From Herbiconiux gentiana (GTDB taxonomy: Bacteria; Actinomycetota; Actinomycetes; Actinomycetales; Microbacteriaceae): DNA of 64,000 bases. Both the position numbers and the translations under genes were made by a program. Position 1 is the stretch's first letter, and each line of letters opens with the position of its first letter. Below the pieces are notes generated by a model. The model had not been told where the DNA came from and did no database searches. It saw nothing but the letters and a program-made list of their open reading frames with translations. Shown in pieces: positions 1 to 64,000 of this stretch. The stretch lies in NCBI RefSeq assembly GCF_024978135.1, contig NZ_JANTEZ010000006.1, forward strand, positions 1 to 64,000. The letters run 5' to 3'.

Positions 1-253
1 TCTCGGCCGCGAGGGCGGGCTCGGCCGCGAGCGCGGGCTCGGCCGCGAGCGCGGGGGTGGCCGCCAAGGCGGGCTCGGCCGCGAGCGCGGGGGTGGCCGC
101 CAGGGCGGGTGTGGCGGCCAGGGCGGGGGCGGCCGCCAGGGCGGGTGTGGCGGCCAGGGCGGGGGCGGCCGCCAGGGCGGGTGTGGTGGCCAGGGCGGGG
201 GCGGCGGCGAGCAGCAGGGCGGCGAGCATCCGGAACCGGGTGAGCGTGCGCAT
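1..253 (-). CDS. Secreted Ala/Pro-repeat protein, N-terminal part (cut by window edge)
   Basis: This open frame starts at ATG 253 and runs off the left edge, so only 84 codons are visible. Residues 1-18 (start MRTLTRFRMLAALLL) look like a signal peptide: two Arg early, then a hydrophobic Ala/Leu core. From residue 19 the protein is eleven tandem hexapeptides of the form PALA-A-[A/T/E] (the first is PALATT), so the signal-peptidase-like ALA motif recurs every six residues. The later copies carry Glu. What follows lies outside the window, so no function can be given. Reading this strand, rather than the overlapping plus-strand frame, gives a sensible export signal and explains the codon-periodic repeat. 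Confidence 0.6.
   Translation of the reverse strand, partial: MRTLTRFRMLAALLLAAAPALATTPALAAAPALAATPALAAAPALAATPALAATPALAAEPALAATPALAAEPALAAEPALAAE
2..199 (-). repeat. Eleven 18-bp in-frame tandem repeats
   Basis: Eleven consecutive 18-bp units encode the hexapeptide PALA[AT][ATE]. On the minus strand a unit reads CCCGCCCTGGCGGCCACC with variation mainly at third positions and in the last codon (GCC, ACA/ACC or GAG). The array reaches the window edge, so the true copy number is unknown. The GAG-ending units cluster at the distal end, as expected for local unit duplication. Confidence 0.85.
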
Positions 254-314
254 GCGGCCAGCCTACCCGCGGTGAGCGATCCTCAGGGGGTGGTTTTGTC
301 GCCCGCGATGCGGG

Positions 315-929
315 TCAGGGTGCCAGCGAACCGGTGAGCGGGGCGCCCGATGCCGTGGTGAAGAAGCACTGGTAGACGCGGTCGCCGGCGTCCCAGGCCT
401 CGGTCGTCGCGGGGAACGACGCCTGCCACCGCAGGTCGGCCACGTCGGGCGCCGCCACCGCGTTCACGGCGGTGGGCGCGGTGCAGAGCAGGTTCATCCG
501 CGAGGCCAGGGCCGCCTCGCCGGGGTAGGGCGCGCCGGCCGGCTCGGGGAACAGCGCCCGCGTCGTGAGCTGGGACGGATGCGCGGCGGCACAGTCGACG
601 ACGGAGAACGTCTCGGCCCAGGGCGAGTCGAACGCGCCGAGGCACTCACCGCCGAAGAGGGCGCTGTACGGGTGCTCCCCGGGTGCCGCCAGCGCGGTGG
701 GTGCGGGCGGGAGGGCCGGGGCCGCGGGGGTGGGCGACGAGGACGGGGTGGGGGACGGCGACGGGGTGACGAAGGGGGTGGATCGAGCATCCTGAGCCGA
801 GGTCTCGCCGGCCGCGCCGCTCTGGCCGACCCGCAGCCCCACGACGAAGAGCGCCGCGACCACGACCACCGCGAGCAGCACCGCCCCCACCACCGTCAGG
901 CGCACGGTGCGGCGGCTCGTCGGCGCCAC
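315..929 (-). CDS. Septum-formation-like membrane-anchored protein
   Basis: This 204-residue protein has one N-terminal membrane segment (about residues 10-32). A Ser/Pro/Thr-rich linker follows to about residue 85, then an extracytoplasmic domain with four Cys. The pattern of Cys-Leu-Gly, Trp-Ala-Glu-x-Phe, Val-Val-Asp-Cys and a His-Pro pair resembles the actinobacterial septum-formation domain family (PF13845-like); that match is from memory of the family. The start is GTG at 929, only 3 nt after the pyrE stop, so it is probably co-transcribed with pyrE. Its molecular role is not known; a cell-envelope protein is the safest reading. Confidence 0.6.
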   Translation of the reverse strand: MAPTSRRTVRLTVVGAVLLAVVVVAALFVVGLRVGQSGAAGETSAQDARSTPFVTPSPSPTPSSSPTPAAPALPPAPTALAAPGEHPYSALFGGECLGAFDSPWAETFSVVDCAAAHPSQLTTRALFPEPAGAPYPGEAALASRMNLLCTAPTAVNAVAAPDVADLRWQASFPATTEAWDAGDRVYQCFFTTASGAPLTGSLAP

Positions 930-932
930 GGG

Positions 933-1481
933 CTACTCCAGACCGAGGTCGCTCAGGCCGATCGCGTAGTGGTAGGGGTAGCCGGCCTCTTCGATGCGCT
1001 CTCCGGCGCCGGTGGCGCGGTCGACCACCACGGCGACCCCCGCGATGATCGCGCCGGCCTTCTCGAGTGCGGCGATGGCGGCGAGCGGGGAGCCTCCGGT
1101 GGTCGAGGTGTCCTCCAGCACGATCACGCGCTTGCCGGCGACGTCGGGGCCCTCGACCTGACGGCCGCGGCCGTGGTCCTTCGGCTCCTTGCGCACGACG
1201 AAGGCGTCGTACTCGAGGCCGCGCGCGGCGCCCTGGTGCAGCACGGCCGAGGCGATCGGGTCGGCGCCCATCGTGAGCCCGCCCACCGCGGCCACGTCGT
1301 GGATCGGCGCGATGAGGTCGAGCATCACCTGCCCGATCAGCGGGGCGACCCGGTGGTCGAGCGACACCTTACGGAGGTCGACGTAGTAGCTCGCCTTCTT
1401 GCCGCTCGTGAGCGTGAAGTCGCCGTGGAACACGGCATCGGCCTTGATGTACTCGATGAGTCTGCTGCGCGCGTCGGTCAC
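933..1481 (-). CDS. pyrE: Orotate phosphoribosyltransferase
   Basis: The enzyme joins orotate to PRPP to give OMP in de novo pyrimidine synthesis in the cytosol. The 182-residue length fits the family. The PRPP-binding signature RVIVLEDTSTTGG lies at residues 118-130, and the flexible catalytic loop with KEPKDHGRG lies around 98-106. The start is GTG at 1481. A TAGGCT hexamer ends 6 nt upstream of it, so the mRNA is probably leaderless. The septum-formation-like gene follows after 3 nt. No other pyr genes are nearby, so this is a detached pyrE, as is usual in this family of bacteria. Confidence 0.93.
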   Translation of the reverse strand: MTDARSRLIEYIKADAVFHGDFTLTSGKKASYYVDLRKVSLDHRVAPLIGQVMLDLIAPIHDVAAVGGLTMGADPIASAVLHQGAARGLEYDAFVVRKEPKDHGRGRQVEGPDVAGKRVIVLEDTSTTGGSPLAAIAALEKAGAIIAGVAVVVDRATGAGERIEEAGYPYHYAIGLSDLGLE

Positions 1482-1487
1482 CCGCCC

Positions 1488-1493
1488 AGCCTA
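1488..1493 (-). promoter_or_regulatory. -10 hexamer TAGGCT of pyrE (leaderless)
   Basis: TAGGCT on the minus strand is separated from the GTG start at 1481 by exactly 6 nt. There is no room for a ribosome-binding site, which implies transcription starts at or next to the start codon. Confidence 0.6.
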
Positions 1494-2414
1494 CCGAGCG
1501 GGCCCGGCGGCCGCGGCCAGCAGGTCGCGGAGGGATCGCGGCGGGTGGCCCGTGAGCCGCTCGACGTCGGGCGTGACCCGCGCGAGCTCGCCCGTCGCGA
1601 TCGCGGTGTAGGTGCTCACCCAGGCGTCGAGCTGCCACGGGGGCGCCCCGTACGAGGCGCGGGAGGCGTAGGCCTCGTCGATCGTCTCGTCGTGGAAGAC
1701 GACGGGCCCGCGTCCGCCGAGCTCCGAGACGATGCCCGCCACCTCGGCGAGGGTCAGTGCCTCGGGCCCGGTGAGCTCGTACACCGCTCCGACGTGCGGC
1801 GAGATCGTGCCCGCGCCCGCGCCACCGCCGCTCGCGCCCGCGGCCGCGGCGTGCAGCTCGCGCAGCACCGCCACCGCCGCGTCGGCCACGTCGGCCCGCG
1901 CCACCGCGGCGACGCGGCCGTCCCGCGCCGGCCCGCGGATGACCCCGTCCTCCCCCGCCAGCATCGGCAGGAAGTCCGCGTAGAAGTTGTCGCGCAGCGC
2001 GGTGAACCCGAGGCCCGACGCGCGAAGCAGCTGCTCGGTGGCGTAGTGGTCGCGCCCCAGGGTGAACACCGCGTCGGGGGCCGCCCCGAAGAACGAGGTA
2101 TAGACGAGGTGGCCGACCCCGGATGCCCGTGCCGACTCGATGAACGCGGCGTGCTCGGCGACCCGGTCGGCGCTCTCGGCGGCCGAGACCATGAAGGCCA
2201 GCTCGATCCCTTCGAGCGCACGCCGCACCGCCGCGGAGTCGCCGTAGCTCGCCTCGACGACCTCGACCGCCGCCCCGCCCTCCCAGCGCGGGGCTCGCGA
2301 GGCGTCGCGCACCACGAGGCGCAGCGGTACGCCCGCGTCGTGCAGCTGCTGCGCGACCCGGGCGCCGACGGCGCCGGTCGCGCCGGTGACGGCGATGGGA
2401 GTCGGGGAGGTCAT
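1491..2414 (-). CDS. NmrA-like NAD(P)-binding oxidoreductase
   Basis: This 307-residue protein has an N-terminal Rossmann fold with the atypical-SDR glycine motif TGATGAVG at residues 10-17. It shares the layout of the NmrA/QOR2 group (NAD(P)H-dependent quinone reductases and redox-sensing regulators), including the segment HLVYTSFFGA and the later ALRDNFYADF. The substrate cannot be told from the sequence. It lies 3 nt downstream of the BrkB-like gene on the same strand, so the two are probably one transcript. An Ala/Gly-rich insertion around residues 190-205 looks like a disordered loop. Confidence 0.8.
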   Translation of the reverse strand: MTSPTPIAVTGATGAVGARVAQQLHDAGVPLRLVVRDASRAPRWEGGAAVEVVEASYGDSAAVRRALEGIELAFMVSAAESADRVAEHAAFIESARASGVGHLVYTSFFGAAPDAVFTLGRDHYATEQLLRASGLGFTALRDNFYADFLPMLAGEDGVIRGPARDGRVAAVARADVADAAVAVLRELHAAAAGASGGGAGAGTISPHVGAVYELTGPEALTLAEVAGIVSELGGRGPVVFHDETIDEAYASRASYGAPPWQLDAWVSTYTAIATGELARVTPDVERLTGHPPRSLRDLLAAAAGPAR

Positions 2415-2417
2415 GCC

Positions 2418-3689
2418 CTAATCCTGGGCCCGGACACGGCCCGGCGTCGAGGGAACAGCCTCCAGGCGCACCGCCTCGAGCGAGCGGAGCTCCTCGAGCG
2501 CGGCGTCCCGCCGCCAGCGCGCGGCCGGCCCACGCCACCAGCCCGCCTCGTCGAGCTCGCGCTGGGCGTCGCGCAGCCGCACCTCCGCCGCGATCAGCAG
2601 CGCCTCGTGCTCGAGCGCCGCGCGCTCGGCGGCGGTCGGCTCGTAGAGCGAGCCGCCGTGGTCCTCGGTCGAGACGGCGATCCAGGCGGCCGACACGAGC
2701 GTGACCACACTGGTCAGCCGGAACCAGAGCAGCAGGGCGATGAACACCACGAAGGTCGACAGCAGCGGGTTGCGGCTCGCCCCGCCGAGCAGCGTGCTGC
2801 CGAGCAGCTGCAGGCCGAGCAGGGCGGCCCCGCCGAGGAGGGTGCCGCCGAGCATCCGTCGCAGTGTCAGCCGCGCGTCGGCCAGGAAGCGGAAGAGCAC
2901 GCCGAGGGCCGCCGCGTCGATGAGGTAGACGACCAGCAGGCTGACGGCGATGACGAGCGGACGCGACCAGTCGCGGAAGCCCATGCCGAGGAACGAGGTG
3001 AACCAGTCGAGCGCCGAGGTGCTCACGACGCTGAGCAGGGCCGCCGCGAACAGCACCGCGCCGATCACGAGCGAGACCACGAAGTCGCGCGCCTTGAGCA
3101 GCAGGTAGGAGCGGGTGTCGCGGGGCATGCCGAAGATGGTGCGGACGGCGATGCGGGAGTAGGTGATCCAGCCGATGGCCGTCCAGATCAGCACGGGCAC
3201 CGCGACGACACCCGTGATGGTGAGGAGCGACGTGCTCGAGTTCGCGATGGTCGAGAGGTCGGCCGGGGAGATGATGCCCTTGTCGCCGATCAGTCGGGGC
3301 ACGTAGGTGTTGATCAGGATGACGAGCGCATCCATCGTCTGGGGCGACTGCGTCAGCCAGAGTCCCGCGATCGCGAAGATCAGGTAGACCGCAGCGAACA
3401 CCGCGAACAGGGCCTGGTAGCTCATGCCCGAGGAGAGCAGGAAGCCGTTGCCGGCGAGGAAGCGGCGCCAGACCCGGGTGGGGAAGAGGGCGAGGGTCTG
3501 CTGGGTGACGGTGGTGACGCGTTCCAGGGGGAGTTCGAAGCGCTGCTCGAGGCGGGCGCGGAGGGTGGCGGCGATCTCGGCCTGGGCGTCGCGGTCGGGG
3601 CGGGGGCGGTCGCGGCGCGTGCCCCCGGGGCGGGCGTCGTCGCGGTCGGGGCGGGGGCGGGTGCCGTCGTCGTCGCCCCGGGCCGCCAT
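2418..3689 (-). CDS. YihY/BrkB family integral membrane protein
   Basis: The 423-residue protein has a charged N-terminal region of about 70 residues rich in Arg, Asp and Gly-Pro. About six membrane segments follow between residues 80 and 330, with the family signature around LLSSGMSYQALFAVFA and RSYLLLKARDFVVSLVIGA. A cytoplasmic, coiled-coil-prone tail rich in Glu/Arg (about 345-415) ends the protein. The family (formerly annotated as ribonuclease BN, a mistake) has no settled function. The ATG start at 3689 has a TAGGCT hexamer 6 nt before it and is divergent from the exonuclease III gene across 39 bp. Confidence 0.85.
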   Translation of the reverse strand: MAARGDDDGTRPRPDRDDARPGGTRRDRPRPDRDAQAEIAATLRARLEQRFELPLERVTTVTQQTLALFPTRVWRRFLAGNGFLLSSGMSYQALFAVFAAVYLIFAIAGLWLTQSPQTMDALVILINTYVPRLIGDKGIISPADLSTIANSSTSLLTITGVVAVPVLIWTAIGWITYSRIAVRTIFGMPRDTRSYLLLKARDFVVSLVIGAVLFAAALLSVVSTSALDWFTSFLGMGFRDWSRPLVIAVSLLVVYLIDAAALGVLFRFLADARLTLRRMLGGTLLGGAALLGLQLLGSTLLGGASRNPLLSTFVVFIALLLWFRLTSVVTLVSAAWIAVSTEDHGGSLYEPTAAERAALEHEALLIAAEVRLRDAQRELDEAGWWRGPAARWRRDAALEELRSLEAVRLEAVPSTPGRVRAQD

Positions 3690-3695
3690 GCCGTC

Positions 3696-3722
3696 AGCCT
3701 AGTGAGCGCCGGGCGGTAGCGT
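3696..3722. promoter_or_regulatory. Back-to-back leaderless promoters of the BrkB-like gene and xthA
   Basis: Within the 39-bp divergent gap, the minus strand carries TAGGCT (3696-3701) 6 nt before ATG 3689. The plus strand carries TAGCGT (3717-3722) 6 nt before ATG 3729. The two -10 hexamers are separated by only 15 bp, so the -35 regions must overlap the opposing transcription unit. Confidence 0.65.
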
Positions 3723-3728
3723 GGAGGC

Positions 3729-4583
3729 ATGCGTGTTGCCACCTGGAACGTGAACTCCATCCGGGCCCGAGTGGGCCGTGTCGTCGACTGGCTGGTGCGC
3801 GAGGACATCGACGTGCTCGCCATGCAGGAGATCAAGTGCAAGGAGTCGCAGTTCCCGTTCGAGGCCTTCCAGGAGGCGGGCTACGACGTGGTGCTGCACG
3901 GCCTGAACCAGTGGAACGGCGTCGCCTTCGCCAGCCGGCTGCCGATGGAGGACGTCGCGAACACCTTCACGGGCATGCCCGGCTTCGGCAAGGCGCTCGA
4001 CGACGGCTCGCTGCCGCTCGAGGCCCGCGCCCTCGGCGTGACCGTCGACGGCGTGCGGCTGTGGAGCCTCTACGTGCCCAACGGCCGCGCCCTCGGCGAC
4101 CCGCACTACGAGTACAAGCTGGTCTGGCTGAAGGAGCTCGCCGCCCAGACCGCGGCCTGGATGGACGCGCACCCCACGCAGCCCCTCGCCCTCATGGGCG
4201 ACTGGAACATCGCCCCCCTCGACACCGACGTCTGGGACATCGGTGTCTTCGCGGAGTCCACCCACGTCTCGGCCCCCGAGCGCGCCGCCTTCGCCGAGTT
4301 CGAGCGCATCGGCCTCACCGACGTCGTGCGCCCCCTGGTGCCCACCGGCTACACCTACTGGGACTACAAGCAGCTCCGATTCCCGCGCAACGAGGGCATG
4401 CGCATCGACTTCGTGATGGGCTCGCAGCCGTTCGCCGACCTGGTGACGGATGCCCGCATCGACCGCAACGAGCGGAAGGGCGACGCCCCCTCCGACCACG
4501 TGCCCGTCGTGGTCGACCTCGACCTCGACCTCTCCTCAGAGCTCGCGACCGACGACGACGACCGCCCCATGATCTTCGGCTGA
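3729..4583 (+). CDS. xthA: Exodeoxyribonuclease III (AP endonuclease)
   Basis: This is a 284-residue member of the ExoIII/AP endonuclease family, acting on abasic sites and 3'-blocked ends in base-excision repair. The metal and catalytic residues are in place: NVNS near the N-terminus, Glu34 in AMQEIKC, Asp158/Asn160 in GDWNIAP, the RIDFVMG segment, and the SDH triad (Asp256-His257) near the C-terminus. The Asp-rich tail is short. The start at 3729 is preceded by TAGCGT and 6 nt, so the mRNA is probably leaderless. It converges with the secreted protein gene ending at 4602, with 18 bp between and no clear terminator. Confidence 0.95.
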   Translation: MRVATWNVNSIRARVGRVVDWLVREDIDVLAMQEIKCKESQFPFEAFQEAGYDVVLHGLNQWNGVAFASRLPMEDVANTFTGMPGFGKALDDGSLPLEARALGVTVDGVRLWSLYVPNGRALGDPHYEYKLVWLKELAAQTAAWMDAHPTQPLALMGDWNIAPLDTDVWDIGVFAESTHVSAPERAAFAEFERIGLTDVVRPLVPTGYTYWDYKQLRFPRNEGMRIDFVMGSQPFADLVTDARIDRNERKGDAPSDHVPVVVDLDLDLSSELATDDDDRPMIFG

Positions 4584-4601
4584 CGCCGCCCTTCGACGGA
4601 C

Positions 4602-6884
4602 CTAGCCCGCCAGGTGGCTCTTCAATTGCTGCAGCACTGCCTCGGGCACGGCGTTCGCCCCGCCCAGCACGATGATGTGCCGAGGCTGCAGGCGGTCGAG
4701 CTCGGTCGCGACCGGAGCCGGGACCCCGGTGCGAGTGACGAGCAGCACCGGAGCGCCCACCGTGACGGCGGCCGCCGAGCCTGACAGCGCGTCGGGGAAG
4801 GTCTCCCCAGACGCGACGTACACCGTGTCACTCCCGAGCGGGTGGTTGGCCGCCGACACCTGCGCCGCGGTCTCGAAGCGGTCCTGGCCGGCCTGGCGCG
4901 ACACCGGAGCGACCTTGTCGAGGGCGTCGGCTACGGCGTCACCGATCGAGGCCCGGCCACCCAGCACGACGATGGCACCGGGCCGCAGTCGCTCGAGCTC
5001 GGCCTTCACCGGGCCAGGGATCGCATCCTTCGTGACCAGAAGCACCGGGCCGCCCAGTTTCCCCGCAGCAGCCGATCCTGCGAGGGCGTCGGGGAAGGTC
5101 GACCCCGACGCGACGAACGCGACCGGGGCCCCGATCGGGAACACGGCGGTCGAGATCGCGGCAGAGACGACGAAGCGATCCGCGCCACCGATGCGGGTGA
5201 CGGTGGGAGCGAGTGACTTGAGAGCCGCCTTCACCTGATCGCTCACGGCATTCACTCCGCCCAGCACGACGATCCGCGCCGGGTCGAGGCGATCGAGTTC
5301 GGCCCTCACCGCCTCCGGCACCGCGTCCTTGCGCACCAGCAGCACCGGACCGTCCTGATATCCCGCAGCGGCCGAGCCCGACAGAGCGTCGGAGAACCCT
5401 TCGCCCGAGGCGACGTAGGCGACGGGCACTCCGACGGGGAACGTCTTGGCCGAGACCGCCGCCGACACGACGAACCGGTCCGCCCCGCCGATCCTCTCGA
5501 TCGACGTGGGCGTCGCCGCCGACCCTCCCCGGAGGTAGATCGACAGATGGCCACCCACCTCGCTCGTCAGGTCTTGCGACGACGACTGGAAGGCGGTTAA
5601 GGATCCGTTGGCCGAGAGGTGGGGGCGGTCGGCCCCCGCCGCTCCTCCGCGCGCCGGGTCGGCCGCGGTCGCGCTGACGATCGTGGTGGTAGCCGCCGGA
5701 CGAGTCCGGAGGAACACCTGCCGGAATCCGCGGTTGTCGACCGCTGCGAGGTTCGTGGCGTCGGACGAGAAGGCCACCCGCGTGCCGTCGGCGCTGACGT
5801 CGGGCCAGGAGGAATCGCCGTTGCCGGGCCCTCCGGCGTTCGCCACGCTGACCAGCTCGGAACCGGGGGCGCTCATCGTGCGCGAGTAGACCTGGTTCTT
5901 GCTCGACGTCGTAATCGACCCGCTGACGAGGTTCGCAGCCAGCGAGGCGTAGACCACGACCGCACCGTCGGCGGAGATGTCGGGGTCGAACGACGAGCCG
6001 CCTCCGCCGACCGGCGCGTCGGCCGCGGTGCTGGCGAGACGGGTGCGCCCGCTGGCGTACCCCACGAACACCTGCGACGTACCCTCGATCGGCACATCCG
6101 CGGTCAGGTCGGAGGCCAGTGATTGGAACGCCACAGCCGAGCCGTTCGCCGAGATCGCCGCGGCGACCGAGTCGGCGTTCCCGGGTACCGCCGGCGAGAC
6201 CTGGTCGCGCTTGGACACCAGGTCGATCTGGGCTGGAGAGATCGTCAGGTCGGCGACGTAGATCTGACTCCCGACCATCCCCATCCCGTCGATGAGGTCG
6301 AAGGAGGTGGACTGGAAGGCCACCTTCGTCCCGTCTGCCGAGATGCTCGGGTGCGTCGAATCGTTGACGCCGCCGTTCAGGTGCGAGGAGTTGATCGACA
6401 CCAGCCGTGTCGCACCGCCCGGTGCCAGGTCTCGCACGAAGACCTGCCTGGTCGCGGCGCTCGAGGTCGGCTCCAGGTTCGTGGCCGAGGAGGAATAGGC
6501 GACGAAGCGGCCGTCGGCCGAGATCGACGGCGCATCGGCATCGGAGTTCGCCGGAGCGGCACCGTCGCGCTCGGCGCTCACGAGGCGCAGTTGCCTCGTC
6601 ACGACGTCGCGCACGTAGATCTGCGACGTCTCGTCAGTCGGGCCGCCGAGGTTGGTCGCCCGGGAGGAGAATGCGACGAAGCGACCGTCGGCCGACACCG
6701 TCGCGTCCCGCGATTCGCGATCAGCCACCGCCCCCGCCGACGTGAGACTAACCCTGACCGTCTTCTCCTCGGCCGCCTGTGCGGAAGTCGGCACCAGAGG
6801 AACGGCCAGCGCGATCGCGGCGACGACCGCCCAGGCGGCCGCTCTGACCGATCGGGTGGGTGCGGTGCGGGTCGATACGGCCAT
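4602..6884 (-). CDS. Secreted TolB/PD40-type beta-propeller protein with three CW_binding_2 repeats
   Basis: This 760-residue exported protein has a signal peptide ending near SAQAAEE (about residues 1-38). A propeller region of about 40-460 is built from repeats of the form ISADGRFVAFSSxATNL, typical of PD40/WD40-like blades. Three C-terminal CW_binding_2 repeats (PF04122 type) of about 98-100 residues lie at roughly 464-563, 564-662 and 663-760. Each begins R-x-G-G-x-DRF and carries ASGxxFPDALSGSAAA and IVVLGG. The family binds cell-wall polymer non-covalently, so a surface-retained sensor or scaffold is likely. The start at ATG 6884 is preferred over an upstream ATG because AGAAAGG sits about 9 nt before it and the signal peptide then begins correctly. 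Confidence 0.88.
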   Translation of the reverse strand: MAVSTRTAPTRSVRAAAWAVVAAIALAVPLVPTSAQAAEEKTVRVSLTSAGAVADRESRDATVSADGRFVAFSSRATNLGGPTDETSQIYVRDVVTRQLRLVSAERDGAAPANSDADAPSISADGRFVAYSSSATNLEPTSSAATRQVFVRDLAPGGATRLVSINSSHLNGGVNDSTHPSISADGTKVAFQSTSFDLIDGMGMVGSQIYVADLTISPAQIDLVSKRDQVSPAVPGNADSVAAAISANGSAVAFQSLASDLTADVPIEGTSQVFVGYASGRTRLASTAADAPVGGGGSSFDPDISADGAVVVYASLAANLVSGSITTSSKNQVYSRTMSAPGSELVSVANAGGPGNGDSSWPDVSADGTRVAFSSDATNLAAVDNRGFRQVFLRTRPAATTTIVSATAADPARGGAAGADRPHLSANGSLTAFQSSSQDLTSEVGGHLSIYLRGGSAATPTSIERIGGADRFVVSAAVSAKTFPVGVPVAYVASGEGFSDALSGSAAAGYQDGPVLLVRKDAVPEAVRAELDRLDPARIVVLGGVNAVSDQVKAALKSLAPTVTRIGGADRFVVSAAISTAVFPIGAPVAFVASGSTFPDALAGSAAAGKLGGPVLLVTKDAIPGPVKAELERLRPGAIVVLGGRASIGDAVADALDKVAPVSRQAGQDRFETAAQVSAANHPLGSDTVYVASGETFPDALSGSAAAVTVGAPVLLVTRTGVPAPVATELDRLQPRHIIVLGGANAVPEAVLQQLKSHLAG

Positions 6885-6974
6885 CGTCGTGCCTTTCTGA
6901 CAGAACCTCGAGAATGTCTGAGGGTACCTCATAAATGCACTGGATGCTAGCGACAGCGGGCCTTCCGCGAGTCA

Positions 6975-6980
6975 TAGAGT
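6975..6980 (+). promoter_or_regulatory. -10 hexamer TAGAGT of the KimA-like permease (leaderless)
   Basis: TAGAGT is followed by 6 nt (GAGCGC) and then ATG 6987. The short spacing leaves no 5' leader, which also argues against a cis-acting riboswitch in front of this transporter gene. Confidence 0.6.
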
Positions 6981-6986
6981 GAGCGC

Positions 6987-8981
6987 ATGAGTTCACCCAC
7001 GGTCGGCGCCGGGTCGCCGATGGTGCCCGGCGAGCCGTGGCCCGATGCACCGCCGCCCCAGAGCCGTCTGCGGCGGTGGCTGACCGACGGCCTGCAGGAC
7101 ACTGCCGGCCGGCATCCGGGCCCCGGGGCCTCGAAGCCCGAGAAGACGCACTCGTGGTGGCGCGTGATGTGCCTCACCGGCGTCGACTATTTCTCGACGC
7201 TCGGCTACCAGCCCGCCATCGCGGCGCTCGCGGCCGGGCTGCTCAGCCCGATCGCCACGATCGTGCTGGTGCTGGTGACGCTGCTCGGCGCCCTGCCCGT
7301 CTACCGGCGGGTGGCCCGCGAGAGCTTCAAGGGCGAGGGCTCGATCGCCATGCTCGAGAAACTGCTGCCCTGGTGGGGCGGCAAGCTCGTGGTGCTGGTG
7401 CTGCTCGGCTTCGCCGCCACCGACTTCATGATCACCATCACGCTCTCGGCGGCCGACGCGTCGGCGCACGCGATCGAGAACCCGTTCGCCCCGTCGTGGT
7501 TCGAGGGCAACGAGGTGCTGCTCACCCTCGTGCTCGTGCTGGCGCTCGGCGTGGTGTTCCTCCGCGGGTTCAAGGAGGCCATCAACATCGCCGTGGTGCT
7601 GGTGGCCGCATTCCTGCTGCTGAACGCCGTGGTGATCGTGGTGTCGCTGGTGCACGTCGCCGAGAACACGGTGGTCATCGGCGACTGGTGGACGGCGCTC
7701 ACCGCCCAGCACGGCAACCCGCTCGTCATGGTGGGCATCGCGCTGATCGCGTTCCCGAAGCTCGCACTCGGGCTCTCGGGCTTCGAGACCGGTGTGGCCG
7801 TGATGCCGCAGATCGACGGCGCCCCGGGTGACACGCCCCAGAAGCCGGTCGCGCGCATCCGCGGTGCGAAGCGGCTGCTCACGACGGCGGCCATCACCAT
7901 GTCGGCGTTCCTCATCACCTCGTCCATCGTCACGACGCTGCTCATCCCGCAGAAGGACTTCGAGTCGGGCGGCCCCGCCAACGGGCGCGCGCTGGCGTAT
8001 CTCGCGCACCGATTCCTCGGCGACGGGTTCGGCACGGCCTACGACATCGCCACGATCGCGATCCTCTGGTTCGCCGGGGCGTCGGCCCTCGCCGGCCTGC
8101 TCAACCTCGTGCCGCGCTACCTGCCGCGCTACGGCATGGCGCCGCACTGGGCGGCCGCCGTGCGCCCCCTGGTGCTGGTGTTCGCGGCCATCGCCGTCGT
8201 CATCACCCTCGTCTTCCAGGCCGACGTCGACGCGCAGGCCGGCGCCTACGCCACCGGTGTGCTGGTGCTCATCACCTCGGCCTCGGTGGCGGTGACCCTG
8301 TCGGCCGCGCGCAAGAAGCAGCGGGCCGCGGCCATCGGCTTCGGGGTGATCGCGGTGGTCTTCCTCTACACCACCGTCGCGAACGTCATCGAGCGGCCCG
8401 ACGGCGTGCGCATCGCCGCGCTGTTCATCCTCGGCATCATCATCGTCTCGATCGTCTCCCGGGTGCACCGCTCGTTCCAGCTGCGGGCCACCTCGGTCAC
8501 GCTCGACGCGATGGCCCTCGACTTCGTGCTCACCGACGCAGACGACTACGACTCGATCCGCATCATCGCGAACGAGCCCGACGACGGCTCGGCCGAGGAG
8601 TACCGCCAGAAGATCAGCGAGGAGCGGCGCGACAGCGGCATCCCGATGCGCTCGCCCGTCATCTTCCTCGAGGTCTACCCCTCCGACTCCTCCGACTTCG
8701 AGGAGGACCTGCTGGTGCGCGGCGAGGCCGTGCACGGCTACCGGGTGCTACGCGTCACGAGCGGCAACATCCCGAACACGATCGCCACGGTGCTGCTCGA
8801 GATCCGCGATCTCACCGGCGTGGTGCCCGGCATCTACTTCGAGTGGACCGAGGGCAGCCCCATCTCCAACATGTTCAAGTACCTCGTCACGGGCACGGGC
8901 GAGGTCGCCCCGGTGACCCGCGAGGTGCTGCGCCGGGCCGAGCACGACCGGCGCCACCGGCCCGAGGTGCACGTCAGCTGA
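6987..8981 (+). CDS. APC-superfamily permease, KimA/YdaO-like
   Basis: The 664-residue protein has an N-terminal Pro-rich cytoplasmic stretch of about 50 residues, then about twelve membrane segments between residues 65 and 500, and a soluble C-terminal domain of about 150 residues. The entry motif [20 protein letters not shown] and overall size match the KimA-like group of the APC superfamily. Members of that group import potassium or amino acids, and some are controlled by c-di-AMP. Potassium uptake is a guess by analogy. The ATG start has a TAGAGT -10 just upstream. The thioredoxin gene follows 99 nt downstream on the same strand. Confidence 0.75.
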
Positions 8982-9080
8982 GGCGTCCGCCGCTCCCGCT
9001 CGGCCGGTGCGGGGTTCCGGATGCTCGGCGGCGGCCCGCGCATCCGGAAGCTTTTCGGCACCACGGGTGTTGACTGGAGC

Positions 9081-9473
9081 ATGTCCACGAAGACCCTGAC
9101 CATTGACAACCACGACGAGACGGTCGCCGACGGCATCGTCCTGATCGACTTCTGGGCCGACTGGTGCGGCCCCTGCAAGCAGTTCGCGCCCGTCTTCGAG
9201 AAGGCGTCCGACGCGAACAGCGACATCACCTTCGCGAAGGTCGACACGGAAGACCAGCAGCAGCTGGCCGCGAGCTACGGCATCACCTCGATCCCGACGC
9301 TCGTCGGCTACCGCGACGGCATCCCGATCTTCGCCCAGCCCGGCGCGCTGCCCGGGCAGGTGCTCGACGACGTGATCGCCCAGGTGCGCGCGCTCGACAT
9401 GGAGGCCGTGAAGAAGGACTACGCCGAGGCCGTCGCCAGGCAGCAGGCGGGCGAGCAGCCGGTCGGCGAGTAG
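9081..9473 (+). CDS. Thioredoxin family protein
   Basis: The 130-residue cytosolic protein has the canonical active site WCGPC at residues 28-32, the cis-proline loop in SIPTLVGYRDG around 75, and a C-terminal helix extended by about 25 residues. It should act as a general disulfide reductant using thioredoxin reductase, although no reductase gene is in the window. The start at ATG 9081 gives the usual short N-terminal strand; an upstream in-frame start would add 20 residues of non-domain sequence. A strong hairpin terminator follows at 9527-9562. Confidence 0.9.
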   Translation: MSTKTLTIDNHDETVADGIVLIDFWADWCGPCKQFAPVFEKASDANSDITFAKVDTEDQQQLAASYGITSIPTLVGYRDGIPIFAQPGALPGQVLDDVIAQVRALDMEAVKKDYAEAVARQQAGEQPVGE

Positions 9474-9526
9474 CCGGTCGGTCGCGGCCTGCCGGTCGGC
9501 GATCAGCCGATCAGCCTGGCGCTACG

Positions 9527-9562
9527 ACGAAGGGCCCCTACCTCGCGGTGGGGGCCCTTCGT
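9527..9562. terminator. Bidirectional hairpin terminator
   Basis: A 16-bp stem with one G-T pair closes on a 4-nt loop (TCGC at 9543-9546). The outer arms ACGAAGGGCCCC and GGGGCCCTTCGT are perfect complements. It sits between the thioredoxin gene and the oppositely oriented FMN reductase gene, so it can end both transcripts. There is no U-tract, which is normal for high-GC actinobacteria. Confidence 0.8.
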
Positions 9563-9632
9563 GGTCTCCGGATGCGCGGCCTGCGCTCTCGCGCGAGCGC
9601 GGCGCGATCCGAGCGAACCGACGCGGGCGGCT

Positions 9633-10208
9633 CTAGGCGGCCTGCTCCTCGGAGTCGACCGCGTCGAGCGAGGCGGCGAAGGCGTTGATGAACTCCTCCA
9701 GCTGGGCGACGATCTCGGCGTCGTCCTTCGGGTGGGTCTCGGCGAAGCGCACGACCGAGTTCGGCACTGAGAGCGTGGGCTCGACGACCTTCGCGCCGGC
9801 GATGCCGAATGCCTTGCGGGCCTCGTCCTGGGCCCAGACCCCGCCGTACTGGCCGAAGGCGGTGCCGATCACGGCGACCGGCTTGCCGACGATCGCCGCG
9901 GTGCCGTAGGGGCGCGACGCCCAGTCGATCGCATTCTTCAGGTTCGCGGGAACGGTGCCGTTGTGCTCGGGGGTCACGACGAGCACAGCGTCGACCGCGT
10001 CGATGGCCTCGCGGAAGGCGACGACCGAGGCGGGCAGCTGGCCCTCGACGTCGATGTCCTCGTTGTAGAGGGGCAGCTCGCGCTGGGCGTCGGAGATGGT
10101 CAGCGCGATGCCCTCGGGAGCGAGGTCGACCGCCGCTTCGGCCAGCTGGCGGTTGGTGGAGGCGGCGCGAAGGCTGCCGACGAGCACGAGGACGGACTTC
10201 TGGGTCAT
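9633..10208 (-). CDS. NADPH-dependent FMN reductase / quinone reductase
   Basis: This 191-residue flavodoxin-fold enzyme binds FMN through the N-terminal loop GSLRAAS (residues 11-17), and through PEHNGTVPANLKNAIDW around residues 85-100, the hallmark of the NADPH:FMN reductase (SsuE/YieF) family. It probably reduces quinones, chromate or azo compounds with two electrons. The start at ATG 10208 is supported by AGGAGA about 7 nt upstream. It is divergent from a TetR regulator gene, and a palindromic operator lies in the 103-bp gap, so TetR control is likely. Confidence 0.88.
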   Translation of the reverse strand: MTQKSVLVLVGSLRAASTNRQLAEAAVDLAPEGIALTISDAQRELPLYNEDIDVEGQLPASVVAFREAIDAVDAVLVVTPEHNGTVPANLKNAIDWASRPYGTAAIVGKPVAVIGTAFGQYGGVWAQDEARKAFGIAGAKVVEPTLSVPNSVVRFAETHPKDDAEIVAQLEEFINAFAASLDAVDSEEQAA

Positions 10209-10262
10209 GATGTCTCCTGAGGTGAGATGGGGCGGGCGGAGGCCCGCGGACAAGGAGTGCAA

Positions 10263-10278
10263 CCGGACTCCGGTCCGT
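10263..10278. promoter_or_regulatory. Probable TetR operator, CCGGAC-TCCG-GTCCGT
   Basis: An inverted repeat CCGGAC / GTCCG with a 4-bp spacer lies between the FMN reductase and TetR genes. A third half-site, AGTCCGG, lies at 10303-10309, overlapping the end of the -10 hexamer of the TetR gene. The same palindrome in perfect form occurs at 33401-33416 upstream of a nitroreductase. Confidence 0.65.
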
Positions 10279-10299
10279 TTATTCCCGGATGCTCCGTGC

Positions 10300-10305
10300 T
10301 ACAGT
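10300..10305 (+). promoter_or_regulatory. -10 hexamer TACAGT of the TetR gene (leaderless)
   Basis: TACAGT is followed by CCGGGC and ATG 10312, again a 6-nt spacing. The operator half-site AGTCCGG overlaps the end of this hexamer and the start-site region, fitting autorepression. Confidence 0.55.
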
Positions 10306-10311
10306 CCGGGC

Positions 10312-10920
10312 ATGGATCCGATCGGCGCGCCGCCCGGTCCCCTGACACCCACCGTCGGCCTCCGGCCCCCCGAGCGGTCGGACGCGGCCCGCAACCGCGA
10401 GCTGCTGCTCACGACCGCCCGTCGCCTGATCGAGGGCGACGGCATCGAGTCGCTCACGATGGACGGGCTGGCCGCCGCCTGCGGCGTGGGCAAGGGCACG
10501 ATCTTCCGCCGCTTCGGGTCGCGCGCGGGGCTGTTCCAGGCGCTCGTGGACGACTCCGAGCGCAGCTTCCAGGCGGGCTTCCTGAGCGGGCCCCCGCCAC
10601 TCGGGCCCGGGGCGCCGCCGATCGAGCGGCTCGTCGCGTTCGGGCGGGAGCGCCTCAGGACGGCCGCGGGGCAGATCCCGCTGCTGCGCGCCGCCGAGCG
10701 CCCGGCTGCCGAGCGCTACGCGGTGCCGGCGAGGCATCTCGCCGCGGCGCACATCCGGGGCCTGCTGGCGCAGGCCGGGGTCGAGGGCGACGCCCCCGCT
10801 CTCGCGTTCGACCTCCTCGCGATCCTTGACTCGGTGGTCTGGCTTCCCGACGAGGACCTCACGGTGATGCTGCCGCGGATCGCGGACTCGTGGGAGCACA
10901 TCGTTCGCCGCCTGGCCTGA
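10312..10920 (+). CDS. TetR/AcrR family transcriptional regulator
   Basis: The 202-residue protein has a Pro-rich N-terminal tail of about 20 residues. A TetR DNA-binding domain follows at about residues 25-75, with the helix-turn-helix in LTMDGLAAACGVGKGTIFRRFGSRAGLFQAL. The C-terminal ligand-binding half is a divergent all-helical domain. Its location beside the FMN reductase, with a palindrome between them, suggests it represses that gene and itself. A matching site at 33401 suggests the nitroreductase is also a target. The start at 10312 is chosen because TACAGT lies 6 nt before it and the domain begins properly. Confidence 0.88.
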   Translation: MDPIGAPPGPLTPTVGLRPPERSDAARNRELLLTTARRLIEGDGIESLTMDGLAAACGVGKGTIFRRFGSRAGLFQALVDDSERSFQAGFLSGPPPLGPGAPPIERLVAFGRERLRTAAGQIPLLRAAERPAAERYAVPARHLAAAHIRGLLAQAGVEGDAPALAFDLLAILDSVVWLPDEDLTVMLPRIADSWEHIVRRLA

Positions 10921-11001
10921 GCCCGCCACCGCCGACGCCAACGCCGACGCCGCAGCCACCGCCACAGCCACCGCCCCCACCGGCCGCGTCCAACGCGGGT
11001 G

Positions 11002-11007
11002 CAGACT
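11002..11007 (+). promoter_or_regulatory. -10-like hexamer CAGACT (possible leaderless promoter)
   Basis: CAGACT is followed by 6 nt and ATG 11014. The first base departs from TANNNT, so this is weaker than the other examples. The upstream 60 bp is a low-complexity CCGCCA/GACGCC-rich stretch. Confidence 0.4.
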
Positions 11008-11013
11008 GGCCCC

Positions 11014-11826
11014 ATGGCCTCCACTGCCGCCTCCGCCCCCACCGCGACCCTCGACGGCTGGGCGCGCAGCCCCGTCACGGCCGCCGGCGTCACCCACGAC
11101 TGCTACGAGAAGGGCTCGGGCCCGGGCGTGGTGCTCATCCCCGAGCTCCCCGGCCTGACGCCCCAGGTGCTCGGCCTCGCCCAGCACCTCGTCGACGAGG
11201 GGTTCACCGTGGTGGTGCCGTCGCCGTTCGGGGTGCCGGAACGCGCATCCTCGCCCGGCTACGTGCTGAGCACCGTCGCGCGCATCTGCGTCAGCGCCGA
11301 GTTCCGCGCCTTCGCGATCGACGCGAAGCGACCGGTCACGGCCTACCTGCGCGCGGTCGCCGCCGACCTCGCCAGCCGCACTCCGGGAAAAGGGGTCGGT
11401 GTGATCGGCATGTGCTTCACCGGCGGCTTCGCCCTGGCCACCGCGGTGGATGACAGCGTGCTCGCCTCGGTCGTGAGCCAGCCCGCGGCGCCGTTCCCCG
11501 TCGGGCGGGCACGGCAGGCCGACCCGTCGATGTCGCGCGCCGAGCTCGACCGCGTGGTCGAGCGCTCGCGCGAGACCCCGTTCTGCGCCCTCGGCCTGCG
11601 CTTCTCCGAAGACCGCAACGCTCCCCGTGCCCGCTTCGACACCCTGAGCGCCGCGCTCGGCGACCGCTTCGAGGTGATCGAGCTCGATTCCGCGCCCGGC
11701 AATGCGGGCGGCTTCTCCGCGTCGGCGCACTCGGTGCTGACAGGCGAGGTGCGCGAGGTGCCGGGTCATCCGACTCTCGTGGCCCGCGAGCGCGTGGTGG
11801 CCTTCCTGCGGGAGCAGCTGACGTAG
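11014..11826 (+). CDS. Dienelactone hydrolase family protein
   Basis: The 270-residue alpha/beta-hydrolase has the dienelactone-hydrolase nucleophile elbow GMCFTGG with Cys134 as the likely nucleophile, preceded by GVGVIG. A C-terminal His lies in FSASAHSVLTG. The N-terminal region EKGSGPGVVLIPELPGLTP matches the usual strand and oxyanion loop. The natural substrate is unknown; family members open lactones or act as general esterases. An alternative GTG start five codons upstream is less likely. It stands alone between the TetR and gluconokinase genes, both on the same strand. Confidence 0.87.
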   Translation: MASTAASAPTATLDGWARSPVTAAGVTHDCYEKGSGPGVVLIPELPGLTPQVLGLAQHLVDEGFTVVVPSPFGVPERASSPGYVLSTVARICVSAEFRAFAIDAKRPVTAYLRAVAADLASRTPGKGVGVIGMCFTGGFALATAVDDSVLASVVSQPAAPFPVGRARQADPSMSRAELDRVVERSRETPFCALGLRFSEDRNAPRARFDTLSAALGDRFEVIELDSAPGNAGGFSASAHSVLTGEVREVPGHPTLVARERVVAFLREQLT

Positions 11827-11858
11827 GCGGGCCCGCCCGGACATGGTGGACTTGGGGC

Positions 11859-12401
11859 ATGCGCAATCGGGTCGTCTTCACCACCGGGGTCTCGGGATCG
11901 GGCAAGTCGACGATCGGCGTGCTGCTCGCCGACCGGCTCGGCTGGGCCTTCGTCGACGCCGACGACCTGCACCCGGCGGCGAACGTCGAGAAGATGGCGG
12001 CGGGCATCCCGCTCACCGACGACGACCGCTGGCCGTGGCTGCGCACGGTCGGGGCGGCCGCCGCCTCGAGCGTGCAGCGAGCGGACGCGGCCGGCACCGC
12101 GGGCGCCTCGGGCGAGCCCGCCGGCGTCGTGGTCGCGTGCTCGGCCCTGCGCCGCGGCTACCGCGACGTGCTGCGCGAGGAGACCCCGGCCGCGGTGTTC
12201 GTGCAGCTCGTCGGACCGGCCGAGCTGATCGGCGACCGCCTGCGCGCCCGCCGGGATCACTTCATGCCGGCAACCCTACTCGGCTCGCAGCTCGCGACCC
12301 TCGAACCGCTGGGCGCCGACGAGGCCGGCATCGCGGTCGTCGTCTCGGCGGGCCCGGCCACCGTGGTCGAGCAGATCGTCACGGGCCTGGCGCTGACGTA
12401 G
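11859..12401 (+). CDS. gntK: Gluconokinase
   Basis: The 180-residue P-loop kinase phosphorylates D-gluconate to 6-phosphogluconate, feeding the pentose phosphate pathway. The P-loop GVSGSGKST lies at residues 10-18. The family motifs VDADDLHPAANVEKMAAGIPLTDDDRWPWL, ACSALRRGYRDVLR and RRDHFMPATLLGSQLATLEPL follow in the standard order. A short Ala/Gly-rich insertion at about residues 75-88 is unusual but lies in a loop. No gluconate transporter or dehydrogenase is next to it, so gluconate probably enters through a distant gene product. Confidence 0.93.
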   Translation: MRNRVVFTTGVSGSGKSTIGVLLADRLGWAFVDADDLHPAANVEKMAAGIPLTDDDRWPWLRTVGAAAASSVQRADAAGTAGASGEPAGVVVACSALRRGYRDVLREETPAAVFVQLVGPAELIGDRLRARRDHFMPATLLGSQLATLEPLGADEAGIAVVVSAGPATVVEQIVTGLALT

Positions 12402-12422
12402 CCCGCCGCCGGGCGCGTCGGG

Positions 12423-12926
12423 TCAGGCGCGGAGGTCGAGGTGGCGGCGACGGCGGGCGACGCGCGGCACCACCACCCAGAGGGCCAGCACGGCCGCGAG
12501 CACCACCGCGCCCGCGACGAGGCCCGCCGCGCGCCCGAGCACGAAGTCGAAGATCAGCAGCGCCGTGCCCGCGAGCGTGACGGCGACGCCGATCATCGTG
12601 AACTCCAGGATGCGGTCGGTCAGGTGCACGACCCGGTCCTTCGCGCGCATCCGGAACAGAGCCCGGTGCAGGCTCACGGGGGCGAGCCCGAAGACCGTCG
12701 TCAGGATCGAGGCGACGACGAGGCAGAGGTACACGGTGCGCTGGTAGTCGTCGAGGTCGTCGAAGCGCGACTGGAACGCGGCGGCGAGCAGGAAGCCGGT
12801 GAGGATCTGCGTGCCGGTCTGGATGACCCGCAGCTCCTGAAGCATCTCGTTCCAGTTGCGGTCGAGGCGCTCGTTCTCGCTCTCGTCGCGCCCGTCACCG
12901 GGGATCGCGTCGTCGTCGTCACTCAT
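12423..12926 (-). CDS. Four-helix membrane protein, DUF6328-like
   Basis: The 167-residue protein has an acidic N-terminal tail, a conserved-looking stretch NWNEMLQELRVIQTGTQILTGFLL, and four membrane segments at about residues 38-55, 68-90, 113-130 and 137-157. The resemblance to DUF6328 proteins is from recall of the family; no function is known for it. The start at ATG 12926 has TAGCAA six nt upstream, an imperfect version of the -10 pattern seen elsewhere. The phosphoesterase gene lies 12 nt upstream on the same strand, so the pair may be one transcript. Confidence 0.7.
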   Translation of the reverse strand: MSDDDDAIPGDGRDESENERLDRNWNEMLQELRVIQTGTQILTGFLLAAAFQSRFDDLDDYQRTVYLCLVVASILTTVFGLAPVSLHRALFRMRAKDRVVHLTDRILEFTMIGVAVTLAGTALLIFDFVLGRAAGLVAGAVVLAAVLALWVVVPRVARRRRHLDLRA

Positions 12927-12938
12927 ACTCTGTTGCTA

Positions 12939-13445
12939 TCACGATCGCCCCACCGGCACGAGCTCGACGTCGCGCAGCGCCTCGTCGTCGACGACCGCGG
13001 TCATCATCGTGCACACGGGCTGGCGCCGCCGATCGGTCGGCGACCCGGGGTTGAGCAGGCGCAGCCCGCCGGGCGCCGTGCTGTCCCACGGGATGTGGCT
13101 GTGCCCGAACACCAGCACGTCGGTGTCGGGGAAGGCCTGCTCCATCCGCTGCTCGCGCCGCTCGCGCGACCCCGTCTCGTGGATCATCGCGAACCGCACC
13201 CCCTCGAACTCCACCCGCGCGATCTCGGGCAGCCGCGCCCGCAGCCCCGCGCCGTCGTTGTTGCCCCAGACGCCGACCACCCGCGCGGCCCGGGCCTCGA
13301 GCGCGTCGAGCGTGGCCTCGTCGACCCAGTCCCCCGCGTGGAACACCACGTCGGCCTCGTCGACCGCCCGCCAGACCTCGTCGGGCAGCGCCTTGGCCCG
13401 CGTGGGCAGGTGGGTGTCGGCGAGCAGCAGCAGTCGGGTGGGCAT
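12939..13445 (-). CDS. YfcE-type metallophosphoesterase
   Basis: The 168-residue protein has every metal-binding motif of the small calcineurin-like phosphoesterases: D10-x-H12 in LADTHLP, Asp39 in HAGDW, Asn62-Asn63-Asp64 in WGNND, His89 in MIHETG, and GHSH at residues 114-117. Such enzymes (YfcE/MJ0936 type) hydrolyse phosphodiesters such as model substrates or cyclic nucleotides; the true substrate is not evident. It lies just upstream of the DUF6328-like gene on the same strand and is divergent from the coiled-coil protein gene. Confidence 0.9.
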   Translation of the reverse strand: MPTRLLLLADTHLPTRAKALPDEVWRAVDEADVVFHAGDWVDEATLDALEARAARVVGVWGNNDGAGLRARLPEIARVEFEGVRFAMIHETGSRERREQRMEQAFPDTDVLVFGHSHIPWDSTAPGGLRLLNPGSPTDRRRQPVCTMMTAVVDDEALRDVELVPVGRS

Positions 13446-13512
13446 GCCTCCATCGTGGCCCCGCCCGGGCCCTCACCGTAGGCTCGGGGCAGGTTCGACG
13501 GCGGGAGGTCGG

Positions 13513-14496
13513 GTGGATCCGCTCGAGCAGGCGGCGGGGCAGCTGTACGGTGAGGCCCCCTCGGGGTTCATCGCGGCGCGCAACGCCCGAGCCGCGGAGG
13601 CCAAGGCGGGGGGCGACGCCGAGCTGGCGACGCGCATCCGTTCTCTGGCGAAGCCCTCGGTCGCGGCCTGGGCCGTGAACACGCTGGTGCGGCACCGGGC
13701 CTCCGACGTCGAGCCGCTGCTCGACCTGGGCGAGCGGATGCGCGATGCCCAGACCTCGGGCGACCGCGACGCCGTGCGGCAGCTCGGCCGCGAGCGGCAG
13801 CAGCTGCTCGCGACGGCGGCGTCGGCGGCGCGGGCGCTCGGCGACGAGCTCGGGGTGGCGGTGTCGGAAGCCGCCGCCGTCGAGGTGCAGCAGACCCTGC
13901 AGGCGGCGGTGGTCGACCGGGCCGCGGCGGCGGCGGTGCGGAGCGGGCTGCTCGTGCGGACGTTCTCGAGCACGGGGGTGGATCCGGTCGAGCTCGACGG
14001 CGCGGTGGCGGTGGCGTCGGCGGGGCCGGTGCCGGCGGTGGCGTCGAACACGACGGCGTCCTCCGCCTCGCCGGCGGCCACGACCACGGGCTCGACGGCG
14101 GCACGGCGGCCTCCGGCGAAGAAGGACTCCGCCGCCGGGCAACCGCAGGTCTCACGCGAGGAGGCCCGCGAGCGGGCGGCCGCCGAGCGCGCCGAGCGGG
14201 CGCTGGCCACCGCGAAGCGCGAGGCGGAAGAGGCGCGGCAGGACGCCGAGGACGCCCGGGCGGAGCTCGCGACGACGGAGCTGCGCATCCGGGAGAACCG
14301 CGCGCGGCACGAGGAGCTCGCCGAGGAGCAGCAGGCGCTGCGCGAGCGCCTCGACGAGGTGCAGGGCGAACTCACCGAGACCAACGTGACCGCCGCGCGC
14401 CTGCGCAAGGAGCGGGCCGCCGCGGTGCGATCCGCCGAGGCCGCCGACCGCCTGGCCACCCGAGCCCGCACCCGCCTCACCCGGCTCGACGACTGA
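13513..14496 (+). CDS. Ala/Glu/Arg-rich coiled-coil protein, function unknown
   Basis: The GTG start at 13513 is chosen because GGGAGG lies 5 nt upstream and TAGGCT lies at 13479-13484. Upstream in-frame sequence is antisense to the phosphoesterase gene. The 327-residue protein has a helical N-terminal half (1-160) with the conserved-looking segment PSGFIAARNARAAEAKAGGD and SVAAWAVNTLVR. A Ser/Thr/Ala linker follows, then a long coiled coil (about residues 215-325) of Glu/Arg/Ala heptads. No signal peptide or membrane segment is seen. I do not recognise a named family; similar actinobacterial proteins are annotated only as hypothetical. Confidence 0.65.
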   Translation: MDPLEQAAGQLYGEAPSGFIAARNARAAEAKAGGDAELATRIRSLAKPSVAAWAVNTLVRHRASDVEPLLDLGERMRDAQTSGDRDAVRQLGRERQQLLATAASAARALGDELGVAVSEAAAVEVQQTLQAAVVDRAAAAAVRSGLLVRTFSSTGVDPVELDGAVAVASAGPVPAVASNTTASSASPAATTTGSTAARRPPAKKDSAAGQPQVSREEARERAAAERAERALATAKREAEEARQDAEDARAELATTELRIRENRARHEELAEEQQALRERLDEVQGELTETNVTAARLRKERAAAVRSAEAADRLATRARTRLTRLDD

Positions 14497-14513
14497 CGCC
14501 CGGGGAGGCCACC

Positions 14514-15440
14514 TCAGGCCAGCAGCGCCGCCACCGCCACGAGCAGCGGCACCGAGCCGATCGTCGTCACGAGCACCGTGTCGCGCGCCATCACGACCCC
14601 CCGCTGATACCGCGCCGCGAAGTTGTAGATGTTCTGCGCCGTCGGCAGCGACGCGAGCGCCACGACCTCGAACACCTGATGCGCCGGCAGGTGGAATGCG
14701 AACCGCGCCAGAAGATATGCCGTCAGCGGCATGATCACGAGCTTCACCGCGCTGGCCACGATGATCGCCGCCCGTCCCGACCCGGGCGCGAGCGGCTTCT
14801 GCCCCACCAGGGACATGCCGAACGCGATCAGCACGAGCGGCACCGCCGCCCCGCCGATCAGCTCGAACGGCGCCAGCACCGGCGCCGGCACCTCGACCCC
14901 GAACAGCGCGAGCAGCAGCCCCACGAGCGACGCGATGATCATCGGGTTCCGCACCGGCTGCGACAGGATCGACCCCACCGACGCCTTCCCCCGCGTCGCG
15001 ATGTCGAGCACGGTCAGCGTCAACGGCGCCAGCACGATCAGCTGCAGGAGCAGCAGCGGCGCCACGAGCTGCGCACTGCCGAGCACGTAGATCGCCACCG
15101 GCAGCCCGATGTTGTTCGCATTGACGTACCCCGACGACGCCATGCCCACGGCCGTCTCGGCGACCGGCTGCCGGAACCAGATGCGCGACGCGAGCAGGTA
15201 CACCGAGGCCGCCACGGCGACGCTGATCGCCGTCACGAGCAGCGGCGCCGAGAACACCGTCGACGGATGCGACCGCGACAGCACGGTGAACAGCAGAGCG
15301 GGGGTCGCCACGAAGAAGGCGATCCGGTTGAGCACGAGCCGAGCATCCGGTGGCAGGATGCCCAGCCGCTGCACCCCGTAGCCCACCGCGATGACGAACC
15401 CGATGATGCCGAACCCGGTCAGCACCCCCAGCACGCCCAT
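14514..15440 (-). CDS. AEC family transporter (auxin efflux carrier-like)
   Basis: The 308-residue protein has about ten membrane segments in two similar halves, with the AEC-typical crossover sequences SGYVNANNIGLPVAIYVLG and ASLPTAQNIYNFAARYQRG. Bacterial members export or take up organic acids such as malate or malonate; the substrate here cannot be told. The start at ATG 15440 begins with the first membrane segment. An earlier in-frame start would add about 170 Arg-rich residues that are antisense-like and lack a domain. It ends next to the convergent coiled-coil gene. Confidence 0.87.
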   Translation of the reverse strand: MGVLGVLTGFGIIGFVIAVGYGVQRLGILPPDARLVLNRIAFFVATPALLFTVLSRSHPSTVFSAPLLVTAISVAVAASVYLLASRIWFRQPVAETAVGMASSGYVNANNIGLPVAIYVLGSAQLVAPLLLLQLIVLAPLTLTVLDIATRGKASVGSILSQPVRNPMIIASLVGLLLALFGVEVPAPVLAPFELIGGAAVPLVLIAFGMSLVGQKPLAPGSGRAAIIVASAVKLVIMPLTAYLLARFAFHLPAHQVFEVVALASLPTAQNIYNFAARYQRGVVMARDTVLVTTIGSVPLLVAVAALLA

Positions 15441-15460
15441 CGCCTCTGCGTCTCGAGGTC

Positions 15461-17572
15461 TCAGCGCGCGATCGCGTCGGACATCGCCGACGCGATGAAC
15501 GGCTCGAGCGTGAACGCGAAGGTGCGGGTGAGATGGTCGACGTCGCGGTAGACGTTCGCGCCGCCCACGACGGCGGGGCACTCGTCGGCGGTGCAGTAGG
15601 TGTCGCTGAAGTCGAGCAGCGTCACGTCCTGGCCGGCGGCGACGGCGGTGGATGCGGCCGAGGCGATCGGGTCGAAGCTCGCGAGACCGTCCTCCCGGGG
15701 AACCGTGCAGAGCGAGGCGTCCTCGGTGCGCAGGCACTTGTTCGGGTCGTCCTCCCACGCGGGGTTGTCGACCACGGTGACGATCGGGGTGCCTGCGTCG
15801 AGCACGGGGGTCCACGCCTCGACGTAGCCGCCGACCGCCGCGGTCCCGTCGTCGGAGGCGCCGGAGACCGTGCGATCGGTGAGTGCCGCCGTGAACACGG
15901 CGTCGAAGGGCTCGTGCGAGGTCAGTGCCGCGCTGAGCGAGGAGCGCCAGGAGTCGCACGAGACGGCGAAGGCGTCACGGGCGGCGAGCGGGGTCGTCGT
16001 CCACGGGCATCCGCCCTTCAGGTACGTGGTGAGGTGCCAGCCGTTCGTCTCGGCCATCTGGATGAACGGGTCCATCAGCGCGTAGGCGTGGCTGTCGCCG
16101 ATCAGCGCGATCTGCGGCGCGTCGGCGTCGTCGCTGCCGAACTGGCAGTCGCGCACCGTGGCGTCGTTCAGGGTCGAGAGGCAGTCGGGGTGCTCGGGCC
16201 GGTCGGCGTTGCCGAAGCCGGGGCTCGGGATGATCAGGCCGTCGAGCTCAGGGTTGACGCACGGGTCGATCGGGGCGAGCCCATCCGTGGGCCCGGATGC
16301 GGCACCGAAGCACTGCGGCGGATCGGCCAGCGTCTGGGCGAGCTGCGTGGCCTCGGCGTCGTATTTGGGCTGCTGCACGGCCCAGGCGCCCGTGACGAAG
16401 AGCGTCGACACCGCCATGGCCGCCACGACGGCGATCAGCGTGGTGCGCGGGCGCCGGGTGGTGAAGAAGCGCCAGTCGCGCGCCGGGTCCTCGATGAACC
16501 GCTTCGTCAGCCAGGCGAGCACGAAGCAGAACAGGAACAGCGCGATGCGGTTGTAGATGCTGAGGCCCCAGCCCGGGATGTACGGGGCGATCACGATCAG
16601 CGGCCAGTGCCAGAGGTAGAGCGAGTAGGAGATGTCGCCGATGAAGCTGACGGGGCGCCAGCTGAGCACACGGCCGGCGTCCCACGGCTTCTCGCGGTGG
16701 TGCGCCACGATGATCGCCGCGGTGCCGAGCACCGGCAGCGCGGCCATGTAGCCCGGGAACGGCGTCGCGGCCGTGAAGAAGTAGCCGCAGCCGAGCACCA
16801 CGGCGATGCCGCCCCAGCCCAGGATGTTCGACTGCCACGCCCGCGTCGGCCGCAGTCTCGGCAGCAGGGCGAGGGCGCCGCCCACCGCGAACTCCCACAC
16901 CCGGGTGTACGTGACGAAGTAGGCCGCGGCCGGGTCGGTGGCCGTGACGACGACCGAGAGCGCGAAGCTGCCGAGCCCCACGATCGCGAGCACGGCGATC
17001 AGCCCGACCCACTTGCGGCGCTTCAGGACCCGCACCGCGAACACCGAGGCGCCGAGCATCAGTACGGGCCAGAACAGGTAGAACTGCTCCTCGAGCGAGA
17101 GCGACCAGTAGTGCTGCACGAGGCTGGCCTCGTTGGCCGCCGCGAGATAATCCACAGAGTTGAGGGCCAGTACCCAGTTCTCCACATAGAACGTCGACGC
17201 GAGGATCTCGCGCACGTTCTCGGTCAGACTCGACAGCGGCATGATGAACAGCGTCGCGAGGCTCGCGAAGACGAGCACCGTGATGGCGGCCGGAAGGAGG
17301 CGACGGGCCCGCTTGGCGTAGAACGACGGCAGCGCGATGCGGTCGGTGCGCTCGAGCTGGCGGGCGAGCTGCTGCGTGATCAGGAAGCCCGAGATCACGA
17401 AGAACACGTCGACGCCGATGTAGCCGCCGGTGAGACGACCGGGCCAGAAGTGGTAGACCACCACGAGCAGCACGGCGATGGCGCGCAGGCCCTGGATGTG
17501 CGGGAGGAAGTGGTCGGGTCGCTCGGTCGCGGCGCGGTGTCTCGCCGGGGGCGCGGCCTGGTGCTTCTCCAT
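15461..17572 (-). CDS. Membrane O-acyltransferase fused to SGNH domain (OafA-like)
   Basis: The 703-residue protein joins an acyltransferase-3 membrane domain (residues about 22-390, ten or more helices) to an extracytoplasmic SGNH domain (about 470-700). Motifs are HIQGLRAIAVLLVVVYHF with the catalytic His25 and His41 region, then IGDSHAYALMD (SGNH block I) and D677-x-DH680 near the C-terminus. Such OafA/OatA-type proteins pass acetyl groups across the membrane onto cell-wall or surface glycans. A start at 17572 follows TACCAT by 8 nt. It lies 20 nt upstream of the AEC transporter gene on the same strand. Confidence 0.9.
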   Translation of the reverse strand: MEKHQAAPPARHRAATERPDHFLPHIQGLRAIAVLLVVVYHFWPGRLTGGYIGVDVFFVISGFLITQQLARQLERTDRIALPSFYAKRARRLLPAAITVLVFASLATLFIMPLSSLTENVREILASTFYVENWVLALNSVDYLAAANEASLVQHYWSLSLEEQFYLFWPVLMLGASVFAVRVLKRRKWVGLIAVLAIVGLGSFALSVVVTATDPAAAYFVTYTRVWEFAVGGALALLPRLRPTRAWQSNILGWGGIAVVLGCGYFFTAATPFPGYMAALPVLGTAAIIVAHHREKPWDAGRVLSWRPVSFIGDISYSLYLWHWPLIVIAPYIPGWGLSIYNRIALFLFCFVLAWLTKRFIEDPARDWRFFTTRRPRTTLIAVVAAMAVSTLFVTGAWAVQQPKYDAEATQLAQTLADPPQCFGAASGPTDGLAPIDPCVNPELDGLIIPSPGFGNADRPEHPDCLSTLNDATVRDCQFGSDDADAPQIALIGDSHAYALMDPFIQMAETNGWHLTTYLKGGCPWTTTPLAARDAFAVSCDSWRSSLSAALTSHEPFDAVFTAALTDRTVSGASDDGTAAVGGYVEAWTPVLDAGTPIVTVVDNPAWEDDPNKCLRTEDASLCTVPREDGLASFDPIASAASTAVAAGQDVTLLDFSDTYCTADECPAVVGGANVYRDVDHLTRTFAFTLEPFIASAMSDAIAR

Positions 17573-17743
17573 CGGGTCTCATGGTACCCGGGGCGGCGCG
17601 GCGTTCCTGAGTGCGGCATTTGGGGCCGTCGCGGGTTCCTTGCGCGCATCCGCGGCTCTGGCGCAGCTAATCACCGCCGCGGTCAAAGAAGAGCGGATGC
17701 CCTGCGCCTAGGCTCGGGGGAACGACCGATTGGAGGTTCCACC

Positions 17744-19195
17744 ATGTCCGCACGCCCCGTCTCAGCCGTCAGCGCCGACCACCGCACTGCCGAGTCCATC
17801 ATCGGAGAACCCGAGGTCGTCGAAGACGTCGCTTCGCTGCCCGCCTGGCTCGACCTCAAGTCGGCCGTCGCCGCACTGCAGCCGCTGCAGGTCAAGGACG
17901 GGTCGGTTCCCGACCCGGTCGACCACGCCGCCGCCCGCGACCTCGTCTCGACCATCGTCGAGGCCGTCGCCTCGCTCGCGCCGCGGTTCCCGCACGACGC
18001 CGCCTACCTCGACGCCGTGCAGGACGACTTCGCCCGCTGGGTCGCCTCCGACTTCGGCGTGCCCGACTTCCTCGCCTCGCTCGTCGCCTTCGCGCCCGCG
18101 TCGCACCGGGCCGACGGGGTGCGCCACCTGGTGGTCTTCCCGATGTACACGCAGAACGGCAGCACCGACCGGCACGTCGAGGCGGTGCTGATCGAGGTGC
18201 TCTGGCCGTCGTTCATCGCCGAGCTCGAGGCCGGGGAGTACTCGAACGCGCTGTTCCTGCCCATCCGCTTCCTCGACTTCACGGCGGGGTACGACACCAA
18301 CTCGGCCGTGCTCTTCCCGGAGTCGGTGGCCACGTCGAGCATCCCGGCCTACACCTGGGGCGGCATCTTCGCCGACCGTGAAGCCGCACGGTTCCGCCGC
18401 GTGGTGCGGGCCGCGGCCGAGATCACCCGGCTCGAGCTGCCCGCCGACGCGGCACGCCTGCTGGAGGACCAGGAGCTCACGGAGCGCACCTTCGTGATGT
18501 GGGACCTCATCCACGACCGCACGCACATGCGCGGCGACCTGCCGTTCGACCCGTTCATGATCAAGCAGCGGATGCCCTTCTTCCTGTACTCGCTGGAGGA
18601 ACTGCGGTGCGACCTGACCGCGTTCCGGGAGGCCGTGAAGATCGAGCGGCGGCTGTCGGCGTCGTCGTCGTCACTGTCGGACGGCTCGGCACTGTCGGAC
18701 GGCGACGCCACCCTCCTCGAGCACGCGAAGCTGGTGCAGTACGCGGTGCTGTTCGACCGCATCTTCCGCTTCGCGATCACGGGCTCTCGCGTTCGCAACT
18801 ACGACGGGCTCGGCGGGCAGCTGCTGTTCGCCTGGCTGCACCAGCGCGGTGTGCTGCACTGGACCGACACCCGCCTCACCATCGACTGGCCCGAGGTCGC
18901 CGACGCCGTCACCGCACTCGGCGACGCGATCGACGAGCTCTACTGGCGCTCGATCGACCGCCCGAAAACGGCCCACTGGCTGGCCGCCTACGAGCTGATC
19001 ACCGCGACGGTGACGCCGAACCCGGCCTCGGTCTGGGCTCGCGGGCTCTCCGACGAGGTGCTCTCGGGGCCGCCGCGCGGGCTCACCGACGCCGTGCTCG
19101 ACGACGAGTTCCCGCTGTCGATGTTCTACGAGGCCCTCGAGAAGAAGATGCGCGACGTCATCTCCTCGACGGCGGGCATCACGGCCCGCGGCTGA
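17744..19195 (+). CDS. Uncharacterised cytosolic protein, DUF6421-like
   Basis: The 483-residue protein has no signal peptide or membrane segment. It is acidic and even in composition, with the notable stretches LVVFPMYTQNGSTDRHVEAVLIEVLWP, MWDLIHDRTHMRGDLPFDPFMIKQRMPFF and GGQLLFAWLHQRGVLHW. The HD-R-x-H motif could bind metal. I recall actinobacterial DUF6421 proteins of this length, with no known activity; that assignment needs a profile search. The start is set by TGGAGG 8 nt before ATG 17744 and by TAGGCT at 17709-17714. A Ser-rich loop near residue 305 (SASSSSLSDGSALSDGD) is probably disordered. Confidence 0.65.
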   Translation: MSARPVSAVSADHRTAESIIGEPEVVEDVASLPAWLDLKSAVAALQPLQVKDGSVPDPVDHAAARDLVSTIVEAVASLAPRFPHDAAYLDAVQDDFARWVASDFGVPDFLASLVAFAPASHRADGVRHLVVFPMYTQNGSTDRHVEAVLIEVLWPSFIAELEAGEYSNALFLPIRFLDFTAGYDTNSAVLFPESVATSSIPAYTWGGIFADREAARFRRVVRAAAEITRLELPADAARLLEDQELTERTFVMWDLIHDRTHMRGDLPFDPFMIKQRMPFFLYSLEELRCDLTAFREAVKIERRLSASSSSLSDGSALSDGDATLLEHAKLVQYAVLFDRIFRFAITGSRVRNYDGLGGQLLFAWLHQRGVLHWTDTRLTIDWPEVADAVTALGDAIDELYWRSIDRPKTAHWLAAYELITATVTPNPASVWARGLSDEVLSGPPRGLTDAVLDDEFPLSMFYEALEKKMRDVISSTAGITARG

Positions 19196-19270
19196 GGCCG
19201 CACGCCCCTCCCTCTCATGGCGGGAGGAGGGGCGCAGCGGGACGGGGCAGGGGTGCGGGAGGATGTGGGC

Positions 19271-19993
19271 ATGAGCGAGACAGTGGCGGGGCCCGGGATC
19301 GCGGGGCCCGGGGTCGCGGGGCGACGCGTCGTGGTGACCGGAGCGAGCAGCGAGTCGGGCGTCGCCGTGTGCGCGGCCCTCGTCGAGGCGGGGGCCGAGG
19401 TGGTCGCGGTCGGGTCGAACCCCGCGAGGGTCGCGGCGGTCGCCGAGCGTGTGCCGGGCATCCGCATCGAGGTCGCCGACCTGAGCGACCCGGCCGCCGT
19501 CACGGCGTTGAGCGAACGTCTCGGCGCTCCCGTCGACGGCGTCGTCCACCTCGTGGGCGGCTGGGTCGGCGGCAAAGGCATCATCGGGCAGAGCGACGAG
19601 GGCTGGGCGGCGGTGGAGCGCTCGTTCCGCACGCTCCGCGCCGTGCTGCGCGCGTTCTATCCGGCGCTCGTGGCGTCGCCGGCCGGCCGCGCCGCCTTCG
19701 TCTCGTCGGTCTCGGTCGACGCGCCCACCGCCTCCGGCGCGGACTACACCGCGGCCAAGGCCGCCTCCGAGTCGTGGCTGCGCTCGGTCGCCCAGGGCTT
19801 CTCGAAAGACGCCCCGAATGCGGCGGCGGTCACCTTCGCCGTGCGCTCCCTGGTCGACGACCGGATGCGCGCCGAATCGCCCGACAAGTCCTTCGCCGGG
19901 GCGACCGACGTCAGCACCCTCGCCGAGGCGGTCGTCGCCCTGTGGAACGCGCCCGCGGCCGAGCTGAACGGAACGCGGCTGGTGCTGCACTAG
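19271..19993 (+). CDS. Short-chain dehydrogenase/reductase
   Basis: The 240-residue Rossmann-fold oxidoreductase has the cofactor loop TGASSESG at residues 23-30 and the catalytic set Ser146, Tyr159 and Lys163 (SSVS and YTAAK). The usual NNAG motif is replaced by HLVGGWVGG (about 93-101), which is typical of a divergent SDR subgroup. Substrate unknown. The start at ATG 19271 has GGGAGG about 8 nt upstream. The first 17 residues are a Gly/Pro/Ala-rich tail from a short GGGATCGC repeat in the DNA. It follows the DUF6421-like gene by 75 nt on the same strand. Confidence 0.88.
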   Translation: MSETVAGPGIAGPGVAGRRVVVTGASSESGVAVCAALVEAGAEVVAVGSNPARVAAVAERVPGIRIEVADLSDPAAVTALSERLGAPVDGVVHLVGGWVGGKGIIGQSDEGWAAVERSFRTLRAVLRAFYPALVASPAGRAAFVSSVSVDAPTASGADYTAAKAASESWLRSVAQGFSKDAPNAAAVTFAVRSLVDDRMRAESPDKSFAGATDVSTLAEAVVALWNAPAAELNGTRLVLH

Positions 19994-20033
19994 CAGCAGC
20001 CGCGCATCCGCTCGGCTGGTCGCTCGGTGGGAG

Positions 20034-20171
20034 CTACTTCTTCTTGGTGTTCGACACCGCGTCAGCCGAGTGGTCGGCCTTGTCGCCCTTGGCCTTCTTG
20101 TCGGCGCGCTTCTCCTTGAGCGAGCGAGCGGCCGTCTTGGCCGTCTCTTTGCGCTGGGTCTTCTCGGCCAT
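20034..20171 (-). CDS. Small Lys-rich protein (45 residues)
   Basis: The 45-residue product (MAEKTQRKETAKTAARSLKE at its start, NTKKK at its end) is about one quarter Lys and strongly basic, with Ala/Lys helical character. It has no hydrophobic segment. The start at 20171 is supported by GGAGGT 8-9 nt upstream on the minus strand. Upstream in-frame codons are Arg/Pro-rich and unlikely to be coding. A nucleic-acid-binding or stress-tail role is possible but only from composition. It stands between two SDR genes and has its own spacing on both sides. Confidence 0.65.
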   Translation of the reverse strand: MAEKTQRKETAKTAARSLKEKRADKKAKGDKADHSADAVSNTKKK

Positions 20172-20286
20172 GATCGTTACCTCCATCGCGAGCCACGGAC
20201 GGCCCGGTACCCGAAGGCTACGCGCTCCGCGACGGTCTGGCGGGTCGCCCCGGCGCATCTCGTGCCGGGGCGACCGGACCAGGCCC

Positions 20287-21042
20287 TTACTGGGCCGCGT
20301 AGCCGCCGTCGACGAGGTGGTAGCTGCCCGAGATGAACGAAGCGGCGTCGCTGGAGAGGAAGGCGACGAGAGAAGCCACCTCCTCGGGCGTGCCCAGCCG
20401 GCCCAGGGCGTGCTTCGCGGCGAGCGCCTCCTGCGCCTCGGCCGACAGGTTGGCGTCGACCAGCGGGGTGTGGATGAAGCCGGGGCCGACCGCGTTGACG
20501 CGCACCTTCTGGGCGCCGTACTCGAGGGCGGCGTTCTTGGTCAGGCCGACGAGTCCGTGCTTCGCGGTGACGTAGGCCGACGACATCGGGATGCCCACCG
20601 AGCCGAGCACCGACGCCATGTTGACGATGGCACCGCCGCCGTTCTTCGCCATGGCCGGCAGCTGCGCCTTGAGGCCGTAGAAGATCGCGTTGAGGTTGAT
20701 CTCGACGACCTTGCGCCAGCTGTCGAGGGAGTAGTCGCCGATGGTGGCGGCCTCGCCGCCGATGCCCGCGTTGTTCACCGCGATGCCGAGCGGCGCGAGC
20801 TTCTCGGCGGCCACGACGCTCGCCTCGGCGAACTCGGGGTCGCTGACGTCGCCGACCAGCACCTCGGCGGTGCCGCCCGCGGCGCGGATCTCGTCGACGA
20901 CCTTCTGGGCCGGCTCCTCACGCACGTCGCTGACCAGCACGGCCGCTCCGTTCTTCGCCAGTTCGAGCGCGACCGCGCGCCCGATGCCCGAGCCGGCTCC
21001 CGTCACGATCGCGGATCGTCCGGCGACGTCGTATGCAGCCAT
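20287..21042 (-). CDS. Short-chain dehydrogenase/reductase (FabG-like)
   Basis: This 251-residue classical SDR has TGAGSGIG at residues 14-21, NNAG at 90-93, and catalytic Ser144, Tyr157 and Lys161 followed by VGPGFIHTPL. It is probably an NAD(P)-dependent 3-oxoacyl, 3-hydroxy or sugar-alcohol dehydrogenase; the substrate is not evident. The start at ATG 21042 has AGGAAGAAGAG upstream. The gene is divergent from a TetR regulator across 93 bp that contains a palindromic operator, so it is probably the regulator's target. Confidence 0.92.
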   Translation of the reverse strand: MAAYDVAGRSAIVTGAGSGIGRAVALELAKNGAAVLVSDVREEPAQKVVDEIRAAGGTAEVLVGDVSDPEFAEASVVAAEKLAPLGIAVNNAGIGGEAATIGDYSLDSWRKVVEINLNAIFYGLKAQLPAMAKNGGGAIVNMASVLGSVGIPMSSAYVTAKHGLVGLTKNAALEYGAQKVRVNAVGPGFIHTPLVDANLSAEAQEALAAKHALGRLGTPEEVASLVAFLSSDAASFISGSYHLVDGGYAAQ

Positions 21043-21082
21043 GGTTCTCTTCTTCCTGTTTCGTTGTCCGTGTGCGTTGTTA

Positions 21083-21102
21083 TATCCAACGTTTGTCGGA
21101 TA
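21083..21102. promoter_or_regulatory. Candidate TetR operator TATCCAAC-GTTT-GTCGGATA
   Basis: An 8-4-8 inverted repeat with one mismatch lies centrally in the SDR-TetR divergent gap. The surrounding gap is unusually AT-rich for this genome (TTATATCC, ATAATTGTATT), as expected for overlapping promoters with a repressor site. Confidence 0.6.
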
Positions 21103-21135
21103 ATTGTATTCCCTTAGGCTTCCTCCGGAGGATCC

Positions 21136-21741
21136 ATGGATGCACGTCACCGACGCAGTCGCGCCAAGCTCGCCGAGGCGGTGCTGCGCCTGGCCTCGGA
21201 GCGCCCGATCGACGAGGTCACGGCCTCGGAGATCGCGTCGGCGGCCGGGGTCAACCGCTCGACGTTCTACGCCCACGCCGCCTCCCCGCTGGCGCTCCTC
21301 GAGAGCGTGCTGCGCGAGGAGCTCGACGCCCTGCGCGACCGGCATCTGGCATCCGTGCCCCGGGCGGTGGCGGCGGAGGCCGTGACCGCGGTGACGCTCG
21401 CCGTGCTGGAGAACATCGAGTCGCACGCCACGATCTACGAGCGCGGTCTGCTCGCCGACGAGCAGGGCGGGCACAGCGGCGAGACCAGCCTGCGCCCCAT
21501 GCTCGCGGCGCACTTCGAGGAGTCGAGCCGTCAGCTGCTGGCCCAGCACGCGCTCTTCCCGAGCACCGAGGACGAAGCGGCCGACCCGCTGCTCGCCACC
21601 ATGGTCGGGCCGTTCGTCGCCAACGGCAGCGTGGGGGCGATCGCGGCGTGGCTCGAGCAGCCCGAGCCGCGCGACCCGGAGGCCTTCCTGCGCAGCTACC
21701 GGCGGCTGGTGCCGTCGTGGTTCCCGCTCGCTCCGCACTGA
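21136..21741 (+). CDS. TetR family transcriptional regulator
   Basis: The 201-residue regulator has an N-terminal TetR helix-turn-helix domain (about residues 8-55) with the recognition region VTASEIASAAGVNRSTFYAHAAS. A helical C-terminal ligand domain follows. The start at 21136 follows TCCGGAGGATCC, a good ribosome-binding site, so this mRNA does have a leader. Being divergent from the SDR gene with an operator between, it most likely represses the SDR gene until a substrate-like ligand binds. The ligand is unknown. Confidence 0.88.
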   Translation: MDARHRRSRAKLAEAVLRLASERPIDEVTASEIASAAGVNRSTFYAHAASPLALLESVLREELDALRDRHLASVPRAVAAEAVTAVTLAVLENIESHATIYERGLLADEQGGHSGETSLRPMLAAHFEESSRQLLAQHALFPSTEDEAADPLLATMVGPFVANGSVGAIAAWLEQPEPRDPEAFLRSYRRLVPSWFPLAPH

Positions 21742-21823
21742 CCACCGCTCCTCCACTGTTCGCAGATCGCCCCGACTTCTCCCCCTCCCCCGCGCGACGG
21801 ATGGGCCGCCCGGCCCTGATCGC

Positions 21824-21829
21824 TAGCGT
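21824..21829 (+). promoter_or_regulatory. -10 hexamer TAGCGT of the histidine kinase gene (leaderless)
   Basis: The 15 bases TAGCGTGGAGGCATG here are identical to those at 3717-3731 before xthA. The hexamer ends 6 nt before ATG 21836. Confidence 0.65.
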
Positions 21830-21835
21830 GGAGGC

Positions 21836-23239
21836 ATGAGCTCAGACCCCGACGACTGGCAGCGGCCGCGCCCCGGCCCGGCGGGGTACCGGCGTGACGC
21901 CGTCGCGGCCGGCGCACTGGCCGTGGCCACCTTCCTCAGCTGGCTTCTGTTCTCCAGCGCGGTGACCGGGCGAGAGCACGCTCCCTGGTGGGGAGGTGCG
22001 ATCTTCGCGGTGCTCGTCGCGGGGTCGCTGGCCTTCCGCCGCCGCTGGCCCGAGGCCGTGGCGCTGGTGGTCGCCGTCACCTTCGTCGTGGGGCAGTACT
22101 CGGGCGTCTGGGAGCAGCTGTTCAACAACATCTGCCTCTTCATCGCGCTCTACACGGTGGGCGCGTGGGGTCGCAACCGCACGCTGGCGACGGCTCTGCG
22201 CATCCTGATCAGCGTGGGCATGCTGCTCTGGCTGGTGGGCATCCTGATCTTCCAGGCGCTCAACCCCGACACCACGCCCGACATCTCACGCGACGGCGCG
22301 CTCTCCCAGCTCGCGGCGATCGGGCTCATCCAGGTCATCACGAACCTGCTCTACTTCGGCGGAGCGTACGTGTTCGGCAACGCCGCCTGGGCCTCGGCGC
22401 GGCAGCGCGAGGCACTCGAGCAGCGCACCCTCGAACTCGAGCGGGAACGCGAGGTGAGCAGCCGGCAGGCGGTCGAGCTCGAGCGCTCGCGCATCGCCCG
22501 GGAGCTGCACGACGTCGTGGCCCACCACGTCTCGGTGATGGGGCTCTCGGCCGGTGCCGCCCGGCGGGTGCTCGAGCGGGGCTCCGGCGGCGAACCGGTC
22601 GACCCGCGGGTCGTGCAGGCGCTCTCGGTCATCGAAGAGAACGGCCGTGAAGCGGTCGACGAACTGCAGCGGATGCTCGGGGCCCTCCGCGAGCGCGGCG
22701 ACGACCCCTCGACCACCGCCTCCACCCGCGGCATCGCCCAGCTGGGCGAGCTCGTCGACGAGGCCCGCGCGGCCGGGTTGCCCGTCTCCTTCTCCACCGT
22801 CGGAGCCGAGCGCCCCGTGCCGCCCGCCATCGGCCTCACCGTCTACCGTCTGGCGCAGGAGTCGCTGACCAACGTGCGCAAGCACGCCGGCCCGCGCGCG
22901 ACGGCCGACGTGCGGCTGCGCTTCCTGGCCGACGCGATCGAGCTCGAGGTGAGCGACACCGGCGCGGGCGCGGGCGCCGCCGACCCGGCCCGCGGCCCCG
23001 ACTCCGGCGGCGCGCACCTCGGCCAGATCGGCATGCGCGAGCGCGTCGCGGCCGCCGGCGGCGAACTCGAACTCGGCCCCAAGCCCCGCGGCGGCTACCG
23101 CGTTCGCGCCCGGCTGCCCCTCGCGACCAGCGCACCCACCCCGATGCCCGACACCGCCGCCGCCCGCGCACCCGCGTCCACCGCCGCGCCTTCCACCGCC
23201 GCCGCCACCGACCCCGCCGCCACCGAGGAGGCCTCGTGA
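21836..23239 (+). CDS. NarL-type sensor histidine kinase
   Basis: The 467-residue membrane kinase has four to five membrane segments in residues 22-182 and a short coiled-coil linker (185-215). The HisKA_3 dimerisation domain contains the phospho-acceptor His225 in RIARELHDVVAHHVS. An HATPase domain follows with NVRKHAGPRA and the G-box region GQIGMRERVAAAGG. The last 40 residues are an Ala/Pro/Thr-rich tail. There is no large extracellular sensor loop, so the signal is probably sensed within the membrane. It overlaps the response regulator gene by 4 nt, so the two form one operon. Confidence 0.93.
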   Translation: MSSDPDDWQRPRPGPAGYRRDAVAAGALAVATFLSWLLFSSAVTGREHAPWWGGAIFAVLVAGSLAFRRRWPEAVALVVAVTFVVGQYSGVWEQLFNNICLFIALYTVGAWGRNRTLATALRILISVGMLLWLVGILIFQALNPDTTPDISRDGALSQLAAIGLIQVITNLLYFGGAYVFGNAAWASARQREALEQRTLELEREREVSSRQAVELERSRIARELHDVVAHHVSVMGLSAGAARRVLERGSGGEPVDPRVVQALSVIEENGREAVDELQRMLGALRERGDDPSTTASTRGIAQLGELVDEARAAGLPVSFSTVGAERPVPPAIGLTVYRLAQESLTNVRKHAGPRATADVRLRFLADAIELEVSDTGAGAGAADPARGPDSGGAHLGQIGMRERVAAAGGELELGPKPRGGYRVRARLPLATSAPTPMPDTAAARAPASTAAPSTAAATDPAATEEAS

Positions 23240-23955
23240 CCGCACCCATCCGCGTGCTGCTCGCCGACGATCAAGATCTGGTGCGGGTCGGTCTCCGCAT
23301 CATCCTCGAGTCGGAGGACGGGATCGAGGTCGTCGGCGAAGCGCGCAACGGCCGCGAGGCGGTCGAGCTCGGCCGCGAGCTCGCCCCCGACGTCATCTGC
23401 ATGGACGTGCAGATGCCCGAGCTCGACGGCCTGGAGGCCACCCGTCGGCTGCTCCGGCAGGGCAGTACGGCGGGCATCCTGGTGCTCACCACCTTCGACC
23501 GCGACGACTACCTCTTCGCCGCCCTCGAGGCAGGAGCGAGCGGCTTCGTGCTGAAGAACTCCTCGCCCGAGAGCCTCGTCGAGGCGGTGCAGGTCGTGGC
23601 GCGCGGCGACGCGCTGCTCTCTCCCGACGTCACGCGGCGGGTCATCGAGAGCTTCACCGAGCGCAGAGCCGAGGTGCCCGCTGCGGGTGACGCGGGCCGA
23701 GCATCCGCCGCTCTCACCCCGGCACCCGAGCTGGCGGCCCCCGAACTGGCCGCCCTCACCGACCGCGAGCGCGAGGTGCTCGAGCTGCTCGCCGCCGGCC
23801 GTTCCAACGCCGAGATCGCCCGCGAGCTCTACCTCGGCGAGGCCACGGTCAAGACCCACGTCTCGAAGATCCTGCAGAAGCTCGGGCTCCGCGACCGCAT
23901 CCAGGCCGTGGTCTTCGCCTACGAGACGGGCGTCGCCGTGCCGGGCCGCCCCTGA
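23236..23955 (+). CDS. LuxR/NarL-family response regulator
   Basis: The 239-residue protein pairs with the kinase just upstream (4-nt GTGA overlap). The receiver domain (residues 5-120) has the acidic pair Asp11-Asp12, the phospho-acceptor Asp57 in VICMDVQMP, and the switch Thr and Lys in LTTFDR and VLKNSS. A LuxR helix-turn-helix (about 172-230; LTDREREVLELLAAGRSN, then VKTHVSKILQKLGLRDR) follows an Ala/Pro-rich linker. GTG is the start codon, with GAGGAGG upstream. The targets are unknown; the next gene downstream, an MFS transporter, is a candidate. Confidence 0.93.
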   Translation: MTAPIRVLLADDQDLVRVGLRIILESEDGIEVVGEARNGREAVELGRELAPDVICMDVQMPELDGLEATRRLLRQGSTAGILVLTTFDRDDYLFAALEAGASGFVLKNSSPESLVEAVQVVARGDALLSPDVTRRVIESFTERRAEVPAAGDAGRASAALTPAPELAAPELAALTDREREVLELLAAGRSNAEIARELYLGEATVKTHVSKILQKLGLRDRIQAVVFAYETGVAVPGRP

Positions 23956-24084
23956 CGCCGGCGGGCCCGATTCGAAAACGGTGCGCAAACTGCAACTTCG
24001 GCGTACGTTCTGTTTCGCCGCCGGCGTCGCCCGCACTCGCATCCGCATCCGCCCGCAGAACGACCGGCGAAACGGAGGTGCGAC

Positions 24085-25599
24085 GTGTCGAAGACGACAG
24101 ATGCGGCGGGGGCGACACCCAAGCCCAAGGCCGTGAGGAGCCTGGTGCCGGCCAGGATGGACCGGCTGCCCTGGACGAGGTTCCACTGGATGGTGGTGTT
24201 CGGGCTCGGGGTCTCCTGGATCCTCGACGGCCTGGAGATCCAGATCATCGCCTCGAACGGCTTCCAGGAGTCGCTCGGCATGGACTCGTCCCAGGTCGGC
24301 CTCGCCGGAACGATCTACCTCGTCGGTCAGGTCGTCGGAGCCCTGGTCTTCGGTCGCCTCTCCGACAAGTGGGGGCGCAAGAAGCTCTTCATCATCACCC
24401 TCGGCATCTACCTCGTCGGCTCGGCGCTCGCCGGTCTGTCGCCGAACATGGAGTTCCTGTTCGCGATGCGCTTCGTGGCCGGTCTCGGCATCGGCGGTGA
24501 GTACGCCGCCATCAACTCGGCGATCGACGAACTGATCCCGAGCCACTACCGCGGCCGCGTCGACATCGCCATCAACGGCACCTACTGGGGCGGCGCCGCC
24601 CTCGGCTCGGTGGCCAACCTGTTCTTCCTCAACCCCGACAACTTCGCCGAGAACATCGGCTGGCGGCTCGCGTTCTTCATCGGCCCGGTGGTCGGTCTGA
24701 TCATGATCTACATGCGCCGGCACATCCCCGAGAGCCCGCGCTGGCTGATGACCCACGGCAAGGAGGACCAGGCCGAGAAGACGGTCGACGACATCGAGGC
24801 CCAGGTCGAGAAGTCGACGGGCAAGAAGCTCGACCCGGTGCCCGACGACCAGTCGATCGAGGTCACGCCGCTCGACCGGGTGCCGTTCAAGAAGATCGCC
24901 AGCGTGCTGATCCGCGACTACCCCAACCGCACGGTCGTCGGCCTCACGATGATGATCACGCAGTCGTTCCTCTACAACGCGATCTTCTTCACCTACGCCC
25001 TGGCACTGCAGAACTTCTACGGCGTCGAGAACGACGCGGTGCAGTACTTCTTCTTCCCCTTCGCCATCGGCAACCTGCTCGGGCCGCTCGTGCTCGGCCA
25101 CCTGTTCGACACCTGGGGCCGGCGCAAGATGATCCTGCTCACTTACGGGCTCGCCGGCATCATTCTCACCGTCTCGGGCTTCCTGTTCCAGGCCGACGTG
25201 CTGAACGCCACCACCCAGACGATCTTCTGGTGCGTGTCGTTCTTCTTCGCCAGCGCCGGCGCCTCGTCGGCGTACCTGACGGTGAGCGAGCTGTTCCCGC
25301 TCGAGATGCGCTCGCAGGTCATCTCGTACTTCTTCTCGATCGGCCAGATCGTCGGTGCCGTCGCCCCGGTGCTCTTCGGCACCCTGATCGGCGACGGCTC
25401 CGACCGCGGGCCGATCTCGATCGGCTACATCGGAGCCGGCATCGTGATGCTCGCCGGCGGCATCGTGGCGTTCATCTTCGGGGTGAACTCCGAACGCAAA
25501 CCGCTCGAGGCGATCACGAGTCCGCTCTCCGCCGTGAACCCGGGCAAGGTGAAGGTCGAGGGCGAGCGCACGACCCGCGAGCGCGCGGCCCGCACGTAA
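24085..25599 (+). CDS. MFS transporter (sugar/organic-acid porter type)
   Basis: The 504-residue protein has twelve membrane segments. The MFS loop 2-3 signature is GRLSDKWGRKKLF, and its second-half counterpart is GHLFDTWGRRKM. The sugar-porter-like motif PESPRWLMTHGKED follows helix 6, with a long cytoplasmic loop after it. The opening WILDGLEIQIIASNGFQESL is typical of the aromatic acid/niacin/inositol porter branch, so an organic acid or polyol is plausible. GTG start at 24085 with GGAGGT 6 nt upstream. A 129-bp leader region separates it from the two-component genes. Confidence 0.87.
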   Translation: MSKTTDAAGATPKPKAVRSLVPARMDRLPWTRFHWMVVFGLGVSWILDGLEIQIIASNGFQESLGMDSSQVGLAGTIYLVGQVVGALVFGRLSDKWGRKKLFIITLGIYLVGSALAGLSPNMEFLFAMRFVAGLGIGGEYAAINSAIDELIPSHYRGRVDIAINGTYWGGAALGSVANLFFLNPDNFAENIGWRLAFFIGPVVGLIMIYMRRHIPESPRWLMTHGKEDQAEKTVDDIEAQVEKSTGKKLDPVPDDQSIEVTPLDRVPFKKIASVLIRDYPNRTVVGLTMMITQSFLYNAIFFTYALALQNFYGVENDAVQYFFFPFAIGNLLGPLVLGHLFDTWGRRKMILLTYGLAGIILTVSGFLFQADVLNATTQTIFWCVSFFFASAGASSAYLTVSELFPLEMRSQVISYFFSIGQIVGAVAPVLFGTLIGDGSDRGPISIGYIGAGIVMLAGGIVAFIFGVNSERKPLEAITSPLSAVNPGKVKVEGERTTRERAART

Positions 25600-25640
25600 C
25601 AGCGCGAGAATGACGGCCCGCCTGCGATTGCGGGTCGCGC

Positions 25641-25683
25641 CGCGAGGGCGGGGTGGGTTCCGGATGCCCGCCCCGCCCTCGCG
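25641..25683 (+). terminator. Hairpin terminator after the MFS gene
   Basis: Perfect 13-bp arms CGCGAGGGCGGGG (25641-25653) and CCCCGCCCTCGCG (25671-25683) enclose a 17-nt loop, 41 nt after the MFS stop. The rest of the 212-bp gap up to the ABC genes holds the TAGCGT promoter hexamer at 25764-25769 and a leader with GGAGG. Confidence 0.7.
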
Positions 25684-25763
25684 CGTGCCGCCTCCGCCGC
25701 GCGGCGGACCCGTCCGCGCCGAGACCCGTCCCGCGGGGGACGCGCCGCCGTGCATCCGCTCGT

Positions 25764-25769
25764 TAGCGT
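25764..25769 (+). promoter_or_regulatory. -10 hexamer TAGCGT of the ABC exporter operon
   Basis: TAGCGT here is followed by a leader of about 36 nt carrying GGAGG before ATG 25812. It shows the same hexamer used with a normal leader. Confidence 0.5.
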
Positions 25770-25811
25770 GAAGGCAGCGCGGCACCTCGCAGCGCGGGAG
25801 CGGAGGGCAGC

Positions 25812-26708
25812 ATGCTCGAGATCGAGAACGTGAGCCGGTCGTTCGGCTCGAACCGGGTGCTCGACGGCGTGAGCTTCACGGTCGGCGACGGCCGGATGAC
25901 CGGCTTCGTCGGCGGCAACGGGGCGGGCAAGACGACGACGATGCGCATCATCCTCGGGGTGCTCGCGAGCGACGGGGGCACCGTGACGCTCGACGGCACG
26001 CGGCTGACGCCCGCCGACCGCGCCCTGTTCGGCTACATGCCCGAGGAACGCGGCCTGTACCCGAAGATGAAGGTCGCCGAGCAGATCGTCTACCTCGGCC
26101 GCCTGCACGGCATGTCGGCCTCGGCCGCCGCGTCCTCGACCGCCGACCTGCTCGACCGCCTCGGCCTCGGCGACCGTGCGAACGCCACCGTCGAGAGCCT
26201 CTCGCTCGGCAACCAGCAGCGCGCCCAGATCGCCGGCGCGCTCGTGCACGACCCCAGCGTGCTGGTGCTCGACGAGCCCTTCTCGGGCCTCGACCCGATG
26301 GCGGTCGAGACCGTGCAGTCGGTGCTCACCGAGCACGCGGCGACCGGGGTCCCCGTGCTGTTCTCGTCGCACCAGCTCGACATCGTGGAGCGCATCTGCG
26401 ACGACCTCGTGGTGATCGCGGGAGGCACCATCCGCGCCCAGGGCTCGCGCAACGAGCTGCGCGAGCAGCACTCCGCGGCCCGCTACGAGATCGACCTCGC
26501 GAGCGACGCCGGCTGGGTGCGCGAGCTGCCCGGGGTTCGGGTGGTCGAGCTCGACGGCGACTACGCGGTGTTCGAGGTCGACCGCGGGCCCTCGGGTGAG
26601 GATGCGGCCCAGGCCGTGCTGCGGCGCGCCCTCGAGACCGGCCCCGTTCGCCGTTTCGCCCCCGTTCTGCCCACCCTGTCCCAGATCTTCAAGGAGGTCG
26701 TGCGATGA
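25812..26708 (+). CDS. ABC transporter ATP-binding protein (NatA-like)
   Basis: The 298-residue ATPase has Walker A GGNGAGKTT (about residues 34-42), the Q-loop region, an ABC signature written LSLGNQQRAQIAGAL (Asn-Gln in place of Gly-Gly), and Walker B VLVLDEPFSGLDP with the D-loop. A C-terminal DUF4162-like extension follows. It pairs with the permease encoded immediately downstream (4-nt ATGA overlap). Such NatAB-type pairs export sodium, drugs or peptides; the cargo cannot be read from sequence. Start supported by GGAGGG upstream. Confidence 0.92.
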   Translation: MLEIENVSRSFGSNRVLDGVSFTVGDGRMTGFVGGNGAGKTTTMRIILGVLASDGGTVTLDGTRLTPADRALFGYMPEERGLYPKMKVAEQIVYLGRLHGMSASAAASSTADLLDRLGLGDRANATVESLSLGNQQRAQIAGALVHDPSVLVLDEPFSGLDPMAVETVQSVLTEHAATGVPVLFSSHQLDIVERICDDLVVIAGGTIRAQGSRNELREQHSAARYEIDLASDAGWVRELPGVRVVELDGDYAVFEVDRGPSGEDAAQAVLRRALETGPVRRFAPVLPTLSQIFKEVVR

Positions 26709-27943
26709 GCGCCACCCGTCCCGCCCCCACCGGCCACGCCGCCCGGCCCGCCCGCGCCACTCGTCCCGCCGCCCTCTCGGCCGTGCAGGGCGTGCGGCTC
26801 GTCGCGGCGCGCGAGGTCTCGATGCGCTTGCGGAGCAAGGCGTTCCTGATCTCCACGGGCATCCTGCTCGTGGTCGTGCTCGGCTCGATCGTCGCGGGCG
26901 GAATCTTCGCGGCGAACGCCGGCGCCCCCAAGGTCGCGGTCGTGCCCCAGACCGCCCCGCTGGTCTCGGCGCTCGGTGACCGCCTCGACGTCACGCAGGC
27001 GGCCACGGTCGCGGATGCCGAGCAGCTCGTGCGCGACGGCGACGTCGAGGCGGCGATCGTGCTGCCCGGCACCGTCGAAGGCGCGACCCCCGCGAGCGGC
27101 ACCGGCACGACCGGCGGCACCGCGACCGGCACGACCGGCACCGGCACGACCCAAACCGGCACCGCCCCCGAGGCCCCCTACGAAGTGCTCGCCCTCAGCG
27201 ACACCCCCACCACCCTCGTCTCCCTGCTCAGCGTCGCCCCTCCGGTGCAGCTGCTCGAGCCGGGCGACTCCGACGGCTTCCTCGCCTACATCGTCGGCAT
27301 CGCGTTCGGTGTCGTGTTCTTCATGGCCGCCGTCACCTTCGGTTCGACCATCGCGCAGAGCGTCGTCGAGGAGAAGCAGACGCGCGTCGTCGAGATCCTG
27401 CTCTCGACGATCAACGCCCGGGAGCTGCTCGCCGGCAAGGTGATCGGCAACAGCCTGCTCGCCTTCGGCCAGACCGCACTGGTCGGCCTGGCCGCCGTGC
27501 TCGGCCTCGCCATCACCGGGCAGTCGGGCCTGCTCGGCCTCCTCGGCCCCGCGATCGCCTGGTTCGTCGTCTTCTTCGTCTTCGGCTTCGTGCTGATCGC
27601 CGCGCTCTACTCGGCGAGCGCCGCCCTCGTCTCCCGCCAGGAGGACGTCGGCTCGGTCACCTCGCCGGTGACCACGCTCGTGATGCTGCCCTACTTCCTC
27701 GTCATCTTCTTCAACTCCAACGAGACGGTGATGGCGGTGATGTCGTACGTGCCGTTCTCGGCCCCGATCGGCATGCCGCTGCGGCTCTTCCTCGGCGACA
27801 CCGAGTGGTGGGAGCCCCTGGTGTCGCTCGTCGTCCTGCTCGCCACCACCGCGGTCGTCGTCGTGATCGGCTCCCGCATCTACGCGAACTCGCTGCTGCG
27901 CACCGGCCCCCGCGTGAAGCTCACCGACGCCCTCAGGGGCTGA
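26705..27943 (+). CDS. ABC transporter permease (NatB/ABC-2 type)
   Basis: The 412-residue permease has a first membrane helix near residue 55 and a large extracytoplasmic loop (about 75-195). Five more helices follow between 195 and 395. Motifs SVVEEKQTRVVEILLSTINARELLAGKVIGNSLLAFGQ are typical of NatB-like ABC-2 exporters. A Gly/Thr repeat (GTGTTGGTATGTTGTGTT) at about residues 130-150 in the outer loop is encoded by a short imperfect GGCACGACC repeat and may vary in length. It works with the ATPase upstream. Confidence 0.9.
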   Translation: MSATRPAPTGHAARPARATRPAALSAVQGVRLVAAREVSMRLRSKAFLISTGILLVVVLGSIVAGGIFAANAGAPKVAVVPQTAPLVSALGDRLDVTQAATVADAEQLVRDGDVEAAIVLPGTVEGATPASGTGTTGGTATGTTGTGTTQTGTAPEAPYEVLALSDTPTTLVSLLSVAPPVQLLEPGDSDGFLAYIVGIAFGVVFFMAAVTFGSTIAQSVVEEKQTRVVEILLSTINARELLAGKVIGNSLLAFGQTALVGLAAVLGLAITGQSGLLGLLGPAIAWFVVFFVFGFVLIAALYSASAALVSRQEDVGSVTSPVTTLVMLPYFLVIFFNSNETVMAVMSYVPFSAPIGMPLRLFLGDTEWWEPLVSLVVLLATTAVVVVIGSRIYANSLLRTGPRVKLTDALRG

Positions 27944-27982
27944 CCCCGAGCATCCGCCCCCTCGCCCGCCCGCACCCGGGCC

Positions 27983-28034
27983 GGGTCGCGCAAAAGTCCC
28001 TTCACCTCGACCCGGAGGGGCTTTTGCGCGACCC
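27983..28034. terminator. Long inverted repeat, probable terminator
   Basis: Two 18-nt arms (27983-28000 and 28017-28034) are complementary except for one G-T pair and enclose a 16-nt loop. Each arm contains an A4 or T4 run inside GCGCAAAAG / CTTTTGCGC. It follows the ABC permease stop by 39 nt and precedes the threonine aldolase promoter. Confidence 0.7.
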
Positions 28035-28072
28035 CGAGCGTTCACGCGGCAGGGCTCGCGCGTGGCGGATGG

Positions 28073-28078
28073 CAGAAT
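28073..28078 (+). promoter_or_regulatory. -10-like hexamer CAGAAT of the threonine aldolase gene
   Basis: CAGAAT is followed by 6 nt and the GTG start at 28085. This fits the leaderless pattern apart from the first base. Confidence 0.45.
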
Positions 28079-28084
28079 CGGTGG

Positions 28085-29146
28085 GTGACCGAGACTCTGC
28101 ACGACCTGGACTACCGCGGCTTCGCCTCCGACAACTACGCCGGGGCGCACCCCGAGGTGCTCGAGGCCATCGCCCAGGCCAACGGCGGCCACCAGGTGGC
28201 CTACGGCGAGGACGTCTACACCGCCGAGCTGCAGAAGGTCATCAGGCGCCACTTCGGTGACCGGTCCGAGGCGTTCCCCGTGTTCAACGGCACCGGCGCG
28301 AACGTCGTCGGCCTGCAGTCGATGCTGCCGCGCTGGGGCGCCGTGGTGTGCTCGACGACCGCGCACATCCACACCGACGAGAACGCCGCCCCCGAGCGCG
28401 TCGCCGGGCTGAAGCTGCTCACCGTGCCCACGCCCGACGGCAAGCTCACCCCCGAGCTGATCGACGTCGAGGCCTGGGGGTGGGGCGACGAGCACCGCGC
28501 CCAGCCGCTGACCGTCTCGATCACGCAGACCACGGAGCTCGGCACGGCCTACACGGCCGCCGAGATCCGGGCGATCAGCGACCACGCCCACTCGCTCGGC
28601 ATGACCGTGCACCTCGACGGCTCGCGCATCTCGAACGCGGCGGCGTCGCTCGGTGTGCCGCTGCGCGAGTTCACGACGGATGCGGGCGTCGACGTGCTCT
28701 CGCTCGGCGGCACCAAGAACGGGCTGCTCTACGGCGAGGCCGTCGTGGTGCTGAACCCCGACGCCGTGGCCGGCATCCCGTTCCTGAGGAAGCTCGACAT
28801 GCAGCTCACCTCGAAGATGCGCTTCGTCTCGGCGCAGCTGATCGCGCTCTACGGCTCGGATCTGTGGCTTCGCTCGGCCTCGCACGCGAACGCCATGGCG
28901 GCGCGGCTGCGGGCGGCCGTCGTCGACCTGCCCGGCGTGACGCTCACGCAGGAGACGCAGTCGAACGCCGTGTTCGCGATCGTGCCGCCGGGCGTGGCCG
29001 ACGCGGTGCGCTCGTCGTACCGGTTCTACGACTGGAACGCGGCCGCGGGCGAGGTGCGGTGGATGTGCGCGTTCGACACCACCGAGGCCGACGTGGACGG
29101 GTTCGCGGCGGCGCTCAGGTCAGCGCTCGCTGCTCACTCCTCGTAG
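28085..29146 (+). CDS. Low-specificity L-threonine aldolase family enzyme
   Basis: The 353-residue PLP enzyme cleaves L-threonine or allo-threonine to glycine and acetaldehyde. The PLP Lys lies in LSLGGTKNGLLYGEA. The N-terminal SDNYAGAHPEVLEAIAQAN and HIHTDENAAPE segments and the DGSRI motif are typical of beta-eliminating lyase/aldolase fold I proteins. GTG start at 28085. The last 13 nt overlap the 3' end of a convergent membrane-protein gene, so the transcripts are complementary there. Confidence 0.92.
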   Translation: MTETLHDLDYRGFASDNYAGAHPEVLEAIAQANGGHQVAYGEDVYTAELQKVIRRHFGDRSEAFPVFNGTGANVVGLQSMLPRWGAVVCSTTAHIHTDENAAPERVAGLKLLTVPTPDGKLTPELIDVEAWGWGDEHRAQPLTVSITQTTELGTAYTAAEIRAISDHAHSLGMTVHLDGSRISNAAASLGVPLREFTTDAGVDVLSLGGTKNGLLYGEAVVVLNPDAVAGIPFLRKLDMQLTSKMRFVSAQLIALYGSDLWLRSASHANAMAARLRAAVVDLPGVTLTQETQSNAVFAIVPPGVADAVRSSYRFYDWNAAAGEVRWMCAFDTTEADVDGFAAALRSALAAHSS

Positions 29147-29712
29147 ACCGAGTCGGGCGTGCATCCGGGTGGCTCGGAGTTGCCGCTGAGCGTGAACTCG
29201 CCGCAGGTCATGAAGTGCGCCTGATTCGCACCGAGCAGGAACGACGTCACCGCGACGAAGGCGACCACGCCGATCACGACGACGCGACGGCGCGGTGACA
29301 CCTCTTCGCCGAACTCGGGCCAGATGATGCGGGCGAGCACCCACACCGTCGTCGGCACCGCGAGCACCGCCACCAGGGCGCCCAGCACCGCCACCACGAG
29401 TGTCGCCACGTCGGACGCCTCGGGCTGCACGACGAAGTTCGCCGCCAGGTAGAGGCTCGGTGCGAGCAGTGCCGCCGCCCGCCACCACCGCCGACGGCCC
29501 CGGCCGAACAGCACCACCACGAAGAACGCCCCGGTCGCCGCCGCCCAGATGGTCAGCAGCTGGTCGAAGAAGAAGTCTCCCCAGGCGCCGAGCGTGAAGG
29601 CGGGCCACCAGACGGCGGCGCACATGCCCACCACGATCACTCCGGCGATGCGGGCGGCCTTGCCGTCGTTCGCCGCTTCGGCGGGGGTTCCGGATGCTCG
29701 CGCCTCAGTCAC
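29134..29712 (-). CDS. Membrane protein of unknown function
   Basis: The 192-residue protein has four to five membrane segments (about residues 22-40, 48-68, 78-95, 97-120 and 140-160). A short C-terminal extracytoplasmic tail contains two Cys (FMTCGEF and PPGCTPD) that could form a disulfide. GTG start at 29712 is chosen over upstream frames because TACCGT lies 6 nt before it; the upstream frame is antisense to the copper ATPase His repeats. I do not recognise a family. It is divergent from copB and converges with the threonine aldolase gene. Confidence 0.6.
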   Translation of the reverse strand: MTEARASGTPAEAANDGKAARIAGVIVVGMCAAVWWPAFTLGAWGDFFFDQLLTIWAAATGAFFVVVLFGRGRRRWWRAAALLAPSLYLAANFVVQPEASDVATLVVAVLGALVAVLAVPTTVWVLARIIWPEFGEEVSPRRRVVVIGVVAFVAVTSFLLGANQAHFMTCGEFTLSGNSEPPGCTPDSVYEE

Positions 29713-29718
29713 GGGCTC

Positions 29719-29724
29719 ACGGTA
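29719..29724 (-). promoter_or_regulatory. -10 hexamer TACCGT of the membrane-protein gene (leaderless)
   Basis: On the minus strand TACCGT is followed by GAGCCC and the GTG start at 29712. The 6-nt spacing decides the start codon. Confidence 0.55.
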
Positions 29725-29762
29725 GCATCGCGCGCCGCCGCCTCGCGCGGGACGTTGCGCGG

Positions 29763-29783
29763 TACCCCCTGGGGGTATAGCGT
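29763..29783 (+). promoter_or_regulatory. CsoR operator overlapping the copB promoter
   Basis: A perfect palindrome TACCCCC-T-GGGGGTA (29763-29777) runs directly into the -10 hexamer TAGCGT (29778-29783), which lies 7 nt before ATG 29791. The shape matches the known G-tract operators of CsoR copper sensors. CsoR bound here would block RNA polymerase, and copper would release it. Confidence 0.85.
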
Positions 29784-29790
29784 GGATGCC

Positions 29791-32061
<2,271 letters not shown>

Positions 32062-32063
32062 CC

Positions 32064-32429
32064 ATGTCGCCCGACGCCACCCCCGCACCCGCCGTCGACA
32101 CCACCACCGCCGGCGAGGGCGACGGAGGCGGTGGTCGCGCCCACGCCCACCACGGCTACATCGCCGACAAGACCGCCTACCTCAAGCGCCTGAAGCGCAT
32201 CGAGGGCCAGGCACGCGGGCTGCAGAACATGGTCGACGACGAGAAGTACTGCATCGACATCCTCACGCAGATCTCGGCGATGACGAGCGCGCTGGAATCG
32301 GTGGCGCTCGGGCTGCTGAACGACCACCTGAACCACTGCGTCGTCGAGGCCGTCGCCGAGGGCGGACCGGTCGCCGAGCAGAAGCTCAAAGAGGCCACCG
32401 ACGCCATCGCGCGCCTCGTGCGGTCCTGA
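32064..32429 (+). CDS. csoR: Copper-sensing repressor CsoR
   Basis: The 121-residue DUF156/CsoR protein has the Cu(I) ligand set Cys63-His88-Cys92 (KYC and HLNHC spacing). The core starts at KTAYLKRLKRIEGQARGLQNMV, which also carries DNA-contacting Arg/Lys residues. A 30-residue N-terminal tail with HAHH may bind extra metal. It is the second gene of the copB operon, 2 nt after copB, with GGGAG overlapping the copB end. The palindrome in front of copB is the expected target, so the operon is autoregulated. Confidence 0.94.
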   Translation: MSPDATPAPAVDTTTAGEGDGGGGRAHAHHGYIADKTAYLKRLKRIEGQARGLQNMVDDEKYCIDILTQISAMTSALESVALGLLNDHLNHCVVEAVAEGGPVAEQKLKEATDAIARLVRS

Positions 32430-32469
32430 CGCGTGGCTCCTCCTCGCCCTCGGCCGCTGGGCGAGCATC

Positions 32470-32495
32470 CTGAACCCACTTCAGGCCGGGTTCAG
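32470..32495. terminator. Short hairpin after csoR
   Basis: Arms CTGAACCC and GGGTTCAG (8 bp, perfect) enclose a 10-nt loop. It lies between csoR and the DedA promoter and could end the copper operon. An operator for the DedA gene is the alternative reading. Confidence 0.45.
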
Positions 32496-32505
32496 CCGCC
32501 CTCAA

Positions 32506-32511
32506 TAGAGT
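32506..32511 (+). promoter_or_regulatory. -10 hexamer TAGAGT of the DedA gene (leaderless)
   Basis: TAGAGT is followed by GAGGGC and ATG 32518, closely matching the arrangement at 6975. Confidence 0.6.
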
Positions 32512-32517
32512 GAGGGC

Positions 32518-33210
32518 ATGAGCCTGGCGCACGCCGACCCACTGACCTCCTCCCTCTCCGCCGCCGATTCCGGCACGGCGAGCCTCGGGCCGATCGGCGA
32601 CTGGGTGGTGGGCCTGATGGAGACGCTGGGCGCCCCCGGCGCCGGCCTCGCCGTGGCGATCGAGAATCTGTTCCCGCCGATCCCGAGCGAGGTCATCCTG
32701 CCGCTGGCGGGCTTCGCGGCCAGCCGCGGCGATCTGAATGTCGTGGCGGCCATCGTCTTCACCACGCTCGGCTCGCTCGTCGGCGCGCTGGCGCTCTACG
32801 GCCTCGGCGCCTGGCTCGGCCGCGAGCGCATGCGCACGATCGCGCGCCACATCCCGCTCGTCGACGTCGACGACGTCGATCGCACCGAGGCGTGGTTCCA
32901 GCGCCACGGCCCGAAGGCGGTGTTCTTCGGGCGCATGCTGCCGCTGTTCCGCAGCTTCATCTCCATCCCGGCGGGGATCGAGCGGATGCACCTGCTCACG
33001 TTCGCCCTGCTCACCACCGCCGGCTCGCTGATCTGGAACACCGTGTTCATCCTCGCGGGGTTCTGGCTGGGCGAGCAGTGGCACGTGGTGGAGCAGTACG
33101 CCGGGATCTTCCAGTACGTGGTGATCGCGGTCGTGGCGGGGGCCGTGATCTGGTTCGTGGTGAAGCGGGTGCGCAAGCACCGCGCGGGCCGCACCGACGG
33201 CCCGATCTGA
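32518..33210 (+). CDS. DedA family membrane protein
   Basis: The 230-residue membrane protein has the DedA/VTT core: re-entrant segment ENLFPPIPSEVILPLAGF, and GRMLPLFRSFISIPAGIERM with the conserved Arg, followed by two C-terminal helices. The family includes lipid scramblases and undecaprenyl-phosphate or phosphatidylethanolamine translocases needed for envelope integrity and proton-motive-force balance. Start at 32518 by the leaderless promoter. Downstream is a 257-bp GC-rich gap before the nitroreductase, with a palindromic operator near its end. Confidence 0.9.
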   Translation: MSLAHADPLTSSLSAADSGTASLGPIGDWVVGLMETLGAPGAGLAVAIENLFPPIPSEVILPLAGFAASRGDLNVVAAIVFTTLGSLVGALALYGLGAWLGRERMRTIARHIPLVDVDDVDRTEAWFQRHGPKAVFFGRMLPLFRSFISIPAGIERMHLLTFALLTTAGSLIWNTVFILAGFWLGEQWHVVEQYAGIFQYVVIAVVAGAVIWFVVKRVRKHRAGRTDGPI

Positions 33211-33400
33211 GTTCGGCTACGGCCTGCGCGAGCCTGGCCGGCCCTCGGCGCGACCCCGGCCGCCCGCCCCCGGCGCGGCCCCGGCCTGCCCGAACCCGGC
33301 GCAAGTCCGACCCGGCCGGCCTGACCCCAGCCCGCACCACCCGGCCGGCCCGCATCGCCCTCGGGAATAGGGCGATCGGATGCCGCGTTCCACCCCTCAT

Positions 33401-33416
33401 CCGGACTGAAGTCCGG
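33401..33416. promoter_or_regulatory. Perfect palindrome CCGGAC-TGAA-GTCCGG, probable TetR operator
   Basis: Six-bp arms with a 4-bp spacer, 51 bp before the nitroreductase start. It matches the imperfect palindrome in the FMN reductase-TetR gap (10263-10278) in 11 of 12 arm positions. Confidence 0.65.
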
Positions 33417-33467
33417 TTACGCCGGCACGACGAGGTGCCGCGCCCGCCTCGACGAACGGACACCCTC

Positions 33468-34073
33468 ATGACCATCACCGACACCTCCCGCCCCGCCTTC
33501 GACCGCGCCGCCTCCACCAGTGCGCCGATCCTCACAACCCTCGCCGAGCGCTGGAGCCCTCGCTCCTTCGACGCCGCCAAGGCCATCGACGAGACCGTGC
33601 TCACGGCCGCTCTCGAGGCCGCCCGCTGGTCCCCGTCGGCCGCCAACTCGCAGCCGGCGCGCTTCATCGTGGCCCGCCGCGGAACCCCCGAGTTCGACGC
33701 GGTCGCCGCCAGCCTGATGGGCTTCAACTCGGTCTGGGCCGGATCGGCCGCCGTGCTGATCGTGGCCGTCGCCGAAGTGGTGGACGCCGACGGCAAGCCC
33801 CGCCGCTGGGCAGAGTACGACCTCGGACAGGCCATGGCCCACCTCTCGGTGCAGGCCCACCACGACGGACTGCACGTGCACCAGATGGGCGGCTTCGACG
33901 TGGCCGCGCTGACCGAGGCCTTCAGCCTCCCCGACGCCCTCGTCCCGGTCACCATCACGGCCCTCGGCCACCTCGCCCCGGCCGACGCCCTCCCCGACGA
34001 CACCCTCCGCGCCCGCGAGACCGCGCCCCGCACCCGCCTCCCCCTGGCCGACCTCCTCCTCACCGACGCCTGA
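33468..34073 (+). CDS. Nitroreductase family oxidoreductase
   Basis: The 201-residue FMN-dependent enzyme has the N-terminal ERWSPRSFD motif with the FMN phosphate-binding Arg residues. The segments RWSPSAANSQPARFIVARRG and ALGHLAPADALPD are typical of the nitroreductase/HBN-type family. It reduces nitro groups, quinones or related electrophiles with NAD(P)H. A start at ATG 33468 fits the domain boundary, although its ribosome-binding site is weak. The upstream palindrome suggests shared control with the FMN reductase at 9.6-10.2 kb. Confidence 0.88.
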   Translation: MTITDTSRPAFDRAASTSAPILTTLAERWSPRSFDAAKAIDETVLTAALEAARWSPSAANSQPARFIVARRGTPEFDAVAASLMGFNSVWAGSAAVLIVAVAEVVDADGKPRRWAEYDLGQAMAHLSVQAHHDGLHVHQMGGFDVAALTEAFSLPDALVPVTITALGHLAPADALPDDTLRARETAPRTRLPLADLLLTDA

Positions 34074-34173
34074 CCCGCGCCGCGCCCTCGCCGCTCCACC
34101 CCCGCGGCGCACCACCCGCCCCGCACCAGGTGCGCCCGGCTCCCCCTACGCCCCCGGCCGCGCCGTCTCATCG

Positions 34174-34207
34174 GGTCTCGTCTCGACGATCGCGATGTGA
34201 CGAGACC
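34174..34207. terminator. Hairpin between convergent genes
   Basis: Arms GGTCTCGTC and GACGAGACC (9 bp, perfect) enclose a 16-nt loop. It lies between the nitroreductase and the oppositely oriented surface-protein gene and could terminate both. Confidence 0.6.
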
Positions 34208-34264
34208 GCGCCGGAGTGTCGAGTGTTTGGTGTTACGCCGCTTCGCCGGGGTTCGGAGGAGCTG

Positions 34265-36190
34265 TCAGGGGCACACCGTGAGCGCTTTCACCGCGGGGGC
34301 GAGGGCGGCTTCGCCACCGAGGAGCGTCGCGCGGCGGGTCTGGGTGGTGATCATCATCGCGAGCGCCGCCGGCGGCAGGCATTCCTGGCGGGACAGGATG
34401 ATCGAGCGGCCCTGCGCACCGGCGACCGCCCCTCCGGTCAGGGCATCCGCGAACCCGGCGCCGCTCGCGATGTACGGCGGCCCGGCCGTCCAGCCCATGT
34501 TGATGGCCGTCGAGACCTCGAACCGGTCTTGACCGCCGAAGCGCTGCACCGTGCTGTAGCTCGCGCGGACGCTGGCCTCCAGCTCCGGCGAGACCGCCTG
34601 AGGCCCGCCGACGATCTTCGGGCGGCCGTCTTTCGTCGTGAGCTGGGTTGCGATCGCGGCCGATTGGGCGGCGTTCAGGCGATCGCTCTTGCCGTCCACG
34701 AGCAGCACCGCCGTCTTGTCGTTCACAGCCCGAGGTGCGGCCGAGAGCGCGTCGGGGAAGTCGCGTCCGGTCGCGAGGTAGATCTTCTCGCTTCCACGCG
34801 GAACCAGGCTCGACGCGATGAGCGCGCTGGACACGGCGTACCGATCGGCGCCCCCGATGCGCTCCACCGACGCGTCCGGCAGTGCCGCGCGGATGGCGTC
34901 GAACGCCCCCTCCGACACCGCCACCGGCCCGCCCACCACGATGACGCGGGACGGCCCGAGCCTGACCAGTTCGTCCCGCACCACCGGGGCGAGCCCGGCA
35001 CGCGGAGTGAGCAGCAGCGGCGCGTGATTCAGACCGGCGACCGGCCCCGCGCTGAGGGCGTCGGCGAAAGTCTCGCCGCTCGTGACGAAGGCCATGGCGG
35101 CACCGGTCGGATACGCATCCGTCGACACCTGCACCGCCGTCTCGTAGCGGGTCGCGCCGCCCAGGCGGTCGGTGACGATCGCGGCGACGACGTCGATGCG
35201 GGCCAGTTTGCCCGTCGAACGCTCGGCCGACCAGAGATAGCGGCCGTCGGTCATCGTGAGCCCCGAGAGCCCGCGGCCGGTCCCGGGCAGCGGGAACTCC
35301 TGCGTCGCTCCGGTGTCATCGACCACGACGAAGGAGTCGGTGCCGCGGTCGACGAACCAGACCTCGGCCGGGGAGCCGCCGCCCGCCACCACCCCCGCGA
35401 TCTCCGTCCGACCCGACACCACGGTCGACCGTGTTCCCGCGGCCGGGTCGAGCTCGTCGATCTGACCGTCGGAGTAGCCGTGCGTCACCGGGTCGCCGAA
35501 GCCCACCGTGTGGCCGAACGAGGAGACACCCGACGCCGCGGCGAAACTGCCCTGGTCCGCACCATCCATGGACCGCTTCCAGACCGTGCCCGTACCGGTG
35601 TCGGTGATGTAGAGGCTGCCAGTCGCCAGGTCGCCCCTGAGGTCCCACGGGGTGACCGATCCGACGAGGGGATACTCCACCATGGTCTTCGTGGCCAGAT
35701 GGAAGCGGCCGAGCTTCTGCGTGTTGGACTCGGTGAAGTAGACGTAGCCGCGGAACTCGACGATGTTCGCGGGCATCGCCGCCGGCGTCGGAACGGGATA
35801 CTCGGTGGCCAGGCCGCTGTCGTCGACGTGCACGATCGCGTTCGAGGCGAACTCGGTCGCCCAGACCCCGCCCGCCCAGTCGGAGGCCAGGCTGGTCGGC
35901 CCGCCGGAGAGCGGCACCACCGACCGAACCGTACCGTCCCGGTTCACGTGGACGATCTGCTTGTCGTTGAAAACCGAGACCCACACGGTCCCGTCCGCCC
36001 CGGCGACCACATCGTTCGGAGCCCCCTTCGAACTCGGCAGCTCGAACTCCACGAGATGCGGAGTCGGCTGACCCGCGCTCTCACGTCCGACCGCCGGTAG
36101 CGGGGCCGCCACCATCCCCGCGACGACGACCGCGGTGGCGACCGCCACCACCCGCCGCGCGGATGCTGCAACACGTGGACCTACCTGCAT
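34265..36190 (-). CDS. Secreted Vgb-like propeller protein with three CW_binding_2 repeats (copy A)
   Basis: The 641-residue exported protein has a signal peptide with Arg-rich start and Ala/Val core (about residues 1-38). A streptogramin-lyase (Vgb)-like propeller covers about 50-335 (blades such as PNDVVAGADGTVWVSVFNDK and GGVWATEFASNAIVHVD). Three CW_binding_2 repeats of about 95 residues lie at about 340-641. The last repeat is degenerate, ends in CP and has an extra Cys in SRQECLPPA. Wall-anchored, function unknown. The ATG at 36190 is chosen for GGAGGAAGGG upstream and a proper signal peptide. It is the downstream member of a tandem pair. Confidence 0.86.
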   Translation of the reverse strand: MQVGPRVAASARRVVAVATAVVVAGMVAAPLPAVGRESAGQPTPHLVEFELPSSKGAPNDVVAGADGTVWVSVFNDKQIVHVNRDGTVRSVVPLSGGPTSLASDWAGGVWATEFASNAIVHVDDSGLATEYPVPTPAAMPANIVEFRGYVYFTESNTQKLGRFHLATKTMVEYPLVGSVTPWDLRGDLATGSLYITDTGTGTVWKRSMDGADQGSFAAASGVSSFGHTVGFGDPVTHGYSDGQIDELDPAAGTRSTVVSGRTEIAGVVAGGGSPAEVWFVDRGTDSFVVVDDTGATQEFPLPGTGRGLSGLTMTDGRYLWSAERSTGKLARIDVVAAIVTDRLGGATRYETAVQVSTDAYPTGAAMAFVTSGETFADALSAGPVAGLNHAPLLLTPRAGLAPVVRDELVRLGPSRVIVVGGPVAVSEGAFDAIRAALPDASVERIGGADRYAVSSALIASSLVPRGSEKIYLATGRDFPDALSAAPRAVNDKTAVLLVDGKSDRLNAAQSAAIATQLTTKDGRPKIVGGPQAVSPELEASVRASYSTVQRFGGQDRFEVSTAINMGWTAGPPYIASGAGFADALTGGAVAGAQGRSIILSRQECLPPAALAMMITTQTRRATLLGGEAALAPAVKALTVCP

Positions 36191-36260
36191 GACGCGAGCC
36201 CTTCCTCCGACCGACGACCAGACCTCCTGTCCACGATGCGCCCCGGCGCCCCTCATCGAC

Positions 36261-36280
36261 CCGAAGTAGTTCCTACCTAC
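36261..36280 (-). promoter_or_regulatory. Promoter-region element of copy A (GTAG-GAA-CTAC)
   Basis: A small inverted repeat followed by TTCGGG on the minus strand begins 71 nt before the ATG of copy A. A similar element is found at the same distance before copy B (38331-38350). The nature of the regulator is not known. Confidence 0.5.
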
Positions 36281-36310
36281 CGAGACAACCCGGCCACCCC
36301 GACCCGAACC

Positions 36311-38260
36311 TCAACAGGCCGTCATCGAAGCCACCGCAGGCGACAGCGCTGCCTCTCCCCCCAGCAACGTGACCCGATTGACGTTCACCGCCATGACCGC
36401 CGCGATGCTCTCGGGCACACACCCCCGCCGAGCCAGATAGAGGGGCTTCCTCAGTTCCCCAGCCAGCGCGCCCCCCGTCAGCGCGTCGGCAAAGGACTCG
36501 CCGCTCGCGAGGAACGCCGAAGCGTTCGCGCCGGATAGGCCACGGTTCAACGCAGCGGCGACCGCGAAGCGATCCGGTCCGGCGATTCGCGACGTAGGAA
36601 TGACTCCGCGTATCGCTGACTCCAGCTCCCCAGTGACAGCGGCCTCCCCGCCGACAATCACGGCCTCCCCGTTCGGCCGAGCTGCGATCCTCTGGAGCAC
36701 CTGCTTGTCTAGGTCGCTCAACGCCGTGCTCCTCCCGTCGACGAGCAACGACACCGCCTTCTCCGACGCAGCAATCGGCGTGGCCGCCAGGGCGTCCGGG
36801 AAGTCGCGACCCGTCACCACATACACGCGGTTGGGCTCTTTGGGTGCGAGATCGCTCGCGATGAGAGCGCGTGACACAGCGAACCGGTCAGCACCAGCGA
36901 CTCGTTCGACCTTCAAGCCCATCTGTTGAAGAGCCCGTACGACGCCTTCGCTCACTGCAGCCTCTCCTCCGATGACCACGACGCGCGTTGGCCGAAGCAT
37001 CTGCAAAGCGGTTCTAGCGCTTTCGGGTAGCTCGCTCTTCCGGGTCAGCAGCACGGGAGCCGACATCTGGGCCGCGATCGGTCCCGCCGCAAGAGCGTCA
37101 GGAAACGACTCGCCGCTCGCCACGAAGACGGCCTCGGCTCCTTTGGGATGCCCAGCCAAGGCGACGGAAGCTGCAGTGGCGAAGCGATCAGCACCCCCGA
37201 CCCGGTCTGCCACAGTCGATACACTCATGTCGAGTCGGATGAGCTGACCCGAGTCCTTCGAAACCGTCCATATGTATCGGTCGTCGGTGATGGCCGAACC
37301 CACCGGCGCTCCGACAGGGAGATCGACCGCTACCGGATTCGATTTCGAGCCGCTCATACGGATCCACCCGATCGTCCCGGCCCCGGCGTCCACAAACCAC
37401 ATCTGACCCCGCGGCGGCACATTGATCACCGCGACCAGGTTCATCGCGCCGTCGAGACTTGTGAGCACGTCCGGTGGATCCAGTCGAGTGAGCGAGAGTA
37501 CCCGAGTCCCGTTGAAGACCTGACGGACTTGGTCGGCACCGGTGGTCCCGGCGATTCCGTATGAGTCACCCGCAAGCGGGAAGCCCATCAGAGCTTGTCC
37601 CTTCAGTCCGGAAATCCATAATGTGCGCGCATCCGGGTCTGTCACCCAAACGAAGGAATCAACATTCACACGGATGTCGGTGGGGGCGACTGAGCCGGCG
37701 AGGGGGAACTCCTCCACTACCCCCGTCGCGCGCGCGATGCGGCCGAAGGCGTGGTTCGCCGATTCGGTGAAGTAGACGTGCGGGCCCGAGGCGTCGACCG
37801 CCGAGGGGAAGGCGTTCGCCGTGGGCAGCTTGGTCTCTGAGACCGCGCCGGTCGGGTCGACGTGGGCGATGGCGTTCGAGGCGAACTCCGCCGCCCAGAC
37901 TCCGCCGTCGGCGTCGGTCGTCAGGTCGGTGGGGCCGCCCGTGAGCTGGAAGGTCGACAGGACGACCCCGTTCCGGCTCACCCGCAGGATCTGTTTGTCG
38001 TTGAAGATCGCCACCCAGACCGAACCGTCGGGGCCGGCCACGACGTCACTTGGCGCGCCCAGCGGGTTCGGCAGGTCGAACGTCTTGAGATGCGAGCCCG
38101 GATCAATGAGCGTGGGTGACGGCGCAGCGCCCGGGTCGGTCGGCGGCGCCTCGACCTCTGCCGGCGCCGAGGCCGAGGCCGGCGTGAGGGCGCCGTTCAG
38201 CAACACACTCGTCAGAAGCGCGGCAGCCGCCAGCACGGCGACGCGTCGGTGATGCAGCAT
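36311..38260 (-). CDS. Secreted Vgb-like propeller protein with three CW_binding_2 repeats (copy B)
   Basis: The 649-residue paralogue of the next gene downstream has the same order: signal peptide (1 to about 36, ending near ASASAPAE), an acidic Pro-rich linker, and a Vgb-like propeller with APSDVVAGPDGSVWVAIFNDK. Three CW_binding_2 repeats follow (VGGADRFATAA, VAGADRFAVSRA, IAGPDRFAVAAA). The last repeat again ends in Cys (SMTAC), with a second Cys in RRGCVPES, as in copy A, so a disulfide is likely. ATG 38260 is preceded by GGGAGGG. Parts of the 5' half use less GC-biased codons than neighbouring genes, which hints at faster drift or transfer. Confidence 0.86.
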   Translation of the reverse strand: MLHHRRVAVLAAAALLTSVLLNGALTPASASAPAEVEAPPTDPGAAPSPTLIDPGSHLKTFDLPNPLGAPSDVVAGPDGSVWVAIFNDKQILRVSRNGVVLSTFQLTGGPTDLTTDADGGVWAAEFASNAIAHVDPTGAVSETKLPTANAFPSAVDASGPHVYFTESANHAFGRIARATGVVEEFPLAGSVAPTDIRVNVDSFVWVTDPDARTLWISGLKGQALMGFPLAGDSYGIAGTTGADQVRQVFNGTRVLSLTRLDPPDVLTSLDGAMNLVAVINVPPRGQMWFVDAGAGTIGWIRMSGSKSNPVAVDLPVGAPVGSAITDDRYIWTVSKDSGQLIRLDMSVSTVADRVGGADRFATAASVALAGHPKGAEAVFVASGESFPDALAAGPIAAQMSAPVLLTRKSELPESARTALQMLRPTRVVVIGGEAAVSEGVVRALQQMGLKVERVAGADRFAVSRALIASDLAPKEPNRVYVVTGRDFPDALAATPIAASEKAVSLLVDGRSTALSDLDKQVLQRIAARPNGEAVIVGGEAAVTGELESAIRGVIPTSRIAGPDRFAVAAALNRGLSGANASAFLASGESFADALTGGALAGELRKPLYLARRGCVPESIAAVMAVNVNRVTLLGGEAALSPAVASMTAC

Positions 38261-38330
38261 GGGGAGCCCTCCCGCGGGCCGCGAGTCGGCCCATCCCATC
38301 AAGAGTGGGTGCGGGAGGGGCGGGTGGGCC

Positions 38331-38350
38331 CCGAGTACTTTCTACTCAGG
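38331..38350 (-). promoter_or_regulatory. Promoter-region element of copy B (GAGTA-GAAAG-TACTC)
   Basis: A perfect 5-5-5 inverted repeat followed by GGGG on the minus strand, 71 nt before the ATG of copy B. It overlaps the last bases of clpB, so clpB and copy B are not separated by a usual terminator. Confidence 0.55.
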
Positions 38351-40513
38351 CAGAGCGTCCGCAACAGACGAGACCGAGAGCCCGGAGTCGTCGGACGAGA
38401 CGTCCACCCGCACCGTATCCCCATCCCGCACCGCCCCCGAGAGCAGCGCTCGCGCCAGCCGGTCGTCGATCTCGTGCTGCATCAGCCGGCGCAGCGGTCG
38501 GGCCCCGTAGATCGGGTCGTAGCCGTGCGAGGCCAGCCAGGTACGCGCATCCGGAGTCACCGCCAGCGACAGGCGCCGCGAGGCCAGCCGGCGCGAGAGC
38601 CGGTCGACGTAGAGCGAGACGATCTGCGCGAGGTCGTCGGCCGAGAGGGCCGAGAACACGACGATGTCGTCGAGCCGGTTGACGAACTCGGGCTTGAACG
38701 CGGCGCGAACCGCGTCGAGCACGAGCGAGCGGGCCGACGAGGCCGACAGCGTCGGGTCGACGAGGTACTGCGACCCCAGGTTCGAGGTGAGGATGAGGAT
38801 GGTGTTGCGGAAGTCGACCGTGCGGCCCTGGCCGTCGGTCAGCCGCCCGTCGTCGAGCACCTGCAGCAGCACGTCGAAGACCTCCGAGTGCGCCTTCTCG
38901 ACCTCGTCGAGGAGGATGACCGAGTAAGGCCGCCGGCGCACCGCCTCGGTGAGCTGCCCACCCTGCTCGTAGCCGATGTAGCCGGGAGGGGCGCCGAGCA
39001 GCCTGGCGACCGAGTGCTTCTCGCCGTACTCCGACATGTCGATGCGCACGAGCGCCTTCTCGTCGTCGAACAGGAACTCGGCGAGCGCCTTGGCGAGCTC
39101 GGTCTTGCCGACGCCGGTGGGGCCGAGGAACAGGAAGGAGCCGGTGGGGCGGTCTTCGTCGGCGATGCCCGCGCGGGAACGGCGCACCGCATCCGCCACC
39201 GCACCGACGGCCTCGCGCTGGCCGATCAGCCGGCGCCCGAGCTCGGTCTCGAGCTTCAGCAGCCGCTCGGTCTCGCCCTGGGTGAGGCGGTCGACCGGGA
39301 TGCCCGTCCAGGCCGCGATGACCGCGGCGATGTCGTCCGACCCGACCTGGTCGTTCACCATCCGCTCGGCGCCGTCGGCGTCGACCTCCGCGGCCTCGGC
39401 CTCGGCGAGCGAGCGCTCGAGCACCGGGATCTCGCCGTAGAGCAGGCGCGACGCACGCTCGAGGTCGCCCTCGCGCTGCGCCTTCTCGGCGCGCATGCGG
39501 GCGGCGTCGAGCTTCTCCTTCAGCTCGCCGACGCGGTTGAGGGCGGCCCGCTCGCGGTCCCAGCGCTCCTGCAACCCGGCCAGGTCGGCCGAGCGGGTGG
39601 CGAGAGTGGCGCGAAGGGCGGCGAGGCGCTCCTGCGAGGCCTCGTCCTTCTCCTTCTTCAACGCGAGCTCCTCCAGCCGGAGCCGGTCGACCGAGCGGCG
39701 CAGCTCGTCGATCTCGACGGGTGCCGAGTCGATCTCCATGCGCAGCCGCGAGGCGGCCTCGTCGATCAGGTCGATGGCCTTGTCGGGCAGCTGGCGCCCG
39801 GGGATGTAGCGGTTCGACAGGGCGGCTGCCGCCACCAGCGCGGAGTCGGCGATCGCCACCTTGTGGTGCGCCTCGTAGCGCTCCTTCAGACCGCGCAGGA
39901 TCGCGATGGTGTCCTCCACCGAGGGCTCGCCCACGAAGACCTGCTGGAAGCGGCGCTCCATCGCCGCGTCTTTCTCGATGAACTCGCGGTACTCGTCGAG
40001 CGTCGTCGCACCGATCAGGCGCAGCTCGCCGCGCGCGAGCATCGGCTTCAGCATGTTGGAGGCCGCGACCGAGCCCTCGCCGCCGCCGGCGCCCATCAGG
40101 GTGTGCAGCTCGTCGATGAAGGTGATGATCTGCCCGTCGGCGTCGTTGATCTCCTTCAGTACGGCCTTCAGTCGCTCCTCGAACTCGCCGCGGTACTTGG
40201 CGCCGGCGACGAGGGCCGCGAGGTCGAGCGAGACGAGCTGCTTGCCCTTCAGCGAGTCGGCGACGTCGCCGGCCACGATGCGCTGGGCGAGCCCCTCGAC
40301 GACGGCCGTCTTGCCGACGCCGGGCTCGCCGATGAGCACGGGGTTGTTCTTGGTGCGGCGGGTCAGCACCTGGCTGACGCGGCGGATCTCGGCGTCACGG
40401 CCGATCACGGGGTCGAGCTTGCCGCTCGCGGCGATCTCGGTCAGGTTGACGCCGTACTGCTCCAGCGCGCTCTGGCGCTCGTCGCCGTTCGGGGTTCCCT
40501 GGTTGGTTGCCAT
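38342..40513 (-). CDS. clpB: ClpB-type disaggregase lacking the N-domain
   Basis: The 723-residue Hsp100 ATPase re-solubilises aggregates with DnaK. AAA-1 has Walker A GEPGVGKT at residues 62-69 and [10 protein letters not shown]. The ClpB middle domain coiled coil follows (about 260-390; [16 protein letters not shown]). AAA-2 has GPTGVGKTE near residue 460 and [11 protein letters not shown]. The usual 150-residue Clp_N domain is absent: the protein begins directly at the D1 linker, and there is no coding sequence for it upstream. The middle domain and missing ClpP loop favour ClpB over ClpC/ClpA. A HAIR box lies 31-51 nt upstream. Confidence 0.92.
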
Positions 40514-40543
40514 CTGGTGTGTGTCTCCTAGTGAGGATCAAGA

Positions 40544-40567
40544 CTTGAGTCGACTGGACTCAACTTA
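40544..40567 (-). promoter_or_regulatory. HAIR box (HspR operator) and -10 of clpB
   Basis: CTTGAGT-N7-ACTCAAC (40544-40564) matches the HAIR consensus CTTGAGT-N7-ACTCAAG in all but the last base. A minus-strand -10 candidate TAAGTT (40562-40567) overlaps it, so bound HspR would block the promoter. Confidence 0.88.
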
Positions 40568-40643
40568 CCAGAACGACATCGACGCCACCAGCATTCCCGC
40601 CGTGTTCGGCTGTTGTCCATCCCACCGTGGTAAGAACAGCACT

Positions 40644-42197
40644 GTGCGCGTACTCCCCCCTTCGGTGCGATTCCTGCTCGGCCTGGCCGGGTCGATCGCC
40701 ATCGCCCTCGGCTCCTACGGGGTCGGCTGGATCGGGCCCGAGTCGACGCTGCACGACTGGGCCGCGCTCGAGTTCATCCGCAACTCCCGCGGCGGGGTCA
40801 CGATCGCCGGGCTGCTGGTGGTCGTCGGCGCTCTCATGCTGCTCGTCGCCTGGATCACGCTCGGCCTCTCGCTGCTCGAGCGCCGGGGCACCCGGGGCGG
40901 CCGCGACGAAACCCGACTGCAGGGCGACACCCGCACCGCCCATGACTCCCGCAGCGCCGCCCGCCGCACCTCGCTGAACGAGGTCGTCGCCTCCGCCGCC
41001 GCCTGGGCCGCCCCCCTGCTGTTCTCGCTCCCCCTGTTCAGCCGCGACATGTTCGCCTACATCGGCCAGGGCCGTCTGATGGCCGCCGGCCTGAACCCCT
41101 ACACCTCCGGCATGGCCGCGCTCCCCGGCTGGTACGGCATCGGTGTCGACCCGCTCTGGGCCGACACCAGCACCCCCTACGGCCCCGTGTTCGTCTGGCT
41201 CGAGCGCGTGGTCGTGCAGTCGACGGATGCGCTTCCCACCGAAGTGGCCGTGTTCGCCTTCCGCCTGCTGGCCGCTGCCGGTCTCGCGATGCTGGCCTAC
41301 TACGCCTGGCGCATCGCCCGGCTGCGCGGCCTGAACGAGGCCGGCGTGCTGTGGATCGTGGCCGCCAGCCCCCTCGTCGTCATGAACTTCGTGGCGGCCG
41401 GCCACAACGACTCGATCATGCTCGCCTTCATCGTCGGCGGCGTCTACTACGCCCTGCGCGACCGCCCGCTGCTCGGCACGGTGTTCGTCACCATCGCCAT
41501 CGGAGTGAAGCCGATCGCGCTGATCGCGCTGCCGATCATCGGCTTGATCTGGGCGGGCGCGGCCGCGGGCTGGGGCGCCATCGTGCGCCGCTGGGCCGCG
41601 GTCGCCGGCATCGCGCTCGGCGGGCTGGCCCTCGTCGGCTGGAGCCTCGGCATCGGCATGGGCTGGCTCGGCGCGCTCGCCACGCCCGTGAGCATCTCGT
41701 CGTGGTACGCCCCCGCGAACATCCTGGGCATCGGTGTCGGGGGGCTGTTCGAGGGCGTCGGGCTCGACGGCGAGGTCGCGCAGACGGTCGTCAAGCTCGC
41801 GCTGCTGGGGGCCGGATGCACGCTGGCCGCCTACCTCGTGATCGCCCGGCGTCGCCTCGAGCCGCTCACGCTGCTGCTCGGCTGCTTCGCGGCGATCGTG
41901 CTCTCGTCGCCGGTCGTGCACCCCTGGTACGGGCTGTGGCTGCTCACGCTGCTCGCGCTGAAGGGCGCGGAGCGCCTGTGGAGCATGCGCACCGTCGTCT
42001 ACTCCACCGTGTTCTTCATGCTGATCGGGCTGGCCGAGCCGCTCGACCTCATCCCGCGGCTCGAGACCGACACACGCATCCCCGTGATCATCGTGGGGGT
42101 GGCGCTCGTGGGCACCACGGCGGTGCTGATCGGCAGCGAGCTGCTCGTGCGCCGCCGCCGCGTGGCGCTCGGGTTCCGGATGCCCGAACCGGCCTGA
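40644..42197 (+). CDS. mptB: MptB-type alpha-1,6-mannosyltransferase, copy 1
   Basis: The 517-residue membrane glycosyltransferase has about 13 helices and the GT-C layout. It uses polyprenyl-phosphomannose to extend the mannan core of lipomannan-like glycolipids on the outer face. Recognisable segments are [23 protein letters not shown] with the GT-C acidic region, [24 protein letters not shown] and [18 protein letters not shown] start at 40644. A near-identical tract GTGGTAAGA precedes this start and that of copy 2. The two copies lie in tandem, 36 bp apart. Confidence 0.85.
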
Positions 42198-42233
42198 CCC
42201 GGCGCGCCCCACGGGGGCGTGGTAAGACAGACT

Positions 42234-44037
<1,804 letters not shown>

Positions 44038-44066
<29 letters not shown>

Positions 44067-45174
44067 ACTTGGCGTTCCGCGCCACCTGACGCGTCTCGCC
44101 GACCGCGCGCTGCAGGGCGGAGCGGTAGGCGAGGTGGGAGTTGAACACGGTCCACAGCTCGCCACCCGGCGCCAGCACGCGGCCCGCCGCCTGGAAGAGC
44201 TTCAGCGCGATGCCCGCGTGCACCGTCGAGCCCTGATGGAACGGCGGATTCAGCAGCACGAGGTCGGCGCTGCCGTCGTCGAAGGTGCTCAGGGCGTCGT
44301 CCTGCACGACCTCGACGTTGTGGATGCCGTTGGCCTCCATCGTGGCCCGCGCCGACTCGACCGCGGCGGCGGACTGGTCGGTCGCGATCACCGCGAGCTC
44401 GGGCCGGGCGCGCGCGAGATAGGCGCTGAGCACGCCGGTGCCGCAGCCGAGATCGACGGCGGTGCGTGCATCCGGTCGAAGCCCGTCGAGGTGCTCGAGC
44501 AGAAAGCGGGTGCCGATGTCGATCTTCGTGCCCGCGAAGGCCCCGCCGGTGGCGCAGACCCAGAGGCCCGGGGCGGGGTCGGCCTGGAACTCGCGGCGCA
44601 TCGCCACGGGCTCGGCGTGCGGATGCGGCTCGGACGCCACGAGCACCCGCGACTTCTGGCGGGCGAGCGTCGCGGTCACCCGCCCGAACGACCGCTCCAG
44701 CACCTCGTTCATCGCGGGCGTCATGTGCTTGAGGCGCCCGCCGGCGTAGACGACGATCGCGGGGTCGGCCCAGGCCGCGATCGCGTGCGCCAGCTCGTCG
44801 AGCTCGGCGAGCGAGCGCGGCAGCTGCATCAGCACCACGCGCGCGCCCTCGAGCAGCTCCGGGCCGAGCGGCAGGTTCTCGAACCGCCCGGTGAGGTCGC
44901 GATCGGATGCCCGGCGGGCGTTCTGCGCCAGCGCCAGTTCCCCGGCCCGCGAGTCCTGGTGCACGCGGATGCCGTGCAGGTCGAGCACCGCCGCCGCCCC
45001 CAGCGTGAGGGCGCCGTAGGAGTCGCCGATCACCACGACTCCGCGCTCCCCCGCCGCCTCGAGCGCCCCGAGCGCCTCGTCGAGGATCAGCCGGTCGCTC
45101 GCGTCGGCGGCGAACAGATTGTCGGCCTCGACGTCGGGCCGGCGGCGGAGGGCGTCGAACGAGAACTCTGGCAC
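44038..45174 (-). CDS. RlmG/RsmC-like rRNA methyltransferase
   Basis: The 378-residue protein has a degenerate N-terminal methyltransferase-like domain (about 1-180). The catalytic C-terminal domain holds SAM motif I VDLGCGTGVLSAYLA and the N6/N2-methylase motif NPPFHQG. This two-domain layout is that of RlmG (23S rRNA G1835) and RsmC (16S rRNA G1207); which one cannot be settled by eye. Start GTG 45174 has TAACGT 6 nt upstream. It converges on mptB copy 2 with a 29-nt overlap. Confidence 0.88.
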
Positions 45175-45180
45175 GCCCCC

Positions 45181-45186
45181 ACGTTA
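45181..45186 (-). promoter_or_regulatory. -10 hexamer TAACGT of the methyltransferase gene (leaderless)
   Basis: On the minus strand TAACGT is followed by GGGGGC and GTG 45174. The hexamer overlaps the 3' end of the upstream membrane-protein gene. Confidence 0.55.
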
Positions 45187-45717
45187 CGCGCTGCGCCACC
45201 CGGGCCCGGCGCCGACCGGCGGCGGCGGGTTCGCGAGCACGACGGTGACGAGCAGGCAGACGGAGGTGGAGAGCAGAACCGCCGCGGCCGACACGAGCAG
45301 CACCGCCGTCACCGCGATGTCGTCGACGTAGTCACCCGACCAGAGCAGGAGTGCCGAGAAGGTGCCGATCACGACTGCCACCCAGCCCGCTATCGCGGTC
45401 AGCACCGCGACGAGCACCGCCGACAGTCCGAGCGACCACGACACGATGGAGCGCGCCCGCTGCAATCCCTTCCGGCGCAGCAGCGCGCTTCCGGCGAACC
45501 ACGCGCCCGCGAGAACCACGGCGGTCAGCGTCAGCAGCAGCCACCCACCCACGCTCTCGGCCGCCTCGTCCCACCCGCCCAGGCTCCACCAGCCGAACCC
45601 CGCCACCAGCACGGCGAGCCCCACCCCGTCGAGCAGCCCCACGATGGCGGCCGCGCCGACCTGCCCACGCTCGATCCATCGCCTCGGTCGCGCGCCCTGC
45701 CCACCTGACGTCGTCAT
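45184..45717 (-). CDS. Small membrane protein of unknown function (a)
   Basis: The 177-residue protein has an Arg-rich N-terminal 20 residues and four to five membrane segments (about 21-41, 57-75, 92-115, 118-130 and 135-160). No charged residue pattern suggests a transporter family I can name. Start ATG 45717 is supported by a promoter copy: TTGACG at 45748-45753, a 17-bp spacer, and GAGGGT ending 7 nt before the ATG. The next gene upstream is a similar small membrane protein with an almost identical promoter element, so the two are probably co-regulated. Confidence 0.6.
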   Translation of the reverse strand: MTTSGGQGARPRRWIERGQVGAAAIVGLLDGVGLAVLVAGFGWWSLGGWDEAAESVGGWLLLTLTAVVLAGAWFAGSALLRRKGLQRARSIVSWSLGLSAVLVAVLTAIAGWVAVVIGTFSALLLWSGDYVDDIAVTAVLLVSAAAVLLSTSVCLLVTVVLANPPPPVGAGPGWRSA

Positions 45718-45747
45718 GCACCCCACCCTCACCCCGAAGGCCACCGG

Positions 45748-45769
45748 CGTCAATGAGTAATCATCAGAT
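45748..45769 (-). promoter_or_regulatory. Shared 22-bp promoter element, copy 1
   Basis: This 22-bp stretch (core TCAATGAGTAATC read on the plus strand) is identical except at one base to 46288-46309. On the minus strand it ends in the -35 TTGACG, preceded by the near-palindrome TGATTACTCA. It overlaps the stop codon of the upstream membrane-protein gene. Confidence 0.75.
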
Positions 45770-46258
45770 CAACACGGGTGGTCGAGGCGGAGGTGCTCCC
45801 CGGCGCCGGAGCGCCCGCCCGAAGAGCACCGAGAGGAGAACCGTGGCGGCCGCCTCCTCGAGCACCGCCAGCGCGGCGAACCCTCCCACCACCACGACCG
45901 TCACCGTCGGAGCCGCGTCGGGGACGACGACGACGGCAGCCACGAGCACCACTCCCGCCGCCTGCCCCAGCAGACCCACCGTGACCACCCACGCCGCGAC
46001 CGCAGCCCCGGCCGTACAGCCGATGAGGGCCACCGGCCTGTCCACACCGACGCGTCTCGCAGTGATGAGTCCGGCCACCGCCGCGATCGCCACGAGACCG
46101 ACCGCCTCGACGATCAGCGTCGCTTCGCCGAGGTAGAAGCTCGAATCGAAGAGCGCCAGATGAACGGCGAGGAGGACGACCCCGGCGCCGAGGGGCGCGG
46201 CGATGGCCGCACCGCAGATCACGAAGGCATGAGGGCGCTGTCGGCCGGTGCCTGTCAT
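45764..46258 (-). CDS. Small membrane protein of unknown function (b)
   Basis: The 164-residue protein has four membrane segments (about 11-33, 44-64, 76-98 and 101-145, the last possibly two helices) and an Arg/Pro-rich C-terminal tail. I do not recognise a family. Start ATG 46258 is supported by a promoter of the same build as that of the downstream neighbour: TTGACG at 46288-46293, a 17-bp spacer and CACGCT ending 6 nt before the ATG. Its stop codon lies inside the promoter element of the next gene. Confidence 0.6.
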   Translation of the reverse strand: MTGTGRQRPHAFVICGAAIAAPLGAGVVLLAVHLALFDSSFYLGEATLIVEAVGLVAIAAVAGLITARRVGVDRPVALIGCTAGAAVAAWVVTVGLLGQAAGVVLVAAVVVVPDAAPTVTVVVVGGFAALAVLEEAAATVLLSVLFGRALRRRGAPPPRPPVLI

Positions 46259-46287
46259 ACGTCAAGCGTGCGAGCGGCGGAGACCAT

Positions 46288-46309
46288 CGTCAATGAGTAA
46301 TCGTCAGAT
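46288..46309 (-). promoter_or_regulatory. Shared 22-bp promoter element, copy 2
   Basis: The near-identical partner of 45748-45769 lies 29 nt before ATG 46258; copy 1 lies 30 nt before ATG 45717. Conserved position and sequence in front of two genes argue for a regulator-binding site next to the -35. Confidence 0.75.
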
Positions 46310-46344
46310 GGCACGGGCGATCGGGCCGCTCGGGCGCGAGCGGA

Positions 46345-46776
46345 TCAGCGGTCGGTGTCGGGGCGCGGCGTCCAGATCATGAGCTCCGTGCGGCGCTGGG
46401 TGCGGGTGCCGTGCTTGAGCGAGATGACCTCGCCCTCGACGCCGGCGGCGAAGACGCGGCGGCCGGGGCGGTTGAGGAGCTCGTCGGCGAGGGCGCCCTC
46501 GAGCTCGCGCACGCGGGCGCTGAGCTGGGCCACCTGGTTCTCGAGCTGCAGGATGCGCGCGATGCCCTCGAGCGACACGCCCTCCGACGACAGCCGCGCG
46601 ATCTCGCGCAGTTGCACGACGTCGCGCATCGAGTAGCGGCGGGACTTGCCCGCCGTGCGGGTGGGGCGAACGAGCCCCAGGCGGTCGTACTGGCGCAGCG
46701 TCTGCGGGTGCATGCCCGCGAGCTCCGCCGCGACCGCGATGGCGAACAGCGGCGAGTTCTCGTCGACCCCGTCCAT
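46345..46776 (-). CDS. hspR: Heat-shock repressor HspR (MerR family)
   Basis: The 143-residue repressor has an N-terminal MerR-type winged helix: FAIAVAAELAGMHPQTLRQYDRLGLVRPTRTAGKSRRYSMRDV (about residues 11-53). A coiled-coil helix follows (LENQVAQLSARVRELEGAL), then a C-terminal tail with FAAGVEGEVISLKHG. It binds HAIR boxes with DnaK as co-repressor and is released when DnaK is titrated by unfolded protein. The ATG at 46776 has GGGAGGG 5 nt upstream. A hairpin separates it from dnaJ, and TATATT at 46810-46815 may be its own -10. Confidence 0.92.
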   Translation of the reverse strand: MDGVDENSPLFAIAVAAELAGMHPQTLRQYDRLGLVRPTRTAGKSRRYSMRDVVQLREIARLSSEGVSLEGIARILQLENQVAQLSARVRELEGALADELLNRPGRRVFAAGVEGEVISLKHGTRTQRRTELMIWTPRPDTDR

Positions 46777-46809
46777 CTCGCCCTCCCGTCGTCGGATCAG
46801 TGTCGTGTG

Positions 46810-46815
46810 AATATA
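46810..46815 (-). promoter_or_regulatory. Possible own -10 (TATATT) of hspR
   Basis: TATATT on the minus strand lies 33 nt before the hspR ATG, just after the dnaJ hairpin. No good -35 is seen upstream, because that position falls inside the hairpin stem. Confidence 0.4.
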
Positions 46816-46830
46816 GTCCCTGCTGAGAAG

Positions 46831-46870
46831 ACGGCCCCGGCCGACTCACGGGGAGTCGCGCCGGGGCCGT
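46831..46870 (-). terminator. Strong hairpin between dnaJ and hspR
   Basis: Outer arms ACGGCCCCGG and CCGGGGCCGT (10 bp, perfect) and inner arms CGACTC / GAGTCG form one long stem-loop, 3 nt after the dnaJ stop. It should end or attenuate the dnaK-grpE-dnaJ transcript before hspR. Confidence 0.75.
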
Positions 46871-46873
46871 TCG

Positions 46874-47863
46874 CTATTCGCGAGCCTTCTCGAGCAGCTC
46901 GATGCGCGGGTTCTCGGGCGGCTCCACCGCGTGGAACGCTTCGAGCGCCTCGCGCTGAGCGGCGGACAGGTGCGACGGAACCGCCACCTGCACCACCGCG
47001 AGCAGGTCGCCGGTGCCCTTCGAGGTCGAGACCCCGCGGCCCTTCACCCGCAGCACACGCCCCGAGGGGGTGCCCGCCGCGACCTTGAGCTTCACGGGGG
47101 CCCCGCCGAGCGTGGGCACCTCGATCGTGGCGCCGAGCGTCGCTTCGACGAACGTGACCGGCACGTTCACCCGCAGGTTGAGCCCGTCGCGCTCGAAGAC
47201 CGGGTGCTTGCGCACCGAGACCGTGAGAACGATGTCTCCGGCCTCGCCGCCGTCGGGCGACGCCTCGCCCTTGCCGCGCAGCTTGATCTTCTGCTGGTCG
47301 GCCACACCCGCCGGGATCTTCACGGTGATGGGCTTGCCATCGGCCGTCTGCAGCTTGATGGTGTCGCCCTTCACGGCGGTGACGAAGTCGATCGTCGTGC
47401 GCGCCGTGACGTCGCGACCCCGGGTGGGGCCGTAGGCGCCGCCGAAGCCGGCTCGGCCGCCACCGCGCCCGAACATGCCGCCGAGGATGTCGTCGAAGCC
47501 GCCCGGGGCCTGCTGGTAGCTGTAGCTCTGCCCACGGGCACCGCCACCGCCACCGCCGAACATGCCGCCGAAGACGTCTTCGAACCCCCCGGCCTGGCCG
47601 GCGCCGCCCGCCGTGAAGCGCGCGCCCGAGCCCATGGCCCGGATCTGGTCGTACTCCTTGCGCTGCTCCGCGTCGGAGAGCACCGAGTACGCCTCGCTGA
47701 TCTCCTTGAACCGGGACTCCGCCTGGGCGTCGCCCTGGTTCGAGTCGGGGTGGTACTGCCGGGCCAGCTTGCGATAGGCCTTCTTGAGGTCGGCGTCGGA
47801 GATGTCCTTCGACACCCCGAGCGTCTTGTAGAAGTCCTTGTCGAACCAGTCCTGGCTAGCCAT
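46874..47863 (-). CDS. dnaJ: DnaJ co-chaperone without zinc finger (CbpA-like)
   Basis: The 329-residue co-chaperone has an N-terminal J domain (about residues 9-75) with the essential HPD motif in YHPDSN. A Gly/Phe-rich region (about 80-145; GGMFGGGGGGARG) follows, then the two beta-barrel substrate-binding domains. The four CxxCxGxG zinc motifs of classic DnaJ are absent, which makes it a type II J-protein like CbpA or DnaJ1 of actinobacteria. It stimulates DnaK ATPase. Its start overlaps the grpE end by 8 nt, so translation is coupled. Confidence 0.93.
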   Translation of the reverse strand: MASQDWFDKDFYKTLGVSKDISDADLKKAYRKLARQYHPDSNQGDAQAESRFKEISEAYSVLSDAEQRKEYDQIRAMGSGARFTAGGAGQAGGFEDVFGGMFGGGGGGARGQSYSYQQAPGGFDDILGGMFGRGGGRAGFGGAYGPTRGRDVTARTTIDFVTAVKGDTIKLQTADGKPITVKIPAGVADQQKIKLRGKGEASPDGGEAGDIVLTVSVRKHPVFERDGLNLRVNVPVTFVEATLGATIEVPTLGGAPVKLKVAAGTPSGRVLRVKGRGVSTSKGTGDLLAVVQVAVPSHLSAAQREALEAFHAVEPPENPRIELLEKARE

Positions 47864-48455
47864 TCGGCACCGCCACCACGACCTTGGCGGCGCGCAGCAG
47901 CGTTGACCCGAGGTAGTAGCCCGACTCCACCACGTCGGCGACGGTCGGAGCCGTCACCCCGTCGGTGGGCTGCTGGAAGATCGCCTCGTGGATCTGCGGG
48001 TCGAACTCCTCGCCCGCCGTGGCGAAGGGCTTGAGGCCCACGCGCTCCACGGCCGAACGCAGCTTGCCGGCGATCGCGGTGAACGGACCGCCCTCCTCGA
48101 GATCGCCGTGCTTGGCCGCACGGTCGAGGTCGTCGAGCACCGGCAGCAGCACCTTCACCACGTCGCCCACGGCACGCTCGCGATCGGTGTCGCGGTTGGC
48201 CTCGGTGCGCTTGCGGTAGTTGGCGTACTCCGCGGTCACCCGCTGCAGGTCGGCCAGCCGCTCGGCGGCCAGCTCGTCGGCCGAGCTCTGCCCCGAGAGG
48301 AACGAGAGGTCGGCGTCGGACAGCGAGGTCTCGACGTCCGGTCCTTCAGCCTGGATCTGTCCTTCTCCCTGGGGAAGGCCGGAGTCGGGGGTCTCCTCCT
48401 CGGAGGCCCCCGACTCGTCAGCAGGCTGACGACCGTTCAGGTTGTCGTCAGTCAT
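47856..48455 (-). CDS. grpE: Nucleotide-exchange factor GrpE
   Basis: The 199-residue protein has an acidic disordered N-terminal third (about 1-60). A long helix (LADLQRVTAEYANYRKRTEANRD) follows, then the C-terminal beta-wing domain with EEFDPQIHEAIFQQPTDG and VVESGYYLGSTLLRAAKVVVA, which fit GrpE well. It releases ADP from DnaK. Start ATG 48455 lies 4 nt after the dnaK stop, and its end overlaps dnaJ, in a compact dnaK-grpE-dnaJ operon. Confidence 0.95.
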   Translation of the reverse strand: MTDDNLNGRQPADESGASEEETPDSGLPQGEGQIQAEGPDVETSLSDADLSFLSGQSSADELAAERLADLQRVTAEYANYRKRTEANRDTDRERAVGDVVKVLLPVLDDLDRAAKHGDLEEGGPFTAIAGKLRSAVERVGLKPFATAGEEFDPQIHEAIFQQPTDGVTAPTVADVVESGYYLGSTLLRAAKVVVAVPNG

Positions 48456-48459
48456 TGGA

Positions 48460-50331
48460 TTACTTGCCCTTCGGCTCGTCTTCGTCTTCGACGACCTCGG
48501 CGTCGACCACGTCGTCGTCGTTGCTCGACGTCGACTCGGTCGGCTCCCCCTGCTCGCCGGCAGGCGCCGAGGCGTCGGCCTGTGCAGAAGCATAGATGGC
48601 CTGGCCGAGCTTCTGCTGGCTCTCGTTGAGCTTGTCGAACGCGGTCTTCACGGCCGCGTCGTCCTCACCCGCGAGCGCGGTCTTGAGGGCGTCGACATCG
48701 GCCTGCACGTCGTTCTTGACGTCGTCGGGCAGCTTGTCGGCGTTGTCCTTGATGAGCTTGTCGGTCGAGTACGCGAGCGTCTCGGCCTGGTTGCGCACCT
48801 CGGCGGCCTCGCGACGCGCCTTGTCCTCGGCGGCGTGCTCCTCGGCCTCGCGCACCATGCGCTCGATGTCCTCCTTGGGCAGCGACGAGCCGCCCGTGAT
48901 GGTCATCGACTGCTCCTTGCCGGTGCCCTTGTCCTTCGCCGAGACGTGCACGATGCCGTTCGCGTCGATGTCGAAGGTGACCTCCACCTGCGGGATGCCG
49001 CGGGGGGCCGGAGCGATGCCGGTGAGCTCGAAGGTGCCCAGGTTCTTGTTGTCGCGGGTGAACTCGCGCTCGCCCTGGAAGACCTGGATGGCGACCGACG
49101 GCTGGTTGTCGTCGGCGGTCGTGAAGGTCTCGCTGCGCTTGGTGGGGATGGCCGTGTTGCGCTCGATGAGCTTGGTCATGATGCCGCCCTTGGTCTCGAT
49201 GCCGAGCGACAGCGGGGTGACGTCGATGAGCAGCACGTCCTTGCGCTCACCCTTCAGCACACCGGCCTGCAGCGCGGCACCGACGGCGACGACCTCATCG
49301 GGGTTGACGCCCTTGTTCGGGTCCTTTCCACCGGTGAGCTTCTTGACGAGCTCGACCACGGCGGGCATACGGGTCGATCCACCGACGAGCACCACGTGGG
49401 CGATGTCGTTGACCGACACGCCGGCCTCGGCGATCACGTCGCGGAAGGGCTTCTCGGTGCGGGCGAGCAGGTCGCTCGTCAGCTCCTCGAACTTCGCGCG
49501 GGTGAGGGTGGCGTCGAGGTTGGCGGGGCCGTTCTCGGTGAGCGAGAGGTAGGGCAGCGTGATGCTGGCCGACATGCCCGACGAGAGCTCCTTCTTGGCC
49601 TGCTCCGCGGCCTCCTTGAGGCGCTGCAGGGCGATCTTGTCCTTCGAGACGTCGACGCCCGTGGTGTCCTTGAACTGCTTGATCAGGTACTCGACGACCC
49701 GCTGGTCCCAGTCGTCGCCGCCGAGGCGGTTGTCGCCCGAGGTGGCGCGCACCTGGATGGTCGAGAAGTCGTCGTCCTTGCCCACTTCGAGCAGCGACAC
49801 GTCGAACGTTCCGCCACCGAGGTCGAAGACGAGGATGAGCTCGTCCTCCTTGCCCTTGTCGAGGCCGTAGGCCAGGGCGGCTGCGGTGGGCTCGTTGATG
49901 ATGCGCAGCACGTTCAGGCCCGCGATCTCGCCGGCCTCCTTCGTGGCCTGGCGCTCGGAGTCGTTGAAGTACGCGGGCACGGTGATGACGGCGTCGGTGA
50001 CGGTGTCGCCCAGGTACGACTCGGCGTCGCGCTTGAGCTTGCCCAGGATGCGGGCCGAGATCTCCTGCGGCGTGAGCTTCTTGCCGTCGATGTCGGCCTT
50101 CCAGTCGGTGCCGATGTGGCGCTTCACGCTGGAGATGGTGCGGTCGACGTTGGTGACGGCCTGGCGCTTCGCGGTCTCACCGACGAGCACCTCCCCGTCT
50201 TTGGCGAAGGCGACGACGGAGGGCGTGGTGCGGAAGCCCTCCGCGTTCGCGATGACGGTGGGCTCTCCACCCTCGAGCACGGCGACCACCGAGTTGGTGG
50301 TACCGAGGTCGATTCCTACTGCACGAGCCAT
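48460..50331 (-). CDS. dnaK: Molecular chaperone DnaK (Hsp70)
   Basis: The 623-residue Hsp70 has the nucleotide-binding domain starting [17 protein letters not shown], and the phosphate loops [15 protein letters not shown] and [10 protein letters not shown]. The hydrophobic linker [13 protein letters not shown] follows, then the substrate-binding domain and a helical lid ending in an acidic tail EDEDEPKGK. It is the first gene of the operon and also the likely co-repressor of HspR. AAGGAG precedes ATG 50331. Two HAIR boxes and a TTGACG/AAAACT promoter lie in the 163-bp upstream gap. Confidence 0.98.
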
Positions 50332-50381
50332 GTGGCTGTTCTCCTTCTGTCGGTAGTGCTGAATACTGAAAGCCTGTGAGG

Positions 50382-50402
50382 CTTGAGCCTCGTGTGCTCA
50401 AG
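50382..50402 (-). promoter_or_regulatory. HAIR box 1 of dnaK
   Basis: CTTGAGC-N7-GCTCAAG, a perfect inverted repeat with the HAIR spacing, lies directly downstream of the proposed -10 and covers the expected transcription start. Confidence 0.88.
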
Positions 50403-50429
50403 TTTTCCACCCACGCCATCCGGCGTCAA
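50401..50429 (-). promoter_or_regulatory. dnaK promoter
   Basis: On the minus strand, -35 TTGACG (50424-50429), a 17-bp spacer and -10 AAAACT (50401-50406) form a housekeeping-type promoter flanked by the two HAIR boxes. Confidence 0.65.
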
Positions 50430-50444
50430 GTCCAGGTGGCAGAA

Positions 50445-50465
50445 CTTGAGTGCACTCGACTCAAC
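50445..50465 (-). promoter_or_regulatory. HAIR box 2 of dnaK
   Basis: CTTGAGT-N7-ACTCAAC differs from the consensus only in the last base and has the same arms as the clpB box. It lies upstream of the -35, so the promoter is bracketed by two HspR sites. Confidence 0.88.
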
Positions 50466-50494
50466 TCTCAGCGGGCATCCAGTATTCCCGACGG

Positions 50495-51802
50495 TCAGGC
50501 GGCCGGGCCGGCGATCAGCGTGACGTCGACCGTGGTGCTGGTGCCGGATGCGGTGGTCACCGCGAGCGTCACCGTCTCGCCCGGCTCCATCCCGCCGAGC
50601 ACCGCGGTCAGCTGCTCGGCCGAGGCCACCGTGTCGCCGTTCACGGCCGTGATGACGTCACCCGCCGCAAGCCCCGCGGTGGCGGCGGGAGTGCCCTCGA
50701 TCACCGAGGCCACGCCGGCCCCGGCCCCGGTTCCGGTGTCGGCCACGCCGATGCCGAGGAAGCCCGGGTAGCCGATCTCGATCGTGTCGGTGTCGGCACC
50801 GGCCTCGATCTGGGCGACGATGTCGAGCGCATCCCGGATCGGGATGGCGAAGCCCGTGATGTCGACCGACCCCGAGGAGGCCGCGGTGTCGATGCCCACG
50901 ACCTCACCCTCGGCGTCGAGCAGCGGGCCGCCCGAGTCGCCCGAGACGATGTCGGCGTCGACCTGGATCAGACCGGAGAGGGTCTCACCCGAGATGCCGT
51001 ACTCGCTCTGGGTGGTGATGGTCTGCTCGAGCGCCGCCACGGTGCCGGCGGCGGCCACGAGGTCGCCCGTACCCTCCGCGTTGCCGACAGCCGTCACGGC
51101 GTCGCCCGCCGCGAGCGCGCCCGAGGTGTCAAGCGCCGCGGTGGTCAGACCGCTCGCGTCCTCGAGCTGCAGCACGGCGATGTCGTGGGTCTTGTCGGTG
51201 CCCACCACGGTGGCCGTGTAGCTCTCGCCGGTCAGCTCGTCGGTGACCCGGATGCTCGTCGAGCCCTCGATCACGTGGTTGTTCGTCAGGATCATCCCGT
51301 CGGAGGTGAGCACGATACCCGTGCCCGCCGACTGGGCGCCCTGGTAGCCGAGGTCGGACACGATGGTGACGACACCCGCGGTCTGCGCCGCCGTGGCGGC
51401 GACGGCGTCGGTCTGGGTCGAGGTGCCGGTGCTGCTCGAGCTGCCGGAGCCGGAGCCGGCGCCCCGCCCGTAGGGCGACGAGTAGCCGTACGACGGCAGC
51501 TGCGACGACGGCAGCTCCACCACGGTCGAGGAGGAGGTGCCGGTCGGCGTCGAGCCCGCCGACGCGGTCGCGGCGGCGAGGCCCGACGCGTAGGACGCGC
51601 CGCCGACGATGAGCAGGGTGGCAGCGCCGAAGGCGGCGAGGCTCGAGACGACGGCCACGCGTCCGCGGCGGCTGCGCCGGGTGGCGCGGTTGGGGAGGAA
51701 GGACGAGGGAGTCGAGGGGGACGAGGGCGTCGAGGGCATCGAGGGCGTCGCTCCGGTCAGGGGCGGTACGGGCGGCAGGTCGCGGGGGTCGGTGTCGGTC
51801 AT
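50495..51802 (-). CDS. HtrA-like membrane-anchored serine protease with PDZ domain
   Basis: The 435-residue protein has a Pro/Ser-rich cytoplasmic tail, a membrane anchor (about 48-72) and a Gly/Ser linker with TQTD. The trypsin-like domain has the triad His176 (ILTNNHVIEG), Asp207 (THDIAVLQL) and Ser290 (GDSGGPLLD). One PDZ domain (about 345-430) follows. It degrades or refolds damaged proteins outside the membrane. The ATG at 51802 is preferred over an upstream frame because it gives a sensible tail. Being upstream of dnaK on the same strand, read-through could feed the chaperone operon. Confidence 0.92.
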   Translation of the reverse strand: MTDTDPRDLPPVPPLTGATPSMPSTPSSPSTPSSFLPNRATRRSRRGRVAVVSSLAAFGAATLLIVGGASYASGLAAATASAGSTPTGTSSSTVVELPSSQLPSYGYSSPYGRGAGSGSGSSSSTGTSTQTDAVAATAAQTAGVVTIVSDLGYQGAQSAGTGIVLTSDGMILTNNHVIEGSTSIRVTDELTGESYTATVVGTDKTHDIAVLQLEDASGLTTAALDTSGALAAGDAVTAVGNAEGTGDLVAAAGTVAALEQTITTQSEYGISGETLSGLIQVDADIVSGDSGGPLLDAEGEVVGIDTAASSGSVDITGFAIPIRDALDIVAQIEAGADTDTIEIGYPGFLGIGVADTGTGAGAGVASVIEGTPAATAGLAAGDVITAVNGDTVASAEQLTAVLGGMEPGETVTLAVTTASGTSTTVDVTLIAGPAA

Positions 51803-51924
51803 GCGTCCATTTGACGGCGCTCGATTGGGGGGCGGCTCCGGCCGGGCTATGAGCTTCTTATGACCGACCGGGCGGCACGCGCATCCGACCCGTTTCACAG
51901 CGCCTGCCGTTCACCACCCCGCAG

Positions 51925-51930
51925 TACGGT
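51925..51930 (+). promoter_or_regulatory. -10 hexamer TACGGT of the UMF1 transporter gene (leaderless)
   Basis: TACGGT is followed by AGCCCC and ATG 51937. Confidence 0.55.
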
Positions 51931-51936
51931 AGCCCC

Positions 51937-53286
51937 ATGACCGACGGCGCCGCCCTCACCGACCTGCCCCCGACCGCGGAGCGGCCCAAGGGCCGGCACG
52001 TGCTCGCCTGGGGGCTGTGGGACTGGGGCTCCGCCTCGTTCAACGCCGTGATCACCACCTTCGTGTTCACCGTGTACCTCACGAGCGACGCGTTCGGCGG
52101 CGAGACCGCGGTGTCGGCGCAGCTCGGCATCGCCATGACGATCGCCGGTGTGCTCGTGGCCCTGCTCGCCCCGATCACCGGGCAGCGCAGCGACCGGCGG
52201 GGGCGCCGCAAGCTCTGGCTCGCGGTGAACACCTACATCGTGGTGCTGCTGTCGGCGCTGATGTTCTTCGTGGCGCCCGCCGCCTCGTTCCTCTGGCTCG
52301 GGCTCATCCTGCTGGCGGTCGGCACGATCTTCTTCGAGTTCGCCTCGGTCAACTACAACGCGATGCTCTCGCAGGTGTCGACGCCCGCCACCGTCGGCAA
52401 GGTCTCAGGGCTCGGCTGGGGCCTCGGCTACGTGGGCGGCATCGTACTGCTGCTGTTCGTCTACTTCGGCTTCATCGCGCCCATCGGCGGCTCGGCGCTG
52501 TTCGGGGTGCCCTCGACCGACGGGTACCCGGTGCGGGTGACGGTGCTCGTGTCGGCCATCTGGTTCGGCGTCTTCGCGCTTCCGGTGCTGCTGACGGTGC
52601 CCGAGAACCGGGCGGCGACGGATGCCCGGGCCGCCGCCCCCCGCGTGGGCGTCGTCGAGTCGTACCGGATCCTGTTCCGGCACATCCGCACCCTCTACCG
52701 GGAGGACCGGCAGACCGCCTACTTCCTGATCGCGAGCGCCGTCTTCCGCGACGGGCTGACGGGCGTGTTCACCTTCGGCGGCGTGCTCGCCGCGGGATCG
52801 TTCGGCTTCAGCTCGGGCCAGGTGATCATCTTCGCGATCGCGGCCAACGTGGTGGCGGGGGTGTCGACGATCCTGGTGGGGCTGCTCGACGACCGCTTCG
52901 GGCCGAAGCCCGTGATCGTCACGGCGCTGGTGGGGCTTCTCGTCTGTGCAGGCTTCGTGTTCGCGCTGCACGAGGGCGGGCAGACAGTGTTCTGGACCTT
53001 CGGGCTCGCACTCTGCGCCTTCGTGGGGCCGGCGCAGTCGGCGAGCCGGTCGTTCCTCTCGCGGCGCATCCCGGCGGGGCGCGAGGGCGAGATCTTCGGG
53101 CTGTACGCCACCACCGGGCGCGCCGCGTCGTTCCTGGCTCCGCTGATGTTCACGGTGTTCATCGGCATCGGCGCCGCCGTCAGCCCCGCGGGGGCGAACG
53201 TGCAGTACTGGGGCATCGCCGGCATCGCGCTGGTGCTGCTCGCGGGGCTGCTGCTGCTCATCCCGGTGCGCGGCCGGGCGCGCTAG
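51937..53286 (+). CDS. UMF1/Atg22-like MFS transporter
   Basis: The 449-residue transporter has twelve helices. The opening LAWGLWDWGSASFNAVITTFVFTVYL and the segment FEFASVNYNAMLSQVSTPATVGKVSGLGWGLGYVGGI are typical of the UMF1 (unknown major facilitator 1) family related to vacuolar amino-acid exporter Atg22. Amino-acid efflux is possible but unproven in bacteria. The MFS motif GQRSDRRGRRKLW lies between helices 2 and 3. Leaderless start at 51937. It converges with crcB. Confidence 0.88.
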   Translation: MTDGAALTDLPPTAERPKGRHVLAWGLWDWGSASFNAVITTFVFTVYLTSDAFGGETAVSAQLGIAMTIAGVLVALLAPITGQRSDRRGRRKLWLAVNTYIVVLLSALMFFVAPAASFLWLGLILLAVGTIFFEFASVNYNAMLSQVSTPATVGKVSGLGWGLGYVGGIVLLLFVYFGFIAPIGGSALFGVPSTDGYPVRVTVLVSAIWFGVFALPVLLTVPENRAATDARAAAPRVGVVESYRILFRHIRTLYREDRQTAYFLIASAVFRDGLTGVFTFGGVLAAGSFGFSSGQVIIFAIAANVVAGVSTILVGLLDDRFGPKPVIVTALVGLLVCAGFVFALHEGGQTVFWTFGLALCAFVGPAQSASRSFLSRRIPAGREGEIFGLYATTGRAASFLAPLMFTVFIGIGAAVSPAGANVQYWGIAGIALVLLAGLLLLIPVRGRAR

Positions 53287-53319
53287 CCCGCTCGTCGACC
53301 AGGGTGCACGGCCGACGCG

Positions 53320-53700
53320 CTAGCCCGCGAGGGTTCCGAGCCAGAGGCCGAGGGTCGCGACCGCGACCGAGGCCGCCAGCATCCCGAGGCCGTTCGCGAG
53401 CGCCGCGCCCGGGCGGCGCAGCTGCAGCAGCCGCACGGTCTCGAAGCTCGCGGTGCTGAAGGTCGTGTAGCCGCCGAGCAGCCCGGTGCCCAGCACGAGC
53501 AGCCACTGCTCCGACACGAGCTGCGCGAGCGCCAGCCCGGTCAGCAGCCCCAGCAGGAACGACCCCGTCACGTTGATGATCGTCACCCCGACCGGGTAGC
53601 TCGAGCGGATGCGCGCCCGTACGACCCCGTCCACGACGAAGCGCAGGGCCGCCCCGACGCCCCCGGCCGCCGCCACCGCGACGAAGAGCAGCGGCGTCAC
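53320..53700 (-). CDS. crcB: Fluoride channel CrcB (subunit 1)
   Basis: The 126-residue four-helix Fluc protein has GAALRFVVDG near the N-terminus, INVTGSFLLGLLTG, and the Phe-box segment GGYTTFSTASFET. It exports fluoride as a dual-topology dimer. The start is GTG 53700, overlapping the stop of the second crcB gene by 4 nt. Two adjacent, different crcB genes usually encode a heterodimer with fixed opposite topologies, common in Gram-positives. Confidence 0.92.
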   Translation of the reverse strand: MTPLLFVAVAAAGGVGAALRFVVDGVVRARIRSSYPVGVTIINVTGSFLLGLLTGLALAQLVSEQWLLVLGTGLLGGYTTFSTASFETVRLLQLRRPGAALANGLGMLAASVAVATLGLWLGTLAG

Positions 53701-54167
53701 TGCGGGTCTCCTGACGAGTCGGAGTCGACGGGCATCCGGTCGCGACCCTCGGGGCTGCCGACGGCGGCGCCGAGCGCGATGCCGCCCCAGCTCGCGACCG
53801 CCCCGAGCAGCACGGTGGCGAGCCCGTAGGCGAGGGCCAGCGCGACACCGCCCGAGGTGAGCAGCACCGCGCTGTCGGAGGAGAGCGCGCTGTAGGTCGT
53901 GAAGCCGCCGAGCACACCCGTGCCGACGAGCAGGCGCAGTGTGCGCCGGCGGCCGGTGTCGGGCCCGCGGGCGGTGAGGGCCTGCAGCAGCAGCCCGAGC
54001 ACGAAGGCCCCGACGAGGTTGATGCCGAAGATCGCCAGGGGGAACCCGCCGACCGGATGCACGACCAGCCCGATCGCGGCCCGCAGCGCCGTGCCCGCCG
54101 CTCCGCCGGCCGCGACGAGCGCGACCGGCCCGGCCCGCAGGTGGTCGGCCCGCTGCGCTCTCGTCAC
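53697..54167 (-). CDS. crcB: Fluoride channel CrcB (subunit 2)
   Basis: The 156-residue Fluc paralogue has an Arg-containing N-terminal extension, GTALRAAIGLV, FGINLVGAFVLGLLLQ and GVLGGFTTYSALSSD. It also has a polar C-terminal tail. It is first in a two-gene fluoride-resistance operon with the 126-residue partner. Start GTG 54167 has TAGCCT 6 nt upstream. A leaderless start leaves no room for a fluoride riboswitch, and I see none. Confidence 0.92.
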   Translation of the reverse strand: MTRAQRADHLRAGPVALVAAGGAAGTALRAAIGLVVHPVGGFPLAIFGINLVGAFVLGLLLQALTARGPDTGRRRTLRLLVGTGVLGGFTTYSALSSDSAVLLTSGGVALALAYGLATVLLGAVASWGGIALGAAVGSPEGRDRMPVDSDSSGDPQ

Positions 54168-54173
54168 GCAGCC

Positions 54174-54179
54174 AGGCTA
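54174..54179 (-). promoter_or_regulatory. -10 hexamer TAGCCT of the crcB operon (leaderless)
   Basis: On the minus strand TAGCCT is followed by GGCTGC and GTG 54167. Confidence 0.55.
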
Positions 54180-54243
54180 CCCGCCCCGCGGTCCGGGCCG
54201 CCGAGCGGGCCCGGCCGCGGAGTGGGCCGGGCCGGGGCCCGCC

Positions 54244-54951
54244 TCAGGCGGTCGGCCGGCGCCTCAGCACGACCGCCAGGGCCACGACGACCGCGAGCAG
54301 CAGCGCGACCGCCGCACCCACGCCCACGAGCACCAGCGGCACCGGTGAGGAGCCGTCGGCGGCCGGCACAGCCGACGCCGTCGGGGTCTCCGTCGCCGGA
54401 TCGGCGCTGGCGGCGGGCGTGCCCGCGGCACTCGGCGGGGGCTCCGTCGCCGTGGGGGTCGCCGCGGCCGTCGCCGCCGCGGTGGGGGCCGTCGGCGCCG
54501 CGGCCACCGGCCCCTCGTAGTCGAAGGCGTACTCCCCCGACACCGGATGCCCGTCGGAGGAGACCGTCTGCCAGATCACCTCGTACGACCCGGTGGTCGA
54601 CGGCGCCACCGCGATCGAGAGAGTGCTGTCGACGATCGACACCTCACCGCTCGACACCGTTGCTCCGGCGGGGTCGTGCACCTCGACCGCGATGCCCGCA
54701 CCGAGCTCGGTCAGCGGCGGCTCGTTGAACGTCAACGACACCTCGCTCAGCGCCTCGGTCACGGTCGCATCGGCGGCCGGCGAGGTCGAGACGAGGAAGT
54801 CGTGGGCGGATGCGGCCGAGCCGCCCGCCACCAGGCCCGCGAGCCCGAGCCCGGTCGCGAACACCCCGGCAGCCAGGCCACCGACGAGTCGCGATCGGCG
54901 GCCAGCCCGCACCCGCGCCTGCTCCGGCCCACCGACCCTCCCGCGGGTCAT
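54244..54951 (-). CDS. copC: CopC-domain copper-binding exported protein
   Basis: The 235-residue protein has a signal peptide ending ASA, so the mature protein starts at His50 (HDFLVSTSPAADATV). The CopC domain runs to about residue 150, with His92 and the pair Asp133/His135 in SSDGHPVSG. These are the expected Cu(II) ligands with the N-terminal His. An Ala/Thr/Pro-rich stalk and one C-terminal membrane helix with an Arg tail anchor it at the outer membrane face. It overlaps the ycnI-like gene by 4 nt. No copD partner is fused or adjacent. Confidence 0.9.
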   Translation of the reverse strand: MTRGRVGGPEQARVRAGRRSRLVGGLAAGVFATGLGLAGLVAGGSAASAHDFLVSTSPAADATVTEALSEVSLTFNEPPLTELGAGIAVEVHDPAGATVSSGEVSIVDSTLSIAVAPSTTGSYEVIWQTVSSDGHPVSGEYAFDYEGPVAAAPTAPTAAATAAATPTATEPPPSAAGTPAASADPATETPTASAVPAADGSSPVPLVLVGVGAAVALLLAVVVALAVVLRRRPTA

Positions 54952-55760
54952 CGCCCGACCGTCCCGTCGCCGGCCCCACCGGACGCGCCGGCCGCGCCGG
55001 TCGGACGCCGGCGCAGCAGCGCCAGCGCTGCCACGACCAGGGCACCCGCGCCGAGCACGAAGCCCCCGATCCCGAAACCGAGACCGAGCGCGCCCAGCTC
55101 GTCGCCCGAGGAGGAGCCGCCCGCGGCGACAGAAGCCGAGCCACCCGAACCCGACCCCGCCGTCACCGGCGCCATCCCCGCGTGCTCGTCCACCGGCGGC
55201 GCGTCGTTCACGTACAGCACCGGCGCCGGGTGCTCCGGCTCGGCCCCGTCCGCCCCGAGCGGCTCGTCCCAGTCCACGACCGTGCCGTCGGAGTAGCCCT
55301 GATGCGCGGGCAGCACGATCGACCCGGTGTCGGGCACCGGGCCCACCGAGATCGGGAAGAGCTGGAACTCCCCGTCGCCGATCCCGGCCCCGTCGATCGC
55401 GGTCCAGGTGACCGAGACGGGAGCCTCGGTGACGGTGGCGTCGCCGACCTCGATCGGCTCGGGCAGCGCGGCGGTCGTGACCTGGGCGGTCCACCCGGGC
55501 ACGGGCTGGTAGCTGACGCTGGTGAAGGGGGTGTCGGTCGGCAGGTCGACGGTGAGCGAGGTGGTGCTCGCCGTGGCCGACTCGTTCGGCACCTTGAAGG
55601 TGAGGGTCGTGTAGCCGCCGGGGCCGGCCTGACCCGGGTCGACTCGCACGTGCGCGCCGGCCGAGAGAGGTGCCGCGATCGCCAGGGCGAGGGCGGCGAG
55701 ACCCGAGAGGGTCGCGATCCCGGTCGTGCGGGCACGCCGAGAGGAGGTCTGAGTGGTCAT
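54948..55760 (-). CDS. YcnI-like (DUF1775) copper-binding membrane-anchored protein
   Basis: The 270-residue protein has a signal peptide ending AGA, giving mature His37 (HVRVDPGQAGPGGYTTLTFKVPNE). The DUF1775 domain covers about 37-170, with GWTAQV and the acidic residues of the Cu(II) site described for YcnI (a mono-histidine brace). A Gly/Ser linker and one C-terminal helix follow. It is probably a periplasm-side copper chaperone working with CopC, with which it overlaps by 4 nt. The ATG at 55760 is chosen to give the proper signal peptide. Confidence 0.9.
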   Translation of the reverse strand: MTTQTSSRRARTTGIATLSGLAALALAIAAPLSAGAHVRVDPGQAGPGGYTTLTFKVPNESATASTTSLTVDLPTDTPFTSVSYQPVPGWTAQVTTAALPEPIEVGDATVTEAPVSVTWTAIDGAGIGDGEFQLFPISVGPVPDTGSIVLPAHQGYSDGTVVDWDEPLGADGAEPEHPAPVLYVNDAPPVDEHAGMAPVTAGSGSGGSASVAAGGSSSGDELGALGLGFGIGGFVLGAGALVVAALALLRRRPTGAAGASGGAGDGTVGR

Positions 55761-55839
55761 GGTTCCGATTTCGTTCGAAGGTTTGTGGGGTCGCGAGAGC
55801 GCGCGCACACCGACCCTCCGAACGCGAGACGTCGACGGT

Positions 55840-56532
55840 TCAGAGAGAAGGATTCGCGGCGAGCGCCCGAGGCGGCCCCCGGTGCCCGAGGCTCCCGAGC
55901 GCGAACATCCACTCCTTCAGCACCGGCCCCACCGCGACGCTGAACGTGCGCAACCGGTGGACCAGCGATGAATTCTCGGTGACCGCCGCGTGCAGCCCGG
56001 CCACCAGACGGGCGAGGGTCACACCGGCGACCCGCCCGGCGAGCACCCGCACGGGCTCCCAGACCCGGTGCCGGCCGAGCTCCAGGAGCCGCCGAGCGAC
56101 GAGTTCGCCGCGGGCGAGCACCAGCACCGTCAGCACCGCGGCCACGGCGTGCGACGCCCACATCCAGCCGGAGTCGTGGCTGTGCGTCGGAGCGGCGAGA
56201 GTGCTCTGCAGAGCATCCGGAACCAGGGTCGAGAACGACCGGCCGTGGTGATGGGCGGTCGCGACGGTGAGCCCCGAGCCGGAACCCGCCCCGACCCCGA
56301 AGAGCAGGTGGAAGGCGAACTGGCTGGTCGGGACGGCTATGGCGAGCCGGGGCAACGAGAGCCGGCGGCCCGCCAACGCGACGCAGACGATCGCGGCGAA
56401 TGCGGCGGCGAGCGCCGCACCCACGACCCCGGGTGCCCCGCCCCCGGCCGCCACGTGCGACAGGGCCGCGAGGAACAGGGCGACAGCGGCGGCGGCGAGG
56501 CCGCGCCCGGCCCTCGTCGCTCTGCTCGTCAT
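55840..56532 (-). CDS. His-containing membrane protein of the copper operon, function unknown
   Basis: The 230-residue protein has about five membrane segments (about 10-30, 35-52, 60-78, 122-140 and 155-172). An outer loop is rich in His (ATAHHHGRSF, APTHSHDSGWMWASH). A long cytoplasmic tail ends in ALKEWMFALGSLGHRGPP-like sequence. Its place at the head of the YcnI-CopC cluster and its His residues suggest copper handling, perhaps in the role of CopD, but no CopD signature is seen. Start ATG 56532 has TAAGAT 6 nt upstream. Confidence 0.65.
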   Translation of the reverse strand: MTSRATRAGRGLAAAAVALFLAALSHVAAGGGAPGVVGAALAAAFAAIVCVALAGRRLSLPRLAIAVPTSQFAFHLLFGVGAGSGSGLTVATAHHHGRSFSTLVPDALQSTLAAPTHSHDSGWMWASHAVAAVLTVLVLARGELVARRLLELGRHRVWEPVRVLAGRVAGVTLARLVAGLHAAVTENSSLVHRLRTFSVAVGPVLKEWMFALGSLGHRGPPRALAANPSL

Positions 56533-56537
56533 AACTC

Positions 56538-56587
56538 GATCTTAAGTCGGGAAACGAACTCTCCCGACGCGGGCTTGACTTAAGATC
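56538..56587. promoter_or_regulatory. Symmetric divergent regulatory region (GACTTAAGATC inverted pair)
   Basis: Two 11-bp arms, GATCTTAAGTC (56538-56548) and GACTTAAGATC (56577-56587), are perfect complements. Each contains a -10-like TAAGAT, one reading left to the copper-operon gene and one reading right towards the sigma-factor gene. A second inverted repeat, GTCGGGA (56546-56552) and TCCCGAC (56562-56568), is nested inside. The right arm also carries TTGACT at 56575-56580. Confidence 0.6.
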
Positions 56588-56645
56588 TGACAGACGAGAA
56601 GTTAGACGAACTAGATACATGGCGTTAAAGACAGCGAATGTCAAC

Positions 56646-56667
56646 CCCCCTTGGCCCCATTAGGGGG
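56646..56667 (+). other. Small GC hairpin in the sigma-factor leader region
   Basis: CCCCCT and AGGGGG pair across a 10-nt loop. The remaining bases to 56780 hold a TAGCCT hexamer (56695-56700) as a possible second promoter, and GGAG before the ATG. Confidence 0.35.
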
Positions 56668-56780
56668 CACAACCCGAGGCGGGCTAGCCTGCCGATACGA
56701 CCTGATCGAACGCACCGCCCCGCACGACTCGGAGCGGTCGCAGTGCAAGTGAAGTAGTCGAAGTAGACACGGAGATCAAC

Positions 56781-57755
56781 ATGTCACGCACCGCAGTCAC
56801 GACCGCCCCCGAGATCGACGACGCCGAGCCCCAGGCCCGCCTCAGTGACATCCGTGGGGCCTCCGAAGACCCCGTGAAGGACTACCTGCGCCAGATCGGC
56901 CGCACGGCCCTCCTCACCGCCGAGGACGAGGTCGACCTCGGCCGCCGCATCGAGGTCGGCGTGATCGCCGACGCGAAGCTCGCCGAGAACCCCGTCATCG
57001 ACGCCACCCTCAAGCGCGAACTCCAGTACCTCGCCCGCGACGGCCAGGCGGCGAAGCGCCAGCTGATCCAGGCGAACCTCCGCCTCGTGGTCTCCATCGC
57101 CAAGCGCTACCTCGAGCGCGGCCTGCCCTTCCTCGACCTGATCCAGGAGGGCAACATCGGCCTCGTGCGGGCCGTCGAGAAGTTCGACTACCAGGCCGGC
57201 TTCAAGTTCTCGACCTACGGCTCCTGGTGGATCAAGCAGTCCATCAACCGCGCCCTCGCCGACAGCGGCCGCATCATCCGCATCCCCGTGCACACCTCGG
57301 AGAAGATCTCCTCCATCACGCGCATGCAGCGCCGGCTGATGATCGAGCTGGGCCGCGAGCCCTCCATCGACGAGGTCGCCGCCGCGGTCGACCTGCCGCC
57401 GGCCAAGGTGCAGGAGCTGATCCGCCACGGTCGCGACACGGTCTCCATCCACACGCCGGTGGGCGACGACGACGCCGAGCTCGGCGACCTCATTGAGGAC
57501 ACCACGCAGGCCCAGCCCTTCGACGCGGCCGCCGCCTCGCTGCAGCACCACGACCTCTCGGTCGCACTGGCCACCCTGCCTCCTCGCGAGGCCCGGGTTG
57601 TCTGCATGCGCTTCGGCCTCGACGGCGAAGACCCCATGTCGTTCGACCAGATCGGCGACGTGCTCGGGGTCTCCCGCGAGCGTGCCCGCCAGATCCAGCG
57701 TCGCGCGCTCGGCATGCTGCGCGACGAGGCCCTGCACGACTACCTGATCGCCTGA
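56781..57755 (+). CDS. Group-2 RNA polymerase sigma-70 factor (SigB/HrdB-like)
   Basis: The 324-residue sigma factor has regions 1.2 ([29 protein letters not shown]), 2.1-2.4 ([40 protein letters not shown] then [17 protein letters not shown]), 3 and 4.2 ([26 protein letters not shown]). It lacks the long region 1.1 of the primary sigma, and its size suits a non-essential stationary-phase or stress sigma. GGAG precedes ATG 56781. A UvrA-like gene follows after 29 nt, so DNA repair may be under the same transcript. Confidence 0.93.
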
Positions 57756-57784
57756 CTCTGAATCCCCACACGCCCCTCGACCTC

Positions 57785-60379
57785 GTGCAGGTGCGAGGGG
57801 CCCGTGAGCACAACCTGCAGGGCGTCGACGTGGATCTTCCACGCGACGCCCTCGTGGCGTTCACCGGCGTCTCGGGTTCGGGCAAGAGCTCCCTCGCCTT
57901 CGGCACGCTCTACGCCGAGGCCCAGCGCCGGTACTTCGAGTCGGTCGCGCCCTACGCACGCAGGCTGATCGACCAGGTCGGCGTGGCCGACGTCGACTCG
58001 ATCGAGGGCCTGCCGCCCGCCGTCGCCCTGCCGCAGCAGCGCTCGGGTGGCAGCGCCCGGTCGTCGGTCGGCAGCGCCACGACCATCTTCAGCGTGCTGC
58101 GCATGCTGTTCTCCCGGGTGGGCACGTATCCGCCGGGAGCGCCGATGCTCTACGCCGAGGACTTCTCGCCCAACACGGTGCAGGGCGCCTGCCCCACCTG
58201 CCACGGCATCGGCCGCGTGTTCGACGTGCCGCTCGAGCTCATGGTGCCCGACGACTCGCTGAGCATCCGCGACGGAGCCCTTGCGGCCTGGCCCACCGCC
58301 TGGCACGGTAAGCAGCTGCGCGACAGCCTGATCTCGCTCGGCTACGACGTCGACGTGCCCTGGCGCGAGCTCTCGGAGGAGCAGCGCAACTGGGCCCTGT
58401 TCACCGACGAGTCGCCGCAGGTGCCGATCTTCACCGACCGCTCGCCGGCCGAGGTGCGCAAGGCGGTCGCGGCCGGTCGGCAGCCGCGCTACATGAGCAC
58501 CTTCCTCGGGGTGCGGCGTTACGTGCTCGACACCTTCGCGAATTCCAAGAGCGCCCGGATGCGCGAGCGCGCCTCGACGTTCATGCGCAGTGTGCCGTGC
58601 CCGAGCTGCGGCGGCAGTCGCCTCAAGCCCGAGGCCCTGGCCGTGACCTTCGAGGGGCGCACCATCGTCGAGGTCGCCGGGATGCCGCTCGACGAGGTCG
58701 CCGCGATGATGGCCGTCGCGCTGGAGCCGGACTGGGAGCCGCTGGACCGCCCCACCGGGCCGGTCGCCGCCTCCGCCGGGCCGGCCGCCGAACCGCTCGC
58801 CCCCGAGAAGCGCCTGGCCGCCCAGCGGCTGATCGCCGAGCTGCTCGCCCGGCTGTCGCCGATCACCGATCTCGGCCTGGGCTACCTGTCGCTCGACCGC
58901 ACCACCGCGACCCTCTCCTCGGGCGAGCTGCAGCGGATGCGCCTGGCCACGCAGGTGCTCTCGCAGCTGTTCGGCGTGGTGTTCGTGCTCGACGAGCCGT
59001 CGGCGGGGCTGCACCCGGCCGATACCACCGCGCTGCTCGGCATCCTGCGGCGGCTGCGGGACAGCGGCAACACGGTGTTCTTCGTCGAGCACTCGCTCGA
59101 CGTCATCCGCGAGGCCGACTGGATCGTCGACATCGGCCCGGGCCCCGGTGTCGAAGGTGGACGGGTGGTCTACTCGGGCGAGCTCGAGGGGCTGCGCGAC
59201 GCCGAGGAGTCGGTTACGCGTCGGTATCTGTTCGGCGCGGAGGGTGGGTCGGCGGGAGGGCGCCGCCTCGCATCCGGCCCTCGAGCCGCCGACGTTTGGC
59301 TGGAGCTCGACGGCGTGACCCGGAACAACCTCGACGGTCTGTCGACGGCGTTCCCGGTGGGCTGCCTGACGGCGGTCACGGGCGTCTCGGGATCGGGCAA
59401 GTCGACGCTGGTGAACCAGGCGGTGCCCGAGCTGCTGCGCGCCGGACTGGCCAGCGAGGTCGAGGAGCGGGAGGACGCGGCAGGAGCCGAGCCCTCGGCC
59501 GGGGAGGCGGCGGCCGACAGCCTGCTGCTCACCCCCGCTCCCGTCGCCACGGCGGGGCGAGCGTCCGGGCCGGTCGAGCGGCTGCGCCGGGTCGTTCAGG
59601 TCAGCCAGAAGCCGATCGGCCGCACGCCGCGGTCCAACGTGGCGACGTACACGGGGCTGTTCGACCGCATCCGCACGCTGTTCGCCGCGACCCCCGAGGC
59701 ACGACGGCGGCGCTACGCGGCGAGCCGCTTCTCGTTCAACCTGCCGAGCGGCCGGTGCCCCACCTGCAAGGGCGAGGGCACGATGGAGGTCGAGCTGCTC
59801 TTCCTGCCGACGGTGCACGCGCCGTGCAGCACCTGCCACGGGGCGCGGTACAACGAGGAGACGCTCGAGATCCGGTTCGAGGGGGCGACGATCGCCGAGG
59901 TGCTCGGGCTCAGCGTGCGTCGCGCCCGTGAACTGTTCGACGGCGACGCCGAGGCGGTGCGGCACCTGGATGCCCTGCTCGACGTCGGGCTCGGCTACGT
60001 GGCCCTCGGCCAGCCGGCGACCGAGCTTTCCGGCGGCGAGGCGCAGCGGGTGAAGCTCGCCTCGGAGCTGCGGCGGGTGCAGCGCGGAGACACGCTGTAC
60101 CTGCTCGACGAGCCGACCTCGGGCCTGCACCCGGCCGACACCGACCGGCTGCTGGAGCACCTGCAGCGCCTGGTCGACGGCGGCAACACGGTGATCATGG
60201 TGGAGCACGACATGCGCGTGGTGGCGCAGGCCGACTGGGTGATCGACCTGGGGCCCGGCGCGGGTGAGGCGGGCGGCAGGGTGATGGTCGCCGGCACCCC
60301 GGGCGAGGTGGCGCGGGCGGCGGACAGCGTCACGGCACCCTTCCTGGCGGCCGCCCTCGACGCCGCCGCGGCCGGCTGA
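57785..60379 (+). CDS. UvrA-like ABC-type DNA-damage ATPase (UvrA2 class)
   Basis: The 864-residue protein has two ABC modules. The first has Walker [10 protein letters not shown] (about 28-36), zinc Cys pairs [11 protein letters not shown] and [25 protein letters not shown] and [15 protein letters not shown]. The second has [22 protein letters not shown] / [24 protein letters not shown] and [15 protein letters not shown]. It is about 100 residues shorter than housekeeping UvrA (usually 940-960), with the insertion and UvrB-binding parts reduced. This is typical of the UvrA2/drug-resistance class. The start is GTG 57785, 29 nt after the sigma-factor stop. Confidence 0.9.
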
Positions 60380-60419
60380 GCGCGCCCGAAACCCGCCGCG
60401 GCCCCCTCTCGCCCGGCGC

Positions 60420-61745
60420 CTAGCTGCGGGCCGCCCCCGTCGCGCGATGGCGGCGCCACCGGCGCACCAGCAGCCGGCCGAGCAGCCCCAGCGCCACCAC
60501 CGCGGCGCCCGCGACGACCGAGGGCAGGGGCAGCGTCACCACGAGCACCACGCACCCCACCGCGCCGAGGAGCTGCAGGGCGCGCGGGTACCGCCGCGCA
60601 TCCGCCGCCTGGGTGAACGCCGCCAGGTTCGCCACGAAGTAGTAGAGCAGCACCCCGAACGACGAGAACCCGATCGCCCCGCGCAGGTCGACGCTCAGCA
60701 CGATCACCACCACCACCGCGCCGAGCACGAGTTCGGCCCGCCGGGGCACCCGGTAGCGCGGATGCACGGCGGTGAGCCCCCGCGGCAGGTCGCCCTCCCT
60801 GGCCATCGCCAGCGTGGTGCGGCCCACCCCGGCGACCAGCGCGAGCAGCGCTCCGAGGCACGCCAGCGCGGCACCCACCCTCACGACGGGAGCGGCCCAG
60901 TCCCACCCGTTCGCGCGCACGACCGCCACGAGCGGATCCGCCTGCCCCGCCAGCCCGCCCGGCCCCAGCGCGCCGAGCGCGACGGCGGCGATCACGGCGT
61001 AGAGGGCCAGCGCGATGCCGAACGCGATGGCGACGGCCCGCGGGATCGTGCGCGCCGGGTCGCGCACCTCCTCCCCCAGGGTCGCGATGCGGGCGTAGCC
61101 GGCGAAGGCGAAGAACAGCAGCCCGGCCGCCTGCAGCACGCCGTACGCGGTGGGCTCGCCGATCGCGAGGCCGCCGGCGGCGCCGCCTGCGCCCGCGCCA
61201 CCGACCTCGCCCGAACCGCCGGCTCCCACCCCCGCACCGCCCGCACCCGCGACCCCCGACGCCACCACGAGCAGAAGCACCGCCACCACCGCGACCACCA
61301 GCACCCGCGCCACCCGGGCGGTGCGCGTGATGCCGAACGCGTTCACGGCCACGAGCGCCACCACGGCGAGCGCCGCCACCGGACGCTGCCACGCAGCCGG
61401 CACCGCGTACGCCGCGAACGCCAGCGCCATCGCGGCGCAGCTCGCCGTCTTGCCGATCACGAAGCACCACCCCGCGGCGAACCCCCACCACTCCCCCAGG
61501 CGCTCGCGTCCGTAGACGTAGGTGCCGCCGGCCGCCGGGTACTGCGCGGCCAGCTGCGCCGACGAGCTCGCGTTCGCGTAGGCCACGACGGCGGCCACCA
61601 GCAGCGCGACGAGCAGCAGCGACCCGGCGGCCGCCGCGGCCGGAGCGAGCGCCGAGAAGATGCCCGCCCCGATCATGGCGGCGAGCCCGATCACGACGGC
61701 GTCGCCGAGCCCCAACCGCCGGTCGAGGGGTGCAGACGTGCTCAC
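60420..61745 (-). CDS. APC family amino-acid permease
   Basis: The 441-residue permease has twelve helices, with the opening LGLGDAVVIGLAAMIGAGIFSALAPAA (substrate-binding GAGIF loop) and helix 6 region FAFAGYARIATLGEEVRDPARTIPRAV. This is typical of basic/neutral amino-acid or amine permeases of the APC family. A Gly/Ala-rich insertion (VAGAGGAGVGAGGSGEVGG) lies in the loop after helix 5, near residue 170. Start GTG 61745 has TAGGGT 6 nt upstream. It converges with the UvrA-like gene; 40 bp lie between. Confidence 0.9.
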   Translation of the reverse strand: MSTSAPLDRRLGLGDAVVIGLAAMIGAGIFSALAPAAAAAGSLLLVALLVAAVVAYANASSSAQLAAQYPAAGGTYVYGRERLGEWWGFAAGWCFVIGKTASCAAMALAFAAYAVPAAWQRPVAALAVVALVAVNAFGITRTARVARVLVVAVVAVLLLVVASGVAGAGGAGVGAGGSGEVGGAGAGGAAGGLAIGEPTAYGVLQAAGLLFFAFAGYARIATLGEEVRDPARTIPRAVAIAFGIALALYAVIAAVALGALGPGGLAGQADPLVAVVRANGWDWAAPVVRVGAALACLGALLALVAGVGRTTLAMAREGDLPRGLTAVHPRYRVPRRAELVLGAVVVVIVLSVDLRGAIGFSSFGVLLYYFVANLAAFTQAADARRYPRALQLLGAVGCVVLVVTLPLPSVVAGAAVVALGLLGRLLVRRWRRHRATGAARS

Positions 61746-61751
61746 GCCCGC

Positions 61752-61757
61752 ACCCTA
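61752..61757 (-). promoter_or_regulatory. -10 hexamer TAGGGT of the APC permease gene (leaderless)
   Basis: On the minus strand TAGGGT is followed by GCGGGC and GTG 61745. Confidence 0.6.
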
Positions 61758-61850
61758 CCCCGCCCCCGTGAACGGCGGACGACCCGCACCCGCGATCCAG
61801 CCCGGCGGCCCCGCCCGCCGGTCACCACCCGCCGGCCCCCACCCGCCGCC

Positions 61851-63209
61851 TCAGAGCCGCGGCACCGGCACGAGGCCCGCGATGATCGAGTGCCCCCGCG
61901 CCGAGAAGTGGATCCCGTCGGCGTTCACGTCGGCCCTCAGCAGCGACGGCTGCAGCGGGTCGCGCAGCGCGTAGTCGGCGTCGATCACCCGGTCGATCCC
62001 GGCCGGCACCAGCGCGAGCCATGCGTTCCAATCGAGCCGGGTCTGCTCCTCGGCCGGGCCGAGATCGCGGGGCGGCTCCGTCAGGGCGTACACCCGCGCA
62101 TCCGGCCAGGATCGATGCACCGTCGCCACCATCCCCGCCCAGTCGCGCTGGATGTCGGCCAGCGGGCGGCCGTGCGCGATGTCGTTCGACGCGGTCCAGA
62201 TGGTCACGACGTCGGGGTCGAGCTCGCCGTACTCGTCCCACTTCGCCGAGCCGGGTGCGAACACCGGGGTCTGCGCGCCCGGCGACGCGAACGTCACCGC
62301 GGCCGCGTCGTTCGACAGCGCCCACTGCTGCGGCCACGCCGTGGCCTGCCCGCGGGTGGGCGAGGCCGCCTCGTCGTAGCTGCCCGGCGCGTTCAGCGAG
62401 TGCCCGATGCTCACCAGCACCGGCACGTCGGGATCGACGCGGTACTCGATCCAGACGTCGAAGTAGCCGAGCGACACCGCCTGCCCGACCGGCCCGCTCG
62501 CGGCGAAGCGCTGCGAGGCCCCGCCGGTGTCGAGCCACGAGACCCCGGGTGTCGTGGCCAGGGTCGCCCCCGCCGGCGCCGTGAAGCCGAGCGCGAGCAG
62601 GTAGCCCGTGTGCGCCTCGAGGGCGAACCGGTCGGGTTCGATCCAGTCGGTCACCACCCCCTCCGCCGCCAGGTTCACGGTTCCCGAGACCCCCACGGGC
62701 GCGCCCTCGAACTCGCCGCTGAGACCGGTGACGGATGCTCCTCCCGCCCCGATCGGCGACGCCGCCTGCTCCCCCACCGCCATGCCCGTGATCGTCACGG
62801 GGTCGGTGAACACCTGCTCGGTGTCGAACTGCCAGTTGCGGAGATGCACCCGGAACGCCGTCGCGTCGGCACCCAGCTCGAACGGCACCCGCATGGCGGC
62901 GTCCAGCCGCGCCGAAGGGCTCGGCACGGCGTGGTCGATGGTGTGGCCGAAGCTGTAGTCGACCGTGCGTTCGGGGCTGCCGGCCTGCCGTCGAAGCGTC
63001 AGCCCCGACGGACCCGGCCCGTCGGCGACGAGGGTCGGCTCGGGGGCCGGCTCCGACGCGACCGCCCAGACCGAGATCCCGGAGGCCACCAGGGCGAGCG
63101 CCGCGCACGCGGCCGTGATGCCGATCAGCAGCCGGGGCCGGCGCTCCGCGATCCCCCGCACCCGCGAGCGCGCGGCTCCGATGCGCTCCCGGGCGGGCCG
63201 TCGTTCCAT
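61851..63209 (-). CDS. Membrane-anchored SGNH/GDSL hydrolase (variant block I)
   Basis: The 452-residue protein has an Arg-rich start and one membrane anchor (about 27-52). An N-terminal beta-rich domain of about 200 residues follows, then an SGNH hydrolase domain. Block I reads V-S-I-G269-H270-S271-L-N instead of GDS. Block III has Asn342-Asp343 (TASNDIAHG), and block V has Asp431-x-x-His434 (DGIHFSARGH). Ser271, Asp431 and His434 can form the catalytic triad. Cell-wall glycan or ester substrates are likely. Start ATG 63209 has TACACT 6 nt upstream. Confidence 0.82.
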   Translation of the reverse strand: MERRPARERIGAARSRVRGIAERRPRLLIGITAACAALALVASGISVWAVASEPAPEPTLVADGPGPSGLTLRRQAGSPERTVDYSFGHTIDHAVPSPSARLDAAMRVPFELGADATAFRVHLRNWQFDTEQVFTDPVTITGMAVGEQAASPIGAGGASVTGLSGEFEGAPVGVSGTVNLAAEGVVTDWIEPDRFALEAHTGYLLALGFTAPAGATLATTPGVSWLDTGGASQRFAASGPVGQAVSLGYFDVWIEYRVDPDVPVLVSIGHSLNAPGSYDEAASPTRGQATAWPQQWALSNDAAAVTFASPGAQTPVFAPGSAKWDEYGELDPDVVTIWTASNDIAHGRPLADIQRDWAGMVATVHRSWPDARVYALTEPPRDLGPAEEQTRLDWNAWLALVPAGIDRVIDADYALRDPLQPSLLRADVNADGIHFSARGHSIIAGLVPVPRL

Positions 63210-63215
63210 CCCAGC

Positions 63216-63221
63216 AGTGTA
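63216..63221 (-). promoter_or_regulatory. -10 hexamer TACACT of the SGNH hydrolase gene (leaderless)
   Basis: On the minus strand TACACT is followed by GCTGGG and ATG 63209. Confidence 0.6.
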
Positions 63222-63239
63222 GACAGACGGCCGGTCAGC

Positions 63240-64000
63240 TCACGGACGCAGCACCCAGGTCCAGATCAGCAGCATCGTCACCACGAAGCCGCTCAGGAAG
63301 TTGAACAGCAGGAAGCGCTTCCAGCCCCGGTTGGCGCTCTCGGCGTCCTCGTCCCGCACCGACCAGTAGGGCACGACGCTCAGCGCGTAGGGCAGGGCCA
63401 GCACAGCGGCGATGGGCCCTGGCCAGTCCGAAGCGAGCAGCAGCAGGCCGGCGAGCACGTAGCAGGCGAAGGCGAAGCGCACGGTCGCCCGCCCGCCGAT
63501 CACGGTCGCGATCGAGGAGATGCCGCCCTCGCGGTCGGCGACGATGTCCTGCACCGCGCCGAAGGCGTGGCTCGCCACCCCCCAGAGGAAGAAGGCACCG
63601 AGCACCGCCCAGAGGGCCGGCGTGAACACCGCCCCCGCCAGCACGAGACCGTAGACCAGCGGGCTGACGAAGTGGGTCGACGAGGTCAGCGAATCCAGGA
63701 ACGGCCGCTCCTTGAAGCGCAGCCCCTTCATGCTGTACGCGATCACGGCGAAGACGCTCACGGCCAGCACGAGCCAGGACAGGGGCGACCCGACGGCGAC
63801 GAGGTAGACGAGGAACGGGATGTTCGTGATCGCCACGGCCCAGAGCGTCACCCTGTGCAGCGACCGATCGAGCACAGCGCCCTCGACCCCGCCCTTCCGC
63901 GGGTTACGCAGGTCGGACTCGTAGTCGAAGACGTCGTTGATGCCGTACATCGCGAGGTTGTACGGGATGAGGAAGTAGATCGTGCCGAGCACGAACACCA
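63240..64000 (-). CDS. UbiA-family prenyltransferase, probable lycopene elongase (5' part beyond window)
   Basis: The visible 252 residues contain both Asp-rich metal/diphosphate motifs, NDVFDYESD near the visible start and DIVADREGG about 130 residues later, with seven or eight membrane helices. The sequence NDVFDYESDLRNPRKGGVEGAV closely resembles CrtEb/LbtBC lycopene elongases, which add C5 units to lycopene for C50 carotenoids such as decaprenoxanthin. About 40 N-terminal residues are missing at the edge. It ends the minus-strand run, so other carotenoid genes are expected to the right of the window. Confidence 0.8.
   Translation of the reverse strand, partial: VFVLGTIYFLIPYNLAMYGINDVFDYESDLRNPRKGGVEGAVLDRSLHRVTLWAVAITNIPFLVYLVAVGSPLSWLVLAVSVFAVIAYSMKGLRFKERPFLDSLTSSTHFVSPLVYGLVLAGAVFTPALWAVLGAFFLWGVASHAFGAVQDIVADREGGISSIATVIGGRATVRFAFACYVLAGLLLLASDWPGPIAAVLALPYALSVVPYWSVRDEDAESANRGWKRFLLFNFLSGFVVTMLLIWTWVLRP

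What the first reader, a model, noticed from the sequence alone, without database searches (positions are those of the whole stretch)
10263..33416. One palindromic operator shared by two flavin-reductase-type loci 23 kb apart
CCGGAC-N4-GTCCGG is perfect at 33401-33416 before the nitroreductase. It is nearly perfect at 10263-10278 between the FMN reductase and its TetR gene, with an extra half-site at 10303-10309 on the TetR promoter. A single TetR protein may control a two-enzyme quinone/nitro-compound detoxification regulon.
Basis: partly seen in the sequence, partly recalled or inferred. Interest (0 to 1): 0.7.

Follow-up and report, generated by a model that had tools for sequence, protein, structure and literature searches.

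The report
Shared TetR operator at two flavoenzymes
In an actinobacterium of the genus Herbiconiux, one repressor protein very probably switches two distant flavin-enzyme genes through the same palindromic DNA site laid over stress-type promoters; the repressor and its first target occur in many other actinobacteria, while the second target seems to have joined in this genus.

Summary
The palindromes are real and the shared-operator idea holds. CCGGACTCCGGTCCGT (10263-10278) lies between a ChrR-like FMN reductase and its divergent TetR gene; CCGGACTGAAGTCCGG (33401-33416) precedes a nitroreductase. The window alone cannot show this (9 matches, 20 expected); comparison can. CGGACYNNRGTCCGNTT occurs without mismatch at only these two places in the 3.85-Mb genome. 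The core precedes the nitroreductase in 13 of 13 Herbiconiux genomes (12 exact, one with a mismatch), and in 0 of 14 outside the genus within one mismatch. Of 80 TetR relatives across Actinomycetes, 75 have the core within one mismatch, 74 of them beside a divergent FMN reductase. Both targets carry SigH/SigR-type promoters (GGAAT-N17/18-GTT): the operator fills the spacer at the FMN reductase and follows the -10 at the nitroreductase. In H. daphne (G012) the FMN reductase is gone, yet TetR and the nitroreductase operator remain. Elsewhere the motif precedes pirin, YceI, DoxX, luciferase-like and azoreductase-like genes. The "half-site" at 10303-10309 is better read as the tetR -10 box. Binding, SigH dependence and inducer are untested.

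The parts
9633..10208 (-). NADPH-dependent FMN reductase (PF03358), related by sequence to ChrR/YieF chromate/quinone reductases
   Evidence: Pfam 2.7e-37; best PDB sequence hits are chromate reductases 4hs4, 3s2y, 4h6p
10261..10286 (-). Putative SigH/SigR-type promoter of the FMN reductase, GGGAATA-N16-GTT; the spacer is filled by the operator
   Evidence: GGAA-N18-20-GTT around the operator in 63 of 75 relatives
10261..10280 (.). Operator 1, AACCGGACTCCGGTCCGTTT (core CGGAC-N4-GTCCG at 10264-10277)
10297..10305 (+).
   Evidence: exact in 11 of 16 tetR upstreams, variants in 5
10312..10920 (+). TetR-family repressor (TetR_N PF00440), divergent from the FMN reductase
   Evidence: AlphaFold2 model all-helical, mean pLDDT 89.9; PDB fold matches are TetR-family regulators, moderate TM-scores
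33363..33389 (+). Putative SigH/SigR-type promoter of the nitroreductase, GGGAATA-N17-GTT (= GGAAT-N18-GTT)
   Evidence: GGAAT-N17/18-GTT in 13 of 13 Herbiconiux genomes
33399..33418 (.). Operator 2, ATCCGGACTGAAGTCCGGTT (perfect palindrome 33401-33416); core starts 12 nt after the -10 GTT, over the expected start of transcription
33468..34073 (+). Nitroreductase-family enzyme (PF00881)
   Evidence: Pfam 1.6e-19; best PDB sequence hit 2fre, NAD(P)H-flavin oxidoreductase

Best explanation
The TetR protein encoded at 10312-10920 is a local-plus-distant repressor. As a dimer it binds AANCGGACYNNRGTCCGNTT in the tetR/FMN-reductase intergenic region and the matching site in front of the nitroreductase 23 kb away. 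At the FMN reductase the operator fills the spacer between a SigH/SigR-type -35 (GGAAT) and -10 (GTT); at the nitroreductase it starts 12 nt after the -10 and would block initiation. Both genes would then need two signals: an active SigH/SigR-type sigma factor (disulfide/electrophile or heat stress) and release of TetR by a ligand, most likely a quinone, nitro or other flavoenzyme substrate bound in the C-terminal domain and not a thiol switch, since no cysteine is conserved. The TetR-FMN reductase pair is old and found in many actinomycetes; the nitroreductase was recruited by gain of an operator in Herbiconiux. Shown: operator sequence, positions, conservation and co-occurrence. Inferred: binding, repression, sigma identity, inducer.
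For: Zero-mismatch CGGACYNNRGTCCGNTT only at the two loci in the genome. Of 44 CGGACYNNRGTCCG places in 16 Herbiconiux genomes, 24 are at these two loci and 19 of the other 20 lie inside predicted genes. Nitroreductase operator in 13 of 13 Herbiconiux (12 exact), 8-13 nt after GGAAT-N17/18-GTT. Of 80 TetR relatives, 63 have an exact and 12 a one-mismatch core; a divergent FMN reductase was found in 74 of these 75 and in 0 of the 5 without. In 10 further loci of the family, core and adjacent FMN reductase go together: 6 with both, 4 with neither within the fetched 3.5 kb. Six of the 8 printed TetR loci without the core have a CGGACTTTACCCCG-like site instead, so the operator varies with the TetR branch. 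G012 has no close FMN reductase (best E 1.1e-4) but keeps TetR and operator 2. Class scan: 40 places in 28 of 197 genomes against 2 for the reversed control. SigH_actino model above cut-off in this genome; published SigH consensus GGAAT-N18-19-GTT, and nitroreductase-annotated cg3344 listed with a SigH/SigE-type promoter (PMC10012870, passages).
Against: No binding or expression data. The 14-bp core alone is not enriched in genome counts (44 against 54 for the reversed control in 16 genomes). TetR presence does not imply the nitroreductase operator: 7 genomes outside the genus with a TetR relative and a nitroreductase have 0 of 8 nitroreductase upstreams within one mismatch, although 5 of the 7 have the core beside their TetR. 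I looked for a specificity residue: position 59 is Val in 74 of 75 with the core and Leu in 4 of 5 without, but in 6 further loci with the core it is Val in 3, Leu in 2 and Ile in 1, so the link is loose and carries no weight. The FMN-reductase GTT overlaps the operator's own AAC flank, so that -10 is not independent evidence, and its spacing (GGAAT-N17) is one short of the published range. 12 of the 75 relatives lack the GGAA..GTT pair, among them the five Streptomyces loci with the core; in the class scan only 15 of 22 TetR-FMN reductase places have GGAAT within 60 nt.
Confidence: 0.85

Rival explanations
1. The TetR controls only the FMN reductase and itself; the nitroreductase palindrome is read by another regulator with a similar site.
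For: In the sister genus g8 several nitroreductases carry a different palindrome, ATGCG-AA-CGCAT or similar, by the -35, so this gene can fall under other regulators.
Against: The genome has no second close TetR paralogue (next best E 3.2e-7). Operators 1 and 2 agree in core, inner Y..R and outer NTT. G012 has lost operator 1 and the FMN reductase but keeps TetR and operator 2.
Confidence: 0.08
2. The palindrome acts as an RNA hairpin or other non-operator structure in the nitroreductase leader.
For: At the nitroreductase it would lie within or at the very start of the transcript (inferred from the promoter).
Against: At the FMN reductase it lies between -35 and -10, so it would not be transcribed from that promoter; its position is tied to promoters in both genes. 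The hairpin itself was not folded.
Confidence: 0.02
3. The sites are chance palindromes in GC-rich DNA.
For: In the window alone the pattern is not over-represented, nor is the 14-mer core by genome count.
Against: Conservation in place: 13 of 13 nitroreductases, 75 of 80 TetR loci, 40 against 2 in the class scan, resampling maximum 1 of 13.
Confidence: 0.01

Closest known systems
NemR of Escherichia coli (TetR family; nemRA-gloA)
   Same: TetR-type repressor of a flavin reductase for reactive electrophiles (recalled; listing and abstract starts seen, e.g. PMC3739934)
   Different: NemR senses through cysteine (recalled); here no cysteine is conserved; operator and promoter layout were not compared by a call
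MSMEG_6503-NfnB of Mycobacterium smegmatis
   Same: An actinobacterial repressor gene controlling a nitroreductase (PMC3206020, passages; that it is TetR-type is recalled)
   Different: Target adjacent to the regulator (the passages name an intergenic region between them); here the nitroreductase is a distant target of an FMN-reductase-linked TetR. The two TetRs were not compared by sequence
SigH/SigR regulon (Corynebacterium glutamicum SigH)
   Same: -35 GGAAT and -10 GTT promoters at redox genes; nitroreductase-annotated cg3344 is listed as SigH/SigE-controlled, with a GGAAC -35 (PMC10012870, passages)
   Different: Here a gene-specific TetR operator overlies the promoter, giving a second input
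MarR/DUF24-type quinone regulons of Firmicutes (MhqR, YodB/CatR, QsrR)
   Same: Comparable target classes (nitroreductases, azoreductases, DoxX-like CatD; recalled; the MhqR paper PMC6798810 seen as a listing and abstract start)
   Different: Another regulator family (recalled)
CssR of Corynebacterium glutamicum (NCgl1578)
   Same: Actinobacterial TetR stress repressor of its own and a divergent operon (PMC8176726, passages); NCgl1578 is among the fold matches (2o7t, rank 41)

Membership tests
TetR-family repressor | N-terminal TetR_N helix-turn-helix | tested here: met
   PF00440 E 1.5e-13
TetR-family repressor | All-helical TetR fold with C-terminal domain | tested here: met
   AlphaFold2 mean pLDDT 89.9, nine helices; top PDB matches are TetR-family regulators such as Rv0078 and EthR2, TM-scores of the listed 50 about 0.4-0.67
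TetR-family repressor | Palindromic operator in the divergent promoter region of regulator and target | tested here: met
TetR-family repressor | Ligand-released repression | not testable with these tools
   needs gel shift and expression data
SigH/SigR-dependent promoter | -35 GGAAT, spacer 18-19, -10 GTT at the nitroreductase | tested here: met
   This genome: spacer 18. Of 13 Herbiconiux, 11 have spacer 18 and 2 (G003, G008) have 17
SigH/SigR-dependent promoter | Same elements at the FMN reductase of this genome | tested here: inconclusive
   GGAAT-N17-GTT; the GTT overlaps the operator flank; 63 of 75 relatives have GGAA-N18-20-GTT
SigH/SigR-dependent promoter | A SigH-type sigma factor in the genome | tested here: met
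   TIGR02947 304.3 bits, cut-off 251.55
SigH/SigR-dependent promoter | Transcription depends on that sigma factor | not testable with these tools
   needs a sigma deletion or in vitro transcription
NemR-type redox-sensing TetR | Conserved sensing cysteine | tested here: not met
   No column of A2 has Cys in more than 7 of 35 sequences; 10 of the 19 sequences of A1 have none
ChrR/YieF-type flavin reductase | FMN_red domain, closest solved relatives among chromate/quinone reductases | tested here: met
ChrR/YieF-type flavin reductase | Quinone or chromate reduction | not testable with these tools
   enzyme assay needed

The most novel reading that the evidence does not exclude
This is one branch of a class-wide and apparently undescribed actinomycete regulon: a cysteine-independent TetR sensor of flavoenzyme substrates whose operator is laid over SigH-type stress promoters as a two-input gate. 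Each lineage recruits its own extra enzymes (nitroreductase in Herbiconiux; pirin, YceI, DoxX, luciferase-like and azoreductase-like genes elsewhere), and a sister TetR branch has moved to a related, altered half-site.
Probability: 0.6. Interest if true: 0.62.

Novelty: new member of a known kind. Interest (0 to 1): 0.5.

Why it matters
It gives a defined operator and a short, testable target list for a widespread actinomycete TetR group that I did not find described (string search; topic searches; open-access library only, listings judged by title and abstract start). It shows how a stress-sigma promoter and a specific repressor can be stacked, and how a distant gene can enter a regulon by gaining one 20-bp site while its older promoter stays. 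Knowing the inducer would tell what these flavin reductases are for.

Tried and rejected
Half-site as a second operator on tetR: rejected; the conserved feature is the -10-like TGCTACAGT. More regulon members in this genome: none at strict consensus; the single other one-mismatch hit lies inside a gene. Thiol-switch sensing: no conserved cysteine. A DNA-specificity residue (Val59): looked convincing in the 80 loci but fails in 3 of 6 further loci with the core; dropped. Ligand from structure: generic TetR fold, no match specific enough to name a ligand. Strict coupling of TetR presence and nitroreductase operator across the family: rejected, it is genus-specific in what I saw. Literature: 10 searches; from titles and abstract starts I recognised no listed paper as describing this regulator; three papers were opened for passages only; subscription papers are mostly not held.

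Rows left out of counts: of 29 loci I judged 27 (L060 and L061, 27-30% identity, left out). Of the extra target genes, ten were run through Pfam; the other pirin, YceI, rhodanese, azoreductase-like and ClC-like labels are by eye. The 80 loci are the best of 490 and include Herbiconiux genomes also seen under G handles. 'Neither' for 4 loci means within the fetched stretch; one of them (G063) has an FMN reductase about 3.2 kb from its TetR. G012 is a draft of 890 contigs, 98% complete, so the absence of its FMN reductase has that limit. Gene calls in scripts are by frame length and GC3, not curated; of the 15 GGGAATA..GTT places, 7 fall inside a frame so called, some of these frames plainly antisense or over-long.

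Full report
What is there. The window lies in a 3.85-Mb genome (G000) whose genus mates carry Herbiconiux names (L110 has the contig length of G013:C1, and L120, H. daphne, that of G012:C556). An FMN reductase of the ChrR/YieF type (9633-10208, minus strand) and a TetR gene (10312-10920, plus strand) diverge from an intergenic region that holds AACCGGACTCCGGTCCGTTT (10261-10280). A nitroreductase gene (33468-34073) is preceded by ATCCGGACTGAAGTCCGGTT (33399-33418).

Chance. Within the window the loose pattern is below expectation, and the 14-bp core by count is not enriched in 16 Herbiconiux genomes (44 against 54 for the reversed control). What is not chance is where the copies lie. Of the 44, 24 sit at these two loci (12 nitroreductase, 12 TetR); of the other 20, 19 are inside predicted genes and one lies between genes in a hairpin-like sequence. 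With inner Y..R and outer NTT the own genome has the two loci only at zero mismatches. Across 197 genomes of the class the 20-bp motif gives 40 places against 2 for the control.

Conservation at the nitroreductase. In 13 of 13 Herbiconiux genomes with the gene the site is present (12 exact, G006 one mismatch); 0 of 14 nitroreductases outside the genus have it within one mismatch (best 2-4). The 13 share GGAAT-N17/18-GTT, and the operator begins 8-13 nt after GTT. GGAA[TC]-N16-20-GTT is found in 8 of those 14 outside and in 7 of 7 further ones without the operator, so the promoter looks older than the operator.

Conservation at the TetR. TetR orthologues are in 15 of 16 Herbiconiux genomes (the exception, G007, is 88% complete). 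The divergent operator is exact in 12, has one mismatch in 2 (G005, G014) and is lost in G012. Of 80 named relatives (Rhodococcus, Nocardia, Mycobacterium, Streptomyces, Nocardioides, Arthrobacter and others), 63 have an exact core, 12 one mismatch and 5 two; a divergent FMN reductase was found in 74 of the 75 and 0 of the 5. Of 10 further loci in the family, 6 have core and adjacent FMN reductase, 4 have neither in the fetched stretch. In 63 of the 75 the operator lies within GGAA-N18-20-GTT read towards the FMN reductase.

Protein-operator link. Of eight TetR loci without the core printed, six have CGGACTTTACCCCG or a close variant at the corresponding place (L141, L146, L151, L172, L206, L207; two, L201 and L203, do not). 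A candidate specificity residue failed: position 59 is Val in 74 of 75 with the core, but among six more with the core it is Val 3, Leu 2, Ile 1, and Leu is also what most loci without the core have. The link between TetR branch and operator thus rests on adjacency and co-variation of the sites, not on a residue.

Natural experiment. G012 lacks a close FMN reductase in its draft (best E 1.1e-4, 30% identity) and lacks operator 1, yet keeps the TetR gene and an exact operator at its nitroreductase. The simplest reading is that the nitroreductase alone is enough to keep the repressor.

Other targets elsewhere. Of the 40 class-wide places, 22 lie beside both TetR and FMN reductase, 3 beside a TetR and another gene (rhodanese-like twice, azoreductase-like once, by eye), and 15 near neither. 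The gene finder places these 15 between genes. They lie before pirin (five; Pfam for two), YceI (four; Pfam for three), DoxX (two), luciferase-like oxidoreductases (two), an azoreductase-like flavoprotein (one) and a ClC-like gene (one, by eye). In 13 of the 15 a GGAAT element in either orientation lies within 60 nt; among the 22 it is 15. These classes resemble quinone and electrophile regulons of other bacteria (recalled), which is the main ground for the proposed inducer. That these extra sites are bound by the TetR of the same genome was not tested; for genomes with only such a site TetR presence was not checked.

Promoter class. The genome has a SigH_actino protein above the curated cut-off. 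GGGAATA-N16-18-GTT occurs at 15 places against 1 for the reversed control, including before dnaK-like and Clp-ATPase-like genes (by eye). The published SigH consensus is GGAAT-N18-19-GTT (PMC10012870, passages).

Mechanism. TetR dimer on operator 1 would exclude the sigma-RNA polymerase complex from the FMN-reductase promoter; operator 2 would block initiation. Whether tetR is autoregulated is less clear: the distance from operator 1 to its -10 varies between genomes. The sensing step is unknown; the absence of a conserved cysteine favours ligand binding. The model is a regular TetR fold without a telling neighbour.

Novelty. The kind of system is known; this regulon, its operator and its lineage-specific recruitment were not found in print in the library searched.

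Noticed in passing
L100 (G000:C12:46073-46099 -) and L105 (G000:C13:218739-218764 -): A second shared palindrome, ATGCAAACGCAT, follows GGGAATA..GTT promoters of a second FMN-reductase-like gene and a luciferase-like oxidoreductase (by eye); possibly another two-gene redox regulon.
   Followed up: partly
L045, L210, L211, L212 (sister-genus g8 nitroreductases): ATGCG-AA-CGCAT-like palindromes lie directly before the -35 GGAAT in place of the CGGAC operator, as if this nitroreductase had been wired to another repressor.
   Followed up: partly
window 21088-21113 (-), between an SDR-like frame (about 20287-21043, -) and a TetR-like frame 21136-21741 (+): Another divergent TetR/oxidoreductase pair with a GGGAATA..GTT promoter and a TATCC..GGATA inverted repeat over it (by eye).
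   Followed up: partly
L099 (G000:C10:387931-387957): MarR-like gene divergent from a glyoxalase-like gene (by eye); palindrome GGTTGT-CGAT-ACAACC inside the GGGAATA..GTT spacer.
   Followed up: no
L141, L146, L151, L172, L206, L207: TetR relatives without the CGGAC-N4-GTCCG site carry CGGACTTTACCCCG-type sites instead.
   Followed up: partly
window 50463-50489 (-): The same promoter class lies before a DnaK-like gene (by eye).
   Followed up: no
L257 (G007:C718:7026-7580 -): The FMN-reductase match in G007 has one stop inside the frame; that draft genome shows no TetR orthologue and no CGGACYNNRGTCCG site.
   Followed up: no
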